Source: Agromyces albus
GTDB taxonomy: Bacteria > Actinomycetota > Actinomycetes > Actinomycetales > Microbacteriaceae
Length of the DNA stretch: 64,000 bases
NCBI RefSeq assembly: GCF_030815405.1
Contig: NZ_JAUSWX010000001.1
Span: forward strand, 2,976,001 to 3,040,000
Reading direction: 5' to 3'
This document shows, piece by piece, positions 1-64,000 of the stretch. The position numbers and the translations under genes are program-made. Numbering within the stretch: the stretch's first letter is position 1; each line of letters starts with the position of its first letter. Below the pieces are notes generated by a model that saw only the letters and a list, made by a program, of their open reading frames with translations, had not been told where the DNA came from and made no database searches.

Positions 1-515
1 TGCACCGAGGCCACGTGCGGCCGGGCGATCGCCGCGAGTGCCTCGTCGACGCGCTCGACGCTCACGCCATAGGCGGCGATGGCCCCCTCGTCGACGAGCG
101 TGTCGAGTGCGTCGTAGACGCGGTCGTCGCCGTAGACCGAGGTCGGCGGGCAGTGCAGCTGCAGGAGATCGAGGGTGTCGACGCCGAGGTTCGCGCGGGA
201 ACGATCCGTCCAGGCCCGGAAGTTCGCGAGCGAGTAGTTGGCGTGCTCTTGCGGCATCCGTCGCCCCATCTTCGTGGCGACCGTGACGCCCGAGCGGGGG
301 TTGGCGCGCAGCCACTGCCCGATGAGCGATTCGCTGCGGCCGTCGCCGTAGACGTCGGCGGTGTCGAAGAACGAGACGCCCGACTCGTGGGCGGCGTCGA
401 GCACGGCGAGCGCGTCGGCCTCGTCGACGTCTCCCCAGTCGGCGCCGAGCTGCCAGGTGCCGAGGCCGATCACCGAGACGGTGCGGCCCGTGCGGCCGAG
501 AATGCGAGTCTGCAT
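1..515 (-). CDS. Aldo/keto reductase, N-terminal part (cut by window edge)
   Basis: NAD(P)H-dependent oxidoreductase of the aldo/keto reductase superfamily, presumably cytosolic. The visible 171 residues start MQTRILGRTGRTVSVIGLGTW and contain the catalytic Asp and Tyr in DTADVYGDGRSE and the lysine in VATKMGRR, followed by a strand-like DLLQLHCPP. The reading frame is open through base 1, so the C-terminal half lies outside the window. An AGGAG Shine-Dalgarno sits close upstream of ATG 515, and a TAGGCT box at 556-561 could be its -10. It is transcribed in the same direction as the PhzF-like gene, with an 80-base gap. The substrate cannot be told from sequence. Confidence 0.9.
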   Translation of the reverse strand, partial: MQTRILGRTGRTVSVIGLGTWQLGADWGDVDEADALAVLDAAHESGVSFFDTADVYGDGRSESLIGQWLRANPRSGVTVATKMGRRMPQEHANYSLANFRAWTDRSRANLGVDTLDLLQLHCPPTSVYGDDRVYDALDTLVDEGAIAAYGVSVERVDEALAAIARPHVASV

Positions 516-595
516 GGTGCTCCTGTGGTGATCGGATGTCGGATGCCGCGAACGAGCCTAGCCCGACCACCACGCTGGTTGAGCTGTGCCCGGCG

Positions 596-1507
596 CTACT
601 CGACCACCGGGGCGGCGATCCGCACGGCGCGCCCGCTCACGACGATGCCGCCCCGCTCGGGGATGTCGACCGTGAGCTCGCTCGGGCGGCCGACATGCCG
701 GCCCTGCTCGATGACGATGCGAGCGGGAGGCTCGACGAGGCCGAGGCCGCGCAGGTAGCCGCCGACGGCCGCTGCAGCGGCACCCGTGGCCGGATCCTCG
801 GTGATGCGGCCCACGGGGAAGAGGTTGCGCGCCTCGAATCGTGCGACGACCTCGCCCGGACCGGCGCTCCCGCTCCCGGACGCCCCGGCATGCCGGCCGA
901 GCGGATGCAGCACCGTGATCGTGGTCGGCCAGCCCTGTGCGTCGATCAGCGTGCGCACCGCGCCGGGATCGAACGTGAACCCGTCGAACGTCGCCGGGTC
1001 GGCGAGCACGATCACCGGATGCCAGGTGCCCGCGTATGCGAGCCGCGGCGGGAAGCCCGCGTCGAGGTCGGTGCGGTCGAGGCCGAGCAGTTCGAGCAGC
1101 GCCTCGAGCACGAACTCGCCCAATGGCGCCAGATCGGTGTCGACGCTCGTGAAGGCGGCGAGAATGCCGTCGGCGTCGGCGGTGGTCTCGATCACGATCT
1201 CGCCGACCGGCGTATCGAAGCGCACGGTGCCGGGGCCGTTTCGCTCGGCGAGCGCGATGGCGGCCGCGATCGTCGCGTGCCCGCAGAACGGCACCTCGGC
1301 GATCGGCGAGAAGAAGCGCACGACCTTGGAGCCGCCCCGCTCACCCGTGATGAAGGCCGTCTCGGCGTAATCGACCTCGGCGGCGATGCGCTGCATCGCG
1401 GCGTCGTCGAGGCCCGAGGCGTCGAGCACAACGCCCGCCGGGTTGCCGCCCTCGGGGTCGGCGCTGAAGGCCGCGTAGCGCAGGATCTCGGTGGCGTCGC
1501 TCATCAT
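596..1507 (-). CDS. PhzF family isomerase/epimerase
   Basis: 303-residue member of the PhzF (phenazine biosynthesis-like) family, which has the diaminopimelate-epimerase fold with two similar lobes. Visible family marks are GNPAG near residues 21-25, the AET segment at 48-50 whose Glu corresponds to the catalytic Glu of PhzF, FCGHAT near residue 95, and the C-terminal DPATGAAAAAVGGYL anion-binding segment. No phenazine genes are nearby, so this is a family assignment only; most such proteins are of unknown substrate. Two adjacent ATGs (1507, 1504) are possible starts. The frame is open much further upstream but without family similarity. Confidence 0.88.
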   Translation of the reverse strand: MMSDATEILRYAAFSADPEGGNPAGVVLDASGLDDAAMQRIAAEVDYAETAFITGERGGSKVVRFFSPIAEVPFCGHATIAAAIALAERNGPGTVRFDTPVGEIVIETTADADGILAAFTSVDTDLAPLGEFVLEALLELLGLDRTDLDAGFPPRLAYAGTWHPVIVLADPATFDGFTFDPGAVRTLIDAQGWPTTITVLHPLGRHAGASGSGSAGPGEVVARFEARNLFPVGRITEDPATGAAAAAVGGYLRGLGLVEPPARIVIEQGRHVGRPSELTVDIPERGGIVVSGRAVRIAAPVVE

Positions 1508-1572
1508 CCGATCGTCGCACGCGCAAGCGGATGCCGCATCCGTTCGCGCGACCGCGGGCGCAAGCCTCGCAC

Positions 1573-2178
1573 TCAGGTGTTCTTCGGGGGCGAGTACCGC
1601 GTCGCCGACCACGTGCCGCCGATCGCGCTGACCTTCGTGTCGTGGTACCCGTGCGCCCGCATCACCGCGCGCACCCCGGTGTCGCCCGGTGCACTGGTCG
1701 CGCGGCCTCTGCCGTGCACGATCCAGACCGGCGCCACGCCGACGCCGCATTCACGCAGCCATCCGGGGAGCGAGACGAGCTCGGTCTCGGTGCGCACGAC
1801 GGCCACGACGACCGCCGCCTCCCATGGCGCCACACGTGCGGAATCCGACAGCGCATCGGTCAGCTCGATCATGGGCAGCTCACCGCGCACGGCGACGGTC
1901 TCCCCGTGCGCGACGCCGAGCTTCTCGGCGAGCGTCGGCGCGGGCGTCGCGAGGGCCTTCGCCCAAGCGGATGCCGCCTCGCCGAGCTCGAACCGGAAGC
2001 GGTCGCCGCCCGCCTCGAACTCCACGACGCCGTCGGCCGAGCCGATGTGCCGGAACTCGGAGCGCGGCACCTTCGCACGCCGCCCACCACTCACCTCGAG
2101 CGCATCGGACTCGAGATGCAGCATCACTGCTGTTCGCTCTCCCGCGTCGATCCAGAATGCCTTCGCCTGCCGCCCCAT
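1573..2178 (-). CDS. Conserved hypothetical protein (201 aa)
   Basis: I do not recognise a named family. The 201-residue product starts MGRQAKAFWIDAGERTAVML and ends with a charged tail rich in Lys and Pro. It has no signal peptide or membrane segment. A central stretch (about residues 125-150) is strongly hydrophobic, reading like a buried strand. The start at ATG 2178 is supported by a GGGAGGG Shine-Dalgarno a few bases upstream. An inverted CGGATGC/GCATCCG repeat at about 1528-1540, between this stop and the PhzF start, could act as a weak terminator. Confidence 0.7.
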   Translation of the reverse strand: MGRQAKAFWIDAGERTAVMLHLESDALEVSGGRRAKVPRSEFRHIGSADGVVEFEAGGDRFRFELGEAASAWAKALATPAPTLAEKLGVAHGETVAVRGELPMIELTDALSDSARVAPWEAAVVVAVVRTETELVSLPGWLRECGVGVAPVWIVHGRGRATSAPGDTGVRAVMRAHGYHDTKVSAIGGTWSATRYSPPKNT

Positions 2179-2315
2179 GCATCCCTCCCCCGGCTCATGA
2201 TGGCCGCCCGCCAGCAGCCGCGCAACCGGGGGCGCACAAAAGGCGGTCGCGCCGGGCGAGAACGGATGCCGCGGGCCGACCTCGCGAGGAGGGCGTGCCC
2301 GCGGCATCCGCTCGC

Positions 2316-2762
2316 TCAGGCCTTCGGCTCCCGGTCGGCGCCGAAGCGCTCTCGCCACTCGAGCGGGATCAGGGGACGCTCGGCCCGGACCTTGAGCTCC
2401 TGCACGGCCCACGAGTTGCCGTCGGGGTCTTCGAAGCCGAAGAACGTGCCGCCGTCGCGCGGGTCGATGACCTGCACTTCACTCGCGTCGACGCCGCGCT
2501 CGAACAGTTCCGCCCGAGCGGCGCGCGCGTCGGCGACCACGAGCTGCAGGCCCTTCATCGATCCCGGTGCCATCTCCTGCTGTGCCGGCAGGGTGCCCAT
2601 GACGATCGAGCAGCCGGAACCGCGCGGGGTGAGCTGGGCGAATCGCAGCTCACCCATCACGGTGTCGTGGTCGAGGTCGAAGCCGACCCGGTCGCGGTAG
2701 AACTCGATGGCGCGGTCGAGGTCGCTCACCGGGAGGATCACGACTTCGAGGGTCCAGTCCAT
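2316..2762 (-). CDS. VOC (glyoxalase-like) family protein
   Basis: 148-residue vicinal-oxygen-chelate fold protein. It opens with the typical strand plus PVSDLDRAIEFYRDRVGFDL and carries the second-module hallmark FFGFEDPDGNSWAVQEL near residue 110. Such proteins are metal-dependent glyoxalases, dioxygenases or small-molecule (antibiotic) binding proteins. It is the third gene of a set reading ArsR - SRPBCC - VOC on the minus strand, 35 bases after the SRPBCC gene, so it is probably co-transcribed and under ArsR control. ATG 2762 is preceded by GGAG. The substrate is unknown. Confidence 0.88.
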   Translation of the reverse strand: MDWTLEVVILPVSDLDRAIEFYRDRVGFDLDHDTVMGELRFAQLTPRGSGCSIVMGTLPAQQEMAPGSMKGLQLVVADARAARAELFERGVDASEVQVIDPRDGGTFFGFEDPDGNSWAVQELKVRAERPLIPLEWRERFGADREPKA

Positions 2763-2797
2763 GGTGGTACTCCGTCTCTGGTTCGGGTGCTGATCGG

Positions 2798-3271
2798 TCA
2801 GGCGGCGACGAGCTCGTCGAGCCGCTCGTAGCCCTCGCTCACGCCCTGCTCCATGTTGCTCTGGATCATGCCGTCGCGAGCCTCGACGCTCGGGTAGACG
2901 GAGTGTGCGCGCAACCGCGTGCGGCCGTTGCCGAGGTCTTCGAACGTCATCGACTCGATGCTCACGACGTCGGGGAAGCCCTCGAACTCGAAGGTCTGGA
3001 TGGCGAACTCGTTCTCGCGCACGGAGTGGAACACCCCGTTGAAGGCGTAGGACTCGCCCTCGGCGTTGGTGTGCACGTAGCGGTAGCCGCCTTGCGTCGT
3101 GAAGTCCCAGCGCTTGACGTCCATGTCGTAGCCGCGCGGCCCGAGCCATTGCTTGACGAGCTCGGGGTCGCGGTGCGCGTTGAACACCGCGGCGACGGGG
3201 GCGTCGAACTCGCGCTCGATATCGATGAAGGGCAGGCCCTCGGGGGCGGTGATGGTGACGGGGTTGGTCAT
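2798..3271 (-). CDS. SRPBCC/AHSA1-domain protein
   Basis: 157-residue START-like (SRPBCC, AHSA1/activator of Hsp90 type) protein with a hydrophobic ligand cavity in the family. Visible marks are the opening IEREFDAPVAAVFNAHRDPEL, the KQWLGP segment and the C-terminal amphipathic helix starting MEQGVSEGYERL. Its ATG overlaps the stop of the upstream ArsR gene by 4 bases (3268-3271, ATGA), so translation is coupled. ArsR regulators paired with AHSA1-domain proteins are a recurring actinobacterial arrangement; the ligand is generally not known. Confidence 0.9.
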   Translation of the reverse strand: MTNPVTITAPEGLPFIDIEREFDAPVAAVFNAHRDPELVKQWLGPRGYDMDVKRWDFTTQGGYRYVHTNAEGESYAFNGVFHSVRENEFAIQTFEFEGFPDVVSIESMTFEDLGNGRTRLRAHSVYPSVEARDGMIQSNMEQGVSEGYERLDELVAA

Positions 3272-3669
3272 GATTCCATTTCTTCCTGTGCGGTGCCGGC
3301 GGAAGTGCCGGCATCGGATGCCGCGGCGTCCGTGCCGCGAGAGGTGGCGAGCAGTTCATCCAGATTGCGGAATCGCTGCTCGTGGATCAGCCGGTATCGG
3401 TCGATCCACGCGGTGAGGGCCTGGAGGGCCTGGGCATCCAGGTGCACGGGTCGGCGTTGCGCGTCGCGCGTTCGCGTGACGAGCCCCGCCTGCTCGAGCA
3501 CCTGGATGTGCTTCGAGACCGCTTGCTTCGTGATCTCGAATGGTTCGGCGAGTTCGTTGACCGTGGCCGGCCCTCGACTGAGGCGGGCGATGATGCCCCG
3601 GCGCACCGGGTCGGCCAGTGCCATGAAGGCACGGTCGAGGCGGTCGTCTGCGCTCGGATCCACGATCAT
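3268..3669 (-). CDS. ArsR-family winged-helix transcriptional regulator
   Basis: 133-residue cytosolic repressor. The winged helix-turn-helix occupies about residues 15-85, with RRGIIARLSRGPATVNEL followed by the recognition segment ITKQAVSKHIQVLEQAG. No CxC-type metal site is visible, so it is probably not an arsenic or cadmium sensor but of the SdpR-like class that accompanies AHSA1 proteins. ATG 3669 is preferred over the TTG at 3672 because AAGGA lies eight bases upstream of the ATG. It heads the ArsR-SRPBCC-VOC operon and probably represses it through the palindromes at 3684-3708. Confidence 0.92.
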   Translation of the reverse strand: MIVDPSADDRLDRAFMALADPVRRGIIARLSRGPATVNELAEPFEITKQAVSKHIQVLEQAGLVTRTRDAQRRPVHLDAQALQALTAWIDRYRLIHEQRFRNLDELLATSRGTDAAASDAGTSAGTAQEEMES

Positions 3670-3683
3670 CAACTCATTCCTTG

Positions 3684-3708
3684 ATCAACCATTTGATTGA
3701 TTACAATC
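3684..3708 (-). promoter_or_regulatory. Probable ArsR operator: two interleaved palindromes
   Basis: Immediately upstream of the ArsR start lie ATCAA-CCAT-TTGAT (3684-3697) and GATTG-ATTA-CAATC (3695-3708), both perfect 5-base inverted repeats sharing three bases. The stretch is far richer in A+T than its surroundings. On the minus strand the first reads ATCAAATGGTTGAT, similar to operators of ArsR regulators paired with AHSA1 proteins. Autoregulation is inferred. Confidence 0.6.
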
Positions 3709-3734
3709 TACGACGATCGGATGCCGCCGTCAAG

Positions 3735-4050
3735 TGTTGTCGGGAACGGGTTGCCGTGACACAAACCAGCTCTAGCTGACACAGGCCGCACTTCTGGCGA
3801 CACGGGTGTCACGAAACGCCGATACGCGCTGTTGCTTCGGCAGGACCACGAGGTTGTCACTCGTGATCGGGGCGACCGCGATTGGGCCACGATCGACCCG
3901 ATGATGGTGCGCTCATCGAAGGTCGTGATGAATCAGTTTGCGGTCAGCTGCGGCGCGCCCACCCGGAGACTCACGTACTCCGATGGAACACGAGAACCTC
4001 CGGGGATGGGGGCCTGTGACCAGCCATAGTCACCCGGAGGTTCTCCTCAC
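3735..4050. mobile_element. Gene-free stretch with insertion-sequence-like repeats, probably a degraded IS end
   Basis: No convincing gene lies between the ArsR operator and the GH4 gene. GACAC occurs at 3758, 3778 and 3799 (spacing 20 and 21 bases) and is mirrored as GTGTC at 3806-3810, giving a GACAC-GG-GTGTC palindrome. Further on, GAGAACCTCCGGG (3992-4004) is repeated exactly in inverse at 4033-4045. Arrays of short repeats at helical spacing are typical of the ends of IS21-like elements. The second inverted repeat may belong to another element or be the terminator of the GH4 gene, whose stop is at 4052. No transposase fragment could be read in any frame, so the assignment is tentative. 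Confidence 0.35.
3992..4045. repeat. Perfect 13-base inverted repeat, 28-base loop
   Basis: GAGAACCTCCGGG and its exact reverse complement flank a loop that itself contains GTGAC (4016-4020) and GTCAC (4029-4033). It begins 7 bases after the GH4 stop codon in the direction of transcription. It could be that gene's terminator, but it has no T-tract and a long loop, so an IS terminal repeat remains possible. Confidence 0.5.
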
Positions 4051-4051
4051 G

Positions 4052-5494
4052 TCAACCCCGAACCGCTACCGGTCTCAGGTCCGAGTTGGCCGAAGGTTCG
4101 ACATGCACCGATCGCGGACGAAGCGACTGGGGAAGCAGCGCGGCATGGGCAAGAAGGAGCTCATCGGTCATGGCGCGGATCTGGTCGAGGGTGAGCTTCG
4201 CCGCCGTCAGAGGATCGAGTGCCACCGCGTGATAGACGTGCTCGATGTTCCCGGTGAGGGCAGCATGCACAGCGAGAGTCTGCACACCGATGTTGGTACG
4301 GTTCAGGGCCGCGAGCTGCGGCGGCAGGCTGCCGATTGCAGTGGGCTGTACGCCGCTCCGGTCAACGACGCACGGCACCTCGACGCATGCGTCAGCAGGA
4401 AGGTTCTGAATGAGTCCCCTCGCGTTCGGTACGTTGCCGTACACGACTGTCGGCACTCCGGTGATCGCCGCGTTCACGATGCTGGCACCGTACTCGAGCG
4501 ATGGTGAGAGGTCGGCCTTCAACCGTTCCAACTGTTCATCGATATCACCCTTCTCATCATGGGCGAGGCAGATTTCGTAATAGTCCCACCGCTCGGGGAT
4601 GAACCGAAGCACCGTCTCCGGGTCCTTCCGGAAGTAGGGAAGATACTCCGAAGCGTGGTGGCTCGATTCTGTCTCGAAGTAGCCGAAGGCGTTCATGAGG
4701 GCGGTACGCACCTGCTCGTTTCCCCCCTCGTAGTTGCTCATCACCTCGGCCACCTCGCTGTGGTCGCCGTCGTCCTCGCTGAGGCCCGCAGCAGCAACAC
4801 CGCTTCGGTGGCGCTCCGACATGACGCGGCGCAGCTCCGGGTACAGGTCCTCGCCGGCGCGCGAGAACTCGAGGATCCACGCCTGGTGGTTGATCCCGGC
4901 CGACAGGAAGGACACCTCCTCGTACGGGACACCCAGAGATCTTGCGAGCATATGGGTGGTGCCCTGCACGCTGTGGCACAGGCCGACGGCGTTAAGCCCC
5001 TTCGCGTTCAGGAAAGCCGTCGCCATCGCCATCGGATTGGCGTAGTTGATGAACTGCGCATTCGGGCACAATTCGAGCGCGTCCGAGACGATCGCCTCGT
5101 ATGCCGGCACTGAACGCAGGAATCGGAAAACGCCGCCGGGGCCGACAGTGTCACCGACGGCTTGGTCGACTCCATACCGGCGCGGGATCTCGACGTCCCA
5201 GCGATAGGCATCGAGGCCGCCCACCTGGAAGGTGATGATGACGAAGTCCGCGTCGGCGAGTGCCTCGCGTCGATCGGTGGTCTCGACGACAGTCGCTTCG
5301 AACCCATGGTGGTCGATGAGGTCCCGCGCGGCGGTCGCAGTGCGGTGAACACGGTCCGCGTCAAGGTCCATGAGGGCAAGCGTGCTTCCTTGCAGTGCCG
5401 GGAAGCTGAGGATATCGCCGATCAGGCGGAACGGGAAGACGAATCCCCCCGCTCCGATGATGGTGATCTTGGGATTGTGCGTCGTTGCAGTCAT
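4052..5494 (-). CDS. GH4 family glycosidase (alpha-galactosidase/alpha-glucosidase type)
   Basis: 480-residue glycoside hydrolase family 4 enzyme, which uses NAD+ and a divalent metal in a redox-elimination mechanism in the cytosol. The Rossmann motif is at residues 12-18 (IIGAGGF). NYANPM spans 150-155, the metal-binding Cys is C173 in GLCHSVQG, and the His is H203 in AGINHQAW. The wording GLCHSVQGT and the DTVGPGG segment at 115-121 resemble MelA-type alpha-galactosidases more than phospho-glucosidases, but specificity is inferred. A divergent AraC regulator faces it. A TAGGCT box lies 7 bases before ATG 5494, and a strong AGGAGG site further up serves a different frame. Base composition is lower in GC than the neighbours. 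Confidence 0.9.
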   Translation of the reverse strand: MTATTHNPKITIIGAGGFVFPFRLIGDILSFPALQGSTLALMDLDADRVHRTATAARDLIDHHGFEATVVETTDRREALADADFVIITFQVGGLDAYRWDVEIPRRYGVDQAVGDTVGPGGVFRFLRSVPAYEAIVSDALELCPNAQFINYANPMAMATAFLNAKGLNAVGLCHSVQGTTHMLARSLGVPYEEVSFLSAGINHQAWILEFSRAGEDLYPELRRVMSERHRSGVAAAGLSEDDGDHSEVAEVMSNYEGGNEQVRTALMNAFGYFETESSHHASEYLPYFRKDPETVLRFIPERWDYYEICLAHDEKGDIDEQLERLKADLSPSLEYGASIVNAAITGVPTVVYGNVPNARGLIQNLPADACVEVPCVVDRSGVQPTAIGSLPPQLAALNRTNIGVQTLAVHAALTGNIEHVYHAVALDPLTAAKLTLDQIRAMTDELLLAHAALLPQSLRPRSVHVEPSANSDLRPVAVRG

Positions 5495-5501
5495 GGGTGC
5501 G

Positions 5502-5579
5502 AGCCTAAGGTTCGAATTCTGGCATAACCTCCTCCTTTCATGTCTGACCTTCTTGAATTCTCAGCTGGCTCCGTAGACT
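5502..5579. promoter_or_regulatory. Divergent promoter region between GH4 and AraC genes
   Basis: On the minus strand TAGGCT (5507-5502) stands 7 bases before the GH4 ATG. On the plus strand TTGAAT (5553-5558) and TAGACT (5574-5579), 15 bases apart, stand 6 bases before the AraC ATG. Both would give leaderless transcripts. An AAAGGAGGAGG stretch (minus strand, about 5538-5528) precedes a six-codon reading frame MPEFEP that stops at 5505, just upstream of the GH4 start. Confidence 0.5.
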
Positions 5580-5585
5580 GTCTGG

Positions 5586-6509
5586 ATGAACGCTCGCGAG
5601 CAAGCGTCGAGACGACCGGGTTCCGTCGACTCAGCAGAGGAAGCGAGTGAAGGTCCCGAGCTACACGGCGACAGCGCCGTCGTGGCTACCAGGACGCAGC
5701 TCTGGATCCACCGTGGCGGCGCACCAGTGATGCCCCTACCGCACCGCCACGACGACCTCGAGATCAACATCGTCCTGCACGGAACCTTGGACTACCAGTT
5801 CGGCGGGACGCGGATCTCTGTTCCGGCCGGATCACTGGCTGTGTTCTGGGGCGCGACCCCACACCGCCTCGTCGCCACAGATGCCGGAGCGGACGGCGAC
5901 ATGTGCTGGATTCACGTGCCCCTGACGACCGTGCTGGGCTGGAACCTTCCTATGTCGGACCTGAGCGAGGTGTTGCTCAACCGGCCCATCATCGTGTCAG
6001 CGACCACGGTCGCCCGGGATCTGGAAGCCATGTTCGTCTCCTGGCAGCAGGAGGTGGGTATCGACGGTCTCGAGACGATTGCGCTACTTGAGGTCCAGGC
6101 ACTCATCCGTCGCCTCCTGCACCGGCATCACCACGGCGGCGAGAAAACCTCGATCGAGACGACCGGCCCTCTGAACATCTCGTCCGATTCGATGCGGGGC
6201 GTGACCGAGATGGCGCGGTTCACCGTGGCGCACTTTCGCAAGCAAATCTCGGCGGTGGACATCGCCTCGGCCGCAAACCTGAACCCCAACTACGCGACAT
6301 CGCTCTTTCGCAGAGCAGTCGGCTCGACCATCGCCGAGTATCTCATTCGCTGCCGTGTAGCGGAGGCACAGCGTCTGCTCGTGACCACAACCATGACGGC
6401 GAGCGAGGTCGCACACGCGGCTGGCTTCGGTTCTCAGAGCAGCTTTTACGCGCAGTTCACGAAGCGATGCGGAACCTCACCGGGCAGATACCGTTCCCGC
6501 TTGCTCTAG
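5586..6509 (+). CDS. AraC-family transcriptional regulator
   Basis: 307-residue regulator. The N-terminal part (about 40-140) is a cupin-like sugar-binding domain with PHRHDDLEINIVLHG and the jelly-roll continuation. The last 100 residues hold the double helix-turn-helix, ending with ASEVAHAAGFGSQSSFYAQF and a CGTSPGRYR tail typical of the family. It is transcribed away from the GH4 gene with a 91-base shared promoter region, so it most likely activates that gene in response to the sugar. Its own ATG lies 6 bases after TAGACT, without a Shine-Dalgarno. Confidence 0.92.
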   Translation: MNAREQASRRPGSVDSAEEASEGPELHGDSAVVATRTQLWIHRGGAPVMPLPHRHDDLEINIVLHGTLDYQFGGTRISVPAGSLAVFWGATPHRLVATDAGADGDMCWIHVPLTTVLGWNLPMSDLSEVLLNRPIIVSATTVARDLEAMFVSWQQEVGIDGLETIALLEVQALIRRLLHRHHHGGEKTSIETTGPLNISSDSMRGVTEMARFTVAHFRKQISAVDIASAANLNPNYATSLFRRAVGSTIAEYLIRCRVAEAQRLLVTTTMTASEVAHAAGFGSQSSFYAQFTKRCGTSPGRYRSRLL

Positions 6510-6659
6510 ACGATATGTGGGTTCGCAGCTCTTGAGGCCGGGGGCCTTCGTTCAAGTAGACCTGGCCGCCGATCGAGCGTCGCGAACCGGGGGTCGCGTG
6601 CGCGGGCCGGAGCGACGAGAATCGGCCGTGGCAATGACGTCGAGTCGAAAGGTCATCCC

Positions 6660-7079
6660 ATGGTCACGCTCAACCCGTACCTCAACTTCCGCGGCAGCGC
6701 CCGAGAGGCGATGGAGTTCTACCAGTCGGTCTTCGGCGGCGAGCTGACGCTCAGCACCTTCGGCGACTACCAGGCGAGCGAAGACCCCGCCGAGAAGGAC
6801 CAGATCATGCACGGCCAGCTCGAGGCCGACGGGGGCATCGTGCTCATGGGCGCCGACGTGCCGAGCGCCCTCGACCTTACGCCGGGCGACAACATCTCCG
6901 TGTCGCTTTCCGGCGGGCCCGGCGACGACGCGACGCTGCGCGGCTACTGGGACCAGCTGTCGTCGACCGGAACCGTCACGGTTCCGCTCGAGGTCGCGCC
7001 GTGGGGCGACGCGTTCGGCATGTGCGTCGACAGCTTCGGCGTGCACTGGCTCGTGAACATCGCGGCGAACGCGACGTAG
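6660..7079 (+). CDS. PhnB-like VOC family protein
   Basis: 139-residue protein of the PhnB/3-demethylubiquinone-methyltransferase-like branch of the VOC superfamily. It shows the typical NPYLNFRGSAREAMEFYQSV opening, FGGELTLSTFG, IMHGQLEADGG and the closing WGDAFGMCVDSFGVHWLVN. Family members are small cytosolic dimers of mostly unknown substrate. GAAAGG lies eight bases before ATG 6660. The 150 bases upstream hold no gene. Tandem hairpins follow at 7112-7154. Confidence 0.92.
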   Translation: MVTLNPYLNFRGSAREAMEFYQSVFGGELTLSTFGDYQASEDPAEKDQIMHGQLEADGGIVLMGADVPSALDLTPGDNISVSLSGGPGDDATLRGYWDQLSSTGTVTVPLEVAPWGDAFGMCVDSFGVHWLVNIAANAT

Positions 7080-7111
7080 CGGCATCCGCCTCCTGACGAC
7101 GGATGGCTCAT

Positions 7112-7154
7112 AGCCCGCCCACGGGCTGGGGTCAGCCTGCTCGCAGCCTGACCC
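7112..7154 (+). terminator. Tandem stem-loops after the PhnB-like gene
   Basis: AGCCCG-CCCA-CGGGCT (7112-7127) is followed directly by GGGTCAG ... CTGACCC (7129-7135 and 7148-7154). There is no T-tract, which is usual for high-GC actinobacteria. Position between stop 7079 and start 7169 supports a terminator. Confidence 0.55.
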
Positions 7155-7168
7155 GGCACAGTGGAGCC

Positions 7169-7621
7169 ATGCCCGGTCGCCGTCTCCTCCCGCTCCTCGG
7201 AGTGACGACGGCGTATCTCGCGCTCGTCGCGTGGGCGACGCTCGGCCCCGCGCCGTGGCGAGCCGAGGGAAACCAGGCGCCGCTCGGCGTGCTGAATCCG
7301 TCGATCTGGCTCGAGCGTGCGACGTGGACGACGGGGTCGTCGTTCGAGTTCACCGCGAACATCCTGATGTTCGTGCCCGTCGGCGTGCTGTTCGCCATGC
7401 TGTTCGGTGCACGGCGCTGGATCATCGCGCTGGGCGCGGCGGCGCTGCTCACGTGCGCGATCGAGGTCGCGCAGATTCCGCTCGACGACCGCATCTCCGA
7501 CCCGCGGGACCTGCTCGCGAACACGACGGGTGCCGTGATCGGCTTGGCGCTCGCGGGCATGGTCTGGGCCTTCCGTTGGGCGTGGATCGCCGGTGAGCGG
7601 GCGATGCAGCGCTCCGTCTGA
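7169..7621 (+). CDS. VanZ-like membrane protein
   Basis: 150-residue integral membrane protein of the VanZ family, with four predicted membrane segments: LLPLLGVTTAYLALVAWATL at the N-terminus, ANILMFVPVGVLFAMLF, WIIALGAAALLTCAIEVAQ and NTTGAVIGLALAGMVWAF. The conserved NILMFVPVG and DDRISDPRDLLANTTGA motifs are present. VanZ confers low teicoplanin resistance in enterococci, but most homologues have no known role. ATG 7169 was chosen because CACAGT lies 6 bases before it (leaderless type), there is no Shine-Dalgarno, and the longer frame reads as non-protein. Confidence 0.85.
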   Translation: MPGRRLLPLLGVTTAYLALVAWATLGPAPWRAEGNQAPLGVLNPSIWLERATWTTGSSFEFTANILMFVPVGVLFAMLFGARRWIIALGAAALLTCAIEVAQIPLDDRISDPRDLLANTTGAVIGLALAGMVWAFRWAWIAGERAMQRSV

Positions 7622-7802
7622 CACGCGCCGAAGCGCCTGCACGACGCGCGCCGCCCGCTCCGCGTGCCCGTGGCTACACGCCCGAATCGCATCGGTCAAT
7701 CCCCTATTGAGGCAGCGCATCCCCGCCTACCGTGTTACGAGACCCGAACTCGGTGCCCGGACACGCGTTGCAGGGCGCCGCGCAAGACCCGAGTGGACGC
7801 CC

Positions 7803-9965
7803 ATGACCGGTTGGAATGTCGACACGCTGGCACAGTCTGCAGGAGCCGGCGCGATCACCATCGTGGAAGGTTCGGCCTTCTGCGTGTCGAGCTTCAACGG
7901 CGACATCGTCCCCGACCTCCCGCACGGCGTGTTCTTCCGGGACACGAGGCTCATCTCGAGGTTGATGCTCCTCGTCGACGGGTCCCCCGTCGAACCGTTG
8001 TCGTCGATGACTCCCGAGCCGTATCGCGCGGTCATGATCGGCAGGGCCGGCCACGTGCCCGGGCGGGCGGACACGCCGCTCATCGTGGAACGCGACCGGC
8101 GAGTGGACGGCGGTTTGCGCGAGGACATCACGCTCCAGAGCTTCTCGCGCGAACCGATCATCTGCCGGGTCGAACTCGTGCTCGAAGCCGATTTCGCCGA
8201 CATCTTCGAAGTGAAGGAAGGGCGCGCTCGCGGCACTCCCCGCCCGGCGAGCGCAGCGCCGCCCGGTAGCCTCCGCATGGACTCGCTCGGCGACGGCGAG
8301 GGGCTCGGCGTGAGCATCTCGGCGCGCGGCGGGTCGATCGTCGGGGATCGGCTCGTGTTCGACGTGATCCTCACGCCGCACGGCTCCTGGACTCGGCGGC
8401 TCCACCTCACGCCGACCGCGTACGGAGAGGACCTCACCACGAGCCAGCCCTTCGAGGGGCCGCTCCACGAGACGGAGCCGTTCCACGAGGCGGAGCCGCT
8501 GCGCCGCTTCATGGCCTGGCATTCCGGGATCCCCGTTCCCTCTGTCGAGAACGACGAGATCGAGCGGGTCATCGTGCAGAGCCAGCGGGATCTCGGCGCG
8601 TTGCGGATCTTCAATCCCCGGCATCCTGAGCGCGCGGTCGTGGCAGCAGGAGTGCCGTGGTTCATGGCGCTGTTCGGGCGCGACTCGTTGCTCACCGCCC
8701 TGATGTCGCTGCCGCTCGATCCGACGCTCGCACTCGGCACGCTGCAGACGCTCGCCGACCTGCAGGGCGTCAAGCTCGAACCGTCCTCAGAGGAGCAACC
8801 GGGTCGCATCCTCCACGAGGTTCGCCTCGGGGCTACGACCAACCTCGCGCTCGGCGGCGGTTCGGTCTACTACGGCACTGTAGATGCCACGCCGCTCTTC
8901 GTCGTCGTGCTCGGCGAGCTCGCCCGCTGGGGCGGGCTGCCCGATGATGCCGACGACCTCATCGCGGCCGCGGACCGGGCCCTCGAGTGGATCGATCGCG
9001 ACGGGGATCGCGACAATGACGGGTTCGTCGAGTACGCCCGCCTGAACGAACACGGGCTCATCAACCAGGGCTGGAAGGACTCGTGGGACGGCATCAACTT
9101 CGCCGACGGATCGCTCGCCGAGGCGCCGATCGCACTCTGCGAGGTGCAGGGGTACGCGTACGCCGCGTTCAGCGAGCGCGCGATGCTGGCGTCGATCCGC
9201 GGCGATGACGAATCGGCGCGAATCTGGGAGTCGAGGGCGAGCGCGCTGAAGGCCGAGTTCAACGCGCAGTTCTGGATGCCCGACCGAAAGTACTTCGCCA
9301 TCGCGCTCGACCGCGACAAGCGCCAGGTCGACGCCTGCGCTTCGAACATGGGACATTGCCTCTGGAGCGGGATCGTCGATGACGACAAAGCCGCGTACGT
9401 CGCCGAACGCCTGCTCTCCGACGAGATGTTCACGGGCTGGGGTGTGCGCACGCTCGCGTCGAACATGGGGGCCTACAACCCGGCGAGCTACCACAACGGC
9501 TCGGTCTGGCCTCACGACAATGCGATCGTCGCCGCGGGCCTCATGCGATACGGATTCGTCGAGGAGGCCGAGCGCATCGTCTTCGGGCTGTTCGATGCGG
9601 CGGGGTTCTTCAACGGGCGACTGCCCGAGCTGTTCTGCGGATTCGACCGCAGCCAGTATCCCGAGCCGGTCTCCTACCCCGCGTCGTGCTCGCCGCAGGC
9701 CTGGGCTGCGGCGACGCCGTTCTCGTTGCTGCGCACGCTCCTCCGCTTCGACCCGTCGGTTCCGACCGGTGAGGTGTGGCTGGCGCCGATGGTGCCGGCC
9801 CGCTTCGGCGACCTCCGCCTGGAGAACGTCCCGTTGGCGGGTGCTCGCGTCTCGGTCGACGTCGAACGGGAAGGCGCCTCGATCACCGGCCTCCCGCCTG
9901 GCCTCGCCCTGCGTCATGAGCCTCGACCATCGGCCAACGCCCGCACGCGAAGGGGGGCACCATGA
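7803..9965 (+). CDS. Amylo-alpha-1,6-glucosidase / glycogen-debranching-type protein
   Basis: 720-residue cytosolic protein. The N-terminal half (about 15-230) is a glycogen-debranching N-terminal domain with FCVSSFNGDIVPDLPHGVFFRDTR. The C-terminal half is an (alpha/alpha)6 barrel of the amylo-alpha-1,6-glucosidase type, with WFMALFGRDSLLTALMS, DRDGDRDNDGFVEYARL, GWKDSWDGI and YHNGSVWPHDNAIVAAGLMR. The acidic residues in DGFVEY and WKDSWDG fit glucosidase catalysis. The stop overlaps the start of the glycosyltransferase (ATGA, 9962-9965), so the pair is coupled. In this family the substrate may be glycogen, trehalose-derived glucan or another glucoside; it cannot be fixed here. Confidence 0.9.
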   Translation: MTGWNVDTLAQSAGAGAITIVEGSAFCVSSFNGDIVPDLPHGVFFRDTRLISRLMLLVDGSPVEPLSSMTPEPYRAVMIGRAGHVPGRADTPLIVERDRRVDGGLREDITLQSFSREPIICRVELVLEADFADIFEVKEGRARGTPRPASAAPPGSLRMDSLGDGEGLGVSISARGGSIVGDRLVFDVILTPHGSWTRRLHLTPTAYGEDLTTSQPFEGPLHETEPFHEAEPLRRFMAWHSGIPVPSVENDEIERVIVQSQRDLGALRIFNPRHPERAVVAAGVPWFMALFGRDSLLTALMSLPLDPTLALGTLQTLADLQGVKLEPSSEEQPGRILHEVRLGATTNLALGGGSVYYGTVDATPLFVVVLGELARWGGLPDDADDLIAAADRALEWIDRDGDRDNDGFVEYARLNEHGLINQGWKDSWDGINFADGSLAEAPIALCEVQGYAYAAFSERAMLASIRGDDESARIWESRASALKAEFNAQFWMPDRKYFAIALDRDKRQVDACASNMGHCLWSGIVDDDKAAYVAERLLSDEMFTGWGVRTLASNMGAYNPASYHNGSVWPHDNAIVAAGLMRYGFVEEAERIVFGLFDAAGFFNGRLPELFCGFDRSQYPEPVSYPASCSPQAWAAATPFSLLRTLLRFDPSVPTGEVWLAPMVPARFGDLRLENVPLAGARVSVDVEREGASITGLPPGLALRHEPRPSANARTRRGAP

Positions 9966-11095
9966 GAATCGGCATCATCGCGCCCCCGTGGCTGCCCATC
10001 CCGCCGCCCGCGTACGGCGGAATCGAGTCGTTCGTCGACACCCTCGCCCGAGCGCTGAGTACAGCCGGTCACGACGTGCTCCTCGCCGCCTCACTCGACA
10101 GCACCTGTCCGGTGCCGAGGCTGCCCGGCTTCCAGCCCTCCGATCCGAAGACGATGGGAGTCACCGCCTTCGAGCTCCGGCACCTCATTCGCGCGTATGC
10201 GGCGCTCACCGACGTCGACGTGATCGTCGACAACACCCTCGCCGGGCCGGTCGTCGCGGCCTCCCGGACGGGTGCCGTGCCCATCGTCGCCATCGCCCAT
10301 GGGCCGTTCATGCCGATGATCCATGAGATCTACCGAGCGGCCTCACCGGATGTCTCGTTCGTGGCGATCTCCCACAACCAGGCGTCGATGGCGGGCCCGG
10401 TGCGCATCGCCCGCATCATCCACCACGGCATCCATGTCGAGGAGGTCCCGCGCGGCCCGGGCGGCGCATCCGCGTGCTTCGTCGGGCGGATGCATCCGGC
10501 GAAAGGCCTGCCCGAAGCCATCCGCACCGCGGCGCTCGCCGGAATCCCGCTCCGGATCGCCGCGAAGATGCGCGACTCGGCGGAGTGCGCGTTCTTCGAG
10601 GAGATGGTGCGCCCGGCACTCGGATCGAACACGGAATACCTCGGCGAGCTCTCGACGAAGGAGAAGTACGTGCTCATGGGCGAATCATGCGCGCTCGTCA
10701 ATCCGATCCAGTGGGACGAGCCGTTCGGACTCGTCATGATCGAGGCGCTCGCGACCGGCACGCCGGTGGTGGCGACCCCTCACGGGTCGGTGCCCGAGAT
10801 CATCGAGGAGGGCCGGAGCGGATTCATCCGTTCGACTCCGGAACACCTCGCGCTCGCCCTGCAGCGCGCGAGCTCACTCGATCGTGAGCTGTGCCGCGCG
10901 ATCGTCGAGAAGCGGTTCGCCGCGGCGAGAATGGCGGGCGACTACGTCGCACTGTTCACGCAACTGCTGCAGCGCCAGCCTCGCCTCGACACGACGAGTG
11001 CGAAACGCCCTTCGACCGTGCGCCTCCCCATTGGTCACGCGGCGTCTGCCGCTCCGACCGCCACGACGTCGGAGGCGACGTCGCGCACCGCCTGA
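9962..11095 (+). CDS. GT4-family glycosyltransferase
   Basis: 377-residue GT-B fold glycosyltransferase. The N-terminal donor-independent half begins with IAPPWLPIPPPAYGGIESFV, typical of GT4 enzymes. The C-terminal half has the donor site with FVGRMHPAKGLPEAI, the EX7E motif in DEPFGLVMIEALATGTPVV and GSVPEIIEEG. The last 40 residues are a Thr/Ala/Ser-rich tail. The ATGA overlap with the debranching-type gene implies a joint role in making or remodelling a glucan or compatible solute; the acceptor is not known. Confidence 0.9.
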   Translation: MRIGIIAPPWLPIPPPAYGGIESFVDTLARALSTAGHDVLLAASLDSTCPVPRLPGFQPSDPKTMGVTAFELRHLIRAYAALTDVDVIVDNTLAGPVVAASRTGAVPIVAIAHGPFMPMIHEIYRAASPDVSFVAISHNQASMAGPVRIARIIHHGIHVEEVPRGPGGASACFVGRMHPAKGLPEAIRTAALAGIPLRIAAKMRDSAECAFFEEMVRPALGSNTEYLGELSTKEKYVLMGESCALVNPIQWDEPFGLVMIEALATGTPVVATPHGSVPEIIEEGRSGFIRSTPEHLALALQRASSLDRELCRAIVEKRFAAARMAGDYVALFTQLLQRQPRLDTTSAKRPSTVRLPIGHAASAAPTATTSEATSRTA

Positions 11096-11096
11096 C

Positions 11097-11112
11097 CAGG
11101 CGAGGGCGCCTG
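11097..11112. terminator. Short bidirectional stem-loop
   Basis: CAGGCG-AGGG-CGCCTG sits between the convergent stops of the GT4 gene (11095) and the zinc-ribbon gene (11114). Only 18 bases separate the two genes, so it may serve both. Confidence 0.5.
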
Positions 11113-11113
11113 C

Positions 11114-11437
11114 TCAGTCGAAGAGCTCGGAGAGCCAGCTCTCCTTCTTCTTCCTGCGGTAGCCCTGGTCGCCGTACGGACGCTGCTCGACACCCCGGCC
11201 GTAGCCGTCGTCGTAGGGCCGCTGGCCGTAGGCGGGAGCCTGCGGCTGCGCAGGAGGCGCCGGGGCGGCGGGAGCTGCGGGAGCGGCCGACGCCGAGTAC
11301 TCCGTCGATGCGCGCTCGACGATCTTGTCGAGCTCGCCACGGTCGAGCCAGACACCGCGGCACGTCGGGCAGTAGTCGATCTCGATGCCGCTACGTTCGC
11401 TCATCACGAGTACGGCTCCGTCATTGGGGCACTGCAT
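11114..11437 (-). CDS. TFIIB-type zinc-ribbon protein
   Basis: 107-residue protein. The N-terminal 45 residues form a zf-TFIIB domain with two Cys pairs (CPNDGAVLV and CPTCRGVWLDRGEL). The middle is a low-complexity Ala/Pro segment, then a Tyr/Gly/Arg-rich stretch with GYGRGVEQRPYGDQGYRRKK, and the end is WLSELFD. The zinc ribbon with the WLDRGELDKI signature is a known bacterial family of unknown function. GAAGGAG lies about ten bases before ATG 11437, and TAGGCT (minus strand, about 11470) may be its -10. Confidence 0.88.
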   Translation of the reverse strand: MQCPNDGAVLVMSERSGIEIDYCPTCRGVWLDRGELDKIVERASTEYSASAAPAAPAAPAPPAQPQAPAYGQRPYDDGYGRGVEQRPYGDQGYRRKKKESWLSELFD

Positions 11438-11605
11438 GGCTATAGCTCTCCTTCGGGGTTCTGGCTCGAGCCTAGAAATGGAAGCTGAAGAGAACCCGGA
11501 TGACGCACCGCCATCCGGCTGCTATCGGGGCGGTGAACGGTTAACTGCGCAAGCGGATGCCGTGCCGCACCTTTGAAGAGGCGCGGGCACCGGCATCCGC
11601 TCGTC

Positions 11606-11628
11606 GATCAGCGGGAAACCCGCCGATC
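11606..11628 (-). terminator. Terminator of the first csp gene
   Basis: GATCAGCGGG-AAA-CCCGCCGATC, nine of ten pairs, begins 16 bases beyond the csp stop at 11645 in the direction of transcription. Confidence 0.65.
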
Positions 11629-11644
11629 AATCACTAAGCGAGAA

Positions 11645-11851
11645 TTACGCGATAACGCGGATGTTCTCGGCCTGCAGGCCCTTGGGGCCGCGGGCGGTCT
11701 CGAATTCGACCTTCTGGTTCTCCTCGAGCGTGCGGTAGCCGCCCGACGTGATCGCGCTGAAGTGCGCGAAGACATCGGCGCTGCCGTCGTCGGGAGCGAT
11801 GAAGCCGAAGCCCTTGTCGGCGTTGAACCACTTGACGGTTCCGGTTGCCAT
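11645..11851 (-). CDS. Cold-shock protein (CspA family), copy 1
   Basis: 68-residue single cold-shock domain, an RNA chaperone binding single-stranded nucleic acid. RNP1 is KGFGFI (residues 16-21) and RNP2 is VFAHF (29-33 region). It starts [19 protein letters not shown] 11851 was chosen because AGAAGGA lies six to seven bases upstream, although a longer frame begins at 11872. It differs from the second copy at 14951-15154 mainly in the loop after SAIT and in the C-terminus. Its leader runs through the hairpin at 11900-11918. Confidence 0.95.
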
Positions 11852-11899
11852 GTTATTTCCTTCTGTATTCATGCCGCGCCGCGGAAGCGGCTGCAGCGT

Positions 11900-11918
11900 G
11901 CACGACCTAGGGTCGTGC
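11900..11918 (-). terminator. Perfect 8-base stem-loop between desaturase and csp genes
   Basis: GCACGACC-TAG-GGTCGTGC, followed on the other side by CCGGCG (11925-11930) and CGCCGG (11942-11947). It may terminate the desaturase transcript or fold in the csp leader; leader structures that melt or refold with temperature are known for cspA genes. Confidence 0.5.
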
Positions 11919-11994
11919 GGGGTTCCGGCGGCGACGTCCGACGCCGGAAGTTCTGGGTGCGTGTGGAGTACGCATGTCTCTCATGGTGCGGTGA

Positions 11995-13284
11995 TCAGGT
12001 CCTGCGGAACTGGTTCACCATCGGGCAGTCGAACGGATCGCGCGCGGCGAGGCCGACGCGATTGAGGTAGTTGATGACGATGCCGTAGGACTGCATCAGC
12101 GTCGTCTCGGTGTAGGGAACATCGACCGTGCGGCAGTGCTCGCGCACGATCTCACGTGCCTTGGCGAGGTGCGGCCGGGGCATGTTCGGGAACAGGTGGT
12201 GCTCGACCTGGTAGTTGAGCCCGCCGAGGAGCGCGCTCGCCCAGATGCCGCCCGAGACGTTGCGCGAGGTGAGCACCTGCTTCGAGAAGAAGTCGAGCTT
12301 CACGTCTTCGGCGATGATCGGCATGCCCTTGTGGTTCGGGGCGAAGGCGGCACCCATGTAGACGCCGAAGACGGCGAGCTGCACGCCGAGGAAGGCGAAC
12401 GCCATGCCGAGAGGCAGCACCCAGAAGATCGCGCCGAGGTACACCGTGAAGCGCGCGGCGATGAGGCTGAGCTCGATCCAGCGACCCTTCACGGGCCCTC
12501 GCTCGAACAACGTGCCGATCGACCGGTAATGCAGGTTGATGCCCTCGAGCGTCAGCAGAGGGAAGAACAGGTACCCCTGCTTGCGAGTGATGAGGGCGAG
12601 CAGGCCCTTCTGCCTCGCGGCATCCTTCTCGGTGAACGAGATCGTGTCGAAGTCGATATCGGGGTCTTTGCCGAGTTTGTTGGGGTTGGCGTGGTGCCTC
12701 GTGTGCTTCGTCATCCACCACGAGTAGCTGATGCCGACGACGCCGGCGGCGAGGAGGCGGCCGACACGATCGTTGTTCGGACCCGACTCGAGCACCTGAC
12801 GGTGGGATGCCTCGTGAGCGAGGAACGCGAACTGCGTGAAGATGAGGCCAAGGGCGCCCGCGATGAGCAACTGGAACCACGAGTCACCCAGCAGGATGAA
12901 GCCCGTGGTCGCGCCGCCGAGTGCGAGCGTGAGGACCGAAATGACGGCGAGGTAGAACCAGCGGGTGCGGTTCAGGAGTCCGGACTCGCGAACGACCCGG
13001 GAGAGGGCGGTGTAACTACGCGTGATATCCGCGTCGCCGGTGCGGGGCTTCGTCGCCCGGATCGCACCGAGGGATTCGGTGTGAGAGATGTTTACGTCCC
13101 AGCTGGTCGTCGACTTCCCAGCCGTGTCTCGCGGGTAACCACCCGCTTGTAGATGTTCCGACTCTAGCCGGTCCGCATGGGAGGGTGCTGGGAAATCTCC
13201 CGCCTGTGGAATCGAGGGGTGGCGCGGCTCAACAGATTCCGGCGATCGCATATGTTTCGGCATCCGATGTTCACTTCGTGGCAT
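11995..13284 (-). CDS. Membrane fatty-acid desaturase
   Basis: 429-residue di-iron acyl desaturase embedded in the membrane. The three histidine boxes are HEASH, HTRHH (in the MTKHTRHHANPNK segment) and QVEHH near the C-terminus, matching the linoleoyl-CoA/front-end-like branch common in Actinobacteria. Hydrophobic segments lie between them. Desaturation keeps membranes fluid in the cold. ATG 13284 lies inside the end of the UdgX gene and has GAGGA nine bases upstream, so it is probably coupled. Family similarity only starts near residue 65, so an internal start is possible, but no in-frame ATG, GTG or TTG lies closer to it. Confidence 0.88.
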   Translation of the reverse strand: MPRSEHRMPKHMRSPESVEPRHPSIPQAGDFPAPSHADRLESEHLQAGGYPRDTAGKSTTSWDVNISHTESLGAIRATKPRTGDADITRSYTALSRVVRESGLLNRTRWFYLAVISVLTLALGGATTGFILLGDSWFQLLIAGALGLIFTQFAFLAHEASHRQVLESGPNNDRVGRLLAAGVVGISYSWWMTKHTRHHANPNKLGKDPDIDFDTISFTEKDAARQKGLLALITRKQGYLFFPLLTLEGINLHYRSIGTLFERGPVKGRWIELSLIAARFTVYLGAIFWVLPLGMAFAFLGVQLAVFGVYMGAAFAPNHKGMPIIAEDVKLDFFSKQVLTSRNVSGGIWASALLGGLNYQVEHHLFPNMPRPHLAKAREIVREHCRTVDVPYTETTLMQSYGIVINYLNRVGLAARDPFDCPMVNQFRRT

Positions 13285-13909
13285 TGCTCGCGGTCCTCAG
13301 ATCGATGACGAACGCGTCGAAGGCGGCCTCGCGTTCGGGCTTCTCCCGCATCCTCAGCACGGACGAGGGATGCGTCGTGATGAGCACCGGCGCGGGCACT
13401 CCTTCTGGCGCATCGAGCAGCACGCCGCGCACCTTCCCGATCACCACAGTGCGACCCATCACCGACCGGGCTGCGGTGGCGCCGAGGCACACCACGATAC
13501 TCGGATGCACGGCGTCGAACTCCGCCTGCAGCCATGGATGACACGCGAGGATGTGGCCGACGGCCGGCTTCGCGTGGATGCGGCGCTTGCCCCGCTGGTC
13601 GAATCGGAAGTGCTTGACCGCGTTCGTGAGGTAGACACGCTCGGGGTCGATCCCCGCCGCGATGAGGGCGTCTTCGAGCACGCGTCCCGCCGGGCCGACG
13701 AACGGCTCGCCGGCGAGGTCCTCCTGGTCGCCGGGCTGTTCGCCGACGAGCATCATCGTCGAGTCGGGGGCGCCACGCGAGAACACCGCTTGCGTGGCGT
13801 TCTGCCACAGCTCGCAGCCGCGACATCCGTCGACCGACGCTTCGAGCACCGAGAGTTCCCGCGATTCGGGAACCCAGCCTTCGGCGCCCGGCCGTTCCGC
13901 ATCCGCCAT
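13271..13909 (-). CDS. udgX: UdgX-type uracil-DNA glycosylase (covalent uracil-DNA binder)
   Basis: 212-residue iron-sulfur uracil-DNA glycosylase superfamily protein. Motif A is GEQPGD (56-61) and motif B region is HPSS (180-183). Crucially the loop KRRIH is present (108-112). In Mycobacterium smegmatis UdgX the His of this loop forms a covalent bond with the abasic site after uracil removal, so H112 is the predicted nucleophile. C29, C32, C123 and C141 fit a 4Fe-4S cluster. The TACGCT box at 13921-13916 is 6 bases from ATG 13909 (leaderless type). The 3' end overlaps the desaturase start by 14 bases. Confidence 0.93.
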   Translation of the reverse strand: MADAERPGAEGWVPESRELSVLEASVDGCRGCELWQNATQAVFSRGAPDSTMMLVGEQPGDQEDLAGEPFVGPAGRVLEDALIAAGIDPERVYLTNAVKHFRFDQRGKRRIHAKPAVGHILACHPWLQAEFDAVHPSIVVCLGATAARSVMGRTVVIGKVRGVLLDAPEGVPAPVLITTHPSSVLRMREKPEREAAFDAFVIDLRTASNATK

Positions 13910-14017
13910 ATCGCGAGCGTACGCACGGTCGATTCGCGGTGTGAACCCCGTTGCATTCGCGGCCGCTGCGTGTTAACGCCGCCCCGGTGGTCGAGACCAC
14001 CTGCGAGACTGGGTCGC

Positions 14018-14884
14018 ATGCAGATCGCCGTCACCGGAGGCTCGGGCAAGCTCGGCCGTACCGTCGTACAGTCCCTTCGCGATGAGGGCCATGGAGTCAC
14101 CAACCTCGACCAGTACGGCGAGCGCGGCTCGTTCACGAGGGTCGACCTCACCGACTACGGCCAGGTGTTCGACGCGATCGCCGGGGTCGACGACCGCCAC
14201 AGCGGCGTCGACGCGATCGTGCACCTCGGCGCGATCCCCGCGCCGGGGCTCGCGAGCGACGTCGCGACGTTCCACAACAACATGCTGTCGACGTTCAACG
14301 TCTTCCAGGCCGCGAAGCGACTCGGCATCCGCCGGATCGTCTACGCCTCGAGCGAGACGGTGCTCGGCCTGCCGTTCGACGTGCCGCCGCCGTACATCCC
14401 CGTCGACGAGGAGTACGCCGCCCGCCCCGAGAGCACGTACTCGCTCGTGAAGCACCTCGAGGAACAGCTCGCGATCGAGCTCGTGCGCTGGGACCCCGAG
14501 CTCTCGATCACGGCGCTGCGCTTCTCGAACGTCATGGACCCCGCCGACTACGCCGCGTTCCCCTCTTTCGACGCCGACGCGACGCTGCGCAAGTGGAATC
14601 TCTGGGGATACATCGACGGCCGCGACGGAGCGCAGGCGGTGAGCCTCGCGCTCGAGAAGGCGCCGCCCGGTTTCGAGCGGTTCATCATCGCCGCGGCCGA
14701 CACCGTGATGTCACGGCCCAACGCTGAACTCGTCGCCGAGGTGTTCCCGGGAGTGCCGGTGCGCGGTGAGCTCGGCGAGCACGACACGATGCTCTCGATC
14801 GAGAAGGCGCGGCGGATGCTCGGCTTCGAGCCGCGTCACTCCTGGCGCGACGAGGTGACGGATGCCGCGGCATCCGTCGACTGA
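14018..14884 (+). CDS. NAD-dependent epimerase/dehydratase family protein
   Basis: 288-residue extended short-chain dehydrogenase. The Rossmann motif GGSGKLG is at residues 7-13, the catalytic Ser region at IVYASSETVLG and the YSLVK catalytic Tyr-Lys pair near residue 148. Extended SDRs of this form act on nucleotide sugars or related polyols; the substrate is not evident. ATG 14018 was chosen for the start of the Rossmann strand; GAGACT lies 7 bases upstream. It is divergent from udgX and convergent with the second csp gene. Confidence 0.85.
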   Translation: MQIAVTGGSGKLGRTVVQSLRDEGHGVTNLDQYGERGSFTRVDLTDYGQVFDAIAGVDDRHSGVDAIVHLGAIPAPGLASDVATFHNNMLSTFNVFQAAKRLGIRRIVYASSETVLGLPFDVPPPYIPVDEEYAARPESTYSLVKHLEEQLAIELVRWDPELSITALRFSNVMDPADYAAFPSFDADATLRKWNLWGYIDGRDGAQAVSLALEKAPPGFERFIIAAADTVMSRPNAELVAEVFPGVPVRGELGEHDTMLSIEKARRMLGFEPRHSWRDEVTDAAASVD

Positions 14885-14889
14885 ACAGC

Positions 14890-14932
14890 GAACGCCGCAT
14901 CCGCACGGAAGGCCCGTGCGGATACGGCGTTC
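14890..14932. terminator. Strong bidirectional terminator hairpin
   Basis: GAACGCCG and ATCCGCACGG pair with CCGTGCGGAT and CGGCGTTC around an AAGGC loop; 18 pairs with one C/A mismatch. It lies between the convergent epimerase (stop 14884) and csp (stop 14951). Confidence 0.8.
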
Positions 14933-14950
14933 GAGTGGTGCTGTGCCGGC

Positions 14951-15154
14951 TTAGAGCCCGCGGATGTTCTCGGCCTGAAGACCCTTGGGGCCCTGTGCGA
15001 CCTCGAACTCGACCTTCTGGCCTTCTTCGAGCGAACGGTAGCCGTTGCCCGTGATGGCGCTGAAGTGCGCGAAGACGTCGGCGCTGCCGTCGTCAGGAGC
15101 GATGAAGCCGAAGCCCTTTTCGGCGTTGAACCACTTGACGGTTCCGGTTGCCAT
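14951..15154 (-). CDS. Cold-shock protein (CspA family), copy 2
   Basis: 67-residue cold-shock domain protein with the same KGFGFI and VFAHF RNA-binding motifs as copy 1 and an almost identical first half. It differs by AEKG for [14 protein letters not shown] for [10 protein letters not shown] and a shorter end (RGL). The Shine-Dalgarno is AGAAGGA, as in copy 1. About 200 bases of untranslated leader are likely upstream. The two copies lie 3.1 kb apart on the same strand and probably arose by duplication. Confidence 0.95.
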
Positions 15155-15471
15155 ACTGCTGTCCTTCTGTCGTATGGGCCGCTGATGCGAACCCGATTGC
15201 GATCGACGGTCGATCGCGACTCCGGTGGCGGGTGCCGCCGAAGCAGGGGCGAGGGGCGGGGGTGCGCTCTGGCATCCGCCGTCTCGTATCGGTCATGCCG
15301 CGCGGATCAGTCCGCCTCCGGGCAATCAGGTGGAGGCGCGGGCGAATGCCCGCTTGATGGAGGAATCGTTGACGTTACCCTATCGGGTTCCGTTCAGGTT
15401 CACACGATACGCGACCGTTACATGACGACGGAAGTCCGAGCCCGAAATCCGCGTAACGGCGGGCCCTCGTC
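15155..15471. promoter_or_regulatory. Gene-free 317 bases: csp copy 2 leader and promoter
   Basis: No gene is seen here. On the minus strand a TAGGGT box at about 15384-15379, with TGTGAA 16 bases further upstream, would start a leader of roughly 200 bases before the csp ATG at 15154. Long structured leaders are usual for cold-inducible csp genes. The promoter assignment is by eye and weak. Confidence 0.3.
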
Positions 15472-15483
15472 TACAGTGGGCGG

Positions 15484-16284
15484 GTGAACTCCGCCGCCGC
15501 GCCTGCACCTCCTGCACGCGCGTCCTGGCTGCGGCTCGCCCTCATCGGCGCCGCCGGCGGACTGCTCTCAGGGGCGTTCGGGGTCGGCGGCGGCCTCCTC
15601 ATGGTCCCGCTCCTCATCGCCTTCGCCGGCATGGACCAGCGCCGGGCATCGGCCACGTCGCTCGCGGCGATCGTGCCGGCGGCGATCGCAGGATCGTTCA
15701 CCTATTTCGTCAACGGCGAGGTCGACCTCGTCGTCGCCCTCTTCGTCGCGGTGGGCGGTGTGGTCGGCTCGTGGCTCGGCGCGCTGCTCCTGCGTCGCCT
15801 CTCCCTGGGCTGGCTGCGCTGGATGTTCATCGCGCTGCTCCTCGGGGTCGCGCTGCGCATGCTGCTCATCGTGCCCGAGCGGGGCGAGCGGCAACTCGAC
15901 CTCGAGTTCGGCACCGCCATCGCCATGATCGCACTCGGGCTCGTGATCGGCGTGGCCGCCGGACTCTTCGGCGTCGGCGGCGGCGTCATCATGGTGCCGG
16001 CGTTCATCGCCCTGCTCGGCATGGGCGACCTCGCCGCGAAGGGCACCTCGCTCGCCGTCATGATCCCCACGGCGACGAGCGGCACGATCACGAGCGCACG
16101 CGGCGGCGTGGTCGACGTGCGCGCCGGCCTCGTCGTCGGCATCGCCGCGACGTTGGCATCCATCCCGGGCGTCGCAGTCGCGTTCCTGCTCTCGCCCGAG
16201 TGGTCGTCGTGGCTGTTCGCGGCCCTCGTGGTCGTGGCCGCCATTCAATTGTCAGTGCGGGCCATTCGGTTGCAGAGGAAATGA
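15484..16284 (+). CDS. TauE/SafE-family membrane permease
   Basis: 266-residue integral membrane protein of the TSUP (TauE/SafE/YfcA) family with about eight membrane segments. It has two repeated halves, each opening with the hallmark GAFGVGGGLLMVPLLI and GLFGVGGGVIMVPAFI. Members export sulfite, sulfoacetate or related anions. The GTG start at 15484 has TACAGT 6 bases upstream and no Shine-Dalgarno, so a leaderless transcript is likely. The TM2 protein gene follows after 9 bases. Confidence 0.9.
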   Translation: MNSAAAPAPPARASWLRLALIGAAGGLLSGAFGVGGGLLMVPLLIAFAGMDQRRASATSLAAIVPAAIAGSFTYFVNGEVDLVVALFVAVGGVVGSWLGALLLRRLSLGWLRWMFIALLLGVALRMLLIVPERGERQLDLEFGTAIAMIALGLVIGVAAGLFGVGGGVIMVPAFIALLGMGDLAAKGTSLAVMIPTATSGTITSARGGVVDVRAGLVVGIAATLASIPGVAVAFLLSPEWSSWLFAALVVVAAIQLSVRAIRLQRK

Positions 16285-16293
16285 GGAGCGAGC

Positions 16294-17034
16294 GTGTCAT
16301 CTGAGCGACGACCGTCAGCGGGTTGGTACGACGATGTGATGGATGCTGCGGTGCTGCGGTACTGGGACGGCAACGCCTGGACCCCGCACACCGCACCCAA
16401 GCCCGCCGATGCCGCGCCGGCTCCGCTCGGCGAGGTCTCGGAGGTCGCATTCGAGCCCGAGGCGATTGCGGCGCCGGCGATCGGCCACTCCAGGATCGAC
16501 GCCTCCACGATCGACGCCTCCACGATCGACGCCTCCACGATCGGGTCGGCGACGATCACGTCGTCGGCGATCGAAGAGGCGACGATGGTGCGTCAGCTGC
16601 CGGCATCGCCGCTCGTCACCGCGCCCGATGGTCGCCACCCCGACGAGCACACGACAGTGCCGCTCCCGCCCGAGCACCAGGGCGGCGCGGCATCCGGGCC
16701 CTCCTTCTCATACGACGCCTACCGCAGCGCCGGCCGCACGTTCATCACGACGTGGCTCTTCGCGCTGCTGCTCGGGTACTGGGGCGCAGACCGGTTCTAC
16801 CTCGGCAAGATCGGCACCGCGATCCTGAAGCTCGTCACCCTCGGCGGGCTCGGCGTCTGGGTGCTCGTCGACCTGCTGCTCGTGCTGTTCGGCGCGCAGC
16901 GCGACCGCGACGGCCGGCCGCTCGAGGGCTTCGACGAGCACAAGCGCATCGCGTGGATCGTCACCGGCGGGCTCGTCGGGCTCGGCATCGTGTCGGCCGT
17001 GATCTCGGGCGTCGTCGCCGCCATCGTGCGCTGA
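16294..17034 (+). CDS. DUF2510 / TM2-domain membrane protein
   Basis: 246-residue protein with a DUF2510 domain at the N-terminus (AGWYDD and LRYWDGNAWTPHT, residues 9-35), a low-complexity linker, and a C-terminal TM2 domain with FALLLGYWGADRFYLGKIGT and the second helix VWVLVDLLLVLFGAQRD. A third hydrophobic segment follows. The linker contains DASTI repeats encoded by a 15-base tandem repeat (16498-16542). The combination DUF2510-linker-TM2 is typical of Actinobacteria and of unknown function. It is probably co-transcribed with the TauE gene. GTG 16294 is preceded by GAGGAG. Confidence 0.88.
   Translation: MSSERRPSAGWYDDVMDAAVLRYWDGNAWTPHTAPKPADAAPAPLGEVSEVAFEPEAIAAPAIGHSRIDASTIDASTIDASTIGSATITSSAIEEATMVRQLPASPLVTAPDGRHPDEHTTVPLPPEHQGGAASGPSFSYDAYRSAGRTFITTWLFALLLGYWGADRFYLGKIGTAILKLVTLGGLGVWVLVDLLLVLFGAQRDRDGRPLEGFDEHKRIAWIVTGGLVGLGIVSAVISGVVAAIVR
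16498..16542 (+). repeat. Three perfect copies of a 15-base tandem repeat inside the TM2 gene
   Basis: GACGCCTCCACGATC is repeated three times without change and keeps the reading frame, giving DASTI units in the linker. The lack of silent changes suggests recent expansion by slippage. Confidence 0.9.
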
Positions 17035-17042
17035 AGCACCGC

Positions 17043-18476
17043 TCAGTTCGAGCACCAGTCCGAGAAGCCGCCGCTCTGGCTGAGCACCACGGCGCCGCTC
17101 GACAGGTCGACGACCGACATCGTCGACTCGGTGTAGCCGGGAAGCCCGGGGTAGCCGTCGGGCCGGCCCTGCGCATCGGAGGTCGTGACCGCGGCGTACC
17201 GGCCGTTCGGCGAGATGCAGTACTCGCGGATGATGCTTCCCTCGCTCGCGGGCGTGAACACGTCTCTCGTCGACGTCGCGTCGACCTGCGCGAGTCGTGA
17301 GGCGATCGACGTGCTGCCGTCGGGCTGCACCACGACCATCACGACCGAGAGCACGTAGCCGTCGTCACCGGTCATCGTCAGCCGGCCCGGGTAGTCGGTG
17401 TCGCCGAGGCTCGGCACCGGGAGGTCGACCGTCGTCGTGGTTCCATCGGTGAGGTCGATCATCGATCCCCGATCGGGGTCGGCGACGACGAGGCGGCTCG
17501 TACCGGGCACGAAGCCGCGCACCTCGCTGTGCACACCGAGCGGGGTGACCGGCGCACTGCCGAATGCGTCGACGAGGAAGACGGACTGCTCGAAGTCCTG
17601 CACGACGACGGCCGTCGTGCCGGGCACGAAAGTCCAGCTCGCGACTTTGATCGGCTCGCCGTCGAGGCCGACGACGGGCTGCGGCGGTCCACCGGCCGCT
17701 CCCGTGAGGTCGGCGACGTACAGGGCGCTGTCTTGTGCTCGCACCCCGTCGACGGGAGGCGTGCTGACGAGGTATCCGATGAGCGGATTGGTGGTCGACG
17801 CCTCGAGGTCGCGCACGACGGCGTCCATCGGCAGGGCGATCTCCTGCGGCTCGTCCTGCTCGACGTCGGCCACGAACAGCTCGTTGGCGCCGGCGTCGTC
17901 GATCGTCACGGCCGCGAGCACGTCGCCGGCGTGCGCGAACTCCTGGATGCGCGGCGCCGTGAACACGATCTCGCCGCCCGGCTCGGTGAACGACTTGCGC
18001 TGGATGAGGTCGGGCTCGCCGTCGAGACTGCGGCGCACGAGGCTGTAGACCTGCTCGTCGGGCGTCTCGAACGTGTACTCGAGGGTCGCGGGAACGCCCT
18101 GGAAGGCACCGATCACGCCCGGCACGCGCACGGTGTACTCGCTCGCGTAGTCGAGCGGCTCGTCGAAGGTGACGGTGATCAGGCGGTCGTCGGCGGCGGC
18201 CGACACGGATGCCTCGGGCTCGACCGAGACGTCGTCGGCGTCGAACGACGCGACGGGCTGGTTCACCTCGATGACGAGTTGCTGCCCCGCGAGCCGGGGC
18301 GATCGCTGCGTGTCGATCTTCGCTGCGCTCAGGCGAGGACCCTGCACGACGCTCGCGAACGCGAATCCACCCGCGATGACGGCGAGCACCACGATCGTGC
18401 CGAGCAGGCGCCGAGCGAACGCGTCACGCACGCGAACCCGCGGCGACCGCGGCGACAGTGGCGACTCAGAAGACAT
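17043..18476 (-). CDS. Membrane-anchored hypothetical protein, probably beta-propeller
   Basis: 477-residue protein with one membrane anchor near the N-terminus (GTIVVLAVIAGGFAFASVVQ, residues 26-45) and a large extracellular part. After a beta-sandwich-like segment (about 50-140, with ITVTFDEPLDYASEYTVRV, an Ig/BIg-like pattern), repeats of strand-rich blades with Asp/Gly turns suggest a beta-propeller to the end. It ends DWCSN, with a second Cys in REYCISPNGRY, a possible disulfide. The start overlaps the end of the TIGR03943 gene by 11 bases, so it belongs to the permease operon. I do not recognise a named family. Confidence 0.75.
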   Translation of the reverse strand: MSSESPLSPRSPRVRVRDAFARRLLGTIVVLAVIAGGFAFASVVQGPRLSAAKIDTQRSPRLAGQQLVIEVNQPVASFDADDVSVEPEASVSAAADDRLITVTFDEPLDYASEYTVRVPGVIGAFQGVPATLEYTFETPDEQVYSLVRRSLDGEPDLIQRKSFTEPGGEIVFTAPRIQEFAHAGDVLAAVTIDDAGANELFVADVEQDEPQEIALPMDAVVRDLEASTTNPLIGYLVSTPPVDGVRAQDSALYVADLTGAAGGPPQPVVGLDGEPIKVASWTFVPGTTAVVVQDFEQSVFLVDAFGSAPVTPLGVHSEVRGFVPGTSRLVVADPDRGSMIDLTDGTTTTVDLPVPSLGDTDYPGRLTMTGDDGYVLSVVMVVVQPDGSTSIASRLAQVDATSTRDVFTPASEGSIIREYCISPNGRYAAVTTSDAQGRPDGYPGLPGYTESTMSVVDLSSGAVVLSQSGGFSDWCSN

Positions 18477-19272
18477 ACGGCTGTTCCGGCTGCTCGGTGA
18501 CCTCGAGCGTCTCGGTCACGAGTACGAGCGGCTCGTCGCCCGTCGAGCCGGGGTTCTGCTCGATTGCACCCGTCGCCGCGAGCCACTGGTCTTCCTCGAA
18601 CTGCTCCTGCCACCCGGGCAGATACACGGGCACGCCGATCGGCTGCGCATCGACCGCGCAGCACGTGACGCTGAACCGCGCGAGGTAGAACACATTCTCG
18701 GGGTCGTCGGGTGACGCCGTGACGAAGCCGACGACGTCGACGTCCTTGTCGGCGTAGTAGCCGACGTCGGGGTTCTGTCGCAGCAGGAGCGCCCAGTCCT
18801 TCACGGTGAAGTTCGCGGTGTCGCCGCCGACGAGGGTCGGGGAGCTCGCGTCGAGTGCGGAGGTCGCGCTGTTGATGCTGCGCTGGGTGGCCGTGGCCGA
18901 CGTGAGCGTCGTCGGCGGGAGCACGAGCAGCGCGCCCGTGGCGACCACGATGGTCAACGCCGCGAGCGCGGCGCGAACCGTGCCGGCGCGGTTCCCTCGC
19001 GGAGGCTCGGCGGTGTCGTGGTGCGAGTGGTCGTGGAGTCCTGGTGCGGCTGCGGCATCCGTCGCCTCATCGGGCTCCTCGGGGAGCGGGGTGAACGCGA
19101 ACGCCGCGACGACGAACACGGCGCCGATGAGGGCCATCGCGATCGAGAACCAGAAGTAGCGGGGGTGGATGTAGAGCCCGAGCTGGCCGGTGGCACCGAG
19201 CCACACGGTCGCGACGATGCCGACGAGCGTGAGCAGGACGCCCTGCCACCGGGCGATCAGGCGCTTAAGCAA
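18466..19272 (-). CDS. TIGR03943-family putative permease subunit
   Basis: 268-residue membrane protein of the TIGR03943 family, which is always encoded beside a PF03773 permease. Two membrane segments open the protein (residues 12-30 and 38-60), then comes a His-rich cytoplasmic stretch LHDHSHHD (about 79-86), a third membrane segment (about 105-120) and an extracytoplasmic domain with a CC pair in FSVTCCAVDAQPIGVPV. The His cluster hints at metal handling, but no substrate is established. It overlaps the permease by 8 bases upstream and the anchored protein by 11 bases downstream. Confidence 0.88.
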   Translation of the reverse strand: MLKRLIARWQGVLLTLVGIVATVWLGATGQLGLYIHPRYFWFSIAMALIGAVFVVAAFAFTPLPEEPDEATDAAAAPGLHDHSHHDTAEPPRGNRAGTVRAALAALTIVVATGALLVLPPTTLTSATATQRSINSATSALDASSPTLVGGDTANFTVKDWALLLRQNPDVGYYADKDVDVVGFVTASPDDPENVFYLARFSVTCCAVDAQPIGVPVYLPGWQEQFEEDQWLAATGAIEQNPGSTGDEPLVLVTETLEVTEQPEQPYVF

Positions 19273-20305
19273 GAGCGTTCACCGCCAATCCGAGGGCTGC
19301 GCTCGCGAGCCCGACGATCACCGTCAATTGCACGAGCGTTCTCGCCGTGAAGGTCGTGCGCATGAGCGCGAGCATCTTCACGTCGATCATCGGCCCGAAG
19401 ACGAGGAAAGCCACGATCGCGCCCGGCATGAACGTGGAGCCGAAGGCGAGGATGAAGAACGCGTCGACGTTCGAGCAGATCGAGACCACGAACGCGAGCG
19501 CCATGAGCGCGAAGACCGAGAGCACGGGGTTCTGGCCGAGCGTCACGAGCAGGTCGCGTGAGACGCCCACCTGGATGAGACCGGCGATCGCCGAGCCCAC
19601 GAAGAGCGCGGGCAGCATCGCGGTCGTCTCCTTCGTGAACATGTCGACGCTGCGTCGGGTGCGGGTCGCCGGCACCTCGTCGTGGGCGTGCGCGCACGTC
19701 GCCTGGAACTTCGGCGTGAGCAGGCTCATCGGGCTCGAGTGACGGCTGTAGATCCACCCGATGAGGTTCGCGATCACGAAGCCGCCGAGGATGCGCGAGA
19801 CGAGGATGCCGTCGTTCCAGCCGAACGCCTGGTAGGTCGTGATGATCGTGACGGGGTTCAGGATGGGCGCCGCGAGCAGGAACGTCATCGACTCCCCCAC
19901 GGTGAGCCCGCGAAGGATCAGGCCGCGGGCGAGCGGCACGTTGCCGCACTCGCACACCGGCAGCAGCACGCCGAGCATGGAGATGACGATGCGACGCGCC
20001 ACCGCGTTGCGCGGCAGGTGCCGCAACAGGAACCCCTCGGGCAGCCACACCTGCACGCCGATGGAGAGCAGGATGCCGAGGATCACGAACGGGAGGCTCT
20101 CGATGACGACGCTGATCGAGAGGGTGAAGAAGTCTTGAACCGAGTTCGAGAGGAGGTTGCCCACCTCTTCGGGTGCGAGCACGCGGATCGCGACGAAGAG
20201 GAGCACGAGCGCGACGCCGAGCCCCAGGCCGACGGCGCCGCGCGATCGAGCGGTGCGTGAGCCGGTCGTCGCGTGGTGCGGCGGCACCGGCTTCGTCAGG
20301 CTCAT
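19265..20305 (-). CDS. PF03773-family permease (ArsP/YraQ-like)
   Basis: 346-residue integral membrane protein of the permease family that includes ArsP and YraQ, with about eight membrane segments in two repeats. The conserved LLPVCECGNVPLARGL motif with two Cys is present, as are AAPILNPVTIITTYQAFG and the second-half VSICSNVDAFFILAFG and FGPMIDVKMLALM. Relatives export methylarsenite; the actual substrate here is unknown. ATG 20305 has TACCCT 7 bases upstream, so it is probably leaderless. It is first in a three-gene overlapping operon. Confidence 0.9.
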   Translation of the reverse strand: MSLTKPVPPHHATTGSRTARSRGAVGLGLGVALVLLFVAIRVLAPEEVGNLLSNSVQDFFTLSISVVIESLPFVILGILLSIGVQVWLPEGFLLRHLPRNAVARRIVISMLGVLLPVCECGNVPLARGLILRGLTVGESMTFLLAAPILNPVTIITTYQAFGWNDGILVSRILGGFVIANLIGWIYSRHSSPMSLLTPKFQATCAHAHDEVPATRTRRSVDMFTKETTAMLPALFVGSAIAGLIQVGVSRDLLVTLGQNPVLSVFALMALAFVVSICSNVDAFFILAFGSTFMPGAIVAFLVFGPMIDVKMLALMRTTFTARTLVQLTVIVGLASAALGLAVNALA

Positions 20306-20384
20306 GGCGTCTAGGGTACGCAACGATTCCTGTGCCCCGCGTCCATGTCGTGCCTCCGGTGGCATCCGAGCGTCTCGTGGCTCC

Positions 20385-21647
20385 TCAACCGGCAGAGGCG
20401 CGCAGCGCCTCGGCCTTCGCCGCGAGGTAGCGCTGCTCCGGCCCGTTGAGCGTGCGGCGGGCGGCTTCGACGAAGGCGAGGGATGCGGCATCCGTCGATC
20501 CGGCTCGCTCGAGCAGGTGGGCGCGCACCGCCCACGTGCGGTGATGCTCGGCGAGTGCTGCGCCGCCGTGGCCCGCGCCGGAGCCCGAGCCGGAGTCGTC
20601 GACGGATGCCCCCTCTGCCCGGTCGAGCGCGGCGAGTCCTGCGGCGGGGCCCTCGACCATCGCGAGCGCGACGATGCGACCGAGCGTCACCATGGGGCCG
20701 GGGGCCAGGCGGGCGAGCAGGTCATAGAGCCCGAGGATCTCGATCCAGTCGGTCGACTCGGTCGAGGCGGCCTCGTCGTGCGCGGCGGCGATCGCGGCCT
20801 GCAGCTGGTACGGCCCGATGGGGGCGCGATCGAGCACCTCGGTGACGAGCGCGACGCCCTCGTCGATCATCACGCGGTCCCAACGCGAGCGGTCCTGCTC
20901 GTCGAGCGGCACGAGTGCGCCCGACGCGTCGGTGCGCGCCGCCCGCCGCGCGTCGGTGAGCAGCATGAGCGCCAGCAGGCCCGCGGTCTCGCCCGAGGCA
21001 TCCGTCACGTCCTCATGCAAGCGCCGGGTGAGGCGGATCGCCTCGGCCGAGAGGTCGACTCGCGCGAGTTCGTCGCCCGAGCTCGCCGTGTGCCCCTCGG
21101 TGAACATGAGGTAGAGCACGTGGCGCACGGCGGCGATGCGGGCCGCGAGCTCGTCGGGCGCCGGCATCCGGAATCCCTCGCTCGACCTGATGCGCGCCTT
21201 CGCGCGGGAGATGCGCTGCGCGATCGTCGCATCGGGCACGAGGAGGCCGCGTGCGATCTCGGCGGTCGTGAGCCCGCCGACGGCGCGCAGGGTGAGCGCG
21301 AGCTGCGCCGGCCGGCCGAGCTCCGGATGGCAGCAGAGCAGGAACAGCGTGAGCGTGTCGTCGACGGCGGGCACCGCTGCGGCCGGCGGCTCGAGCTCGG
21401 CGGCGAGCGATTCGCGGCGGCGGCGGGCGATGTCGGAGCGCACCTGGTCGATGTAGCGCCGCGACGCCACCCGCACGAGCCAGGCTCGCGGGCTGTCGGG
21501 CACGCCATCGGTCGGCCATTGCGTGGATGCCGCGATGAGCGCCTCCTGCATCGCGTCCTCGCACCCCTCGAAGTCGCCGTAGCGCCGCACGAGCACCGCG
21601 AGGGCCGACGGTGCGGCGTCTCGCAGTGCCCGAACGGCGTCGCTCAC
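20385..21647 (-). CDS. ECF sigma factor with C-terminal extension (ECF42-like)
   Basis: 420-residue RNA polymerase sigma factor. Region 2 (residues about 10-70) includes FEGCEDAMQEALIAA and the PDSPRAWLVRVASRRYID segment. Region 4 (about 110-165) contains VGGLTTAEIARGLLVPDATIAQRI. The remaining 250 residues form a helical extension of the DUF6596/TPR-like type with FTEGHTASSGDEL. Such long ECF factors are encoded beside DGPF/YCII proteins, as here (13 bases downstream of one). No anti-sigma factor is seen, and the extension is thought to regulate activity. Start GTG 21647 was chosen to match the usual length. Confidence 0.88.
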   Translation of the reverse strand: MSDAVRALRDAAPSALAVLVRRYGDFEGCEDAMQEALIAASTQWPTDGVPDSPRAWLVRVASRRYIDQVRSDIARRRRESLAAELEPPAAAVPAVDDTLTLFLLCCHPELGRPAQLALTLRAVGGLTTAEIARGLLVPDATIAQRISRAKARIRSSEGFRMPAPDELAARIAAVRHVLYLMFTEGHTASSGDELARVDLSAEAIRLTRRLHEDVTDASGETAGLLALMLLTDARRAARTDASGALVPLDEQDRSRWDRVMIDEGVALVTEVLDRAPIGPYQLQAAIAAAHDEAASTESTDWIEILGLYDLLARLAPGPMVTLGRIVALAMVEGPAAGLAALDRAEGASVDDSGSGSGAGHGGAALAEHHRTWAVRAHLLERAGSTDAASLAFVEAARRTLNGPEQRYLAAKAEALRASAG

Positions 21648-21660
21648 GACCGGCGGTCTC

Positions 21661-22038
21661 TCAGAGGTCGCCGCCGCGATCGGCCATGTCGAGCGTCGGG
21701 CGAACCTCGATGAGCCCGTACTCGGCCTCGGGGAACCGGGCGGCGATCTCGAGGGCGCGCGCCTCGCTGTCGCAGTCGACGAGGTAGAAGCCGGCGAGCA
21801 GCTCCTTGGTCTCGGCGAAAGGTCCATCGCTCGCGACGGCGCCATCGTCGGTCTTCGTCACGCGCTTGGCGAGGGAGATGTCGGCGAGCGGCTCGCTCGC
21901 GAGCAGTTCGCCGCTCGAGACGAGCTCGTCGCTGATGGCACGGTAGTACGCGTAGCCCTCGGCTCGCTCCTCGGGGCTGAAGCCCTCCCATGCCGTGCGC
22001 GACTCGGGGTTGCTGTAGATCTGGATCAGGTACTTCAT
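21661..22038 (-). CDS. YCII-related (DGPF) protein
   Basis: 125-residue small cytosolic protein of the YciI-like superfamily. The signature DGPFAETKELLAGFYLVD lies near residues 71-88, and the fold is ferredoxin-like. It is encoded just before the ECF sigma factor, the standard partner arrangement. Its role is unknown but it is assumed to be part of the response the sigma factor controls. AAGGAG lies eight bases before ATG 22038. Confidence 0.92.
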   Translation of the reverse strand: MKYLIQIYSNPESRTAWEGFSPEERAEGYAYYRAISDELVSSGELLASEPLADISLAKRVTKTDDGAVASDGPFAETKELLAGFYLVDCDSEARALEIAARFPEAEYGLIEVRPTLDMADRGGDL

Positions 22039-22286
22039 CGGAGTGGCTCCTTCGATCGTTGATCGTTCATCGTTCGTCCGGGAGGCAGAACCGCGCTCCC
22101 ATCAGTATGTCGAGGCTGCGTCGCGATTCTCGACCGATGCCCCGACATCGGCGGCATCCGCTGCATTCGTCGCGTTCGCTGTCGTCGATCAGCCGAGCGG
22201 CGGGGCGACGGCAACCACTTGACACGGCACGTGCAAGGCCGCGAGAGTGCGTGCAGGGCGCACGGTTGCCGTGGATCGGGGGATGC

Positions 22287-23390
22287 ATGACGACGTTCGG
22301 CATCGAAGAGGAATTCATGTTCCTCGACCGTGAGAGCCTGCTGCCTGCGGACGTCGCCGCCGATGTCTTCGAGCGTCTTTCCGCCTCACCCGAGTGGCAT
22401 GACGTCACGCACCGAGAGTTCCTCGCGTCGCAAGTCGAGCACGCGTCGGCCGTCTTCGAGCGCCTCGACGATGCGCGTCGCTCCCTGCTCGCCTTCCGGC
22501 GGGAGATGGCCGCGGATGCCGCGCGATTCGACGTGGTCGCAGCGAGCGTGGGCACCCCGCCCGACACGACGCCGTTCCCGTCGATCACCGAGCAGCAGCG
22601 ATACAACCGCATCGTGCGCGACCTAAGTGGCCTGATCGCCGACCACCAGATGAGCGGCCTGCACGTGCACGTCGGCATTCCCGATCGGGAGGCCGGCGTC
22701 ATCGCGCTCAATGCGGCGCGGCCATGGATGCCACTCCTCACCGCCATCTCGGGGAACTCGCCGCTCTGGCGCGGGTACGACACCGGCTACGAGAGCTGGC
22801 GCAACGTGCAATTGCGCCGGTGGAGCACGGCGGGCTGCCCCCCGTCGTTCATCGACGCGGCCGACTACGACCGCCGCATCGCACGCCTCATCGGCATCGG
22901 CGGCATCAGCGACCTCGCCCTCATCGCGTGGGACGTGCGTCTCTCGGAACACCTGCCCACCATCGAGTTCCGCATGGCCGACGCGCAGCTCGACGCCGAG
23001 ACGACCATCCTCATCGCCGCGCTCTGCCGCGGCCTCGTCACCCATTCCCTCCAGGAGCCCTCGGCGCCGGATGCCGCGGCCGACGCCTCGGCCGAGGTCC
23101 CGTCAGAGCTGCTGAGCGCCGCCGTGCTGCACTCGGCGCACGTGGGCCTGCAGGCCGACGTGTTCGATCCGGCGAGCGGCGGACTCGCCCCCGCTGGCGA
23201 GGCCGTGCAGGGATTCGTCCGCATACTCGAGCCCGAGCTCTCCGCCGCTGGCGACCTCGACGCGGTGAACGAGTCGGTACGCCGGCTCCTGCACGACGGC
23301 ACGGGCGCAGCCCGTCAGCGTGCCGCGCTGGAGCGCGACGGGCGGCGCGCCCTGCGCACGCTATTCGACGAGACGATCACCGCGGAGTAG
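22287..23390 (+). CDS. YbdK-type carboxylate-amine ligase (glutamate-cysteine ligase family 2)
   Basis: 367-residue ATP-dependent ligase of the GCS2 family. Visible marks are FGIEEEFMFLD at the start, SGLHVHVGIPDRE (about residues 130-142), and the C-terminal IEFRMADAQLDAE. Enzymes of this branch (YbdK, EgtA) join Glu and Cys weakly or make gamma-glutamyl compounds. Length matches the family. ATG 22287 was chosen because the protein starts right at the conserved GIEEEF; the frame upstream is not protein-like. It is alone between divergent and convergent neighbours. Confidence 0.9.
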   Translation: MTTFGIEEEFMFLDRESLLPADVAADVFERLSASPEWHDVTHREFLASQVEHASAVFERLDDARRSLLAFRREMAADAARFDVVAASVGTPPDTTPFPSITEQQRYNRIVRDLSGLIADHQMSGLHVHVGIPDREAGVIALNAARPWMPLLTAISGNSPLWRGYDTGYESWRNVQLRRWSTAGCPPSFIDAADYDRRIARLIGIGGISDLALIAWDVRLSEHLPTIEFRMADAQLDAETTILIAALCRGLVTHSLQEPSAPDAAADASAEVPSELLSAAVLHSAHVGLQADVFDPASGGLAPAGEAVQGFVRILEPELSAAGDLDAVNESVRRLLHDGTGAARQRAALERDGRRALRTLFDETITAE

Positions 23391-23457
23391 TGGCGCTCGT
23401 GGCGATCGTGGCCGTCAGTCCTCGCGACAGCGGGCCTGCCTGGCGGCGCGAGCTCGG

Positions 23458-24228
23458 TCAGGCCTGGTCGGTCGGCATGATCCACAGCTCGCCGATGGAC
23501 GCGTGCCGTGGGCGAGTCACCATGTAGGCGACGCCGTCGGCGATGTCCTCAGCGGCGAGGATCTCGGTCCGCTCCAGGAACGGCGCGATCATCTCGTCCT
23601 GGATCTCAGCGCTGTTGTGCGAGCCGAGCTCGGTCGCCACACCGCCCGGCTCGAGCACGCCCACGCGCACATGCCGTTGGGTGACCTCCTGGCGGAGCGA
23701 CTCGGTGAACCCGTTCACGCCGAACTTGGTGAGGTTGTAGACACCGTACCCGCCCCACGCCACGCGGCCGGCGATCGAGCTGATGTTGACGATGTCGGCG
23801 ACTCGGCGGGCCTCGTCGGCGGCGGCGGCGAGCAAGTGCGGCATCGCGGCGCGAGTCGTGTAGAGCAGGCCCTGCACGTTCACGGCAATCATGCGCTCCC
23901 ACTCCGTGACATCGGCCCCGACGACGGGACCGAGGAGCATCACGCCGGCGTTGTTCACGAGGATGTCCAGGCGACCGAAGCGGTCGACCACCTGCTGCAC
24001 GGCCGCCTCGGCCTGGGCGCGATCTGTGATGTCCGCCTCGACGACGAGTGCGCTGCCGCCGGCCTCCTCGATCTCGGCGGCGAGTGCCTCCAAGCGGCCT
24101 CGTCGTCGGGCCACGAGGGCGACGGATGCGCCGTGGCGGGCGAGACGGCGCGCGGTGGCCTCGCCAATGCCGCTACTGGCCCCCGTGACGAGGGCGACCG
24201 TACTGATCAGTTTCGTTGGTCCGGTCAA
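23458..24228 (-). CDS. Short-chain dehydrogenase/reductase
   Basis: 256-residue classical SDR. Cofactor motif TGASSGIG is at 15-22, NNAG at about 91-94, the catalytic Ser in VNISSIAG and the Tyr-Lys pair in YNLTK. The DITD acid after strand 3 is as in the family. Its start overlaps the end of the next SDR gene by 4 bases (24225-24228), so the two are an operon. The MmyB regulator transcribed away from them probably controls both. Confidence 0.9.
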   Translation of the reverse strand: MTGPTKLISTVALVTGASSGIGEATARRLARHGASVALVARRRGRLEALAAEIEEAGGSALVVEADITDRAQAEAAVQQVVDRFGRLDILVNNAGVMLLGPVVGADVTEWERMIAVNVQGLLYTTRAAMPHLLAAAADEARRVADIVNISSIAGRVAWGGYGVYNLTKFGVNGFTESLRQEVTQRHVRVGVLEPGGVATELGSHNSAEIQDEMIAPFLERTEILAAEDIADGVAYMVTRPRHASIGELWIMPTDQA

Positions 24229-25076
24229 ACGGATGCATCGTCGAAGGCGAGCGAGCTCGACAGTTCGCGGTGAGCGTCGGCGTGGGCGAGCAACTCGTTC
24301 GCCTTCTGCTCCGCCGTCGCGATCGCGTCGGCGCCGGCGAGCCAGCGCAGCGGAGGCTGCTCGAGCCCGGCGATCGCGACCAGCGCCGCGGCGAGCTTGG
24401 CGGGGTCGCCGCCCTGTTGGCCGTTCATGCTCTTCCAGAACGCGATGGTGGCTGCGGTGCGCTCGGTGTAGTCGTCAACGGTCAGCTCAGGCCAGATCGA
24501 GGAGGCGCCCTCGACGAGGAGTTCGGTGCGGAAGAACCCGGGTTCCACGATGGTCGTCGTGATCCCGTAAGGCTCGACGTCGTACCCGAGGGACTCCATC
24601 CAGCCTTCGAGCGCGAACTTCGACGCGGCGTACGCACCGGCGAACTCCAATCCGACGAGACCGCCCGACGAGGTGATCGTGATCACCTGGCCGCTGCGCT
24701 GAGCGCGCATGACGGGGAGGATCGCACGGGTCACGTTGAGCGGGCCGAAGAAGTTCGTCTCCATCTGGGCGCGGACCTGCTCGGGGCTGATGACTTCGAA
24801 GAAGCCGGCGTAGAAGTTGCCGGCGTTGTTGACGAGGACATCGATCCTGCCGAAGCGGTCGACGGCCGCTTGTGCAGCGGCATCGGCGGCATCCTGGTCG
24901 GTGATGTCCAGGGCAACGGCGAGGAGGTCGTCGTGCTCGCCGACGGCGTTGCGAACGCGGTCCGCGTCCCGGCCGGTGGCGACGACGGCGTGACCGGCGG
25001 CGAGTGCCGCCTTGGCGAGGTCGACGCCCATGCCACGGCTGGTGCCGGTGATGAACCAAACCTTCTGGTCAGTCAT
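24225..25076 (-). CDS. Short-chain dehydrogenase/reductase
   Basis: 283-residue SDR with TGTSRGMG at 10-17 (an unusual form of the TGxxxGxG motif with Thr-Ser-Arg), NNAG near 86-89, the catalytic Ser in ITSSGGLVG and YAASK. The C-terminal 60 residues are longer than in minimal SDRs, and it resembles oxidoreductases of the DltE-like group. ATG 25076 was chosen with GAAAGG ten bases upstream. Promoter repeats at 25111-25136 precede it. The substrate is unknown. Confidence 0.9.
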   Translation of the reverse strand: MTDQKVWFITGTSRGMGVDLAKAALAAGHAVVATGRDADRVRNAVGEHDDLLAVALDITDQDAADAAAQAAVDRFGRIDVLVNNAGNFYAGFFEVISPEQVRAQMETNFFGPLNVTRAILPVMRAQRSGQVITITSSGGLVGLEFAGAYAASKFALEGWMESLGYDVEPYGITTTIVEPGFFRTELLVEGASSIWPELTVDDYTERTAATIAFWKSMNGQQGGDPAKLAAALVAIAGLEQPPLRWLAGADAIATAEQKANELLAHADAHRELSSSLAFDDASV

Positions 25077-25110
25077 GTTCTGTGTGCCTTTCGTTGGGTG
25101 ATGAATCCCA

Positions 25111-25136
25111 GTCAAGGCGTACCCGCGCGGTCAAGG
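25111..25136 (-). promoter_or_regulatory. SDR operon promoter with repeated CCTTGAC
   Basis: On the minus strand CCTTGAC occurs twice, 19 bases apart. The upstream copy gives a -35 TTGACC, with TGGGAT 18 bases downstream as a weak -10. The repeat spacing may also mark a regulator site. Confidence 0.35.
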
Positions 25137-25203
25137 GAGTCCCGGCCGTTCCGGTTAACGGCAGGACCCCCCTCGCGCGCGACGATCGGCGTAGCGTCGA
25201 GGC

Positions 25204-26109
25204 ATGGACAGCCGCAGCGACATCCGTGAGTTCCTCACCACTCGGCGGGCTCGACTCACGCCGGAGCAGGCCGGGCTGCCGAACTTCGGCGGTCGCCGCC
25301 GCGTTCCGGGCCTCCGCCGCGAGGAGGTCGCGTTGCTCGCGGGAATGAGCGTCGAGTACTACGTGCGCCTCGAGCGCGGCAACGCCACGGGCGTCTCAGA
25401 GTCGGTGCTCGAGGGGATCAGCCGTGCGCTGCAGCTCGATGACGCCGAGCGCACCCATCTGTACGATCTCGTCCGCTCGGCGAACGAGGGCGCCCGGCCC
25501 CGGCAGCAACAGCGACCGGCTCGGCAGCAACAGGTGCGACCCGGCGTGCAGCAGACCATCGACGCGATGACCGGCGTCCCCGTGGTCGTGCAGAACGGGC
25601 GGCTCGATGTGGTCGCCGCGAACCGACTGGGGTTCGCCCTCTTCTCGGAGGCGTACGTGCAGCCGCAGCGCCCGGCCAACCTCGCGCGCTTCGTGTTCCT
25701 GGACCCGCGCGCCCAGACGTTCTTCCGACACTGGGATGACACGGCGTACCAGAGCGTGGCGGTCCTCCGGAGCGAGGCAGGGCGTGCGCCGTACGACCGC
25801 GCCCTCAGCGACCTCGTGGGCGAGTTGTCGACGCGCAGCGATGCGTTCCGTAGCCTCTGGGCCTCACACGACGTCCGCGAGCACCGCACCGGGACCAAGT
25901 CGGTCCACCACCCCGTCGTCGGAGACCTCGACCTGAGCTACGAGGGCATGGAGCTGTCCTCCGAGCGTGGACTCATCCTCCTGGCGTACACCGCCGAACC
26001 GGGGTCATCCTCACACGACGGGCTGCAGCTGCTCGCCAACTGGGCCGCGACCACCGATGCGGCTGCGTCGACGTCATCACCCGTGCCCACGGAGGCGACG
26101 GACGCCTAG
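25204..26109 (+). CDS. MmyB-type helix-turn-helix regulator, copy 1
   Basis: 301-residue XRE-type regulator. The N-terminal HTH (about 5-85) has LTTRRARLTPEQAGLP and RVPGLRREEVALLAGMSVEYYVRLERG. The rest is an MmyB-like ligand-binding (PAS-like) domain, with QNGRLDVVAANRLG, FVFLDPRAQTFF and the closing YTAEPGSSSHDGLQLLANW. A Gln-rich linker (RQQQRPARQQQ) joins the two. TAGCGT lies 6 bases before ATG 25204. Divergent SDR genes are the likely targets; homologues often control neighbouring oxidoreductases. Confidence 0.92.
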   Translation: MDSRSDIREFLTTRRARLTPEQAGLPNFGGRRRVPGLRREEVALLAGMSVEYYVRLERGNATGVSESVLEGISRALQLDDAERTHLYDLVRSANEGARPRQQQRPARQQQVRPGVQQTIDAMTGVPVVVQNGRLDVVAANRLGFALFSEAYVQPQRPANLARFVFLDPRAQTFFRHWDDTAYQSVAVLRSEAGRAPYDRALSDLVGELSTRSDAFRSLWASHDVREHRTGTKSVHHPVVGDLDLSYEGMELSSERGLILLAYTAEPGSSSHDGLQLLANWAATTDAAASTSSPVPTEATDA

Positions 26110-26113
26110 CCCG

Positions 26114-26425
26114 TCAGGCCTCTTCCCGCGAGTCGGGCCAACGCATGCGCCGAGGGCGGTCGGCGATACGTTCACCCTGCAGACGCCGATCGAGGTATCG
26201 CATCACCAGTCCTGCAGCGATCAACGCCGCCCCGAGGGGTGCGAGCAGCGTTCGTGCGATCTGGATCAACGCATCCAGCACCACGTATGCCGACTGCCAC
26301 TGATCTGTGTTGGGGACCATCATGAGATTCAGCGCCGTGGGCGCGAACGTGATGAACAACGCCCCTCCGATGGCGGTGACGACGCCCCACCAGATCACGG
26401 TGGACGGCATCGATTCTGTAGACAT
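26114..26425 (-). CDS. Small membrane protein (103 aa)
   Basis: No named family recognised. Two strong membrane helices are seen: VIWWGVVTAIGGALFITFAP near the N-terminus and a second around residues 58-76 (ARTLLAPLGAALIAAGLVM). The tail is charged (RYLDRRLQGERI and RPRRMRWPDSREE). Its start shares bases 26425-26428 with the end of the monooxygenase gene, and AGGGG lies six bases before ATG 26425. Co-transcription is likely; a TTG at 26428 is an alternative start. Confidence 0.7.
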   Translation of the reverse strand: MSTESMPSTVIWWGVVTAIGGALFITFAPTALNLMMVPNTDQWQSAYVVLDALIQIARTLLAPLGAALIAAGLVMRYLDRRLQGERIADRPRRMRWPDSREEA

Positions 26426-26763
26426 CAATGTCCCCTCGTCGCGGTCGCACGGTCAGCGGCCAACCGGCGAAGCGGCGAGCCGACGACATCGAAACGGTAC
26501 CCGCCCATGTCGCCGCTCAGAAGCGGCCTCGCCTCGGCGATCGCGGCGCGCACGCTGTCGAGCTCGAGGGATGCCGCGTGGGCCTCAGCGGACTCCCACA
26601 GCTCGCTCACGAACACGGCGTCGGGATCTTCGTCGTTCAGGCCCACTTCGTAGAGGAGGCATCCGTGATCGGCCATCTCCCCACTCGTTCGAGTGAGGAT
26701 TTCGATGAGCTGCTGGCGCGTGCCCGGCTTCGTGCCGAGTCGTCCGACGTTCGCGAAGGTCAT
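26425..26763 (-). CDS. Antibiotic-biosynthesis-monooxygenase (ABM) domain protein
   Basis: 112-residue ferredoxin-like ABM-fold protein, as in quinol monooxygenase YgiN. It starts MTFANVGRLGTKPGTRQQLI and contains CLLYEVGLNDEDPDAVFVSE and WESAEAHAASLE, both typical. Such proteins oxidise quinols or bind aromatic polyketides; no partner tells which here. It overlaps the small membrane-protein gene at its 3' end. ATG 26763 begins the fold; the longer frame upstream is not protein-like. Confidence 0.85.
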   Translation of the reverse strand: MTFANVGRLGTKPGTRQQLIEILTRTSGEMADHGCLLYEVGLNDEDPDAVFVSELWESAEAHAASLELDSVRAAIAEARPLLSGDMGGYRFDVVGSPLRRLAADRATATRGH

Positions 26764-26884
26764 TCGACCATGGTGGTCGCGAATCGCATGGTGTGCCAGT
26801 GCGGCTCGCGGGCAACTTGGATCGGTTCTCCCGCCGGAGGGGCGGCGACGCGTTGGGGGCCGCGTCGCCGCCCGGCTCATCCGG

Positions 26885-27532
26885 TCAGTAGGCGACCGAG
26901 AACTGTGCGCGGCGGTGGGTCGGCTTCTCGATCTCGTCGACGATCGCTGCAGCGAAGTCGGCGCCAGAGATCGCGGACGGGCCGTTCTCATCGGCCAGTG
27001 GGACGTCGCCGCCGATGCGGTACGTGCCGCGTGCCTCGCCGGGCGCATACGACCCGTAGACCGCCGCGGGGCTGACGAAGAACCAGTCGAGTTCCTCGGG
27101 CGCGTCGTCGACGAGCTCGTCGGCGATCGTCGCCATCACGCGCGCTTCCTTCGCGTACTGCGGCGGGATCTCCTCGGTGAAGGCGATGCGGGGCGCCCCC
27201 TTCTCGGGGCGGAGGAAGCTGTATCCTCCGACGACCCCATAGCGGGCTCCGAACGCGGCGGCGAGTTCGCCGAGCCCGGCGTAGACCGAGCTCAGCTCGT
27301 CTTCCAGCTCGCCTCGCGGGGCGAGGGCTGCCACGACGACGTCGGCGCCTGCCACGGCACGTTCGCGGTCGGTCTCGTCGAGCATCGAACCGGTCTCGTA
27401 GCGCACGCCGGGAACCGGCTCGGCGGGTTCGTTCCGGCTGAAGGATGTCACGTCGTGACCCCGTGCAGCGGCCTCCCGTGCGATGTTTCCCCCGGTGTAT
27501 CCGGTGCCGCCGAGCACAGTGATGCGCGCCAT
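26885..27532 (-). CDS. NAD(P)-binding oxidoreductase (NmrA/SDR-a type)
   Basis: 215-residue atypical short-chain dehydrogenase with the Rossmann motif GGTGYTGGNIA at residues 8-18 and a compact fold without a clear YxxxK. Later parts include VVGGYSFLRPEKG, LDWFFVSPAAVYGSYAPGEA and ISGADFAAAIVDEIEKP. Proteins of this kind are NAD(P)H-dependent quinone or flavin reductases or redox-sensing proteins. GAGGGAG precedes ATG 27532. The 18-base repeats upstream (27600-27646) resemble HxlR operators, but no HxlR gene is adjacent. Confidence 0.87.
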   Translation of the reverse strand: MARITVLGGTGYTGGNIAREAAARGHDVTSFSRNEPAEPVPGVRYETGSMLDETDRERAVAGADVVVAALAPRGELEDELSSVYAGLGELAAAFGARYGVVGGYSFLRPEKGAPRIAFTEEIPPQYAKEARVMATIADELVDDAPEELDWFFVSPAAVYGSYAPGEARGTYRIGGDVPLADENGPSAISGADFAAAIVDEIEKPTHRRAQFSVAY

Positions 27533-27599
27533 TGTCTCCCTCTCGCGATGTGAATCCGTGTTCCGTGCTCCGGTCACTGTATGAGAGGTGGTTTCTCTT

Positions 27600-27646
27600 G
27601 GTAAGTAGGCACTTTTCGGTAAGTAGGCACCTTTCCGTAAGTAGGG
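27600..27646 (-). repeat. Direct repeats with 18-base period upstream of the oxidoreductase, probable operator
   Basis: GGTAAGTAGGCACTTTTC (27600-27617) and GGTAAGTAGGCACCTTTC (27618-27635) are followed by a partial third copy CGTAAGTAGGG (27636-27646). The first copy overlaps a possible -35 (CTTACC, minus strand), with TACAGT 18 bases downstream as -10. HxlR-type regulators bind such repeated GTAAGTA half-sites in related arrangements. Confidence 0.6.
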
Positions 27647-27698
27647 CGAGCACGACATCCACGGCGGATGAGACGCCTGGGGATATTCGCGCCGAGGC

Positions 27699-28136
27699 CT
27701 AGGAATTCGGATTGGTGAAGCTCACCTTGAGCTCGGATGTGGCGAGCACGTGACCAGAGACGACTTGGGGAAGTTCGTTCGCCGCGGTCTTCGCCGAGAG
27801 CTCCGGCGCCGATGGGTCGAGCGCATAGAGCGTGAAGACGTACTCGTGCGTTCCGGATGGTGGGAAGGGACCGGCATAGGGGGTGAGCTCGCGCCCCGCG
27901 GGTACCGCTCCCCCGACCCCACTGTCGAATTGCCCGTCGACCGCTGGGATGCCGTCGACGAACCAGTGGACGTACCCACGCGCGACCGGATCAGTGTCGA
28001 TCATGGTCAGTGCGAGCGATCCGGTTCCGCTCGGCAGGTCGGTCCACGCCAGTTGTGGTGACACGTTGTCGAACTTCTTCCCGTGCCGCGTGTCGAGCTG
28101 CCCGCCGTCGTCGAAGTCGGTTGAGCTGAGTTTCAT
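27699..28136 (-). CDS. YbhB/YbcL-family (PEBP, Raf-kinase-inhibitor-like) protein
   Basis: 145-residue phosphatidylethanolamine-binding-protein fold. It has the NVSPQLAWTDLPSGTGSLAL segment, the DTDP motif and HWFVDGIP, then YAGPFPPSGTHEYVFTLYAL, all standard for the YbhB/YbcL group. No signal peptide is seen, so it is cytosolic. AAGGAGAGG lies seven bases before ATG 28136. Function in bacteria is unknown. Confidence 0.92.
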   Translation of the reverse strand: MKLSSTDFDDGGQLDTRHGKKFDNVSPQLAWTDLPSGTGSLALTMIDTDPVARGYVHWFVDGIPAVDGQFDSGVGGAVPAGRELTPYAGPFPPSGTHEYVFTLYALDPSAPELSAKTAANELPQVVSGHVLATSELKVSFTNPNS

Positions 28137-28254
28137 GTCGTACCTCTCCTTCGAGAGCTCGTCATTTCCTTCGACGTCATTCTCCATCGACGAGCCGCGG
28201 GATGTGGGCGTGCATCCAGAATCGCCCGGCCGCTCGCGGGAGTGACCGGATCGC

Positions 28255-28284
28255 GCCGGAGTGACCGAATTCGGTCACTCCGGC
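28255..28284. repeat. Perfect 30-base palindrome centred on GAATTC, with an extra half-site
   Basis: The 15-base half GCCGGAGTGACCGAA is followed directly by its reverse complement, with no spacer. A further direct half-copy GGAGTGACCG sits at 28239-28248, 19 bases before the equivalent bases at 28258. The site lies 48 bases beyond the stop of the secreted protein gene (28333) and 119 bases upstream of the PEBP start. A terminator is possible, but a loopless perfect palindrome with a repeated half-site also fits a protein-binding site. Confidence 0.85.
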
Positions 28285-28332
28285 AGAACGGGCTCCTCCT
28301 CCACGGCGTTGACCCGCGCCGCGAAAGCCGAT

Positions 28333-29169
28333 TCAGCAGCCTGGGCCCGACGGATGCGTGTTGCAGTCGCCCTGCGTGAGCACCGTGTCGAACTGTCCCA
28401 CGAGCACTGGCTGCGGCTCGCCGGCAATGCTCAGCGTGCCGGCGATGGCTCGCCATCCGGACCCGGCGAACCGATACTCGGCGCGCAGCACAACGGAGAG
28501 TTCGACGATGTACTCGCCTGATTCGGCGTAGCTGTGGCTCGTTGGGGTCGCGGAGAACTCACGCAAGCCCAGCGCCTCCCAGTTCGCGCCCGGATGCCCG
28601 CTCTCGACGATCGTGCCGTCGCTGTGCGTCCATCGGTAGCCCACCGGCGTGAATCGAACGTCGGCGGGCTGCCCGAGCAACGTGCCGGAGACCACCTCGA
28701 CGGATGCCGCGGCCACGAAGTTCGCCGGAAGATCCTCGATCGCCCACCCGCCCGGCTCCATCCCGTTTCCCGGCTTCGCCGGCCGGAACGACGCGATGTC
28801 GCGGAGGCTGACGACGACCTCCGGTGCGGGTTCCTCGGGCTCTGGCTGAGGATCGCCGGCGCAGATGGCGACATTGATGGGGCTGCAATTGTCTGGACGC
28901 GTGCCAAGCGCCAGGTCAATGACATTGATGACTTCGCCATCGACTTCCTCTTCGCCGTCACCTTCCTCTTCAACGACTGGCGAGGCCACGTCGTCGTCAT
29001 CTAGTTCCGATCCCGCATCGCTCTTCCCTGCAACTAGCTCCGTTTCTGAATTCGTGTTCTGCCCACTAACCCAGTCGATCTCGTTAGCGGCGAACGCGGG
29101 GCTGGCGGCAATGAGGGTAGTGAGAGCTGCGAGAGCCCCGGTCGCTAGCAGAAGTCGTCGCCGGACCAC
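28333..29169 (-). CDS. Secreted hypothetical protein
   Basis: 278-residue protein with a signal peptide (MVRRRLLLATGALAALTTLI, cleavage after AFA near residue 28). A very acidic segment follows (DDDDVASPVVEEEGDGEEEVDGEV, about 55-80), then a Pro/Glu linker (about 110-120) and a beta-rich C-terminal domain with TPVGYRWTHSDGT and the HSYAESGEYIVELSV pattern of PKD-like domains. It ends with Cys-containing QGDCNTHPSGPGC. Its start overlaps the stop of the lipoprotein gene by 25 bases, so the two are linked. GC is lower here than around it. I do not recognise the family. Confidence 0.78.
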   Translation of the reverse strand: MVRRRLLLATGALAALTTLIAASPAFAANEIDWVSGQNTNSETELVAGKSDAGSELDDDDVASPVVEEEGDGEEEVDGEVINVIDLALGTRPDNCSPINVAICAGDPQPEPEEPAPEVVVSLRDIASFRPAKPGNGMEPGGWAIEDLPANFVAAASVEVVSGTLLGQPADVRFTPVGYRWTHSDGTIVESGHPGANWEALGLREFSATPTSHSYAESGEYIVELSVVLRAEYRFAGSGWRAIAGTLSIAGEPQPVLVGQFDTVLTQGDCNTHPSGPGC

Positions 29170-29735
29170 GACTCAGATCCTGACGGAAGAAGCTCAGCCG
29201 AGTTATTCGCCGACGATTCGAATTGAGCCTGAATAGGCGCCCGGGCCGCCCTATCGGCTGGTGTGACGTCGGACCCCCCGGCATTGACGACTCTTATGTC
29301 GCTGACATCCAGACAGAGATACACCGACACTTTCGCCGAGCCATCGGATTCACCTCGCTCGATGAGCCTCATGTCTTCGTATCGTGTCGCTCCAACGGTG
29401 TGGTTACCGCTTTCCCGCAGCCTTTGGAGTGAGTCCAGCAACTCGACCGCATAGGCCGGCGTCGCGACATCTCTCACCCTGTCAGGATCGGATCCTCCGT
29501 CTTGGGTTAGCTTGTCCACGACTTCGAGGTATCGAACGTAGGAGGCCTCCGCCGCAGCGAGCGCCTCCTCGTCGGAGGCGAAGATCGGCTCGGCGGTGTC
29601 CGTCGAGGCGCTCGGCGTCGGCGTCGGCCCGGGGGCACCGGTGCAGCCGCTCAGCGCCAGGGCGATCGCACCCGCTGCGGCCAGCGAAAGCACGCCCGTG
29701 CGACGGGCGGGTCGGGCCGGGCGAGAACGGGGCAT
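29145..29735 (-). CDS. Secreted lipoprotein of unknown function
   Basis: 196-residue lipoprotein. The signal peptide ends with the lipobox LSGC (Cys near residue 31), followed by a Thr/Pro/Ser linker and a folded domain (about 55-170) with LAAAEASYVRYLEVVDKL and VSVYLCLDVSDIRVVNAG. The size and pattern resemble small NTF2-like or DUF-type lipoproteins that precede PKD-type secreted proteins in Microbacteriaceae. TAGGGT lies 7 bases before ATG 29735, so it is probably leaderless. It overlaps the next gene by 25 bases. Confidence 0.75.
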   Translation of the reverse strand: MPRSRPARPARRTGVLSLAAAGAIALALSGCTGAPGPTPTPSASTDTAEPIFASDEEALAAAEASYVRYLEVVDKLTQDGGSDPDRVRDVATPAYAVELLDSLQRLRESGNHTVGATRYEDMRLIERGESDGSAKVSVYLCLDVSDIRVVNAGGSDVTPADRAARAPIQAQFESSANNSAELLPSGSESWSGDDFC

Positions 29736-29768
29736 GGCGAATACCCTAGGCGAGCGGAAGGGCGATTT

Positions 29769-29787
29769 CGCCTGTTATCCACAGGCG
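29769..29787. terminator. Stem-loop containing a consensus DnaA box
   Basis: CGCCTGT-TATCC-ACAGGCG is a perfect 7-base stem 31 bases past the stop of the glycine-rich gene. It includes TTATCCACA (29775-29783), the consensus DnaA box. It may simply terminate that gene. Confidence 0.5.
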
Positions 29788-29820
29788 GCGAGCGGGCAGC
29801 GAGCGGGCAGCGAGCGGTCA
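29788..29820. repeat. 11-base tandem repeat, three copies
   Basis: GCGAGCGGGCA twice, then GCGAGCGGTCA, running into the stop codon of the glycine-rich gene (29818-29820). One base differs in the third copy, which supplies the TCA read as the stop on the minus strand. Confidence 0.85.
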
Positions 29821-30090
29821 GCGCGGGCCGTCGGCCGGCGGTTCAGGCGTGTCGGTTTCCGCGTCGGGAGAGGCGGCCGCACCGGCTGCGGATGCGGCAC
29901 CCGGCGCCTTCTTCGTCGCACCGAACGCGATTGCCAGGGCCAATCCGACGCCGATGCCCATTCCGATGCCCAGAGCAGTGTTGCCGAGGGCTACTCCGAG
30001 AGCGACGCCGATCCCGATGCCGAGCGCGAGGCCAAGGCCCCACGCGGCGCCCAGCTGCGATATCGGGCGAGGCTTCTGATCATCAGTCAT
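29818..30090 (-). CDS. Small glycine-rich membrane protein (90 aa)
   Basis: 90-residue protein with one long hydrophobic region (about 18-58) made of Gly/Ala/Leu/Ile repeats: LGLALGIGIGVALGVALGNT and LGIGMGIGVGLALAIAFG. Small residues every three to four positions suggest two packed helices of a glycine-zipper type. The N-terminus is polar (MTDDQKPRPISQLG) and the tail is Ala/Pro/Asp-rich. Similar small proteins are common in Microbacteriaceae without a known function. TAGGCT lies 6 bases before ATG 30090. Confidence 0.7.
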   Translation of the reverse strand: MTDDQKPRPISQLGAAWGLGLALGIGIGVALGVALGNTALGIGMGIGVGLALAIAFGATKKAPGAASAAGAAASPDAETDTPEPPADGPR

Positions 30091-30123
30091 AGGTCGAGCC
30101 TAGGAATCGCGGGCGCCATATGC

Positions 30124-30141
30124 CTCCGTCGCACGACGGAG
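30124..30141 (-). terminator. Stem-loop after the zinc-ribbon gene
   Basis: CTCCGTC-GCAC-GACGGAG, a perfect 7-base stem, begins 16 bases beyond the stop at 30157 in the direction of transcription. Confidence 0.6.
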
Positions 30142-30156
30142 AATTCGACGCAGAGG

Positions 30157-30375
30157 TCAGCGCATGAGGTCGGCTACGAGCTCGCCCCATTCGAACCCGC
30201 AATCGCGGCAGTCGAAGAGCGGGCTGTCGCCTGCGAACGGGTCGGCCGCGGCATCCGTCGCCGGGTTCTCGACAAGGGTTACGTAGACGCCGACGCGAAC
30301 GGCAACCGACCCGCAGCGCGGGCACGGCTCGTCGAGCACGTCGCGCTCGAGGTTGTGTTGCATCTGGTTCGTCAT
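30157..30375 (-). CDS. Small zinc-ribbon protein (72 aa)
   Basis: 72-residue cytosolic protein with two CxxC knuckles, CPRCG (about residues 16-20) and CRDCG (about 55-59), separated by 35 residues. This spacing fits a zinc ribbon. The end is FEWGELVADLMR. I do not recognise a named family. TACCGT lies 7 bases before ATG 30375 (leaderless type). A longer frame upstream is not protein-like. Confidence 0.68.
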   Translation of the reverse strand: MTNQMQHNLERDVLDEPCPRCGSVAVRVGVYVTLVENPATDAAADPFAGDSPLFDCRDCGFEWGELVADLMR

Positions 30376-30449
30376 GTGCGCCACGGTACGCCGGGGGTCC
30401 GACATCGGGTCGTTGCAACGCCGAGACCAAGCGGGCCGACGTGGCACCT

Positions 30450-30872
30450 TCAGCCCACGCTCGACCGCCGTTGCACCTCGTCGCGCAGGCGGCCGGTGCG
30501 GAGATCCGCGACGCCGGCGGCACCGGCTGGAATCAGTGCTGCGACGGGCCCGGTCTGACGGAACGAGTGCGTCACGCGAGTCGCGCCGTCGCCAGCCGGC
30601 TCGAGCTCCCACTCGCCGAGCTCCTCGAAGCCGCGGAAAGCGAGCCGGTGCACCACGCGCCGCGGCTCGATGAGTTCGTACGTGAACGTCGCCGGAATGA
30701 CGCCTCGCACGGTGGCGGGGTATGCGGCTCCCACGACGGCAACGGGATCTGGGCAGTCGACGGACGTGAGGGCGGGGTTCCACGAGGCGAACCCGCCTGC
30801 GTCGATGAGCACCGCGAGCACCGCGGCATCCGTCGCCGGCAATTGAACGGTGCTGGAGTGAAGGGCGGACAT
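30450..30872 (-). CDS. SRPBCC-family polyketide cyclase/dehydrase-like protein
   Basis: 140-residue SRPBCC-fold protein beginning MSALHSSTVQLPATDAAVLA, with GGFASWNPALTSVD, the EPRRVVHRLAFRGF segment and the WELEPAGDGATRVTHSFRQTG strand typical of the family. It faces a MarR regulator across a palindrome-rich gap. AAGGAG lies six bases before ATG 30872; the GTG at 30893 is less likely. The ligand is unknown. Confidence 0.85.
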   Translation of the reverse strand: MSALHSSTVQLPATDAAVLAVLIDAGGFASWNPALTSVDCPDPVAVVGAAYPATVRGVIPATFTYELIEPRRVVHRLAFRGFEELGEWELEPAGDGATRVTHSFRQTGPVAALIPAGAAGVADLRTGRLRDEVQRRSSVG

Positions 30873-30887
30873 CGCGAGCTCCTTAGA

Positions 30888-30936
30888 TGACACATCATGG
30901 ATTACGTGTAATTCAGTGATACATCATCGATATACT
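30888..30936. promoter_or_regulatory. Divergent promoter with MarR-type palindromes
   Basis: TGACACATCA (30888-30897) and TGATACATCA (30917-30926) are 29 bases apart and nearly identical. Between them lies ATTAC-GT-GTAAT (30901-30912), a perfect palindrome. A -10 TATACT (30931-30936) for the MarR gene abuts the second site. Autoregulation and repression of the SRPBCC gene are inferred. Confidence 0.6.
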
Positions 30937-30976
30937 CGACACAAGTGCAGCGTGACAATTGAGCGTGGAGGCGGCG

Positions 30977-31426
30977 ATGAACTTCGAGCAGTTGCGGCTG
31001 ACGATCCTCGCCGTGCAGCGCGAGGGCAACCGGCTGCTCGCCGAGCGGCTGCGGCCGCTGGGCGTCACGCCCGCGCAATCCGAGATCCTCACCGTGCTCG
31101 GCGAGCGCGGCCCGATCAGCTTGCGCACGCTCGGCGAGCTCATCGTGTGCGAGGTCGGCAGCCCGAGCCGAGCCGTCGACCTGCTCGTCACGCGCGGGTG
31201 GGTCGAACGGATGCCGAGCTCCCGCGATCGCCGATCGATCGAGCTCAGCCTGAGCGAATCGGGCCACGCGCTGCTCCCCCGCGTGCGCAAGGCCACGGCG
31301 CAGATCGACGCGCTACTCGAGGACGGCATCGGCTCTCGCGATGCCGCCCGCCTGCTCGAGGCGTTGCAGCGGGTGCTCGGGGAATCGCCCTCGGCCGCGA
31401 GCCTCGAGCGGCGATTCGGCGGCTGA
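30977..31426 (+). CDS. MarR-family transcriptional regulator
   Basis: 149-residue winged-helix regulator. The DNA-binding domain has GVTPAQSEILTVLGERG, ISLRTLGELIVCEVGSPSRAVD as helix-turn-helix and the wing with SSRDRRSIELSLSESG. Dimerisation helices flank it. GGAGG lies five to six bases before ATG 30977, while the longer frame starts with TTG 30959. It is divergent from the SRPBCC gene and followed after 3 bases by the BadF-type kinase gene. Confidence 0.92.
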   Translation: MNFEQLRLTILAVQREGNRLLAERLRPLGVTPAQSEILTVLGERGPISLRTLGELIVCEVGSPSRAVDLLVTRGWVERMPSSRDRRSIELSLSESGHALLPRVRKATAQIDALLEDGIGSRDAARLLEALQRVLGESPSAASLERRFGG

Positions 31427-31429
31427 CGA

Positions 31430-32410
31430 ATGACCGGCATGGTGCAACGGATCTCCGAACCCGGACCCTGGGTGCTCGGTATCGACATCGGCGGCACCGG
31501 CAGCCGCGCCGCACTCGAGCCGGCCGGCGCCCCGCTCGGTTCCTCGCGCCGCCTGCTGCCGGGGGTTCGCAGCATCGCCGAGGGCGGCACGAGCACACTC
31601 GAAGTCGCCGAACGGCTCATCTCCGCGGTTCGCGTGCAGTGGCCGGATGCCCCGCTTGCCGCGATCGGCATCGGCGCCACCGGCATCGCCTCGCTCGCCG
31701 GCGACCCGGCCGTCGAGCTTCCGCGTCTCAGCGCCGCGGCCGGAGGCGCTCCCGTCGCCTTCGCGATCGACGGCGTCACGGCGCACCTCGGCGCACTCGC
31801 CGGCTCGGGCGGCGCGGTCGTGGCCGTGGGAACCGGCACGATCGCGATCGGCACCGACCTCCGCTCGATCTGGCGGCGGGTCGGTGGCTGGGGCCACCTC
31901 TACGACGATCGCGGCTCGGGCGCGTGGGTCGGCATCGAAGGACTCAAGGCCGCGATCCTCACGCACGACGGCGTGACGACGGATGCCGCGGCACTCCTTG
32001 CCGCGGCCGTCGCTCGCTTCGGCCCGGCGCCCGAGTGGCCCGCGCAGCTCTCCACGCGCGACGACCGCGGCGCGATCCTCGCAGGCTTCGCGGCGGATGT
32101 CGCCGCGCTCGCCGGCATCGGCGACCCCGTGGCGACCCGCATCATGTCGACCGCTGGGACGCTCGTGGCGGGCACGCTCGCCGCAGCGCTCGACCCTCGA
32201 CTGCCCTGGCGCGCGTCGGGTGTCGGCGGCGTCTTCAAGGCCGGCGGTGCGTTCACCGCCGGGTTCGAGGCCGAGTTCGTGCGCCTCGCGCCAGACGCAT
32301 CACTCATCGATCCGGCCGGCACGCCGCTCGACGGCGCGGTGCGGCTCGCGAGACTCGTCGCGTCGGGTGACGCGCCAGCGGGGCATCCGCCGTTCCTCTG
32401 GGTTCACTGA
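31430..32410 (+). CDS. BadF/BadG/BcrA/BcrD-family ATPase, N-acetylglucosamine-kinase-like
   Basis: 326-residue actin-like ATPase fold protein. Phosphate-1 motif is GIDIGGTGSRAALEPAG (about residues 17-33); the second is AVGTGTIAIGTD (about 133-144), followed by VGGWGHLYDDRGSGAWVGIE, a signature of N-acetylglucosamine kinases in this family. The C-terminal GVGGVFKAGGAF contains the adenosine loop. It probably phosphorylates an amino sugar. It lies 3 bases after the MarR gene and is probably co-transcribed. Confidence 0.85.
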   Translation: MTGMVQRISEPGPWVLGIDIGGTGSRAALEPAGAPLGSSRRLLPGVRSIAEGGTSTLEVAERLISAVRVQWPDAPLAAIGIGATGIASLAGDPAVELPRLSAAAGGAPVAFAIDGVTAHLGALAGSGGAVVAVGTGTIAIGTDLRSIWRRVGGWGHLYDDRGSGAWVGIEGLKAAILTHDGVTTDAAALLAAAVARFGPAPEWPAQLSTRDDRGAILAGFAADVAALAGIGDPVATRIMSTAGTLVAGTLAAALDPRLPWRASGVGGVFKAGGAFTAGFEAEFVRLAPDASLIDPAGTPLDGAVRLARLVASGDAPAGHPPFLWVH

Positions 32411-32447
32411 CGGCGAGAGGAACGGCGCCCCAACTTCGTTTCTGTTC

Positions 32448-33386
32448 TTACCGGTCCACTGAGTGTCCGTCACGCTTCCCCGGATCGGCGGCGGCTCCCG
32501 TCGGGCGCAACGCTTGTGCATCCGATTCCGCGGCCTGTGATGCGGCCCAGGATGCGAGGAGTCGAAGTCCCTCTTCGGACGGCGACCCCGGCTCTGCGGT
32601 GTAGATGGTCAAGGTGAGGCCTGGTTCGGCGGCCATCTCGAGACCCTCGTAGGCCAAGCTCAGGTCGCCCACGATCGGGTGGTGGTAGTGCTTGACTCCC
32701 GTTCCGTGGTCGCGCACGTTGTGCGCGCTCCAGCGTCGGCGGAACTCCTCGCTGAGCGTGGAGAGCTCACCGACCAGGTCATGAAGTTCCTTGTCGTGCG
32801 GGTCGCGGCCGGCCTCGGTGCGGAGGATCGCCACGTTGATGTCGGCGATGGACTCCCAATTCCGGTAGAACTGCCGTGCACGGTCGTCGAGGAAGGCGAA
32901 GCGTGCGAGATTCACGGGACGTTGGGGGTCGATGAACGCCTCGGAGTAGAACGCCCGGCCGAGGGCGTTCATCGCGAGGAGGTCCATCCGGCCGTTGCGC
33001 ACGAAGGCGGGCCCGGCGACGACGGCGTCCAGCGCCCATTGCAGGCTGGGTCGGACGGTCCAGGATTTCCCGGTTCTGCGGCGCGGTCGTGTGATCGCCG
33101 CGGTGCCGTCGGCTGCCCGGGCGAGATCGAACAGGTGGGTTCGCTCTGCGTCATCCAGCCGGAGTGCGCGAGCGATTCCATCCAGCACACTCGGCGACGC
33201 ACCGGCGATGCTGCCGCGTTCCAGACGCGAGTAGTACTCGATGCTGACGCCGGCGAGTGTTGCGACCTCGGTGCGGCGCAGGCCCGGGACGCGGCGGTTG
33301 CCGCCGGCTGGCAGGCCGACGTCTTCCGGGGTCACCTTGGCCCGCCGCGAGACGAGGAATTCGCGGACCTCATTGCGATTGTCCAT
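32448..33386 (-). CDS. MmyB-type helix-turn-helix regulator, copy 2
   Basis: 312-residue paralogue of the regulator at 25204. HTH: NRRVPGLRRTEVATLAGVSIEYYSRLERG. MmyB-like domain: NGRMDLLAMNALGRAFYSEA, RFAFLDDRARQFYRNW and the YTAEPGSPSEEGLRLLASW end. The order of motifs and the tail match copy 1. TACTGT lies 6 bases before ATG 33386, so it is probably leaderless. It is divergent from the alcohol dehydrogenase gene, with an inverted repeat at 33416-33457 between them. Confidence 0.92.
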   Translation of the reverse strand: MDNRNEVREFLVSRRAKVTPEDVGLPAGGNRRVPGLRRTEVATLAGVSIEYYSRLERGSIAGASPSVLDGIARALRLDDAERTHLFDLARAADGTAAITRPRRRTGKSWTVRPSLQWALDAVVAGPAFVRNGRMDLLAMNALGRAFYSEAFIDPQRPVNLARFAFLDDRARQFYRNWESIADINVAILRTEAGRDPHDKELHDLVGELSTLSEEFRRRWSAHNVRDHGTGVKHYHHPIVGDLSLAYEGLEMAAEPGLTLTIYTAEPGSPSEEGLRLLASWAASQAAESDAQALRPTGAAADPGKRDGHSVDR

Positions 33387-33415
33387 GCAATGACAGTACG
33401 CCCGTGCCGCTCCGG

Positions 33416-33457
33416 GAGGGATGCCCTGCGAGTACGCCTCACAGCAGGGCCTCCCTC
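33416..33457. promoter_or_regulatory. Imperfect 14-base inverted repeat in the MmyB/ADH gap
   Basis: GAGGGATGCCCTGC (33416-33429) pairs with GCAGGGCCTCCCTC (33444-33457) at 13 of 14 positions. It lies in the 130-base divergent promoter region and could be a regulator site or a hairpin in the leader of the dehydrogenase mRNA. Confidence 0.45.
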
Positions 33458-33516
33458 GACAGTCTGGGATGCCGTTCTCTTGAGACTGACGCGAACGACA
33501 GCCAAGGAGAAGAATC

Positions 33517-34534
33517 ATGCGTGGTGTAGTACTTCACGGTCCCGGCGACATCCGTGTCGAAGATCGCGAGGCCCCGAGCATCCTGGCCCCGACCGACGCC
33601 ATCATCCGGCTGTCCGCTGCGTGCGTGTGCGGGTCGGACCTCTGGCCCTACCGCGGCATCGATGCGACCAACGGACCAACCCCGATCGGGCACGAGTACG
33701 CCGGCATCGTCGAGGAGGTCGGCAGCGAGGTGACGACGATCACGCCCGGTCAGTTCGTCGTCGGATCATTCTTCGCCTCGGACAACACCTGCGAGATCTG
33801 CCGATCCGGCTACCAGACCTCGTGCGTGCACCGCGAGGGGGTCCAAGGCGCCCAAGCCGAGCTGATGCGGGTCCCGCTGGCCGATGGAACCCTCGTCGCC
33901 ACCTCGGAACTGCCCGATCCCGACCTGGTTCCGAGCCTGCTCGCCGCTTCGGATGTGCTCGGCACCGGCTGGTTCGGAGCCGTGGCGGCGCAAGCGGGGG
34001 CCGGGCAAGATCGTCGCGGTGGTTGGCGACGGTGCCGTGGGTCTTCTTGGCGTCCTCGCCGCCAAGCAGCTCGGCGCCGAGCGGATCATCACGATGAGCC
34101 GTCACGAGCCCCGTCAGAAGCTGGCGTGGGAGTTCGGCGCGACCGACATCGTCACCGAGCGCGGAGACGAAGGCGTCGCGAAGATCAAGGAGCTCACCAA
34201 CGGTCTCGGTGCGCACTCGGTCATCGAGGCCGTCGGCACTCAGGAGTCGATGATGCAGGCGATCCGGTCCGCCCGGCCTGGCGGGCACGTCGGCTACGTC
34301 GGCGTCGCTCACGGCGTCGAGCTGCCCGGCGAGGAGCTCTTCTTCTCACACGTGAACCTGCATGGCGGACCCGCCCCCGTCCGGCAGTACCTGCCGGAGC
34401 TCATCGATCTGATCATCAACCGGAAGATCGAACCCGGCAAGGTCTTCGACCTCGAACTCCCGCTCGATCAAGCCGCAGAGGGCTACAAGGCCATGGACGA
34501 ACGACGCGCCATCAAGGCACTGCTTCGGCCGTGA
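33517..34534 (+). pseudogene. Zinc-dependent alcohol dehydrogenase with a +1 frameshift
   Basis: MDR-type dehydrogenase. The first half has the catalytic zinc Cys in CVCGSDLWPYRG, GHEYAGIVEEVGSEV, and the structural zinc site CEICRSGYQTSC. The frame breaks at a run of five G (33996-34000). Removing one G restores AGPGKIVAVVGDGAVGLLG, the NAD(P) motif, and the rest of the enzyme to RRAIKALLRP at 34534, in the +1-shifted frame. Either the gene is inactive or the base is a sequencing error in a homopolymer. AAGGAGAAG precedes ATG 33517. It faces MmyB copy 2. Confidence 0.85.
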
Positions 34535-34626
34535 CGCTCCGGGTCGCACCGGGCGCCGCACCCCCTCGGCGGCCGGTGCGACCCTTCGCAGGCTCAAGCA
34601 CCCCAGTCCAAGAGAAGGAAACAACG

Positions 34627-35181
34627 ATGCGACGAAAGCTCCTCATCGCAGGATCGCTGGCGGTCCTCCTTGCCCTCACCGGATGCACTGCACCCATCGA
34701 CAACCCAACGCGTTCAGCGACGCCCAGTACATCCCCGACGTCTCCCTCGACCCCGACCTCAACCCCCTCCCCAACCTCGACCATCCCAGGAGCCAGCGAA
34801 AACATGACTCAGCAGCCTCCAACAGACGGCACCACCATTACGATCACCATCGACCGAACAGTGCTCACCGGGAATCTGGCAGACAACGCAGCCTCACGGT
34901 CACTGATCGATCAGCTTCCCCTCACGCTCTCATTCACGGACTACGGCGGCCAGGAAAAGATCGCAGACCTCCCCACACCGCTCTCGCTCGACGGGGTGCC
35001 CGCCGGAGACGATGCTGACCCGCTCACCATCGGGTACTACGCCCCGAGGCAAGCCCTCGTCCTTTACTACGAACCTGTGGGCTATTTCAACGGCATCGTC
35101 AGGATCGGCACGCTTGACGACCTCACTCGGATCCGCGGCCTCAACTCCGACTTCACCGCCACCCTGAACCTTGCAGGCTGA
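34627..35181 (+). CDS. Cyclophilin-like-fold lipoprotein
   Basis: 184-residue lipoprotein. Lipobox LTGC (Cys near residue 20) follows a short signal peptide (MRRKLLIAGSLAVLLALTGC). A Thr/Ser/Pro linker (residues 24-55) leads to a cyclophilin-like domain with TITITIDRTVLTGNLADNAA, LPLTLSFTDYGGQEKIADLP and YYEPVGYFNGIVRIG. This family often sits near oxidoreductases and MFS exporters, as here. AAGGA lies eight bases before ATG 34627. It happens to be in frame with the broken first half of the dehydrogenase, which is coincidental. Confidence 0.85.
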   Translation: MRRKLLIAGSLAVLLALTGCTAPIDNPTRSATPSTSPTSPSTPTSTPSPTSTIPGASENMTQQPPTDGTTITITIDRTVLTGNLADNAASRSLIDQLPLTLSFTDYGGQEKIADLPTPLSLDGVPAGDDADPLTIGYYAPRQALVLYYEPVGYFNGIVRIGTLDDLTRIRGLNSDFTATLNLAG

Positions 35182-35266
35182 ACGTGCGGGGCGGGGTAGC
35201 GCTTCCGGCAGCGAACGAACGAGGGGGGTTCCGTATGACGTATCGCCCGCCAAGGAATGGAACGAA

Positions 35267-36463
35267 GTGAACGTGACAATCGCGCCCGATCAGACGGCCA
35301 CACCCGTCCGAGCCGAACGCCTGCCCTGGGCGGCCCTGTCGGTGATGGCCCTTCTCGGGTTCGTCCTCATCTCCACCGAGACCATGCCTGCTGGGCTGCT
35401 GCCCCAGATGGCGGCGAGCATGGACACGTCCGAAGGAACCGTAGGACAGTTCGTCAGCGCGTATGCCCTCGGGACAGTCGTGGCGACGATCCCGGCCATC
35501 ACCCTCACCCGTGGCATGCGTCGAAAGCGCCTGCTCCTGATCGGCATCGCCGGGTTCCTCGTCGTGAACACCGTCACGGCGCTCGCCACCGATGTCGCGC
35601 TCTCCCTCGCGGCGCGATTCGTCGCCGGCGCGTTCTCCGGGATGCTCTGGGGAATGCTCGCCGGGTACGCGCTTCGCATCACCGCGCCAGGACACCGCGG
35701 CCGCGCGCTCGCAATCGTCTCCGCGGGAGCCCCGATCGGCATCGCCCTCGGAACGCCGATCGGATCCTGGGTCGGAACCAACCTCGACTGGCGATGGTCG
35801 TTCGGAGGACTCTCGATCCTCACGCTCATCCTCATCGCGCTGGCCGTCGCGTTCATCCCCGGGGCATCCGGTCAGGCCGCAACGTCCCGCCTCCCGCTCC
35901 GTCGGGTCTTCGGCATCCCCGGCATCGCCGCCATCCTCGCCGTGGTCTTCGTCTGGATGCTCGCCCACAGCACCACCTACATCTACATCGCTCCCTACCT
36001 TCGAACTGCCAGCGCAGGGCCCACCGTCGAACTCGCGCTCGTCGTGTTCGGGATGGCGTCAGTGATCGGCATCGCGGTCACCGGTGCGATCATCGACCGC
36101 CATCGACGACTTCTCCTCTTCACGAGCATCGCCCTCTTCGCCGCCGCGGGAGTGGTCCTGTTCCTCGGTCATCAGTCGATCGTCGCCGTGCTCGTGGCGA
36201 TCACCCTGTGGGGCATCACCTTCGGGGGCGCACCCGCTCAGATGCAGGCCGCGATGAGCGACTTGAGCGGCGAGAACGCTGACGTCGCGAACGCCTTCCT
36301 GCCGGTCTCGTTCAACCTCGCGATCTTCGCGGCCGGCGTGCTCGGCGCTGCCCTCGTCGACAATTTCGACGGCCTGATGCTCCCGATGGTCATGAGCGGG
36401 CTCGCAATCCTGCTCCTCGGCATCGCGTACAGGGGGCGCCACTCAGCCTTCCCAGCCAGATGA
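35267..36463 (+). CDS. MFS transporter (drug/sugar efflux type)
   Basis: 398-residue 12-helix major facilitator protein of the AraJ/YdhP-like DHA1 group. The first helix carries ISTETMPAGLLPQMAASM, followed by VGQFVSAYALGTVVATIPA, and the loop TRGMRRKRLLLIG. GAFSGMLWGMLAGYALRI is helix 4-5. Such exporters remove sugars, arabinose analogues or drugs. The frame is open from 35171; GTG 35267 was chosen because AAGGA lies ten bases upstream. It follows the lipoprotein gene closely. Confidence 0.85.
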   Translation: MNVTIAPDQTATPVRAERLPWAALSVMALLGFVLISTETMPAGLLPQMAASMDTSEGTVGQFVSAYALGTVVATIPAITLTRGMRRKRLLLIGIAGFLVVNTVTALATDVALSLAARFVAGAFSGMLWGMLAGYALRITAPGHRGRALAIVSAGAPIGIALGTPIGSWVGTNLDWRWSFGGLSILTLILIALAVAFIPGASGQAATSRLPLRRVFGIPGIAAILAVVFVWMLAHSTTYIYIAPYLRTASAGPTVELALVVFGMASVIGIAVTGAIIDRHRRLLLFTSIALFAAAGVVLFLGHQSIVAVLVAITLWGITFGGAPAQMQAAMSDLSGENADVANAFLPVSFNLAIFAAGVLGAALVDNFDGLMLPMVMSGLAILLLGIAYRGRHSAFPAR

Positions 36464-36518
36464 CGCAGCGAATAGGAGCTCGAACGGCGCGCTTCACACC
36501 CATCGTGCCCGCGGTTCG

Positions 36519-38168
36519 CTACGCCCGCGCGAGCAGCGCCGCCGTGTCGACGCCAGGAGGGAGCGCGCCGTAGAGCATGCCGCCGGCGCCCTCGAGGCGT
36601 GTGCGCACGAAGGCGTCCGCCACTTCGCTCGGAGCGTGCTGGAGCAGCAATGCTCCCTGCAGTACCAGGGCGAGCCGCTCGGTGAGCTCCCTCGCCCGGG
36701 CCGCCGAGCCCGCGACATCCGCCGAGATCTCCCGAACCACGGACTGCGCCTCGGCGAGCTCGAGGTCGAAGCCGGCATGCTCCCCCGCGGCGGCCCCGAC
36801 CTCGTCGAAGAAGGCCTCGAACGCCTCGGGCTCGCGGGCGAGCACCCGCAGCACGTCGAGGGCGATGACGTTGCCCGATCCCTCCCAGATCGCGAGCAGG
36901 GGTTGCTCGCGATAGCGCCGCGCGAGCGGGAACGCCTCGGTGTAGCCGTTGCCGCCGAGGCACTCGAGCGCCTCGTAGGCGTGGCCCGGCCCCCGTTTGC
37001 AGACCCAGTACTTCGACACGGCGGTCGCGAGGCGCCGGAAGGCCTGCTCGGCGGCATCCGCATCGTCGTCGTACGCGCGGGCGAGGCGCATCGACGTGAG
37101 CGTCGCCGCCTCGGATTCGAGTGCGAGCTCGGCCACGACGGCCGCCATCGCGGGCTGGTCGACGAGGAGCGATCCGAACGCGTTGCGATGCCGCACATGC
37201 CACGCGGCCTCGGCGACCGACTGCCGCATGCCGGCCGCCGTGCCGATGACACAATCGAGGCGCGTGCGCGTCACCATCTGCACGATCGTGGCGACGCCGC
37301 GGCCCTCCTCGCCGACGAGCCAAGCGCTGGTTCCGGCGAGTTCGATCTCGCTCGAGGCGTTCGACCGGTTGCCGAGCTTGTCCTTGAGGCGCTCGATGCG
37401 GAACACGTTCCGCGTCCCGTCGGGCAGCAAACGGGGCACGAATAAGCAGCTGAGCCCGCCCGGCGCTTGCGCGAGCACGAGGAACGCGTCGCTCATCGGC
37501 GCGCTGCAGAACCACTTGTGCCCCGTGAGGGCGAACTCGCGGCCCCACCCGTCGTCGGCGCCGGTCGGCTCGGCTCGCGTGGTGTTCGCGCGCACGTCGG
37601 AGCCGCCCTGCTTCTCGGTCATCGCCATGCCGACGAGCGCCGACGCCTTCGCACCACCCCCACCCAGCCCCGCTTCATACTCCCGACTCAGCAGCCGCGG
37701 CATCCATTCATCCCGAAGGCCGGATGCCGCGAGCGCGAGCGTCGGCACCGCCGCGTGGGTCATCGAAACGGGGCACGCGTGCCCGGGCTCCAGTTGCGCG
37801 AAGAGGTAGAACGTCGCGGCGCGATCGACGTTCGCGCCCGCACCGGGATCGGCCCACGCCGACGTGTGCGCGCCCGCGCCCACGGCCGCGTCGAGGATGC
37901 GGTGGTACGCGTCGTCGTACTCGACCTCGTCGACGCGGCGCCCCCATCGGTCGTGCGTGTGCAGGATCGGCGGGTGCGTGTTCGCCCGCTCGGCGTCGTG
38001 CTGGAAGGCGGCGGTGCCGACGAGCTGCCCGGTCTCACGAAGGGCAGCGGCGGCCGCGGGCCTCCCCCATCGTTCGACCGCCTCGACGAGCGGCGCGTTC
38101 GACGTGAATTCGTCGACGTCCTCGCGCGGCGGCACCTGGTTCTCGACCTCGTGCGTGTTGATCATCAT
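36519..38168 (-). CDS. AidB-like acyl-CoA dehydrogenase
   Basis: 549-residue FAD-dependent protein of the AidB/isovaleryl-CoA-dehydrogenase-like family. It has the N-terminal helical extension (RWGRPAAAAALRETGQL), MAMTEKQGGSDVRANTTRAE, the FAD site around LTGHKWFCSAPMSDAFLVLA, AYEALECLGGNGYTEAFPLA and IWEGSGNVIALDVLRVLARE. The C-terminal 80 residues are a helical domain that in E. coli AidB binds DNA. GGAGG lies three bases from ATG 38168 and six from the second ATG (38165), which is therefore the better start. It stands alone. Confidence 0.88.
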   Translation of the reverse strand: MMINTHEVENQVPPREDVDEFTSNAPLVEAVERWGRPAAAAALRETGQLVGTAAFQHDAERANTHPPILHTHDRWGRRVDEVEYDDAYHRILDAAVGAGAHTSAWADPGAGANVDRAATFYLFAQLEPGHACPVSMTHAAVPTLALAASGLRDEWMPRLLSREYEAGLGGGGAKASALVGMAMTEKQGGSDVRANTTRAEPTGADDGWGREFALTGHKWFCSAPMSDAFLVLAQAPGGLSCLFVPRLLPDGTRNVFRIERLKDKLGNRSNASSEIELAGTSAWLVGEEGRGVATIVQMVTRTRLDCVIGTAAGMRQSVAEAAWHVRHRNAFGSLLVDQPAMAAVVAELALESEAATLTSMRLARAYDDDADAAEQAFRRLATAVSKYWVCKRGPGHAYEALECLGGNGYTEAFPLARRYREQPLLAIWEGSGNVIALDVLRVLAREPEAFEAFFDEVGAAAGEHAGFDLELAEAQSVVREISADVAGSAARARELTERLALVLQGALLLQHAPSEVADAFVRTRLEGAGGMLYGALPPGVDTAALLARA

Positions 38169-38266
38169 CGACCTCCGGGGCCATTCTCGTCGTTCGAGTC
38201 ATCCGCCGACACGATGAGATGACTCCGTCGCTTGCGGCATCGGCCGCCGCAGCGTTGACTGTGGCG

Positions 38267-38923
38267 ATGCGAGTCGTCATAGCTGGGGGCCACGGGAAGA
38301 TCGCGCTCATCCTCGAGCGCCTGCTCGCCGACGGCGGGCATGAACCATTGGCGATCATCCGCGATCCCGATCACCGCGCCGACGTCGAGGCGGCCGGCGC
38401 GACCGCCGTGGTGCTCGACCTCGAGCACACCTCGGTCCGCGAGCTCGCCGAGGTGCTCGCGGGCGCCGACGCGGCCGTGTTCGCCGCGGGCGCCGGCCCC
38501 GGCAGCTCGGCCGAGCGCAAGTTCACCGTCGACCGCGATGCCGCGATCCTGCTCGCCGACGCCGCCGACGCTGCCGGCGTGCGCCGACTCGTCATCGTGT
38601 CGGCGATCAACGTCGACCGCTTCGACGCGGCATCCGACGACATCTTCCAGATCTACCTGAAGGCCAAGAGCCAAGCGGATGCCGCGGTGCGCAACGGTGA
38701 CCGCGACCTCGACTGGACGATCGTGCGCCCCGGCTCCCTCACGAACGACCCGCCGACCGGGCTCGTGCGCGTCGGCACGCCCGTCGGGCGCGGACGGATC
38801 CCCCGAGCGGATGTCGCGGCCGTGATCGCCGCGGTGCTCGAGAACGGCCTCGCGGTGCGCGTGCAGTTCGAGCTCGTGAGCGGCGACGAGCCGATCGTCG
38901 AGGCGCTCACCGCACTCGGCTGA
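38267..38923 (+). CDS. NAD(P)-binding SDR-like protein (YwnB/NmrA type)
   Basis: 218-residue atypical SDR. The N-terminal Rossmann motif is IAGGHGKIAL (residues 5-14), and RRLVIVSAINVDRF and LDWTIVRPGSLTNDPPTG are typical of the YtfG/NmrA-like group. It has no classical YxxxK. ATG 38267 was chosen at the Rossmann strand; the frame is open from 38219. Function is not known. Confidence 0.82.
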   Translation: MRVVIAGGHGKIALILERLLADGGHEPLAIIRDPDHRADVEAAGATAVVLDLEHTSVRELAEVLAGADAAVFAAGAGPGSSAERKFTVDRDAAILLADAADAAGVRRLVIVSAINVDRFDAASDDIFQIYLKAKSQADAAVRNGDRDLDWTIVRPGSLTNDPPTGLVRVGTPVGRGRIPRADVAAVIAAVLENGLAVRVQFELVSGDEPIVEALTALG

Positions 38924-38933
38924 GCGCGCCGCC

Positions 38934-41900
38934 TCACGGCCCGAGCAGCCCGCGGACGTCGTCGGCCGTGAGCGCCTCACTGAAGAGCGCGTCGTCGTCG
39001 ACGATCGACGCGACGAGCTCGCCCTTGCGCGCCTTCAGCTCCATGACCTTCTCCTCGATCGTGTCGGCGGCGACGATGCGGTAGACCATCACGGTCTTCG
39101 CCTGCCCGATGCGATGCGCGCGGTCAACGGCCTGCGCCTCGCTCGCGGGGTTCCACCACGGGTCGAGCAGAAAGACGTAGTCGGCCTCGGTGAGGTTCAG
39201 TCCGAACCCGCCGGCCTTCAGGCTGATGAGGAAGACGGATGCCTCGCCGCTGCGGAACCGCTCGATGACCTCGTCGCGCTTCGTGGTCGAACCGTCGAGG
39301 TAGGCGTAGCTGACGCCGGCCGCGTCGAGGCGGGCGGCTGCGCGGCCGAGGAATGACGTGAACTGGCTGAACACGAGCGCGCGATGCCCCTCGGCGAGCA
39401 CGTCGTCGAGCTGTTCGAAGAGCGCGTCGAGTTTGGCGGACGGCATGCTCGCGTAGCGTTCGGGGTCGATGAGCGACGCGTCGAGGCTCAGCATGCGCAA
39501 GAGCGTGAGCGAGCGGAACACGATGAACCGATTGCGGTCGAGGTCGTCGATGAGACCGAAGAGCTTGCGCCGTTCGCGCTGCAGGAAGGTGTCGTAGAGG
39601 CGGCGGTGCCGGGCGCCGAGCTCGACGTGCAGCACCTGCTCCTGCTTCGGCGGCAGCTCGGGGGCGACGAGCTCTTTCGTGCGGCGCAGCATGAGGGGTC
39701 GGATGCGTCGGCGCAGCGTCGCGAGCCGATCGGCGTTGCGGTCCTGCTCGATGGGCCGGCGGTAGCGCTCGGTGAACGCCCGCCCCGACGGGAATAGGCC
39801 CGGCGCGACGATGTTGAACAGCGCCCACAGCTCGCCGAGGTTGTTCTCCATCGGCGTGCCGGTGACCGCGAGACGGAACGGCGCACGGATGCCGAGGGCC
39901 GCCTCGTGCACCTTCGTCGCCGGATTCTTCACGAACTGGGCTTCGTCGAGCACGAGCGCGCCCCACTCGAGGGCGGCGAACGCGGCGGCCTCGAGGCGCA
40001 GGACGGCGTAGGTGGTGACGACGAGGTCGGCGTTTGCGGCGGCATCCGCGATGCTCGTCGTGCCCTTCGCCTCGGTGGTGGTGACGGTCGCGACGCGGAG
40101 GCCCGGGGTGAAGCGTGCGGCCTCGCTCGCCCAGTTCGAGGCGACGGAGGTGGGGGCGACGACGAGGAACGGGCGGCGCGCGGCATCCGCTGCGCTCGCC
40201 TCCTCGACGGCGTGCGCGATGAGCGCGAGCGTCTGGGCGGTCTTGCCGAGTCCCATGTCGTCGGCGAGGATGCCGCCGAGCCGGTGCCGGTAGAGGAACG
40301 CGAGCCAGCGGAACCCATCGAGCTGGTACGGCCGCAACGGCAGCGCGAGCCCGGCGGGCGGCGGCAGTTGCTCGACGGTGCCGCCGTTCAGCCCGGCGAC
40401 GGTCTCACGCCAGGCGAGCGCGGGCTCGCTCACGTCGGCGAGGTCCTCGAACTCCGACCAGAGGCTCGCCCGGCTGCGGTCGATCTGCAGGCCCGCCTCC
40501 CACTCGGCGAGCGTGCCGGCTTCTTCGATGAGCTCGCGCAGCGGCTCGAACACCGGCTGGTTGAGTGAGAGGTAGGTGCGGTCGACGAGCAGCAGCTTCT
40601 TCGCGCCCTTCGAGAGCGCCTTGAACAGCGGACCGAACGGCACCTTCCTGCCGTCGACCGTGACGATCACGCCGAGGTCGAACCAGTCGGTGCGCAGCGA
40701 CTCGACCGTGGTCACGGTGAGCTTCGGCGACGCGGTCGCCTCGCGATAGTCGGGTCGCTCGCCCAAGACGTCGACGCGCACGCGATCGACGCCCTCGAGC
40801 AGCGGCAGCACCTCGGCCGTGAACTCGGCCGCGTCGATGCCCCGCAGCACCACGGGCGCCGCGGGCTCGCCGAGCAGTTCGGCGACCTCGTCGGCGACGG
40901 CGCGGTCGGCCATGGGGTCGATGAAGTCGTCGTCGGATGCCGCGAGCGCGCTCTGCCGTCCGTCACCGTGCTCCCAGTGCCAATCGAGCCTGAGCACGTC
41001 GCCCGGCTCGAAGCCTGCCGTGAGCACGAGAGTCGCCGGGGGCGGCTCCGGCGGGTGGAAGCTGCCGTCGCGGCTCGTGACGGGCAGCGCCCGGGCGAGC
41101 GTCGGGTAGTGGGCGCGCAGGAACTCGGGGAGCTCGGCGGCCGGCACGCGCACGGTGCGCGCGTGCTCGACCGCGGTGCGCTGCGCTGCGCCGAGCGGGC
41201 TGAGCTGACGGCCGCGTGCCGCGGCGATGGGGGCGAGCTCGATCGTGCCGCTCGCGAAGTCGAAGCGGTAGAGGCCGTGGCCCGCGACGAGTCGGGCGTT
41301 GGTCGCGTGGGTGGGCGCACCGTCGACGGTGACGGTGGGCGTGAGCGTGAGGTCGCCGATCGCGGCATCCGCTCGCTCCACCCTTGCGTCGAGCGCGATC
41401 GACGCGAGCTCGCCCACGACGACGACGGGAGTCGCCTCGGAGCCGACGAGCGCGATGCCGAGCCGGCCGGCCTCGGCGAGCAGGGCCCAGAGCAGGGGAC
41501 TCTCGAACTCGTCGAGCGTGATCCACTCTGAGCCGTACATGTTGTACACGCCCGGCGTGCCGCCCTTGAGCAACGCGAACTGGCCGAACCAGCGCGATTG
41601 GGCCGGGTCGAACCCGCCCGCGCTCGCCTGGTAGCCGACGTTCTGCCACGTGATGCCCGACTTGATCCAGCCGCGAGTGCCCGACGTGACCGGACGCACC
41701 GCCAACCGGTCGACGGATGCCACATCGCGAGCGGGTTCGTCGCGCGGGCCCTGCCAGCTGCCGGGCCGGCGCACGATGCGGTGACGCAACTCGAACTGCA
41801 GTGCGAGCGGGCGACGCGGAGCAGCAGATGCCGCGGAATCGTCGTGCCTGCCCTCGGCGGAATCCGCCGCCTCACGCGGCGACAACGCCGCCACGGCGTC

Positions 41901-41963
41901 GCGCCATCCGCCGCTCGACCGGTCGACCTCGGCTGCCGCTGGGAGCTGTCGGTCGGCGGTCAC
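38934..41963 (-). CDS. Snf2-family DEAD/DEAH-like ATPase
   Basis: 1009-residue SWI2/SNF2-type ATPase. Motif I is LADDMGLGKTAQTLAL, motif II DEAQF, motif III LAVTGTPMENNLGELWALFN, motif V LISLKAGGFGLNLTEADYV and motif VI AVDRAHRIGQAKTV. The N-terminal 450 residues are a family-specific region; a SWIM-type zinc finger often found there is not visible because the expected Cys/His set is absent. The enzyme translocates on double-stranded DNA; the cellular role is unknown. GTG 41963 is the first start in the open frame, with GGGGAG touching it, so the exact start is uncertain. Confidence 0.9.
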   Translation of the reverse strand: MTADRQLPAAAEVDRSSGGWRDAVAALSPREAADSAEGRHDDSAASAAPRRPLALQFELRHRIVRRPGSWQGPRDEPARDVASVDRLAVRPVTSGTRGWIKSGITWQNVGYQASAGGFDPAQSRWFGQFALLKGGTPGVYNMYGSEWITLDEFESPLLWALLAEAGRLGIALVGSEATPVVVVGELASIALDARVERADAAIGDLTLTPTVTVDGAPTHATNARLVAGHGLYRFDFASGTIELAPIAAARGRQLSPLGAAQRTAVEHARTVRVPAAELPEFLRAHYPTLARALPVTSRDGSFHPPEPPPATLVLTAGFEPGDVLRLDWHWEHGDGRQSALAASDDDFIDPMADRAVADEVAELLGEPAAPVVLRGIDAAEFTAEVLPLLEGVDRVRVDVLGERPDYREATASPKLTVTTVESLRTDWFDLGVIVTVDGRKVPFGPLFKALSKGAKKLLLVDRTYLSLNQPVFEPLRELIEEAGTLAEWEAGLQIDRSRASLWSEFEDLADVSEPALAWRETVAGLNGGTVEQLPPPAGLALPLRPYQLDGFRWLAFLYRHRLGGILADDMGLGKTAQTLALIAHAVEEASAADAARRPFLVVAPTSVASNWASEAARFTPGLRVATVTTTEAKGTTSIADAAANADLVVTTYAVLRLEAAAFAALEWGALVLDEAQFVKNPATKVHEAALGIRAPFRLAVTGTPMENNLGELWALFNIVAPGLFPSGRAFTERYRRPIEQDRNADRLATLRRRIRPLMLRRTKELVAPELPPKQEQVLHVELGARHRRLYDTFLQRERRKLFGLIDDLDRNRFIVFRSLTLLRMLSLDASLIDPERYASMPSAKLDALFEQLDDVLAEGHRALVFSQFTSFLGRAAARLDAAGVSYAYLDGSTTKRDEVIERFRSGEASVFLISLKAGGFGLNLTEADYVFLLDPWWNPASEAQAVDRAHRIGQAKTVMVYRIVAADTIEEKVMELKARKGELVASIVDDDALFSEALTADDVRGLLGP

Positions 41964-42226
41964 CTCCCCATGCTCGCACGCGCCACCGACGCTGCTTCAC
42001 GGGGCATCCGCCGGAAGAATCGAACGTTTCACGCTCTGAGCGAAATCGCGCCCGATCAGGCGATCGGACGGTCGGATCAACTTGACGACCCCTGGTGCTC
42101 GTGGGAGGCTCAATCGGCTGCGACGCATGGGGGTGCGTCGCCGCTCACCGGCGTGGACGCCGCACGCATTCGAGTGTCGGCCACGCCATCCGTGGACCTC
42201 GCACCACCCCCAGTTCCGGAGAACTG

Positions 42227-43960
42227 ATGCTCGGAAAACTCCTCGTCCGCTACTTGAAGCCGTCACGCTGGCTATTGCTCGGCGTGCTGGTCTTCCAGTT
42301 CATCTCGGCTCTCGCAAGCCTCTACCTGCCCAGCCTCAACGCCGACATCATCGACGACGGCGTCTCGAAAGGCGACACCGAGTACATCTGGTCGACGGGC
42401 CTGTTCATGCTCGCGATCTCGCTCGGCCAGATCGTCGCAGCGATCGTCGCGACCTACTTCGCCGCGAAGGCCGCGATGCGCGCCGGCCGCGACATCCGCA
42501 ACGACGTCTTCGACAAGGTCAGCGCGTTCTCCGAGCGGGAGGTCTCGCAGTTCGGGCCCGGATCGCTCATCACCCGCAACACCAATGACGTGCAGCAGGT
42601 GCAGATGCTCGCGATGATGGGCGCGACGATGCTCGTCAGCGCACCGCTGCTCGCCATCGGCGGCATCGTGCTGGCACTGTCGCAAGACGTCGGCCTCAGC
42701 TGGCTCATCGGCGCGTCGGTGCTCACGATCCTCCTCGTCGCGATCATCGTGCTCGGCCGGATGGTGCCGCTGTTCCGCAGCCTGCAGGTGAAGCTCGACG
42801 CGGTGAACCGGATCATGCGCGAGCAGCTCACGGGCATCCGCGTCGTGCGCGCGTTCGTGCGCGAGCCGATCGAGGAGGAGCGCTTCCGCGGCGCGAACAC
42901 CGACATCATGGACGTCGGGCGCCGCGTGGGCACCCTGTTCGTCACGTTGTTCCCGTTGTTCATGCTCGTGATCAACGTGACGATCATCGGCGTGATCTGG
43001 TTCGGCGCGATCGAGGTCGACGCCGGTGGCGTGCAGATCGGCACCCTGTTCGCCTTCATGCAGTATGTCGGGCTCATTCTCGGTGGCGTGCTCATGGCCG
43101 CGTTCATGACGATGATGATCCCGCGCGCGGCCGTGTCGGCCGAGCGCATCAGCGAGGTGCTCGCGAGCGAGTCGACGCTCACGCGGCCGGCGAACCCCGT
43201 GACGACGTTCCCCGAGGTGGGGTCCGTCGAGTTCCGCGACGTCGCGTTCGCCTACCCCGGCGCCGAGCACTCGGTGCTCGAGGGCATCTCGTTCCGCGCC
43301 GACCCGGGCGAGACGGTCGCGATCGTCGGCTCGACCGGCGCGGGCAAGACCACGCTCGTCTCGCTCATCCCACGTCTGTTCGATGCGACCGGGGGCTCGG
43401 TTCGGGTCAATGGCGTCGACGTGCGCGAGGCCGAACTCGATCGCTTGTGGCAGACCATCGGTCTCGTGCCGCAGCGTCCGTTCCTCTTCGCCGGCACCGT
43501 GGCATCCAATCTGCGATTCGGACGCGAGGAGGCCACCGACGCCGAGCTCTGGCACGCGCTCGAGATCGCGCAGGGCCGCGACTTCGTCGCCGACATGGAG
43601 GGCGGGCTCAACGCCCGCATCGCCCAGGGCGGCACGAACGTCTCGGGCGGGCAGCGCCAGCGCCTCGCGATCGCCCGCGCGATCGTGCACAACCCCGACC
43701 TCCTCGTGTTCGACGACTCGTTCTCGGCGCTCGACCTCACCACCGATGCTCGGCTGAGACAGGCGTTGTGGCGGCAGTTGCCACACGTGACGAAGATCGT
43801 CGTCGCACAGCGCGTCTCGACCATCACCGACGCCGACCGCATCGTCGTGCTCGACGACGGCGGCATGGTCGGCATCGGCACGCACGACGAGCTCCTCGCA
43901 ACCAGCGAGACCTACCGCCAGATCGTCGAATCGCAGCTCGGAGTGGAGGCCACGGCATGA
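42227..43960 (+). CDS. ABC exporter, subunit with degenerate Walker B
   Basis: 577-residue fused membrane/ATPase half-transporter. Six helices occupy residues about 10-310. The ATPase has Walker A GSTGAGKTT, signature VSGGQ and Walker B LLVFDD, where the usual catalytic Glu is Asp. This is the mark of the degenerate subunit in heterodimeric exporters such as TM287/288. Its stop overlaps the start of the second half (ATGA, 43957-43960). GGAGA lies five bases before ATG 42227. Substrate unknown; drugs, lipids or peptides are usual. Confidence 0.92.
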   Translation: MLGKLLVRYLKPSRWLLLGVLVFQFISALASLYLPSLNADIIDDGVSKGDTEYIWSTGLFMLAISLGQIVAAIVATYFAAKAAMRAGRDIRNDVFDKVSAFSEREVSQFGPGSLITRNTNDVQQVQMLAMMGATMLVSAPLLAIGGIVLALSQDVGLSWLIGASVLTILLVAIIVLGRMVPLFRSLQVKLDAVNRIMREQLTGIRVVRAFVREPIEEERFRGANTDIMDVGRRVGTLFVTLFPLFMLVINVTIIGVIWFGAIEVDAGGVQIGTLFAFMQYVGLILGGVLMAAFMTMMIPRAAVSAERISEVLASESTLTRPANPVTTFPEVGSVEFRDVAFAYPGAEHSVLEGISFRADPGETVAIVGSTGAGKTTLVSLIPRLFDATGGSVRVNGVDVREAELDRLWQTIGLVPQRPFLFAGTVASNLRFGREEATDAELWHALEIAQGRDFVADMEGGLNARIAQGGTNVSGGQRQRLAIARAIVHNPDLLVFDDSFSALDLTTDARLRQALWRQLPHVTKIVVAQRVSTITDADRIVVLDDGGMVGIGTHDELLATSETYRQIVESQLGVEATA

Positions 43961-46080
43961 GCACCGACACCAAGAGGAATGGCCGCGGCCGCGGCCGTGG
44001 CCGCCAGGCAGAACCCAAGCCGATGACCGAAGAGGAGCGCATCGAGCACGAGCTCGCCGAAGAGGCGCGCATCAACTCGGGCTCATGGGACAGCGTCGCA
44101 CCCGGGAAGGCGCAGGACTTCGGCGCGAGTTTCCGCCGCATGCTGCGACTGCTCGCCCCGTGGAAGTGGTCGTTCGCGTTCGTCTCGCTCCTCGGCGCCA
44201 TCGGCGTCGTGCTCACCGTCATCGCGCCGAAGGTGCTCGCCGAGGCGACGAACCTCATCTTCGAGGGCTGGATCTCGCTCCAGCTGCCGGCGGGGGTCAC
44301 GCAGGAGCAGATCGTCGAGCAGCTGCGGGCGTCGGGTCAGGAGGACTTCGCGAACATCGTCGCAGCCGCGAACCTCACGCCGGGCGAGGGCATCGACTTC
44401 GTCGCGCTGAGCCAGATCGTGATCGCGGTGCTGATGCTCTACATCGTCGCCTCCCTCCTGTCGTGGGTTCAGGGCTACGTGATCAACGTCATCATGGTGC
44501 GGGCAGTGTGGCGCCTGCGCGAAGACGTCGAAGCGAAGGTGCACCGGCTGCCGCTCAGCTACTTCGACCGCGTGCAGCGCGGCGAGCTCATCTCGCGCGT
44601 CACGAACGACATCGACAACATCACGCAGACGCTGCAGCAGTCGCTCTCGGGCGCGCTCACGAGCGTGCTCACCGTCGTCGGCGTGATGGTCATGATGTTC
44701 TCGATCTCGTGGCAGCTCACGCTCGTCACCCTCATCTCGCTCCCGCTCATGGGCGTGATCTTCGGCATCATCGGTCCGAAGTCGCAAGCCGCGTTCGGCG
44801 TGCAGTGGAAGAAGGTCGGCCGACTGAACGCCCGCGTCGAGGAGTCGTTCTCGGGCCACGCGCTCGTGAAGGTCTTCGGCCGCGAGCGCGACGCGAGCGA
44901 GAAGTTCCGCGCAGAGAACGAGGAACTGTACGAGTCGGCGTTCAAGGCGCAGTTCCTGTCGGGCATCATCATGCCGGGCATGATGTTCATCGGAAACCTC
45001 ACCTACGTGGGCATCGCCGTGCTCGGCGGTCTCATGGTCGCGAGCGGCCAGTTGCGCCTCGGCGACGTGCAGGCGTTCATCCAGTACTCGCAGCAGTTCA
45101 CGCAGCCGCTCTCGCAGCTCGGTGGCATGGCCGCCGTGGTGCAGTCAGGCACGGCGTCGGCCGAGCGGGTGTTCGAGCTGCTCGACGCCGAAGAGCAGGA
45201 GCCCGAGGCAGCGGATGCCCCGGCACCGGTCGATGGCGACGGCACGATCGAGTTCGAGAACGTGTCGTTCTCGTACACGCCGGAGCGCCCGCTGATCCGC
45301 GACCTGTCGTTCCGGGTGGAGCCGGGCCAGACGGTCGCGATCGTGGGCCCGACGGGTGCCGGCAAGACGACGCTCGTCAACCTCATCATGCGGTTCTACG
45401 AGCTCGACGGTGGTCGCATCCTGCTCGACGGGCAGGACATCGCGTCGCTCACGCGGCACGACGTGCGCTACCGCACGGGTATGGTGCTGCAGGATCCGTG
45501 GCTGTTCGCGGGCACCATCCGCGAGAACATCCGCTACGGGCGCCAGTCGGCGACCGATGAGGAGATCCTCGATGCCGCTCGGGCCACGTACGTCGACCGC
45601 TTCGTGCACTCGCTGCCCGACGGCTACGACACCGTGCTCGACGAAGAGGCGTCGAACGTCTCGGCGGGTGAGAAGCAGCTCATCACGATCGCCCGTGCGT
45701 TCGTGGCGCAGCCGTCGGTGCTGATCCTCGACGAGGCGACCTCCTCAGTCGACACCCGTACTGAGCTGCTGCTGCAGCACGCGATGGCTGCGCTCCGCGA
45801 GGGCCGCACGTCGTTCGTGATCGCGCACCGGCTCTCGACGATTCGCGACGCCGACCTCATCCTCGTGATGGAGCACGGCGACATCGTCGAGAAGGGCACG
45901 CACGAGGAGCTCATCGCCGCGAAGGGCGCGTACTACCGCCTCTACAACTCGCAGTTCGAGCAGGCGGCGACCGACCTCGACGCCGAGCTCGCGGCCGAGC
46001 AGGGCGAGGTGGTGACCTCCGACGGCCCGATTCCGCTCGAGGCCGTCGCCGAGGCCGCGGCCGAGAGCGCCGAACTGTAG
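43957..46080 (+). CDS. ABC exporter, subunit with consensus Walker B
   Basis: 707-residue partner of the preceding half-transporter. The N-terminal 55 residues are basic and low-complexity (RGRGRGR) and acidic (MTEEERIEHELAEEARI). Six helices follow, with an inserted 60-residue loop between helices 1 and 2. The ATPase has Walker A GPTGAGKTT and full Walker B VLILDE, but the signature is VSAGEKQ instead of LSGGQ. Together with the Asp in the partner this gives one degenerate and one active site. The last 40 residues are acidic. Confidence 0.93.
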   Translation: MSTDTKRNGRGRGRGRQAEPKPMTEEERIEHELAEEARINSGSWDSVAPGKAQDFGASFRRMLRLLAPWKWSFAFVSLLGAIGVVLTVIAPKVLAEATNLIFEGWISLQLPAGVTQEQIVEQLRASGQEDFANIVAAANLTPGEGIDFVALSQIVIAVLMLYIVASLLSWVQGYVINVIMVRAVWRLREDVEAKVHRLPLSYFDRVQRGELISRVTNDIDNITQTLQQSLSGALTSVLTVVGVMVMMFSISWQLTLVTLISLPLMGVIFGIIGPKSQAAFGVQWKKVGRLNARVEESFSGHALVKVFGRERDASEKFRAENEELYESAFKAQFLSGIIMPGMMFIGNLTYVGIAVLGGLMVASGQLRLGDVQAFIQYSQQFTQPLSQLGGMAAVVQSGTASAERVFELLDAEEQEPEAADAPAPVDGDGTIEFENVSFSYTPERPLIRDLSFRVEPGQTVAIVGPTGAGKTTLVNLIMRFYELDGGRILLDGQDIASLTRHDVRYRTGMVLQDPWLFAGTIRENIRYGRQSATDEEILDAARATYVDRFVHSLPDGYDTVLDEEASNVSAGEKQLITIARAFVAQPSVLILDEATSSVDTRTELLLQHAMAALREGRTSFVIAHRLSTIRDADLILVMEHGDIVEKGTHEELIAAKGAYYRLYNSQFEQAATDLDAELAAEQGEVVTSDGPIPLEAVAEAAAESAEL

Positions 46081-46110
46081 GGCGACCGGGCGGATCGTTC
46101 GCGGCCCGCC

Positions 46111-46671
46111 CTACGCAACCATCGAGCGAGCGGATGTCCCTTCCGGGACATCCGCTCGTTCTGGTTTCGGCGCGGGGTCCGCTCGGGCTTCGCTCTCGAG
46201 CTTGCGGGTGAGCCGCCAGGCGAAGTAGAGCGGAACGGCACCGAGCACGCCGAACGAGATGTCGATGAGCTGCCATCCGAACGGGATGCCACGGATGCTG
46301 CCGGCGATGAGTGCGAGCGGGATGATTCCGAGGCAGGCGATGAACCCGAACTGGATCACCCAGATGTTCCGCACCGGGTCGATCAGCGGGCCGATGAACA
46401 CGATCGCGATGACGAGGTGCGCAAAGGCGAGCCAATCGGTCCCGTACGCGATGAACGGGTACTCGGTGCCCACTCGTGTCAGCGCCACGCTCACTCGATC
46501 GACCCAGCCGACGAAGTCGGGGGCGATCGCCGGCGCGGGCGACCAATCGGCGTGCAGCAACGCTGAAGCGAGGCGCAGCTCAGTCTCGAGGGGGAACGCG
46601 GTGATGCCGCTCACGAGCAGCCCGGCGATCAACACCCACAGCCACACTCGGATCTTCGTCAGGATTCGCAT
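46111..46671 (-). CDS. Hypothetical membrane protein (186 aa)
   Basis: No named family recognised. Four hydrophobic segments are seen: residues 10-25 (VWLWVLIAGLLVSGITA), 82-96, 103-122 (VIQFGFIACLGIIPLALIAG) and 133-149. A soluble stretch (about 30-75) sits outside. The tail is charged and ends SARSMVA. GGAGG lies about six bases before ATG 46671. The hairpin at 46127-46158 lies inside its last codons. Confidence 0.72.
   Translation of the reverse strand: MRILTKIRVWLWVLIAGLLVSGITAFPLETELRLASALLHADWSPAPAIAPDFVGWVDRVSVALTRVGTEYPFIAYGTDWLAFAHLVIAIVFIGPLIDPVRNIWVIQFGFIACLGIIPLALIAGSIRGIPFGWQLIDISFGVLGAVPLYFAWRLTRKLESEARADPAPKPERADVPEGTSARSMVA
46127..46158. terminator. 14-base perfect stem-loop overlapping the coding end of the minus-strand gene
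   Basis: CGAGCGGATGTCCC-TTCC-GGGACATCCGCTCG, followed on the plus strand by TTCTGGTTT. It lies 47 bases after the ABC exporter stop and inside the last 16 codons of the convergent gene, so it can terminate the exporter mRNA while being translated on the other strand. Confidence 0.8.
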
Positions 46672-46788
46672 CAGGAGCCTCCACTCCCGAGGATATGCAG
46701 GATTGACGGCCCCGGCCCGCGCTCTCGGTACGCTGGAAACCAGAGGCGGTCGCCAGGTGCCGCCGGCAACCGTTCCCCCGAAGGTCCC

Positions 46789-48174
46789 GTGACGAAACTT
46801 CCACCGCCCGCGCGCCCCTGGCGCCTGTGGCTGGTGTGGAGCGTCGGCGTCGCCGCCTACGTGCTCTCGGTCACCAACCGCACGTCGCTGTCGGCTGTCG
46901 GCGTCGACGCCGCGATCCGGTTCGACGCGGATGCCGCGACGCTCTCGCTCTTCGCCGTCATTCAGCTGTTCGTCTACGGCGCGATGCAGATTCCGGTGGG
47001 GCTCCTGCTCGACCGGTTCGGCGCGCGGCCGATGATCACCATCGGCATGGTCCTGATGGCCGTCGGCCAGCTCGTCATGGCGTTCGCGCCCGACGTGGGC
47101 ACCGCGATCCTCGCGAGGATGCTCGTCGGCGCGGGCGACGCGGCCGTCTTCCCGAGCGTGCTGCGCGTCGTCGCCGTGTGGTTCCCCGAACGGCAGGCGC
47201 CCTTCCTCGTGCAGCTCACGGGCATCGTCGGCCAGGCCGGCCAGTTGCTCGCGATCCTGCCGATGGCCGCGCTCCTCCACGCCACGAGCTGGAGCGTCGC
47301 GTTCGGCAGCCTCGCGGGCCTCGGCGTGCTGTTCACGGTGCTCACGTTCGCGGTCATCCGCAACCGTCCACCCGATCGGAATGCGGATGTCTCGGTCGAC
47401 ACCGCCACCGGAGCGATCCACGTCGTGACGTCGGCGGCCGACCTGCGCGTGGGGTTCCGCGAGTCGTGGGCGCACCCGGCGACCCGCCTCGCGTTCTGGT
47501 CGCACTTCACCACGCCGTTCTCGGGAACCGCATTCATCCTGCTCTGGGGATTCCCGTTCCTCACGATCGGCGAAGGACTCTCGCCTGCGATGGCGTCGCT
47601 CCTCTTCAGCGTCTACGTCGTGTTCGCGATGGTCGCAGGGCCCGTGATCGGCGCGCTCTCGAGCCGGCACCCGATGCGGCGATCCCGCCTGCTCGTATTG
47701 CCGATCATCGGCATCCAGGCGATCGCGTGGCTCGCGGTGATCCTGTGGCCCGGTCCGTCACCGCTCTGGCTCCTGTTCGTACTTGCGTTCGCCCTCAGCA
47801 CGGGCGGCCCCGCGTCGATGATCGGCTTCGACCACGCGCGCACCTTCAACCCGCGCCACCGGCTCAGCACGGCGACCGGCATCGTGAACGTCGGCGGCTT
47901 CCTCGCGGCGCTCCTCGCAATCCTCTTCATCGGCATCGCGATGAACCTGCAGGGCGCAGGCACGCCCGACACCTACAGCCTCGAGGCGTTCCGCATCGCG
48001 TTCCTCACCCAAGTGCCGCTCTGGGCGCTCGGCGCCGCGTTCATCGTCGTCGAGCGCCGGCGAACCCGCGTGCACATCGGGCTCGACGAGCCGCGCTCGC
48101 GTCGTCGCGATCGGCGCATGCGCTCTTCGGCGCCCGACCCGGAGACACCCGATCCACCGGCTCCCGATTCCTGA
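46789..48174 (+). CDS. MFS transporter
   Basis: 461-residue major facilitator protein. Twelve helices are seen, with the loop LLLDRFGARPMITIGMVLMA after helix 2 and LARMLVGAGDAAVFPSVLRVV in helix 4-5, as in the ACS/nitrate-like group. The C-terminal 45 residues are basic and Pro-rich (RRRDRRMRSSAPDPETPDPP). Substrate unknown. GTG 46789 has GAAGG before it. It is divergent from the 186-residue membrane protein. Confidence 0.85.
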   Translation: MTKLPPPARPWRLWLVWSVGVAAYVLSVTNRTSLSAVGVDAAIRFDADAATLSLFAVIQLFVYGAMQIPVGLLLDRFGARPMITIGMVLMAVGQLVMAFAPDVGTAILARMLVGAGDAAVFPSVLRVVAVWFPERQAPFLVQLTGIVGQAGQLLAILPMAALLHATSWSVAFGSLAGLGVLFTVLTFAVIRNRPPDRNADVSVDTATGAIHVVTSAADLRVGFRESWAHPATRLAFWSHFTTPFSGTAFILLWGFPFLTIGEGLSPAMASLLFSVYVVFAMVAGPVIGALSSRHPMRRSRLLVLPIIGIQAIAWLAVILWPGPSPLWLLFVLAFALSTGGPASMIGFDHARTFNPRHRLSTATGIVNVGGFLAALLAILFIGIAMNLQGAGTPDTYSLEAFRIAFLTQVPLWALGAAFIVVERRRTRVHIGLDEPRSRRRDRRMRSSAPDPETPDPPAPDS

Positions 48175-48269
48175 GTGACCGCCCGTGAAGGCACGAAGTG
48201 CGGGACGGTGCAGCAGGCCATGTCGTCTCCCATGTGCGGTGCCAATTAGATAGTGCTACTCTCCATTAA

Positions 48270-48288
48270 TGGATAGAGTCACTATCCA
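48270..48288 (+). promoter_or_regulatory. Palindrome TGGATAG-AGTCA-CTATCCA, probable TetR-type operator
   Basis: A perfect 7-base inverted repeat with a 5-base centre, 40 bases before the DoxX gene, within a longer imperfect palindrome (about 48250-48288) that includes GATAGTG upstream. TAGAGT (48274-48279) could be the -10. Similar sites precede DoxX-like genes controlled by TetR-type repressors, but no regulator gene is adjacent. Confidence 0.6.
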
Positions 48289-48328
48289 ATGACGCGGCCT
48301 ACGGCCGCACCTGGACGGAGCAGAGCCA

Positions 48329-48862
48329 GTGGAACCTCTCATCACCCTGGCGGTCGTCACGGGCGCCCTCCTCCTCATCGGCGCCGCCGGCGTGCGTCGA
48401 CTCCGCCCGTGGACCGCCCCCTTGCGCGGAGGACTCGCCGCGATGTTCGTGCTGACCGGGGTCTCGCACTTCGTCGGGATGCGTGGCGAGCTGATCGAGA
48501 TGGTTCCCCCGTGGGTGCCGGCACCCGAGCTCGTCGTCACCGTCACGGGTGTTCTCGAGCTCCTCGGCGCTGCTGGCCTGCTCCTGCGGCCAACCGCGCC
48601 CCTCGCCGCCGGCGCACTGGCGCTCCTGCTCATCGCGATGTTCCCCGCGAACGTCTACGCCGCTCTCGAGGGCATCGCCTCGACGACCGCCGACTACCTG
48701 CTGCCGCGAACGCTCATCCAGATCGTCTTCCTCGCCGCACTGGGGACCGTGATCGTCACCCAGGTGAGGGCAGGCCGGCGGGCGGCATCCGCTCTCCTGT
48801 CAAGCCCGCGCCTCGCCGCGGAGTCTCATGCAATCGTGGCAGGGACGGAAGGAGCATCATGA
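48329..48862 (+). CDS. DoxX-family membrane protein
   Basis: 177-residue integral membrane protein of the DoxX-like family with four helices: residues 5-20, 36-50 (LAAMFVLTGVSHFVGM), 70-105 (VTVTGVLELLGAAGLLL, then ALALLLIAMFP) and about 130-145. MFPANVYAAL is the family's hallmark after helix 3. The C-terminus is soluble. GTG 48329 has GGAG eight bases upstream. It is followed by a coupled 69-residue gene. The substrate or partner is not known; the family includes quinone-linked proteins. Confidence 0.88.
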   Translation: MEPLITLAVVTGALLLIGAAGVRRLRPWTAPLRGGLAAMFVLTGVSHFVGMRGELIEMVPPWVPAPELVVTVTGVLELLGAAGLLLRPTAPLAAGALALLLIAMFPANVYAALEGIASTTADYLLPRTLIQIVFLAALGTVIVTQVRAGRRAASALLSSPRLAAESHAIVAGTEGAS

Positions 48863-49068
48863 GCGACACCGAGGGCACCGAGGGCACCACGGACGAACCG
48901 CGCCAGAAGCCGGGCGGGCTCGGCAGCGAGGGCACGATTCCCAACGAGCCGGGCGGCGTCGGCGTAGGCGCCGGCGAGCCGACCACGTTCGAGCCAGAGG
49001 AAGACCCCGAGGCGGCCGCCAACCGCGACGACGAGGCAACCGAGCCAGGGCCGGGCTCCGACTCCTGA
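48859..49068 (+). CDS. Small acidic glycine-rich protein (69 aa)
   Basis: 69-residue protein starting MSDTEGTEGTTDEPRQKPGG and continuing with Gly/Glu/Pro-rich sequence to the end (EPGPGSDS). It is probably disordered. ATG 48859 overlaps the DoxX stop by 4 bases and has GGAAGGAG immediately upstream, which argues for a real translated gene despite its low complexity. I do not recognise a family. Confidence 0.65.
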   Translation: MSDTEGTEGTTDEPRQKPGGLGSEGTIPNEPGGVGVGAGEPTTFEPEEDPEAAANRDDEATEPGPGSDS

Positions 49069-49098
49069 CCGACCAGTGCGCCGATGCTCATCGCGAAG

Positions 49099-49144
49099 TG
49101 ACGCAAATCGACCTTCGCCCGCGGCGGGAGGTCGATTCGCGTCA
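49099..49144. terminator. 16-base stem-loop between the acidic protein and the GNAT gene
   Basis: TGACGCAAATCGACCT pairs with AGGTCGATTCGCGTCA (49129-49144) at 15 of 16 positions around a 14-base loop that contains CCCG and CGGG. It lies 31 bases after stop 49068 and is the likely end of the DoxX transcript. Confidence 0.7.
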
Positions 49145-49191
49145 TCTCGGCGGCGTTTCCGCGGGACGACGGCGCTCCCTACGATGGAGCC

Positions 49192-49635
49192 GTGCTGATC
49201 CGCCTCGCCGACGCCACCGACTCCGCCGCGATCGCCTCGCTTCTCGGGGAGCTCGGCTATCCGACCACTCCGTCTGCCGTCGCGGCTCGCTTCGTGCGCG
49301 TTGCGAGCAGCGCACAGGATGCCGCGTGGCTCGCACTCGACGACGACGGCGAGCCGATCGGGTTCGCGGCCGGCCACCACACGTGGGTCTACGTACTCGA
49401 CGCCCCGGTCGCCGAACTCACCTCCCTCGTCGTGACGGAGGCGAGTCGTGGCACCGGCGCGGGCCGAGCCCTCGTGGACGCGTTCGAGGCATGGTGCGCG
49501 GCCGCAGGATGCGTGCGGGCGAGCGTCGCGTCATCGTTCCGGCGGGTCGACGCACACGCCTTCTATGAGCGCCTCGGGTACGAGCAACTGGCGAAGAAGT
49601 TCGAGAAGGCCTTCGCGAACGTCATCGACGTGTGA
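49192..49635 (+). CDS. GNAT-family N-acetyltransferase
   Basis: 147-residue acetyl-CoA-dependent acetyltransferase. The acetyl-CoA binding motif is ASRGTGAGRALVDAFEAW (about residues 83-100), and HAFYERLGYEQLAKKFEK ends the fold. The substrate amine is unknown. GTG 49192 has TACGAT 6 bases upstream (leaderless type). Its 3' end overlaps the convergent GH32 gene by 14 bases. Confidence 0.88.
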   Translation: MLIRLADATDSAAIASLLGELGYPTTPSAVAARFVRVASSAQDAAWLALDDDGEPIGFAAGHHTWVYVLDAPVAELTSLVVTEASRGTGAGRALVDAFEAWCAAAGCVRASVASSFRRVDAHAFYERLGYEQLAKKFEKAFANVIDV

Positions 49636-50866
49636 GCTCATGGCTCGCGAGGCGTCCTCGATCGCTCTCGACGACGAAGTGATCGCCTGCCGGTGCGATC
49701 GCCGCTCCGAGCACGCCGGTCGGCGAGCACACCGCCAGCACGGGCCCATCGAGCACGACCCGGATGTCGCCGCCGGCGGGCATCGACCACTCCTGACCGC
49801 CCACGTGAACCGCGAGTTCGCCGCCGGACACCCGGAGCGATGCGACCGCGTCGCCCCCCGCTGAGATACGCAGCTCGTCAGAGTCGGCGGGCGACCAATT
49901 CAGGTCGCCGGCGAGGCCCGGCAATCTGCCGCCGTCGCTGACGCCCGCGCGATACGAATCGAGGTCGGGATGCGGCGTGGCGACCAGGGTGTCGCCGTCG
50001 AGCGTGAGTACGTGCGGGATGCTATGCGCACTCGCCCACCCGGCCTCCAGGTCGGCGATTCCCCGCATCCAGAAGGTGAGGCACGGCCGGCCCTCGGCAT
50101 CGCGGAAGAACGACGGGGCGTAGTAGCTCGGTCCGTAGGTGAGCCGCCCCCATGACTCGGCGGTGAAGACGCCGTCGGCATACCGGCCGACCGCGTACCC
50201 CGCGTAATGCAGTACGTCGTCGTCCCAGACGGATGACACCATCACATGACGGCCGTCGACCTCGATGATCTGCGGGCACTCCCACAGCGCGCCCATCCAC
50301 ACCGGGTCGACCTCGTGCGTCGATCGCTGCAGCGCGATGCCCTCGTACTCCCACTCGTCGAGGTCCGCCGACCGGTAGGACAATGCGGTGGCCGTGCCGT
50401 CCCTGAGTCCGGCGCCGAGGAACATCCGCCAGCCGTCGGACTCCTTGACGACGAACGGGTCTCGATAGGCGATGATGTCGAGCTCGGCGGGCGCTTCGGC
50501 GACGACTGCGCCTTTCGACCAGGCGATCCAGTCGTCGCCGTCCGGGGTCGCGACGCGAATCCGACCGATGCCGATATCGGGCTGCGTGGTCGCGGTGTAG
50601 AAGATGCGGGTTCGGTCGGCATCGTCGGTCACGAGCGATCCGGTCCAGATGCCGTCGTCACCCTCGCCCGGCGCGATCGCGATCGGCAGTTCCGAGAGCG
50701 AGAAGAGGTCGGCGCCCTTCGCGTGACCCCAGTGGCAGTTCGGCGCCCAGACGGTGCTCTCCGGCACGTACTGGAAGAACGCGTGGTACTCCCCGTCACG
50801 CGCGGTGATGCCGTGCGGGTCGTTGATCCATCCGCGCTCGGCCGTGAAGTGGAATGAGGGTCGCAT
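49622..50866 (-). CDS. GH32 beta-fructosidase (levanase/inulinase/sucrase type)
   Basis: 414-residue glycoside hydrolase family 32 enzyme; no signal peptide, so presumably cytosolic. The five-bladed propeller has the nucleophile motif WINDPHG (Asp at residue 16), the RDP transition-state motif in AYRDPFVV (about residue 135) and the acid/base Glu in LWECPQI (about 195). The short C-terminal beta-sandwich follows. All three catalytic acids are present, unlike in the other two GH32 proteins of the locus. It starts 2 bases after the GH172 stop and is co-transcribed with it. Confidence 0.92.
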   Translation of the reverse strand: MRPSFHFTAERGWINDPHGITARDGEYHAFFQYVPESTVWAPNCHWGHAKGADLFSLSELPIAIAPGEGDDGIWTGSLVTDDADRTRIFYTATTQPDIGIGRIRVATPDGDDWIAWSKGAVVAEAPAELDIIAYRDPFVVKESDGWRMFLGAGLRDGTATALSYRSADLDEWEYEGIALQRSTHEVDPVWMGALWECPQIIEVDGRHVMVSSVWDDDVLHYAGYAVGRYADGVFTAESWGRLTYGPSYYAPSFFRDAEGRPCLTFWMRGIADLEAGWASAHSIPHVLTLDGDTLVATPHPDLDSYRAGVSDGGRLPGLAGDLNWSPADSDELRISAGGDAVASLRVSGGELAVHVGGQEWSMPAGGDIRVVLDGPVLAVCSPTGVLGAAIAPAGDHFVVESDRGRLASHELTRR

Positions 50867-50868
50867 GG

Positions 50869-52224
50869 TCACTCTCCCGTCGCATCGAAGCGGGCGCGCA
50901 CGTCGCGCGCGATGTCGGCGTTGCCCTGCTCCCACTCGTCGATCTGGGACCGACGCTCTGCGCGCATCCGGTCGCGGCGCTCGGTGAACGTGCGCATGCG
51001 CTCGTCCGCGGCATCCCGGGCGGCGCGCTGCTCGTCAGTGAGCTCGGGCAGCGCGACCTCGATCACCCGGTCGACGGGGCGCAGGGGCAGCCGCTGATCG
51101 ACCGGAGGGATCTCGAGCACCGGCGAGGGCAACGTCTGGTACCAGTACGCCGTCGACGACCATTCGTCGCTGAGATGGTTGCCGTGGCCGTGCTCGAAGG
51201 TGACCTTGATCCGCTTCTCGAAGCGGATCGGGTCGGCCATGTGGAACCGGTAGCTGTGGTGGAATCCGGGAACGTTCTCCTCGTGCACGATCGTGCCGTT
51301 GAAGAGGTAGGCGTTGTGCTGCATGCCCCATGCGTGCCCGAAGTAGTCCTCCATGCCGGTGCCGTGGAGGCTCGGCGGCCAGGTGTCGTCGTCGATGAAG
51401 ATCATGTCGTCGCCCTCGCCCCACCAGGAACCCTGGAAGTGGCGAACAGCCAGCGTGCACCCGACGTAGTGCCCGCGCCCCTCTGTCTCGAGGGCCACGT
51501 AGTTGTCGGCGCCGTCGAGGTTCGCGACCGTCGTCTCGATGCTGTTCGACTGGAGATCGGGGCCCCATCCGGCGTTCGGCAGTGCGCGCCGCCAGTGCGC
51601 ATGGAAGTACACGGTCTCTTCGGGCAACGGCTCCTTGACGAGCTCGTAGTCGATGTAGAAGTACTGCAGGTACGGGATGTCGTTCTGGTTCTCCACCACG
51701 ATGCGGGCACGCGTGCCGAACGGCATCCGGAAGTAGCTGTTGAAGGCGGCGCTGCCGCCGAAGGAGTGCAGCTCCGCCTCCTTGGCCGAGACCGACAGCG
51801 GCAGTGAGTCGAAGGAACCCGACAGGGAGTTCATGAGCCCGAAGAAGTCACCCAGGGGAGCGACCACGCTCGGCGTCTCCTGGTCGTCCCAGTACATCTT
51901 GAGCACCACCTTGCGGTAGTAGTCGGGGTCGACGACCTCCCAGCTCACCCCGAGGGCATTGTGGATCTCGAGCATCGGCACGCCCACGACGCTCGGATCG
52001 ATCTGACCCGGGCCCGGCTGGATGCGGCACGACTGGGTCATCCAGATGTGCGTGATGAATCCCGGCCCTTCGATGTCGGCGAGCGTGCGCTCCTCACCGG
52101 GCATGATGATCCAGTTGTCGCGATTGCGGCCCGTCTGATCGAAGCTCGATGCGCGGGCTGTGCGAGCGCTGCGCGCCCGGGTGAGATCGCCGAGCATTCC
52201 GCCCGGACGCGTGGAATCGGTCAC
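50869..52224 (-). CDS. GH172 (DUF2961) family glycoside hydrolase
   Basis: 451-residue DUF2961 protein, now glycoside hydrolase family 172. Known members are difructose dianhydride I synthase/hydrolase-type alpha-fructofuranosidases and exo-alpha-D-arabinofuranosidases. Landmarks are GPGFITHIWMT (about 53-63), QGSWWGEGDDMIFIDDDTWP (about 259-278, with acidic residues near the catalytic pair) and LHGTGMEDYFGHAWG. The last 60 residues are a helical Arg/Glu tail. No signal peptide is seen. GTG 52224 has AAAGGA seven bases upstream. Its promoter at 52301-52329 has a LacI operator just downstream of the start point. Confidence 0.88.
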   Translation of the reverse strand: MTDSTRPGGMLGDLTRARSARTARASSFDQTGRNRDNWIIMPGEERTLADIEGPGFITHIWMTQSCRIQPGPGQIDPSVVGVPMLEIHNALGVSWEVVDPDYYRKVVLKMYWDDQETPSVVAPLGDFFGLMNSLSGSFDSLPLSVSAKEAELHSFGGSAAFNSYFRMPFGTRARIVVENQNDIPYLQYFYIDYELVKEPLPEETVYFHAHWRRALPNAGWGPDLQSNSIETTVANLDGADNYVALETEGRGHYVGCTLAVRHFQGSWWGEGDDMIFIDDDTWPPSLHGTGMEDYFGHAWGMQHNAYLFNGTIVHEENVPGFHHSYRFHMADPIRFEKRIKVTFEHGHGNHLSDEWSSTAYWYQTLPSPVLEIPPVDQRLPLRPVDRVIEVALPELTDEQRAARDAADERMRTFTERRDRMRAERRSQIDEWEQGNADIARDVRARFDATGE

Positions 52225-52278
52225 CGTCGTCCTTTCCTTCTCCGCCGCTGCGATGCGACGGGATGGCGAAAATGCCAT

Positions 52279-52291
52279 CGAAACGTTTGCG
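52279..52291. promoter_or_regulatory. LacI operator O1 (CGAAACGTTTGCG)
   Basis: AAACGTTT core at 52281-52288, ten to fifteen bases downstream of the GH172 -10 box. The same 13-base sequence occurs in inverse at 53515-53527. Confidence 0.8.
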
Positions 52292-52300
52292 TGTCCGATC

Positions 52301-52329
52301 ACGCTATCGGTCCAGCGCTGCCAGCGCAA
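52301..52329 (-). promoter_or_regulatory. Promoter of the GH172-GH32 operon
   Basis: On the minus strand -35 TTGCGC (52329-52324) and -10 TAGCGT (52306-52301), 17 bases apart. The -35 overlaps operator O2. Confidence 0.55.
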
Positions 52330-52344
52330 ACGCGTCGCGTTTGC
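52326..52344. promoter_or_regulatory. LacI operator O2, 19-base perfect palindrome
   Basis: GCAAACGCG-T-CGCGTTTGC is a perfect 9-base inverted repeat with a one-base centre. It resembles the other LacI sites but with an odd centre. It overlaps the GH172 -35 and lies about 93 bases before the regulator start. Confidence 0.7.
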
Positions 52345-52436
52345 ACCGGTTTTCGGTGTATTTCCACGCGAACAGCCGCGTGGTGTAGATTTGCGCAACG
52401 GCTGTGACAACACAGCTCAGGAGTCGGGAGTTGTCG

Positions 52437-53462
52437 ATGGCGACGATGGTGGATGTGGCGCGGATCGCCCGAGTGTCGATCTCGACGGTGTCGCACGTGC
52501 TGAACGGCACGCGGAACGTCGAGCCGGCGACACGCGATCGCGTCGTGGCGGCGATCGAGGCGACGGGATATCGACAGGACACCCTGGCCCGGGCGATGCG
52601 CCGCTCACGCACCGACAGCATCGGGCTCGTCGTCTCGGATGCCGGGGAGCCCGCGTTCGCCGAGATGGTGCACGGTGTCGAGGATGCCGCTGCCGAGCGG
52701 GGGCTCACCCTGCTCCTCGCGAACTCCTCAGAAGACGCCGAGCGGGAGAATCGCGCCGTGCGGACGCTCCTCGATCGCCGCGTCGACGGGCTCATCCTGG
52801 CCCGTGCCGCGAACTCGAGCGCCGGCCTCATGGAGGCCCTCCAGAGCGAGAAGCACCCGATCATCCTGCTCGACCGCCTCTTCGGCGAGCTCCCCTTCGA
52901 CCAGGTCGGCGCCGACAACCGCGATTCCATGCGCCGACTCGTCGGCCATCTGGTTGCGGCCGGTCATCGGCGCTTCGCCGTGATCGCCGGTGACACCCGC
53001 GTGCCGGCCCTCATGGAGCGTCTCGACGGATTCCACGACGGCCTCCGCAGCGGCGAGCTGCACCTCGACGACCAGCTCATCCACGAGGGTGTCGACACGC
53101 CTGCGCTCGAGTCGGCACTCGCAGGCGGGCTCGAGGACACCGCGATCACCGCCGTGATCGCCTGCAGCACGCCGCTCGCCACGGCCGCCCTTCGTGCCAT
53201 CGAGCGCGCAGGGCGATCGACGCCCGACGACACGGCATTCGCGACCTTCGACGGGTTCAATCACCCCGACCTGTTCCGCCCGCGCATCACGACGGTGCGC
53301 CAGCCCGCCTTCGACATGGGAGCGGCGGCGGTGCGGCTGCTCGTCGAACGCCTCGAGTCGCCCGAATCGAGCCCGCGCAGCGTGCGCCTGCACCAGCGCC
53401 TCGAGTTGCGTGACTCGACCGAGGGATACCGGTCCGGCTCATCGCAGCCCGAGCGCTCCTGA
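52437..53462 (+). CDS. LacI-family transcriptional regulator
   Basis: 341-residue repressor. The N-terminal helix-turn-helix has TMVDVARIARVSISTVSHVLNG followed by the hinge-helix ALARAMRRSRT. The rest is a periplasmic-binding-protein-like sensor domain in two lobes. ATG 52437 was chosen because GGGAG lies six bases upstream; a GTG at 52404 is less likely. It is placed between the divergent GH172 operon and the importer operon, both with AAACGTTT operators at their promoters, so it is the likely repressor of both, released by a fructose-derived sugar. Confidence 0.93.
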   Translation: MATMVDVARIARVSISTVSHVLNGTRNVEPATRDRVVAAIEATGYRQDTLARAMRRSRTDSIGLVVSDAGEPAFAEMVHGVEDAAAERGLTLLLANSSEDAERENRAVRTLLDRRVDGLILARAANSSAGLMEALQSEKHPIILLDRLFGELPFDQVGADNRDSMRRLVGHLVAAGHRRFAVIAGDTRVPALMERLDGFHDGLRSGELHLDDQLIHEGVDTPALESALAGGLEDTAITAVIACSTPLATAALRAIERAGRSTPDDTAFATFDGFNHPDLFRPRITTVRQPAFDMGAAAVRLLVERLESPESSPRSVRLHQRLELRDSTEGYRSGSSQPERS

Positions 53463-53470
53463 ATCCGGGC

Positions 53471-53499
53471 TTGACAGTCGTGGCCACCCGATCTAAGTT
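53471..53499 (+). promoter_or_regulatory. Promoter of the importer operon
   Basis: TTGACA (53471-53476), 17-base spacer, TAAGTT (53494-53499). It is the best sigma-70-type match in the window. Two LacI operators lie directly downstream. Confidence 0.75.
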
Positions 53500-53502
53500 C
53501 AG

Positions 53503-53527
53503 ACAAACGTTTCTCGCAAACGTTTCG
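53503..53527 (+). promoter_or_regulatory. Two adjacent LacI operators
   Basis: AAACGTTT cores at 53505-53512 and 53518-53525, 13 bases centre to centre. They lie just past the -10, so bound repressor would block initiation or early elongation. Confidence 0.8.
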
Positions 53528-53632
53528 ATGTAGTATCCGAATCTGCCGCCGAAGGCCGAACTCGAAAGCCCCGGTGGCCACGACGTATCGGCCGACGCAG
53601 CACGCCGGCCGCCACCATCAAAGGAGATGAAC

Positions 53633-54946
53633 GTGCCCCTGTCACCCCATCGTCATCCGCTTCGCCGGATCGCGGTCGGCACCATCGCGACCGCCGCCGC
53701 CATCCTGGCGCTCGCCGGATGCAGCGCTGCCGGTGCATCCGGCGACGGCAAGACCGAGATCACCCTCTCGATGCAGAACCCGGATGTGGAGTCCGCCGAT
53801 CCCGCCACCTGGGCGATCGTCGAGGCGTTCGAAGAGGCCAACCCCGACATCACCGTCACGGTGAGTGGCGAGGCGGTGTCGGAGCACCTGCAGAAGCTCT
53901 CGATCGCTGCGCAGAGCGACACGCTGCCCGACATCTTCTGGGTGTACAAGTCGACGGCCGAAGACATGCAGGAGGCCGGCAAGCTCCTCGACCTCGCCCC
54001 GGTGCTCGACGAGCTCGGACTCACCGATGCGTTCCCCGAGAGCACGGTCGCGAACTTCTCCAACGGCGACGTCATCTACGGCGTCCCGTATCAGGGACTC
54101 CTGACCGGCCTCTGGTACAACTCGAAGATCCTGAGCGACAACGGGCTCGAGGTGCCGGTCACCTTCGACGACCTGCTCCACGTCGCCGAGACGCTCAGCG
54201 TCAAGGGCATCACGACGATCTCGAACGGGGCGAACCAGTCGTCGTTCAGCGTGTGGAGCTTCCTTGTCGACCTCGATCGCTTCGGCTACGAGGAGAAGAT
54301 CGATGGGATCCTCGACGGCTCGGTGAAGTACGACAACCCCGACTTCCTCCGCCTCTACGAGCACATCGCCGAACTCCGCGACGCGGGCGCCTTCGCCTCG
54401 AACGTCTCCACCCAGACCTATCAGCAGGCGGTCGACCAGTTCACGAGCGGCAACGCCGCGATGCTCGACGCCGGCGTCTGGGCATCCAGCGCCATCCAGG
54501 ACTCGGCGATCGCGCCCGACGCCGGATTCTGGACCGGCCCGCAGTTCGATGACGGGGTCGGCGAGCAGAACATCGTCATGAACGTGGCATCCGCCCCGTT
54601 CGCGGTGAGTGCGAAGGTGGCCGGAGACGAACAGAAGCTCGAGGCCGTGAAGAAGTTCCTCGACTTCTACTACGGCGACGAAGCCCAGCAGATCCTCGTC
54701 GACAACGGACAGCCGCCGGTGACGACGTATGAGCCCGTCGTCGACGCTCAGGCGCAGAGCGCCCTCAAGGCGGCGCTCGACGCATCCACCGCCGACGGGG
54801 TGACCAGCCCGCAGTCGCAGCCCGACCTGCTCGTGTCGACTCCGGTCGCGAATGCGATGTACGACAGCATCTACGGCGTGATCCAGAACCAGCTCACGCC
54901 CAAGCAGGCCCTCGAACTGGTGCAGAAGGCGCTCGACGCCGAGTAG
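53633..54946 (+). CDS. ABC importer substrate-binding lipoprotein (carbohydrate, family 1)
   Basis: 437-residue sugar-binding protein anchored to the outer face of the membrane. Lipobox LAGC follows a short hydrophobic stretch near residues 13-25. The mature part shows the family 1 pattern, with QNPDVESADPATWAIVEAFEE, PVTFDDLLHVAETLSVKGI and YYGDEAQQILVDNGQPPVT. GTG 53633 was chosen over ATG 53627 because AAAGGAG abuts the ATG but lies six bases before the GTG. First gene of the importer operon. A stem-loop follows the stop. Confidence 0.92.
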   Translation: MPLSPHRHPLRRIAVGTIATAAAILALAGCSAAGASGDGKTEITLSMQNPDVESADPATWAIVEAFEEANPDITVTVSGEAVSEHLQKLSIAAQSDTLPDIFWVYKSTAEDMQEAGKLLDLAPVLDELGLTDAFPESTVANFSNGDVIYGVPYQGLLTGLWYNSKILSDNGLEVPVTFDDLLHVAETLSVKGITTISNGANQSSFSVWSFLVDLDRFGYEEKIDGILDGSVKYDNPDFLRLYEHIAELRDAGAFASNVSTQTYQQAVDQFTSGNAAMLDAGVWASSAIQDSAIAPDAGFWTGPQFDDGVGEQNIVMNVASAPFAVSAKVAGDEQKLEAVKKFLDFYYGDEAQQILVDNGQPPVTTYEPVVDAQAQSALKAALDASTADGVTSPQSQPDLLVSTPVANAMYDSIYGVIQNQLTPKQALELVQKALDAE

Positions 54947-54952
54947 TGGACG

Positions 54953-54989
54953 AACGGGGCCGGCCGGCCGCCCTGCGGTCGGCCCCGTT
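54953..54989 (+). other. Intercistronic stem-loop after the binding-protein gene
   Basis: AACGGGGCCG pairs perfectly with CGGCCCCGTT (54980-54989) around a 17-base loop. Such structures between a binding-protein gene and its permeases often stabilise the upstream mRNA and lower permease expression. Confidence 0.65.
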
Positions 54990-55042
54990 CCGTTCCAACC
55001 AGGGAACCACGGTGGTTCTCGATGAACAGGAGAGTTGCATCC

Positions 55043-55915
55043 ATGATCTGGGTGAGTTCCCGCTGGAAGATCCTCCTCATGGTGGCGCCGGCGTTGATCG
55101 TCTTCACAGGCTTCGTCATCTACCCGGTGGTGTACTCGCTGGGCTTCAGCTTCACGAAGTTCCAGGGCTTCGGGGCGCCCGAGTGGATCGGCTTCGACAA
55201 CTACGCCGCGCTCGCGGTCGACCCGTTCTTCTGGCAGGCGCTGCAGAACACGATCGTGATCCTGGTCGTGAGCCTCGCGATCCTCATCCCCGCGTCGTTC
55301 GGGCTCGCGCTGCTGCTGCGGCGCCGCATCGCCGGCGGCGGCACGCTTCGGGCGCTCGTGTTCGGGCCGGCGATCATCGCGCCGATCCTCGTCGGCCTCA
55401 TCTGGGTCTTCATCCTCGACCCGAAGATCGGCCTGCTGAATCGAGTGCTCGGCTTCTTCGGCGCTGCGCCGGTGCAATGGATCGGCGGCGATACGCTGAC
55501 GCCCTACGCGGTGTCGCTCGTCTTCATCTGGAGCAGCATCGGCTTCGCGATGACGATCTTCTACGCGGGGCTGCAGCTCCTGCCGTCGGATGTCATGGAG
55601 GCCAGCGCCATCGACGGGGCGACCGGATGGCAGCAGCTCCGTCACATCACGGTGCCCATGATGCGCGAGACCTTCGCCATCGTCACCATCCTCATGATCA
55701 CCAACGTGTTCAAGATCTTCGAGCTCGTCTTCATGCTCACCGGCGGTGGGCCGGTGCACCGCTCCGAGACGCTCGTGAGCTACATGTACTTCGTCACCTT
55801 CACCAACCAGCAATACGGCTACGGCATGGCCCTCGCCGTCATCATCACCGTTCTCGGCGCGGTCGTCTCGGCCGGCTACCTCGTCGTCTCCCGTGGAAGG
55901 AAGCAGCCGGCATGA
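55043..55915 (+). CDS. ABC importer permease (MalF-like)
   Basis: 290-residue six-helix permease. The conserved EAA loop that contacts the ATPase is EASAIDGATGWQQLRHITVP (residues about 190-210). The sequence FSFTKFQGFGAPEWIGFDNY is typical of the MalF/UgpA group. ATG 55043 has AGGAG ten bases upstream; the ATG at 55022 has none. The stop overlaps the next permease by 4 bases. No ATPase gene is in the operon. Confidence 0.9.
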   Translation: MIWVSSRWKILLMVAPALIVFTGFVIYPVVYSLGFSFTKFQGFGAPEWIGFDNYAALAVDPFFWQALQNTIVILVVSLAILIPASFGLALLLRRRIAGGGTLRALVFGPAIIAPILVGLIWVFILDPKIGLLNRVLGFFGAAPVQWIGGDTLTPYAVSLVFIWSSIGFAMTIFYAGLQLLPSDVMEASAIDGATGWQQLRHITVPMMRETFAIVTILMITNVFKIFELVFMLTGGGPVHRSETLVSYMYFVTFTNQQYGYGMALAVIITVLGAVVSAGYLVVSRGRKQPA

Positions 55916-56826
55916 GCGCACAACTGATGGACACGGGGCTCGAGCCGATCTCGGAGATCGCCCTCGCCGGGGCGCCCGCGCAGCTGCCTCGGCGTCGTCG
56001 CGGGCGCACGGCCGCGATCGTCGTGGGCGTGGCCGCCTACCTCGTGACGTTCCTCATCGTGCTGCCGATCCTCTGGATCGTGCTGCTGTCGTTCCAGCCC
56101 AGCGGCAACATCCTCTCCAACCCGTTCTCGTTCGACCACCTGACGTTCGACAACTACGTGCGGGCGATCACGTCGCTTCCGCTCCTCCAGATGTACGGCA
56201 ACACGATCCTGATCGCGGTCGTCTCGGTCACGGTCGGCACGGCGATCTCGTTCATGGCCGCCTTCGCCCTGACGCGGATGATCTTCCGGCGCCGTCGTAC
56301 GCAGTCGGCGCTCCGGTTCTACCTGCTCGCAGGCCTCGCCGTGCCCGTGTACATCCTGCTCTTCCCCGTGTATCGCCTCGACCTCGCGCTCGGCATCTTC
56401 GGCACCTACGCGGCGCTGATCCTGCCCTACGTCGCGGTCTCGATCCCGTTCAACACGCTCCTGCTCACCGGCTTCCTCCGCGAGTTCCCCGGCGAGATCG
56501 AGGAGGCGGCGATCATCGACGGCGCCGGGCTCTGGCGGTTGTGCACGTCGGTCGTGCTGCCGCTCATGCGACCCGTGATCGCGACGATCCTCATCTTCAA
56601 CGTCGTCTACGTCTTCAACGAGTTCCCGTTCGCGTCGATCCTCATCAACGACCCCAGCATGGTCACCGTCTCCCTCGCGGTGTCGCGATTCCAGGGCCAG
56701 TACACCGTCGACTACGGCGGGATGATGGCGTCGGCGACGCTCGTGCTCCTGCCGCAGCTCGTCATCTACGCGATCTTCCAGCGCCACGTGATCGCCGGCA
56801 TGACGGTCGGTGCAGTGAAGGGGTGA
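55912..56826 (+). CDS. ABC importer permease (MalG-like)
   Basis: 304-residue six-helix permease with the EAA loop EEAAIIDGAGLWRLCTSVVL (about 197-216) and the opening YLVTFLIVLPILWIVLLSFQ. The first 35 residues are a soluble tail. ATGA overlap (55912-55915) couples it to the MalF-like gene. It ends 4 bases before the convergent stop of the GH32-like gene. Confidence 0.92.
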   Translation: MSAQLMDTGLEPISEIALAGAPAQLPRRRRGRTAAIVVGVAAYLVTFLIVLPILWIVLLSFQPSGNILSNPFSFDHLTFDNYVRAITSLPLLQMYGNTILIAVVSVTVGTAISFMAAFALTRMIFRRRRTQSALRFYLLAGLAVPVYILLFPVYRLDLALGIFGTYAALILPYVAVSIPFNTLLLTGFLREFPGEIEEAAIIDGAGLWRLCTSVVLPLMRPVIATILIFNVVYVFNEFPFASILINDPSMVTVSLAVSRFQGQYTVDYGGMMASATLVLLPQLVIYAIFQRHVIAGMTVGAVKG

Positions 56827-56830
56827 TGGC

Positions 56831-57835
56831 CTACGCCGAGCGCGCAGCGCTCAGTGCGGGCTCGACGAGTCGGCTCCAACCGCCCCCGCGTTCGATCGAG
56901 AGCCGGCCTGCGGGGTCGACGGCGATCGGGAACGGGTCGCTGAGACCGCCGATGAATGGCCCGTCGTCGACGAACTGGAGGAACGCGAGGAAGACGTGCT
57001 CGCCCTCGAACGTGCGCACCACTCGTCCCGCGTAGAGCTCCCCGCGCGGGTCACCGCTGAAGAAGTCGCGTGACTCGAGCGTGAACGGCCCGGACGCCGT
57101 GTCGCCCACGAGGTAATGGGTGCCGCACAGCGCGACGCCGTCGGAGATGCGTGCTGCGCTGTGCGCCCATTCGTAGGCCGAGAAGAACAGGTACCACCGG
57201 TCGCCGATGCGTTCGAGCTGCGGCACCTCCATGTGACCGAACTCCCCCGGCGTTGCGACGGGCGGCAACACCTCCCAGTCGTCGAGGGTGCGCGAGCGGG
57301 CGAGGCCGATCGCACCACGCGAGTCCACCGCGCCGTCGCGCACTCTCGCGGTGATGAGCATGCGGTACTCGCCCGTCGCCTCGTCGAAGTACACCCACGG
57401 GTCGCGCCAGGTGAGGTCGAACCACACGTCGAGATCGAGTTCCTCGTACCAGCGCGGATCCACTTCGAGCACGAAGGCGTCCTTGGTCCAGTGGTGCAAG
57501 TCGGTGCTCGTCGCGCGTCCGATTCGCTGCACGAGTCCGTCCTCGGCGCGATTCACGCCGGTGTAGTACATCTGCCAACCACCGGCGACGCGGATGACGC
57601 TGCCGGTCCAGGTCGCGAGGTCGTCCCATTCCCCCGGCGCACCGGGACCGAGCGCCTCGCCGATGAACTCCCAGTCGCGCAGGTCGGTTGAGACCGCGTG
57701 GCCGATCCGTGCGTTCTGGTGTCGGAGCTCTGGGTCGCCGAGCGAGATCGGCGCCATGAGGAAGTAGAGGTGGTAGCGCTCGCCGGCCTCCATGAGCCAG
57801 AAGTCCCAGGTCCAGTGGTCGGGGAGGATGAGCAT
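56831..57835 (-). CDS. Divergent GH32-like glycosidase (334 aa)
   Basis: 334-residue beta-propeller glycosidase of the GH32/GH43/GH68 clan. It starts MLILPDHWTWDFWLMEAGER, where the usual WMNDP is WTWDFW, keeping an Asp. The RDP motif is in WRDPWVYFDE, and the acid/base Glu region is FGHMEVPQLERIG. No beta-sandwich domain follows, so it is shorter than a typical GH32 enzyme. It has no signal peptide. ATG 57835 comes 1 base after the stop of the LamG/GH32 gene. The activity is probably on a fructose-containing substrate, by context. Confidence 0.82.
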   Translation of the reverse strand: MLILPDHWTWDFWLMEAGERYHLYFLMAPISLGDPELRHQNARIGHAVSTDLRDWEFIGEALGPGAPGEWDDLATWTGSVIRVAGGWQMYYTGVNRAEDGLVQRIGRATSTDLHHWTKDAFVLEVDPRWYEELDLDVWFDLTWRDPWVYFDEATGEYRMLITARVRDGAVDSRGAIGLARSRTLDDWEVLPPVATPGEFGHMEVPQLERIGDRWYLFFSAYEWAHSAARISDGVALCGTHYLVGDTASGPFTLESRDFFSGDPRGELYAGRVVRTFEGEHVFLAFLQFVDDGPFIGGLSDPFPIAVDPAGRLSIERGGGWSRLVEPALSAARSA

Positions 57836-57836
57836 G

Positions 57837-60023
57837 TCAGTCGGCCTTTCGTGGTCGGTATGCGGGGTGGAGTTCGTAGGCGGAGCAGGAGATGAGCCGG
57901 GCGCCGCGGGCAAGTCGCAGTCGCAGGTCGCGAGCGTCGGCGCTCACCGGGTAGGCGCGCGAGGTCAGTGACACCCGGTCGTCGACGTACAGCTCGACCA
58001 TCGAGCCGTCGACGAGCAGGCGGGCGTGCACCGTCGGCGATGCAGGGTGACGGATGCTGCGCCGCCCTTCGGTGTGTTCCGGTCGAAGGCTGCTCCGCGA
58101 CCGGTCGATCCAGACCTCGGTGCCCGAGACCCCGAGCAGCGTCGTCTCGGATCCATCGGCGCTGCGCAGCACCTCGATCTCGAAGCCCGCGCCGTCGACC
58201 TCGAGTTCGAGCTCGAAGTGCCGGCCGTGAAGGAGAGCGGATGCGTCATCCGCTCGCTTCCGGGCATCGATGATCGATCGATCGAGGGCGATCGGGCGCT
58301 CGCGCAGCAGGCGGAGCTCGGCGACGGGTCGCACGGCGAGCGTGCCGTCGTCGTGCAGGCCGAGTTCGAGCGGGAAGCCCGCGTTGTGCGCCCAGCCGGT
58401 CGCGGCGAACTCGGCGAGGCTACGTGTGTCCTGCGCGATGGTCCAGAGGATCGAACGCCCGTCGTCGAGTACCGTGCCGCTCGGGCCCGTGAGATGGCCG
58501 CCGCCGTCGAACTCCCGCGGGTCGGGGTCGTCGGGCGTGAAGCGCCTGGCGGCGGCATCCCAGACCCCGATCCAGTGCCAGACGTGCTGGAGGTGGTGCT
58601 CGCTGTCGCCCGCCCACCACGGCGCCACGAAGAGGGCGTGCCGAAGCGTGCCGTCGGCGCCGTTCCCCACGGGCAGCAGCACGGGAAGCTCCCACATCAC
58701 GCCCGTCGCCGGGAACCCGTCGACATCGCCGACGAGCAGCGGTTCCTGCTGCTCCCAGTGGTCGCCGTCACGCGAGTGGAAGAGCAAGGCCGCCCCGCCG
58801 CGGCCCTCAAGGCCCGCGCCGACGAGGAGGAACCAGTCGTCGCCCTCGCGCCACACGAACGGATCGCGGAACTGGCCGGTGACGAGCGCCTCGTCGTGGC
58901 CCGGCACCGACGCGGGCATCTCGAGCACTGGGTTCTCGTCGACGACCCAGCCGACGCCATCGGGGCGCGCGACCACGACCGACTGGTCGGGACGCCGCCC
59001 GAAGTCACCCGCCGTGAAGTACAGCAGATGCTCGCCCCCGGGCGCGACGACCGAGCTGCCGCTCCAGATGCCGTCGGGCGCGACGGTCTCGGCCGCCGGT
59101 GCGATCGCGATGGCCGAATCCTCCCAGTGCACGAGATCGCGGCTCACCGCGTGGCCCCAGGCGATGTGCCCCCAGTACGGCCCGCCGGGGTTGTGCTGGG
59201 AGAAGAGGTGGTGCACGCCGTCCGCGTGCAGCGCGGCGTGCGGTTCGTTCATCCAGCCCTGCGGCGCCGAGACGTGGGCGATCGGGCGGTGCGGGTCGCT
59301 CGCATAACGGGCGCGATCGGGTGCGGTGTCGGCCGCGGCATCCGCGATGGCGCCTGCAGCATTGGTCACGGATGCCGCGGATGCCGCGGCCGGCCGGATC
59401 CGCATCGGCCCGAGCAGGCCGATCGCCGCAGCGAGCGGGAACAGGCCTTCGAGCAGCTCACCGTCACGCAAGCGGCCAAGGAGGATCCGGGCGGGAAGAC
59501 GGATGTCGCCCGCCGGCACCTCGAAGGCACCGACAGGTTCGCCGCCGAGGCGGAGCTCAGCGCGACCATTGCTGATGGACAACGCGAGATAGTTCCACGC
59601 GTCGAGCGCGAGCCGTCGGGAACCGGCGAGCACGCGCCCATCGACCAGGGCCGCGATGCGACCTGCTCGATCGTGGCCGAGCGCGAAGCCGGCGTGCCGC
59701 TGCGGCACCGACTCCGACTCCGGCTCCGAGGCATCGACGATCGCGGTGAAACCCCGAGCACCGCCCGGCGCGAAGGCGCGGGGCGCGAACCACGCCTCGA
59801 CCGTTACGACAGCTTCGGTGGAGGGCGCGCGGTGAAGCTCCACCGCACTCGACCAGCCGTCGAGGAACATCGCCCAGCTGTCGGCGACGGGCCCGCTCCG
59901 GGGATCGAGCAGCGTTGCGCGCTGCGCCGCCGACGCCGAGCAGAGCATGACGGCATCGGAGCCGGCGCGATCGACGGCGCGCACGGGGTTCCCCTCGAAC
60001 ACGACGTCGATGAGGGGTGTCAT
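57837..60023 (-). CDS. LamG-like/GH32 protein with WMNEP motif
   Basis: 728-residue two-part protein. Residues 1-210 form a LamG/CBM66-like sandwich (VVTVEAWFAPRAFAPGGARG, RRLALDAWNYLALSISNGRA). From about 235 a GH32 catalytic domain follows with GWMNEPHAALHADGVHHLFS, where the nucleophile position is Glu (E260) instead of Asp, HNPGGPYWGHIAWGHAVSRD, FRDPFVW and the Glu in MWELPVLL. A C-terminal beta-sandwich ends it. ATG 60023 was chosen because GGAGG lies seven bases upstream; ATG 60083, overlapping the binding-protein stop, is possible. No signal peptide. Confidence 0.88.
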   Translation of the reverse strand: MTPLIDVVFEGNPVRAVDRAGSDAVMLCSASAAQRATLLDPRSGPVADSWAMFLDGWSSAVELHRAPSTEAVVTVEAWFAPRAFAPGGARGFTAIVDASEPESESVPQRHAGFALGHDRAGRIAALVDGRVLAGSRRLALDAWNYLALSISNGRAELRLGGEPVGAFEVPAGDIRLPARILLGRLRDGELLEGLFPLAAAIGLLGPMRIRPAAASAASVTNAAGAIADAAADTAPDRARYASDPHRPIAHVSAPQGWMNEPHAALHADGVHHLFSQHNPGGPYWGHIAWGHAVSRDLVHWEDSAIAIAPAAETVAPDGIWSGSSVVAPGGEHLLYFTAGDFGRRPDQSVVVARPDGVGWVVDENPVLEMPASVPGHDEALVTGQFRDPFVWREGDDWFLLVGAGLEGRGGAALLFHSRDGDHWEQQEPLLVGDVDGFPATGVMWELPVLLPVGNGADGTLRHALFVAPWWAGDSEHHLQHVWHWIGVWDAAARRFTPDDPDPREFDGGGHLTGPSGTVLDDGRSILWTIAQDTRSLAEFAATGWAHNAGFPLELGLHDDGTLAVRPVAELRLLRERPIALDRSIIDARKRADDASALLHGRHFELELEVDGAGFEIEVLRSADGSETTLLGVSGTEVWIDRSRSSLRPEHTEGRRSIRHPASPTVHARLLVDGSMVELYVDDRVSLTSRAYPVSADARDLRLRLARGARLISCSAYELHPAYRPRKAD

Positions 60024-60028
60024 GACCC

Positions 60029-60071
60029 GGCCTCCGGAGAGGCCGGGTGCGGCCTGGTCGACCGCACCCGG
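60029..60071 (-). other. Intercistronic stem-loops before the LamG/GH32 gene
   Basis: CCGGGTGCGG (60043-60052) pairs with CCGCACCCGG (60062-60071), a perfect 10-base stem. Next to it GGCCTC-CGGA-GAGGCC (60029-60044) folds the Shine-Dalgarno of ATG 60023 into its arm. Both lie between the binding-protein stop (60080) and the start. Confidence 0.7.
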
Positions 60072-60079
60072 TGCTCCGC

Positions 60080-61711
60080 TCATGTCGCGTCGACGAACCG
60101 GTCGTACCCGGCCTGGTAGATCTCGACGAGACGATCGAGGCCCATGGACTCGAGCTGTGAGACATAGCCGTCCCAGGCTTCCTCGACCCCGCCCGAGCTG
60201 ATCCACTCCGCTCGCTTCTGTTCGACGAGCGCCGTGATGTCAGGCTCGATCGAACCGATCTCCTCGAGTTCCTCCACGGAGAAGAACACCGAGGGATAGT
60301 TCTCGGGTTCCGCGTAGGGGAGGTAGTGCTCCTCGAGATCCTGCAGGCGCTTCAGGGCTCGCGGTTCAGGAAGGACGACGTTCTCGAAGTCCTCGCGAGT
60401 GAGCACGTGCGGAGCTCCTGAGCCGAGTGCGACCTGCTGGCGCAGCTCGCCGGCGTTGACACCCGCGGGAAGCGGCGCCTGCTCGAGTACCTCATCGGCG
60501 TTCTCCACGAGGGTCTCGCCGATCGGCCCATAGGAGACCTGCGCCGCCAGGGTCGGCTCGTAGAGCCGATCGATGTAACGCATCGTGGCCGACGGATACT
60601 TGTTGGCGCTCGTGATGGCGAACGCGTTCCGGCCGAAATCGGCGAGGTTGGATCGACCGACGAGCTTGCCCTCGACGCCCTCGAGCACGGGCAGCAGGGC
60701 GTAGTCGTCGGCACGGTCGGTGCCGACGACCTCCTCGGTCTCCCACCAGACATACGAGCCGAGCACGGGCGTCTCGGTCTTGCCCTTCGCGAGATACGTC
60801 TTGTCGTCTTGCGTGAAGGACTCAGGATCGATGAGCCCCTCCTCGTACCACTCGTGCAGCGTCGCGATCGCGTCGCGGTAGCGCTCATCCGCACCCGTGT
60901 AGATCACTTCGCCGTCGCGGACGATGCGGTGGTCGGCGTTGTCGGCGATGCCGCCGAGCGCGGCGAAGAGGTCCGCGATGTCGGCGCACCACCAGTCGTT
61001 GATGAAGCTCAGCGGGATCTCGTCGGCCTTGCCGTTCCCGTTCGGGTCCTGTGTCTTGAAGGCCACGAGGGCGTCGTGGTACTCGTCGACGGTCGTGGGC
61101 ATCGGCAGGCCGAGCGCGTCGAGCCACGATGTGTTGATCGACCAGAAGAAGGGCACGGCGGCCAGTCCGAGCTCCTCGGCGTTCGGGAGCGCGTAGATGT
61201 GACCGTCAGAGGCGGTCACCGCCGCCTCCAGCTCGGGCCGCTCCTCGAACACGGCCTGCAGGTTGGGCGCGTACTTCTCGATGAGTCCCTCGAGCGGGAT
61301 GAGGGTGCCGTTCGTGCCGTAGCGCACGAGCTCCTCATCGGTGAACCTGGAGTTGATGAACGCGTCGGGCAGGTCGTTCGAGGCGAGCAGGAGGTTGCGC
61401 TTCTGGGAGTAGACCTCGGGAGCGAGCAGGTTCCACTCGACCTCGATGTTGGTGTCCTCCTGCCACTGCTGCACGAGCGCCAACTCGTTGTAGTCGGGCG
61501 TGAGGGAGGCCTTCTCCCCTGCGATCGACAGGGTGAGCGGCTTGTCCACGATGGGAAGGCCGGTCTCATTGAAGCCGAACGCGCTCGACTCGTCGTCGAG
61601 TGCGGCATCCGGAGTGCTGCCGCAGCCGCTCAGTACCAGAGACAGGATCGCGGATGCCGCGACGGCGGCTCCGAGGCGGGCGTTGCCGCCGCGGGTGTTG
61701 CGTGGTCTCAC
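60080..61711 (-). CDS. ABC importer substrate-binding lipoprotein (LplA-like)
   Basis: 543-residue binding protein, larger than MalE and similar in size to LplA/YtcQ proteins, which bind oligosaccharides. The lipobox LSGC (Cys near residue 30) follows the signal peptide. Typical parts are NIEVEWNLLAPEVYSQKRNL, DLPDAFINSR, TYLAKGKTETPVLGSYVWWE and the C-terminal WDGYVSQLESMGLDRLVEIY. GTG 61711 has AAAGGA six bases upstream. It lies after the two permeases in the same operon. Confidence 0.92.
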   Translation of the reverse strand: MRPRNTRGGNARLGAAVAASAILSLVLSGCGSTPDAALDDESSAFGFNETGLPIVDKPLTLSIAGEKASLTPDYNELALVQQWQEDTNIEVEWNLLAPEVYSQKRNLLLASNDLPDAFINSRFTDEELVRYGTNGTLIPLEGLIEKYAPNLQAVFEERPELEAAVTASDGHIYALPNAEELGLAAVPFFWSINTSWLDALGLPMPTTVDEYHDALVAFKTQDPNGNGKADEIPLSFINDWWCADIADLFAALGGIADNADHRIVRDGEVIYTGADERYRDAIATLHEWYEEGLIDPESFTQDDKTYLAKGKTETPVLGSYVWWETEEVVGTDRADDYALLPVLEGVEGKLVGRSNLADFGRNAFAITSANKYPSATMRYIDRLYEPTLAAQVSYGPIGETLVENADEVLEQAPLPAGVNAGELRQQVALGSGAPHVLTREDFENVVLPEPRALKRLQDLEEHYLPYAEPENYPSVFFSVEELEEIGSIEPDITALVEQKRAEWISSGGVEEAWDGYVSQLESMGLDRLVEIYQAGYDRFVDAT

Positions 61712-61785
61712 GGGAGTTCCTTTCTGCTCCGGGTCGCTGCATTGCGGCCCGGGTCGGGGGTTCAGCGGTTTGGTGGGAGATGCCG

Positions 61786-62721
61786 TCAGTTCTTGACGGC
61801 GCCGAGCAGCGCTCCCTGTGTGAAGAAGCGCTGCAGGAACGGGACCATGAGCAGCAGCGGGACGCTGGCGAACACGATGGCCGAGTACTTGAGGAGCTCG
61901 GCGAGGCGTTGCGCCGCCTCGTAGCTGGCGAGGTCGCCGCTCAGGTTCGAACTGCCCGAGAGGTCGGACTGCACGAGGATGTTGCGGAGCACGAGCTGGA
62001 GCGGGTACAGGTCGGGGTTGTTGAGGTAGATCAGGGCGTCGAAGAAGCCGTTCCAGTTCCAGATCAGGTGGATGACGATCATGAGCGCGATGAGCGGCTT
62101 GGAGAGCGGCACCGCGATGCGGAAGAAGAACCGGAAGTCGCTCGCCCCGTCCATCTGTGCTGCCTCCCGGATCTCGTCGGGCAGGCTCGATTCGAAGAAC
62201 GCCCGCGCGATGACGACGTTCCAGACGGCGACGGCACCCGGGAGGATCATGGCGCCGACGGTGTCGAGGAGGCCGAGGTCACCCACGACGAGGTATCTCG
62301 GGATGATGCCGCCGTCGAAGAAGAGCGTGACGACGAGGAGGAAGGTGATCGTCTTCCGCCCCGGCAGGTCCCGACGCGAGAGCACGTAGCCGGCCGAGAC
62401 CACGAGCGCGACGCTCAGTGCCGTCGCCAGCCCCGTGTAGAGCAGCGAGTTGCCGAGTCCGCGCCACACCGTGGCATCCGTCAGCAGGCGGGCATAGCCG
62501 TCGAGCGTGAAGCCCACCGGCCAGAACCACACCTGCCCCTCGTAGACCCGGGCGGGCTCGCTCACCGACGCGATCACGATGAAGTAGATCGGGTAGATCA
62601 CGGCGATGAGGGCGAAGCCGAGGATCGTCATCGCGAACGCGTTGAAGAGCGGATCGGCGAGGCGCCGCCGGAATGCCGTGCCGCGCGGGGTGACGGGCGG
62701 ACGCATGAGCTGGGTCGTCAT
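61786..62721 (-). CDS. ABC importer permease (LplC/YtcP-like)
   Basis: 311-residue permease with about six helices and the EAA loop REAAQMDGASDFRFFFRIAVP (roughly residues 200-220). The first 25 residues are soluble. Characteristic LplC wording includes NWNGFFDALIYLNNPDLYPL and LVLRNILVQ. AGGAG lies six bases before ATG 62721, 8 bases after the preceding permease stop. It belongs to the second importer. Confidence 0.92.
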   Translation of the reverse strand: MTTQLMRPPVTPRGTAFRRRLADPLFNAFAMTILGFALIAVIYPIYFIVIASVSEPARVYEGQVWFWPVGFTLDGYARLLTDATVWRGLGNSLLYTGLATALSVALVVSAGYVLSRRDLPGRKTITFLLVVTLFFDGGIIPRYLVVGDLGLLDTVGAMILPGAVAVWNVVIARAFFESSLPDEIREAAQMDGASDFRFFFRIAVPLSKPLIALMIVIHLIWNWNGFFDALIYLNNPDLYPLQLVLRNILVQSDLSGSSNLSGDLASYEAAQRLAELLKYSAIVFASVPLLLMVPFLQRFFTQGALLGAVKN

Positions 62722-62729
62722 CGGAACTC

Positions 62730-63737
62730 CTACCAGAGGCTGGATTGACGGGCCCGACGTGCGACCTGGTTGAAGGTCAGCAGGAGGGCGAGATTGAGAA
62801 CGGAGTTGAACAGGCCGATGGCGGAGGCGTAACTGAACTGCGCCTGCTGAAGGCCGACCTCGTAGGTGTAGGTCTGGATGACCTGCGACGCGGCGACATT
62901 GAGATCGGTCTGCATGAGCAGCGCCTTCTCGAAGCCGAGGTTCAGCAGGTTGCCGACGGCGAGGATGAAGAGCACCGAGATGACCGGTGCGATACCCGGC
63001 AGGTCGATGTGCCAGACCCTGCGCAGCTTGCTCGCGCCGTCGACCTTCGCCGCATCGTGCAGCGCGGGATCGATGCCCGCAAGGGCGGCGAGGTAGACGA
63101 CCATGTTGAAGCCCGCCTCCTGCCACACCGAGCTCGCGACGTAGACGGGCCGGAACCACTCGGCCGAGCCCATGAAGAAAATCGGTTCGCCGCCGAACAG
63201 CCCGATTGCGTTGTTGATCAGACCGGCTCTCGGCGACAGCAGGATGAAGAGGATGCCGACGACGACGACCGTCGAGATGAACGTCGGCGCGTAGAGCACG
63301 TTCTGCACGAAGCGGCGGAACCTGCCCTGTGCGAGTTGATTCACGAGCAGCGCGAGGAGGATCGGGATCGGGAACACGAACGCGAGGTTCATGATCGCGA
63401 GCAACAACGTGTTCGAGACGACCGTGCCGAACTGGTACGACGAGAAGAACCGCACGAAGTGGTCGACGCCGGCCCATGGGCTCTCGGTGAAGCCGCCCGC
63501 CGGCGTGTAGTCGCGGAAGGCGATCTGGACGCCGTACATCGGCCAGTACTTGAAGACCAGGAAGTAGACCAGTGTCGGAGCTAGTAGTACGTATAACTGC
63601 CACGCGCGGAGCACACGGATCGTGCGCGATTTCCGCCGAGCCGGCGCGGATCGACGCTGCTGCGGGTCGGATGACGACCCCTGATGCGGCGAGTCCGCGG
63701 CCGTCACCGGCTGCGCCTGAACGACGGTGTCAGCCAC
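62730..63737 (-). CDS. ABC importer permease (LplB-like)
   Basis: 335-residue permease. A 45-residue basic N-terminal tail precedes the first helix (LYVLLAPTLVYFLVFKYWPM). MYGVQIAFRDYTPAGG and the EAA loop HDAAKVDGASKLRRVWHIDL are typical of LplB. GTG 63737 has AGGAG seven bases upstream and overlaps the end of the second LacI gene by 8 bases, so the regulator and importer are co-transcribed. Confidence 0.92.
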   Translation of the reverse strand: MADTVVQAQPVTAADSPHQGSSSDPQQRRSAPARRKSRTIRVLRAWQLYVLLAPTLVYFLVFKYWPMYGVQIAFRDYTPAGGFTESPWAGVDHFVRFFSSYQFGTVVSNTLLLAIMNLAFVFPIPILLALLVNQLAQGRFRRFVQNVLYAPTFISTVVVVGILFILLSPRAGLINNAIGLFGGEPIFFMGSAEWFRPVYVASSVWQEAGFNMVVYLAALAGIDPALHDAAKVDGASKLRRVWHIDLPGIAPVISVLFILAVGNLLNLGFEKALLMQTDLNVAASQVIQTYTYEVGLQQAQFSYASAIGLFNSVLNLALLLTFNQVARRARQSSLW

Positions 63738-64000
63738 GGTGCGCTCCTCTCGGTGCGGCGACTGAGTCGCGCGTGATGATCGGGCACCCGATGCGCTCGG
63801 GGCCGTCGGCCTGCACGACGTCGTCGAGCAGGATGTCGACGGCGCGGCGACCCATCGCGACGAACGGCAGCTCGAGGGTGGTGAGTGCGGGACGAAGGAA
63901 CGGTGCGAGCGTCTCCTGGTTGTCGAAGCCCACGATCGAGACATCGTCGGGCACCCGCAGCCCGAGGGATTCGAGCGCCTGATAAGCGCCCCAGGCGGTT
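63730..64000 (-). CDS. LacI-family regulator, C-terminal end (cut by window edge)
   Basis: About 89 C-terminal residues of a LacI-type regulator: GAYQALESLGLRVPDDVSIV, GFDNQETLAPFLRPALTTLE and RRAVDILLDDVVQ, the standard end of the sensor domain. The frame is open through base 64000. It is the first visible gene of the LplBC-binding protein-GH32 operon and probably its repressor. It is not the same gene as the one at 52437, so each half of the locus has its own LacI protein. Confidence 0.92.
   Translation of the reverse strand, partial: TAWGAYQALESLGLRVPDDVSIVGFDNQETLAPFLRPALTTLELPFVAMGRRAVDILLDDVVQADGPERIGCPIITRDSVAAPRGAHRG

What the first reader, a model, noticed from the sequence alone, without database searches (positions are those of the whole stretch)
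49622..64000. Two-armed fructan or difructose-anhydride locus: one GH172, three different GH32-type enzymes, two importers, two LacI regulators
Seen: GH172 (DUF2961) and a canonical GH32 enzyme form one operon; a LacI gene and a MalFG-type importer face them; a second LacI, an LplABC-type importer, a LamG/GH32 protein with WMNEP and a short divergent GH32-like enzyme form a convergent operon. Known: GH172 contains difructose dianhydride I-active alpha-fructofuranosidases and D-arabinan-active members; GH32 cleaves beta-fructosides. Inference: the two arms divide substrate classes, one for oligosaccharides with an alpha-fructosyl or anhydride link and one for beta-fructans. I know of no described system with this exact composition.
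Basis: partly seen in the sequence, partly recalled or inferred. Interest (0 to 1): 0.8.

Follow-up and report, generated by a model that had tools for sequence, protein, structure and literature searches.

The report
Difructose-anhydride (cyclic fructose dimer) utilisation island
This actinobacterium carries side-by-side gene sets that look built to take up and open cyclic two-fructose sugars (difructose anhydrides I and III); the single enzymes are known from elsewhere, but we found no description of the combined, separately switched set.

Summary
Arm A (49622-56826) is a six-gene module: GH32, GH172, LacI, a binding protein and two permeases. Its GH172 is 53% identical to the solved difructose dianhydride I (DFA I) synthase/hydrolase and keeps all eight residues mutated there, including the +1 residues needed for inulobiose. 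The putative operator AAACGTTT occurs three times in the 64-kb window, each time in an arm A promoter gap, and in both gaps of 16 of 16 related modules that passed the layout filter. This supports the difructose-anhydride reading. The "two arms" idea is weaker: there are four modules, and the LamG-GH32, LplA and LplB of arm B were matched beside GH172 in none of 80 named loci; arm B's substrate is unknown. Arm A alone is not new: Bifidobacterium dentium has GH172+GH32+ABC. New is the combined DFA I plus DFA III island, in a genome where no fructotransferase-type GH91 was found. No activity was tested.

The parts
49622..50866 (-). Arm A: GH32 enzyme (WINDPHG, RDP, EC), 414 aa, two bases after GH172; likely splits inulobiose to fructose
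   Evidence: Pfam Glyco_hydro_32N 195 bits, no GH32C match; motifs
50869..52224 (-). Arm A: GH172, DFA I synthase/hydrolase type, 451 aa
   Evidence: 53% identity to 7V1V over 444 aligned positions; all eight mutated residues kept; tree
52281..52288 (.). Arm A putative operator AAACGTTT in front of the GH172 operon
   Evidence: one of three copies in the 64-kb window, 0.12 expected; present in this gap in 16 of 16 related modules
52437..53462 (+). Arm A: LacI-family regulator
   Evidence: Pfam LacI + Peripla_BP_3
53505..53525 (.). Arm A: two AAACGTTT copies (53505, 53518) in front of the importer genes
53627..54946 (+). Arm A: lipoprotein sugar-binding protein
   Evidence: SBP_bac_1 100 bits; lipobox
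55022..55915 (+). Arm A: MalF-type permease
   Evidence: BPD_transp_1
55912..56826 (+). Arm A: MalG-type permease
   Evidence: BPD_transp_1
56831..57835 (-). Arm B: short GH32-like enzyme, propeller only, WTWDFW / RDP / HMEVPQ
   Evidence: motifs conserved in homologues; AlphaFold model, mean pLDDT 93.6
57837..60023 (-). Arm B: LamG + GH32 enzyme with Glu at the nucleophile position (WMNEP)
   Evidence: GH32N 183 bits, GH32C 51 bits, Laminin_G_3 25.6 bits (below its cut-off 27.6); Glu in all aligned homologues
60080..61711 (-). Arm B: LplA-type lipoprotein binding protein
   Evidence: no Pfam hit at 1e-3; lipobox; place beside LplC/LplB
61786..62721 (-). Arm B: LplC-type permease
   Evidence: BPD_transp_1
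62730..63737 (-). Arm B: LplB-type permease
   Evidence: BPD_transp_1
63730..64000 (-). Arm B: LacI regulator, C-terminal part only in the window (gene runs to 64776). Modules C and D lie beyond the window end and are listed with continued coordinates in the full report
   Evidence: L004:1730-2776

Best explanation
Arm A is a DFA I (alpha-fructofuranoside) utilisation module. The binding protein and MalF/MalG permeases import DFA I (or related cyclic or alpha-linked fructose dimers), GH172 opens it to inulobiose by a retaining mechanism (Glu nucleophile and Glu acid/base), and the GH32 enzyme encoded two bases downstream splits inulobiose to two fructoses, which also pulls an equilibrium that by itself favours DFA I about 9:1. 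The LacI protein represses both divergent units through AAACGTTT. The module is one part of a larger island whose far module (D) does the same for DFA III with a GH91 hydrolase, so both cyclic dimers end in inulobiose. Shown here: gene identity, residues, conservation of the site, linkage. Inferred: substrates, direction of flux, repression, order of steps.
For: GH172: 536 bits to 7V1V against 193, 174 and 100 bits for 4KQ7, 8AH3 and the exo-alpha-D-arabinofuranosidase 8IC8, 53% identity to 7V1V. E85, K147, Y187, W267, E270, E291, D292, W298 all kept; mutants of E85 and K147 keep pNP-alpha-D-Araf activity but fall below 5% on inulobiose (PMC8605356 section 8). The tree puts it with 7V1V, and the genome's second DUF2961 protein with 8IC8. 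B. dentium has GH172+GH32+ABC. Six-gene order in 16 of 80 named loci; a GH32-type gene within 3 kb in 66 of 80 and two permeases within 6 kb in 72 of 80. Conserved site. GH91 DFA III hydrolase homologue in the same locus; a GH91 match within 10 kb of GH172 in 22 of 80 (one of them, L048, partial).
Against: No enzyme, binding or expression data. The characterised GH172 also cleaves alpha-D-arabinofuranosides (PMC8605356), so substrate is not fixed by family. GH172 and GH91 sit in separate modules with different sites, so joint function is not shown; in 15 of the 24 searched genomes that have both GH172 and a hydrolase-type GH91 I found no linkage within about 25 kb (from coordinates; contig identity checked for part of them). 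14 of 80 GH172 loci had no GH32-type match within 3 kb.
Confidence: 0.82

Rival explanations
1. The GH172 acts on alpha-D-arabinofuranosides (D-arabinan fragments of actinobacterial cell walls) and the fructan genes next to it are a coincidence.
For: The B. dentium enzyme has alpha-D-arabinofuranosidase activity too (PMC8605356 abstract); other GH172 proteins are linked to D-arabinan degradation (PMC10509167, start of abstract in a search listing only; 8IC8 by its PDB name).
Against: +1 residues E85/K147 are kept, which matter for inulobiose only; the tree separates it from 8IC8; a GH32-type gene lies within 3 kb in 66 of 80 loci.
Confidence: 0.07
2. Arm B is a separate importer-plus-hydrolase set for short beta-2,1 or beta-2,6 fructo-oligosaccharides: LplABC imports chains, LamG-GH32 (Glu nucleophile as in endo-inulinase INU2) cuts them and the short GH32 trims them. 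It only happens to lie beside arm A.
For: Glu at the nucleophile position in the query and the 119 homologues aligned (best 120 of 394 hits, one of them the query) and in INU2 (PMC5245892, PMC6042768 passages); another genome has LplABC-LacI-LamG-GH32 with no recognised DFA enzyme beside it; in eight cases a LamG-GH32 hit and a short-GH32 hit (55-81% identity) have a longest contig of the same length, so probably share it.
Against: No substrate known for any of these; G106, the related genome, has no short GH32 in the set; other homologues of the short GH32 (about 40-45% identity) sit next to DFA III hydrolase genes in 7 of 19 family genomes with that enzyme type, which hints at an inulobiose-type role.
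Confidence: 0.5
3. Arm B serves another cyclic or branched fructose dimer (for example DFA IV or diheterolevulosans), so that the whole island is for anhydrides.
For: Position between two anhydride modules; homologues of the short GH32 in DFA III modules.
Against: LamG-GH32, LplA and LplB of arm B matched in none of 80 named GH172 neighbourhoods; no anhydride-opening enzyme of its own recognised in arm B.
Confidence: 0.2

Closest known systems
Bifidobacterium dentium BBDE_2039-2043 (GH32, GH172 alphaFFase1, ABC transporter), PMC8605356
   Same: GH172 with a neighbouring GH32 and ABC importer; proposed route DFA I to inulobiose to fructose inside the cell
   Different: Here a divergent LacI with a conserved AAACGTTT site, and further fructose-sugar modules including a DFA III hydrolase homologue beside it
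Streptomyces davawensis DFA I route (GH91 BN159_0187, GH172 BN159_0193, GH32 BN159_0194), proposed in PMC8605356
   Same: GH172+GH32 in one neighbourhood with a GH91
   Different: There GH91 is an extracellular DFA I-producing inulin fructotransferase; here the only GH91 found in the genome is of the DFA III hydrolase type
Blautia DFA III gene clusters (GH91 DFA-IIIase, GH32, ABC), PMC11538131
   Same: Module D: GH91 hydrolase type with its own importer
   Different: With a LacI gene, no GH32 of its own in this genome, and placed in one island with a DFA I module
Arthrobacter DFA III hydrolases (5ZKS; PMC4640833)
   Same: 80% identity to 5ZKS, catalytic Asp/Glu pair kept
   Different: Only the genomic setting

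Membership tests
GH172, DFA I synthase/hydrolase type (alphaFFase1) | DUF2961 domain over the curated cut-off | tested here: met
   275.6 bits, cut-off 27
GH172, DFA I synthase/hydrolase type (alphaFFase1) | Catalytic Glu270 and Glu291 and -1 residues Tyr187, Trp267, Asp292, Trp298 | tested here: met
   all identical in the alignment; roles from PMC8605356
GH172, DFA I synthase/hydrolase type (alphaFFase1) | +1 residues Glu85 and Lys147 needed for inulobiose | tested here: met
   identical; the full set EKYWEEDW is in 78 of 102 rows. The genome's own second copy is gapped at both
GH172, DFA I synthase/hydrolase type (alphaFFase1) | Groups with the B. dentium enzyme rather than D-arabinan-active members | tested here: met
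   quick tree, SH-aLRT 85 and 89 at the forks that hold it with 7V1V; second copy with 8IC8 at 96. Only one D-arabinan enzyme (8IC8, 47% of columns) was in the tree, and several long branches make deep forks unsure
GH172, DFA I synthase/hydrolase type (alphaFFase1) | Interconverts DFA I and inulobiose | not testable with these tools
   needs enzyme assay
GH91, DFA III hydrolase subfamily (module D, outside window) | High identity to characterised DFA-IIIases, well below that to fructotransferases | tested here: met
   80% to 5ZKS; 798 bits against 366, 358, 279 for fructotransferases
GH91, DFA III hydrolase subfamily (module D, outside window) | Catalytic Asp/Glu pair (D207/E218 in A. aurescens numbering) | tested here: met
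   D199/E210, same spacing and aligned with 5ZKS; the transfer of the numbering is mine
GH91, DFA III hydrolase subfamily (module D, outside window) | Intracellular (no signal peptide) | tested here: inconclusive
   no lipobox by pattern and no hydrophobic start by eye; no signal predictor was run
Three-stage inulin-DFA pathway (secreted fructotransferase, import, hydrolase) | Own secreted DFA-forming inulin fructotransferase of GH91 | tested here: not met
   one GH91 match in the genome, of the hydrolase type (E up to 1e-3)
GH32 (LamG-GH32 of arm B) | Asp nucleophile in the WMNDPNG motif | tested here: not met
   Glu (WMNEPH) in the query and the 119 homologues aligned; Glu is also the nucleophile of endo-inulinase INU2, so this does not exclude GH32
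GH32 (short enzyme of arm B) | N-terminal propeller plus C-terminal beta-sandwich | tested here: not met
   GH32N 62.7 bits over cut-off but no GH32C; in the model the strands end soon after the propeller
LacI regulon of arm A | A shared palindromic site before both divergent units | tested here: met
   AAACGTTT in both gaps of the own module and of 16 of 16 related modules; 41 of 48 copies in 337.5 kb of those loci lie in 6.3 kb of gaps. Binding not shown

The most novel reading that the evidence does not exclude
The island is a dedicated anhydride-scavenging system: with no fructotransferase-type GH91 found in its genome, the bacterium would live on DFA I and DFA III released by the secreted fructotransferases of neighbouring bacteria (or by heating), using separate importers, regulators and openers for each cyclic dimer that converge on inulobiose. 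In Agromyces sp. Soil535 the same type of importer (88-95% identical) carries a divergent GH172 in place of GH91, suggesting modules that swap openers for different anhydrides.
Probability: 0.4. Interest if true: 0.55.

Novelty: new variant of a known kind. Interest (0 to 1): 0.42.

Why it matters
Difructose anhydrides are made by some bacteria from inulin and by caramelisation, and are of interest as prebiotics; who eats them and how is known for few organisms. The locus gives a defined, testable pair of DFA I and DFA III modules with predicted operators, and shows that the two known anhydride routes are physically joined in several lineages of Actinomycetota and in Hyphomicrobiales. It also names a candidate importer family for each sugar and flags a divergent GH172 group that travels with the DFA III-type importer and to which I could assign no function.

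Tried and rejected
D-arabinan reading of the GH172: set aside on residues and tree. Reading arm B as an integral part of the DFA I module: rejected, its LamG-GH32, LplA and LplB were matched beside GH172 in none of 80 named loci. Horizontal transfer by composition: GC of the four modules (0.67-0.69) is like the flanks (0.68-0.70), no tRNA gene found at 40000-64000 or in L004; but at the thresholds used GH172, GH91, short GH32 and LamG-GH32 were each found in only 1 of the 10 genus members sampled, the own genome, so the locus is accessory. The exact-palindrome scan of promoter gaps gave no site for arm A and only a GC palindrome for module D; the sites were then found by eye and tested by counting. 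AAACGTTT was picked after seeing the own sequence, so only the 16 related modules are an independent test. The paper search on inulin fructotransferase, gene cluster, LacI and ABC transporter gave nothing new on this system in the 20 of 383 papers listed.
Full report
What is there. The window lies at 2976001-3040000 of a 4.27-Mb single-contig genome. The genus is not told; by its nearest named relatives it is a Microbacteriaceae, perhaps Agromyces (GH172 92% in the best segment to Agromyces sp. Soil535 and to Naasia aerilata; paired with the former in the tree). Every gene in the finding is present at the stated coordinates. Arm A: GH172 and GH32 on the minus strand, two bases apart, facing a LacI gene and a binding protein with MalF/MalG permeases. 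Arm B: a convergent minus-strand set with LacI, LplB, LplC, LplA, LamG-GH32 and a short GH32-like enzyme. The LamG match is weak (25.6 bits, cut-off 27.6) and the LplA-type protein has no Pfam hit at 1e-3.

The genome beyond the window end continues the locus (coordinates continued past 64000). Module C: alpha/beta hydrolase 64890-65762, GH32 65849-67363, a fused double ATPase 67360-69132, permeases 69129-70088 and 70098-71075, family 5 binding protein 71184-72848, LacI 72907-73923. Module D: LacI 74056-75129, GH91 75191-76534, permeases 76617-77453 and 77450-78457, binding protein 78504-79829. The GH91 protein is 80% identical over 444 aligned positions to the DFA III hydrolase 5ZKS (798 bits) and much further from the fructotransferases (366, 358, 279 bits). 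It is the only GH91 found in the genome.

Identity of the GH172. Against solved structures it matches the B. dentium DFA I synthase/hydrolase 7V1V with 536 bits, and 4KQ7, 8AH3 and the exo-alpha-D-arabinofuranosidase 8IC8 with 193, 174 and 100 bits; identity to 7V1V is 53%. I mapped the eight residues that Kashima et al. mutated (PMC8605356; outline and abstract, passages, section 8 and part 1 of section 10 seen). All eight are identical, including Glu85 and Lys147, whose mutants fall below 5% on inulobiose but keep pNP-alpha-D-arabinofuranoside activity. In a quick tree of 102 rows (101 different) the window protein falls with 7V1V (forks of support 89 and 85) and the second copy beside 8IC8 (96); several long branches make the deeper forks unsure.

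Mechanism. In the published case DFA I and inulobiose are interconverted with an equilibrium of 9:1 towards DFA I (abstract), so net use of DFA I needs a step that removes inulobiose, most simply the GH32. A GH32-type match within 3 kb of GH172 is found in 66 of 80 named loci, two permease matches within 6 kb in 72 of 80, both in 64 of 80, and the exact six-gene arm A order in 16 of 80. The 80 are the best of 404 confirmed matches, and only my query proteins at E up to 1e-10 were used for recognition; some records end near the gene. 14 of 80 had no GH32-type match and 8 of 80 no pair of permeases by these limits.

Regulation. AAACGTTT occurs three times in the 64-kb window (0.12 expected from base composition), at 52281, 53505 and 53518, all in the two promoter gaps of arm A. 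In 16 of 16 related modules that passed the layout filter both gaps contain it; 41 of 48 copies in 337.5 kb of these loci lie in 6.3 kb of gap sequence. The modules are related, so the binomial value overstates the evidence. Module D has another site, GCCAAGACGATTTGGCAAAACGTCTTGGC, at 79883-79911; a strict related form was found in seven fetched stretches that make six distinct modules (M. saccharophilum counted once), and looser forms are seen in three more (L042, L045, L046). Arm B has a perfect 14-base palindrome GTTATACGTATAAC before its LacI; the one related genome, G106, has GTTAATCGTATAAC in both matching gaps. So the modules look separately switched; no binding was tested.

Comparative genomics. 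In 398 family genomes a match to this GH172 (E up to 1e-60) is found in 10, one of them (G084) only 45% identical; GH91 (1e-40) in 21; both in 5 where 0.5 are expected by chance (relatedness ignored, own genome included; without it 4 against 0.45). Near named GH172 genes a GH91 match lies within 10 kb in 22 of 80: 5 of hydrolase-like identity (63-76%) and 17 lower (37-47%, one partial), probably fructotransferases. I searched 37 of the 80 genomes for GH91 (E up to 1e-30): 31 have one, and 24 have the hydrolase-like type (62-83%). In 9 of these 24 it lies within about 25 kb of GH172 on the same contig: Microbacterium saccharophilum, M. mangrovi (which also has a second, fructotransferase-like GH91), a Propionibacteriaceae MAG, Arthrobacter nitrophenolicus, Cellulomonas sp. 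73-92, a Hyphomicrobiales MAG and three Sinorhizobium. Linkage of the two anhydride routes thus recurs, but most carriers of both (15 of 24) do not show it.

Arm B. The LamG-GH32 was matched in 2 of 398 family genomes (E up to 1e-60), the own one and G106; there it sits with LplABC, LacI and another GH32-type gene, without a recognised GH172, GH91 or short GH32 nearby. LamG-GH32, LplA and LplB of arm B were matched in none of the 80 named GH172 loci; short-GH32 homologues of 32-37% identity were in 3 of 80 (L048, L084, L116). LamG-GH32 has Glu where GH32 mostly has Asp as nucleophile, in the query and in the 119 homologues aligned (the best 120 of 394, one being the query); the endo-inulinase INU2 has the same (PMC5245892 and PMC6042768, passages). 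The short enzyme keeps the three catalytic positions in the query plus 120 best of 3238 hits (D in 118 of 121, two rows gapped; RDP 121 of 121; E 121 of 121), lacks a C-terminal domain match, and its model is a propeller with a short tail. Homologues at about 40-45% identity sit beside hydrolase-type GH91 in 7 of 19 family genomes with that type; I fetched the neighbourhood of 11 of the 19 and judged the others from coordinates. Its substrate stays open.

Literature. GH172 and GH91 occur together in three papers of the held library; none of the passages I saw describes a combined DFA I and DFA III locus. Searches used. Subscription journals are mostly not held, so absence in print is not shown. 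The Blautia paper (PMC11538131, passages) describes GH91+GH32+ABC clusters and refers to the GH172 work; PMC4640833 (passages) gives the catalytic pair of a DFA III hydrolase. That MalFG-type importers borrow a general ATPase is recalled, not tested.

Verdict. Observation confirmed. A new variant of a known kind, of moderate interest.

Noticed in passing
G000:C1:1221779-1222525 (L005:8780-9526): A second DUF2961 gene near a MalFG-type importer; it groups with the exo-alpha-D-arabinofuranosidase 8IC8 and is gapped at the +1 residues, so it may act on D-arabinan.
   Followed up: partly
L053:3091 and L168 (Agromyces sp. Soil535), L040:14057-15136, L089/L090: A divergent GH172 group (40-41% identity, Gly and Phe at two of the eight positions) encoded with a module D-type importer and, in Agromyces, directly beside an arm A module; no GH91 found in that genome. 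Function unknown.
   Followed up: partly
L004:2890-9075 (window coordinates 64890-71075): Module C: Opp-type importer with a fused double ATPase, an alpha/beta hydrolase and a GH32 enzyme; might handle an esterified sucrose-type sugar (speculation).
   Followed up: no
G000:C1:3886937-3893790 (L136, L137): Two more GH32 genes: one with a secretion-type start closest to exo-inulinase 8I12, one closest to endolevanase LevB1 and then levan fructotransferase.
   Followed up: partly
L038/L039 and L093 (Naasia aerilata): GH172 and the adjacent GH32 are each split between frames; could be sequencing errors or decay.
   Followed up: no
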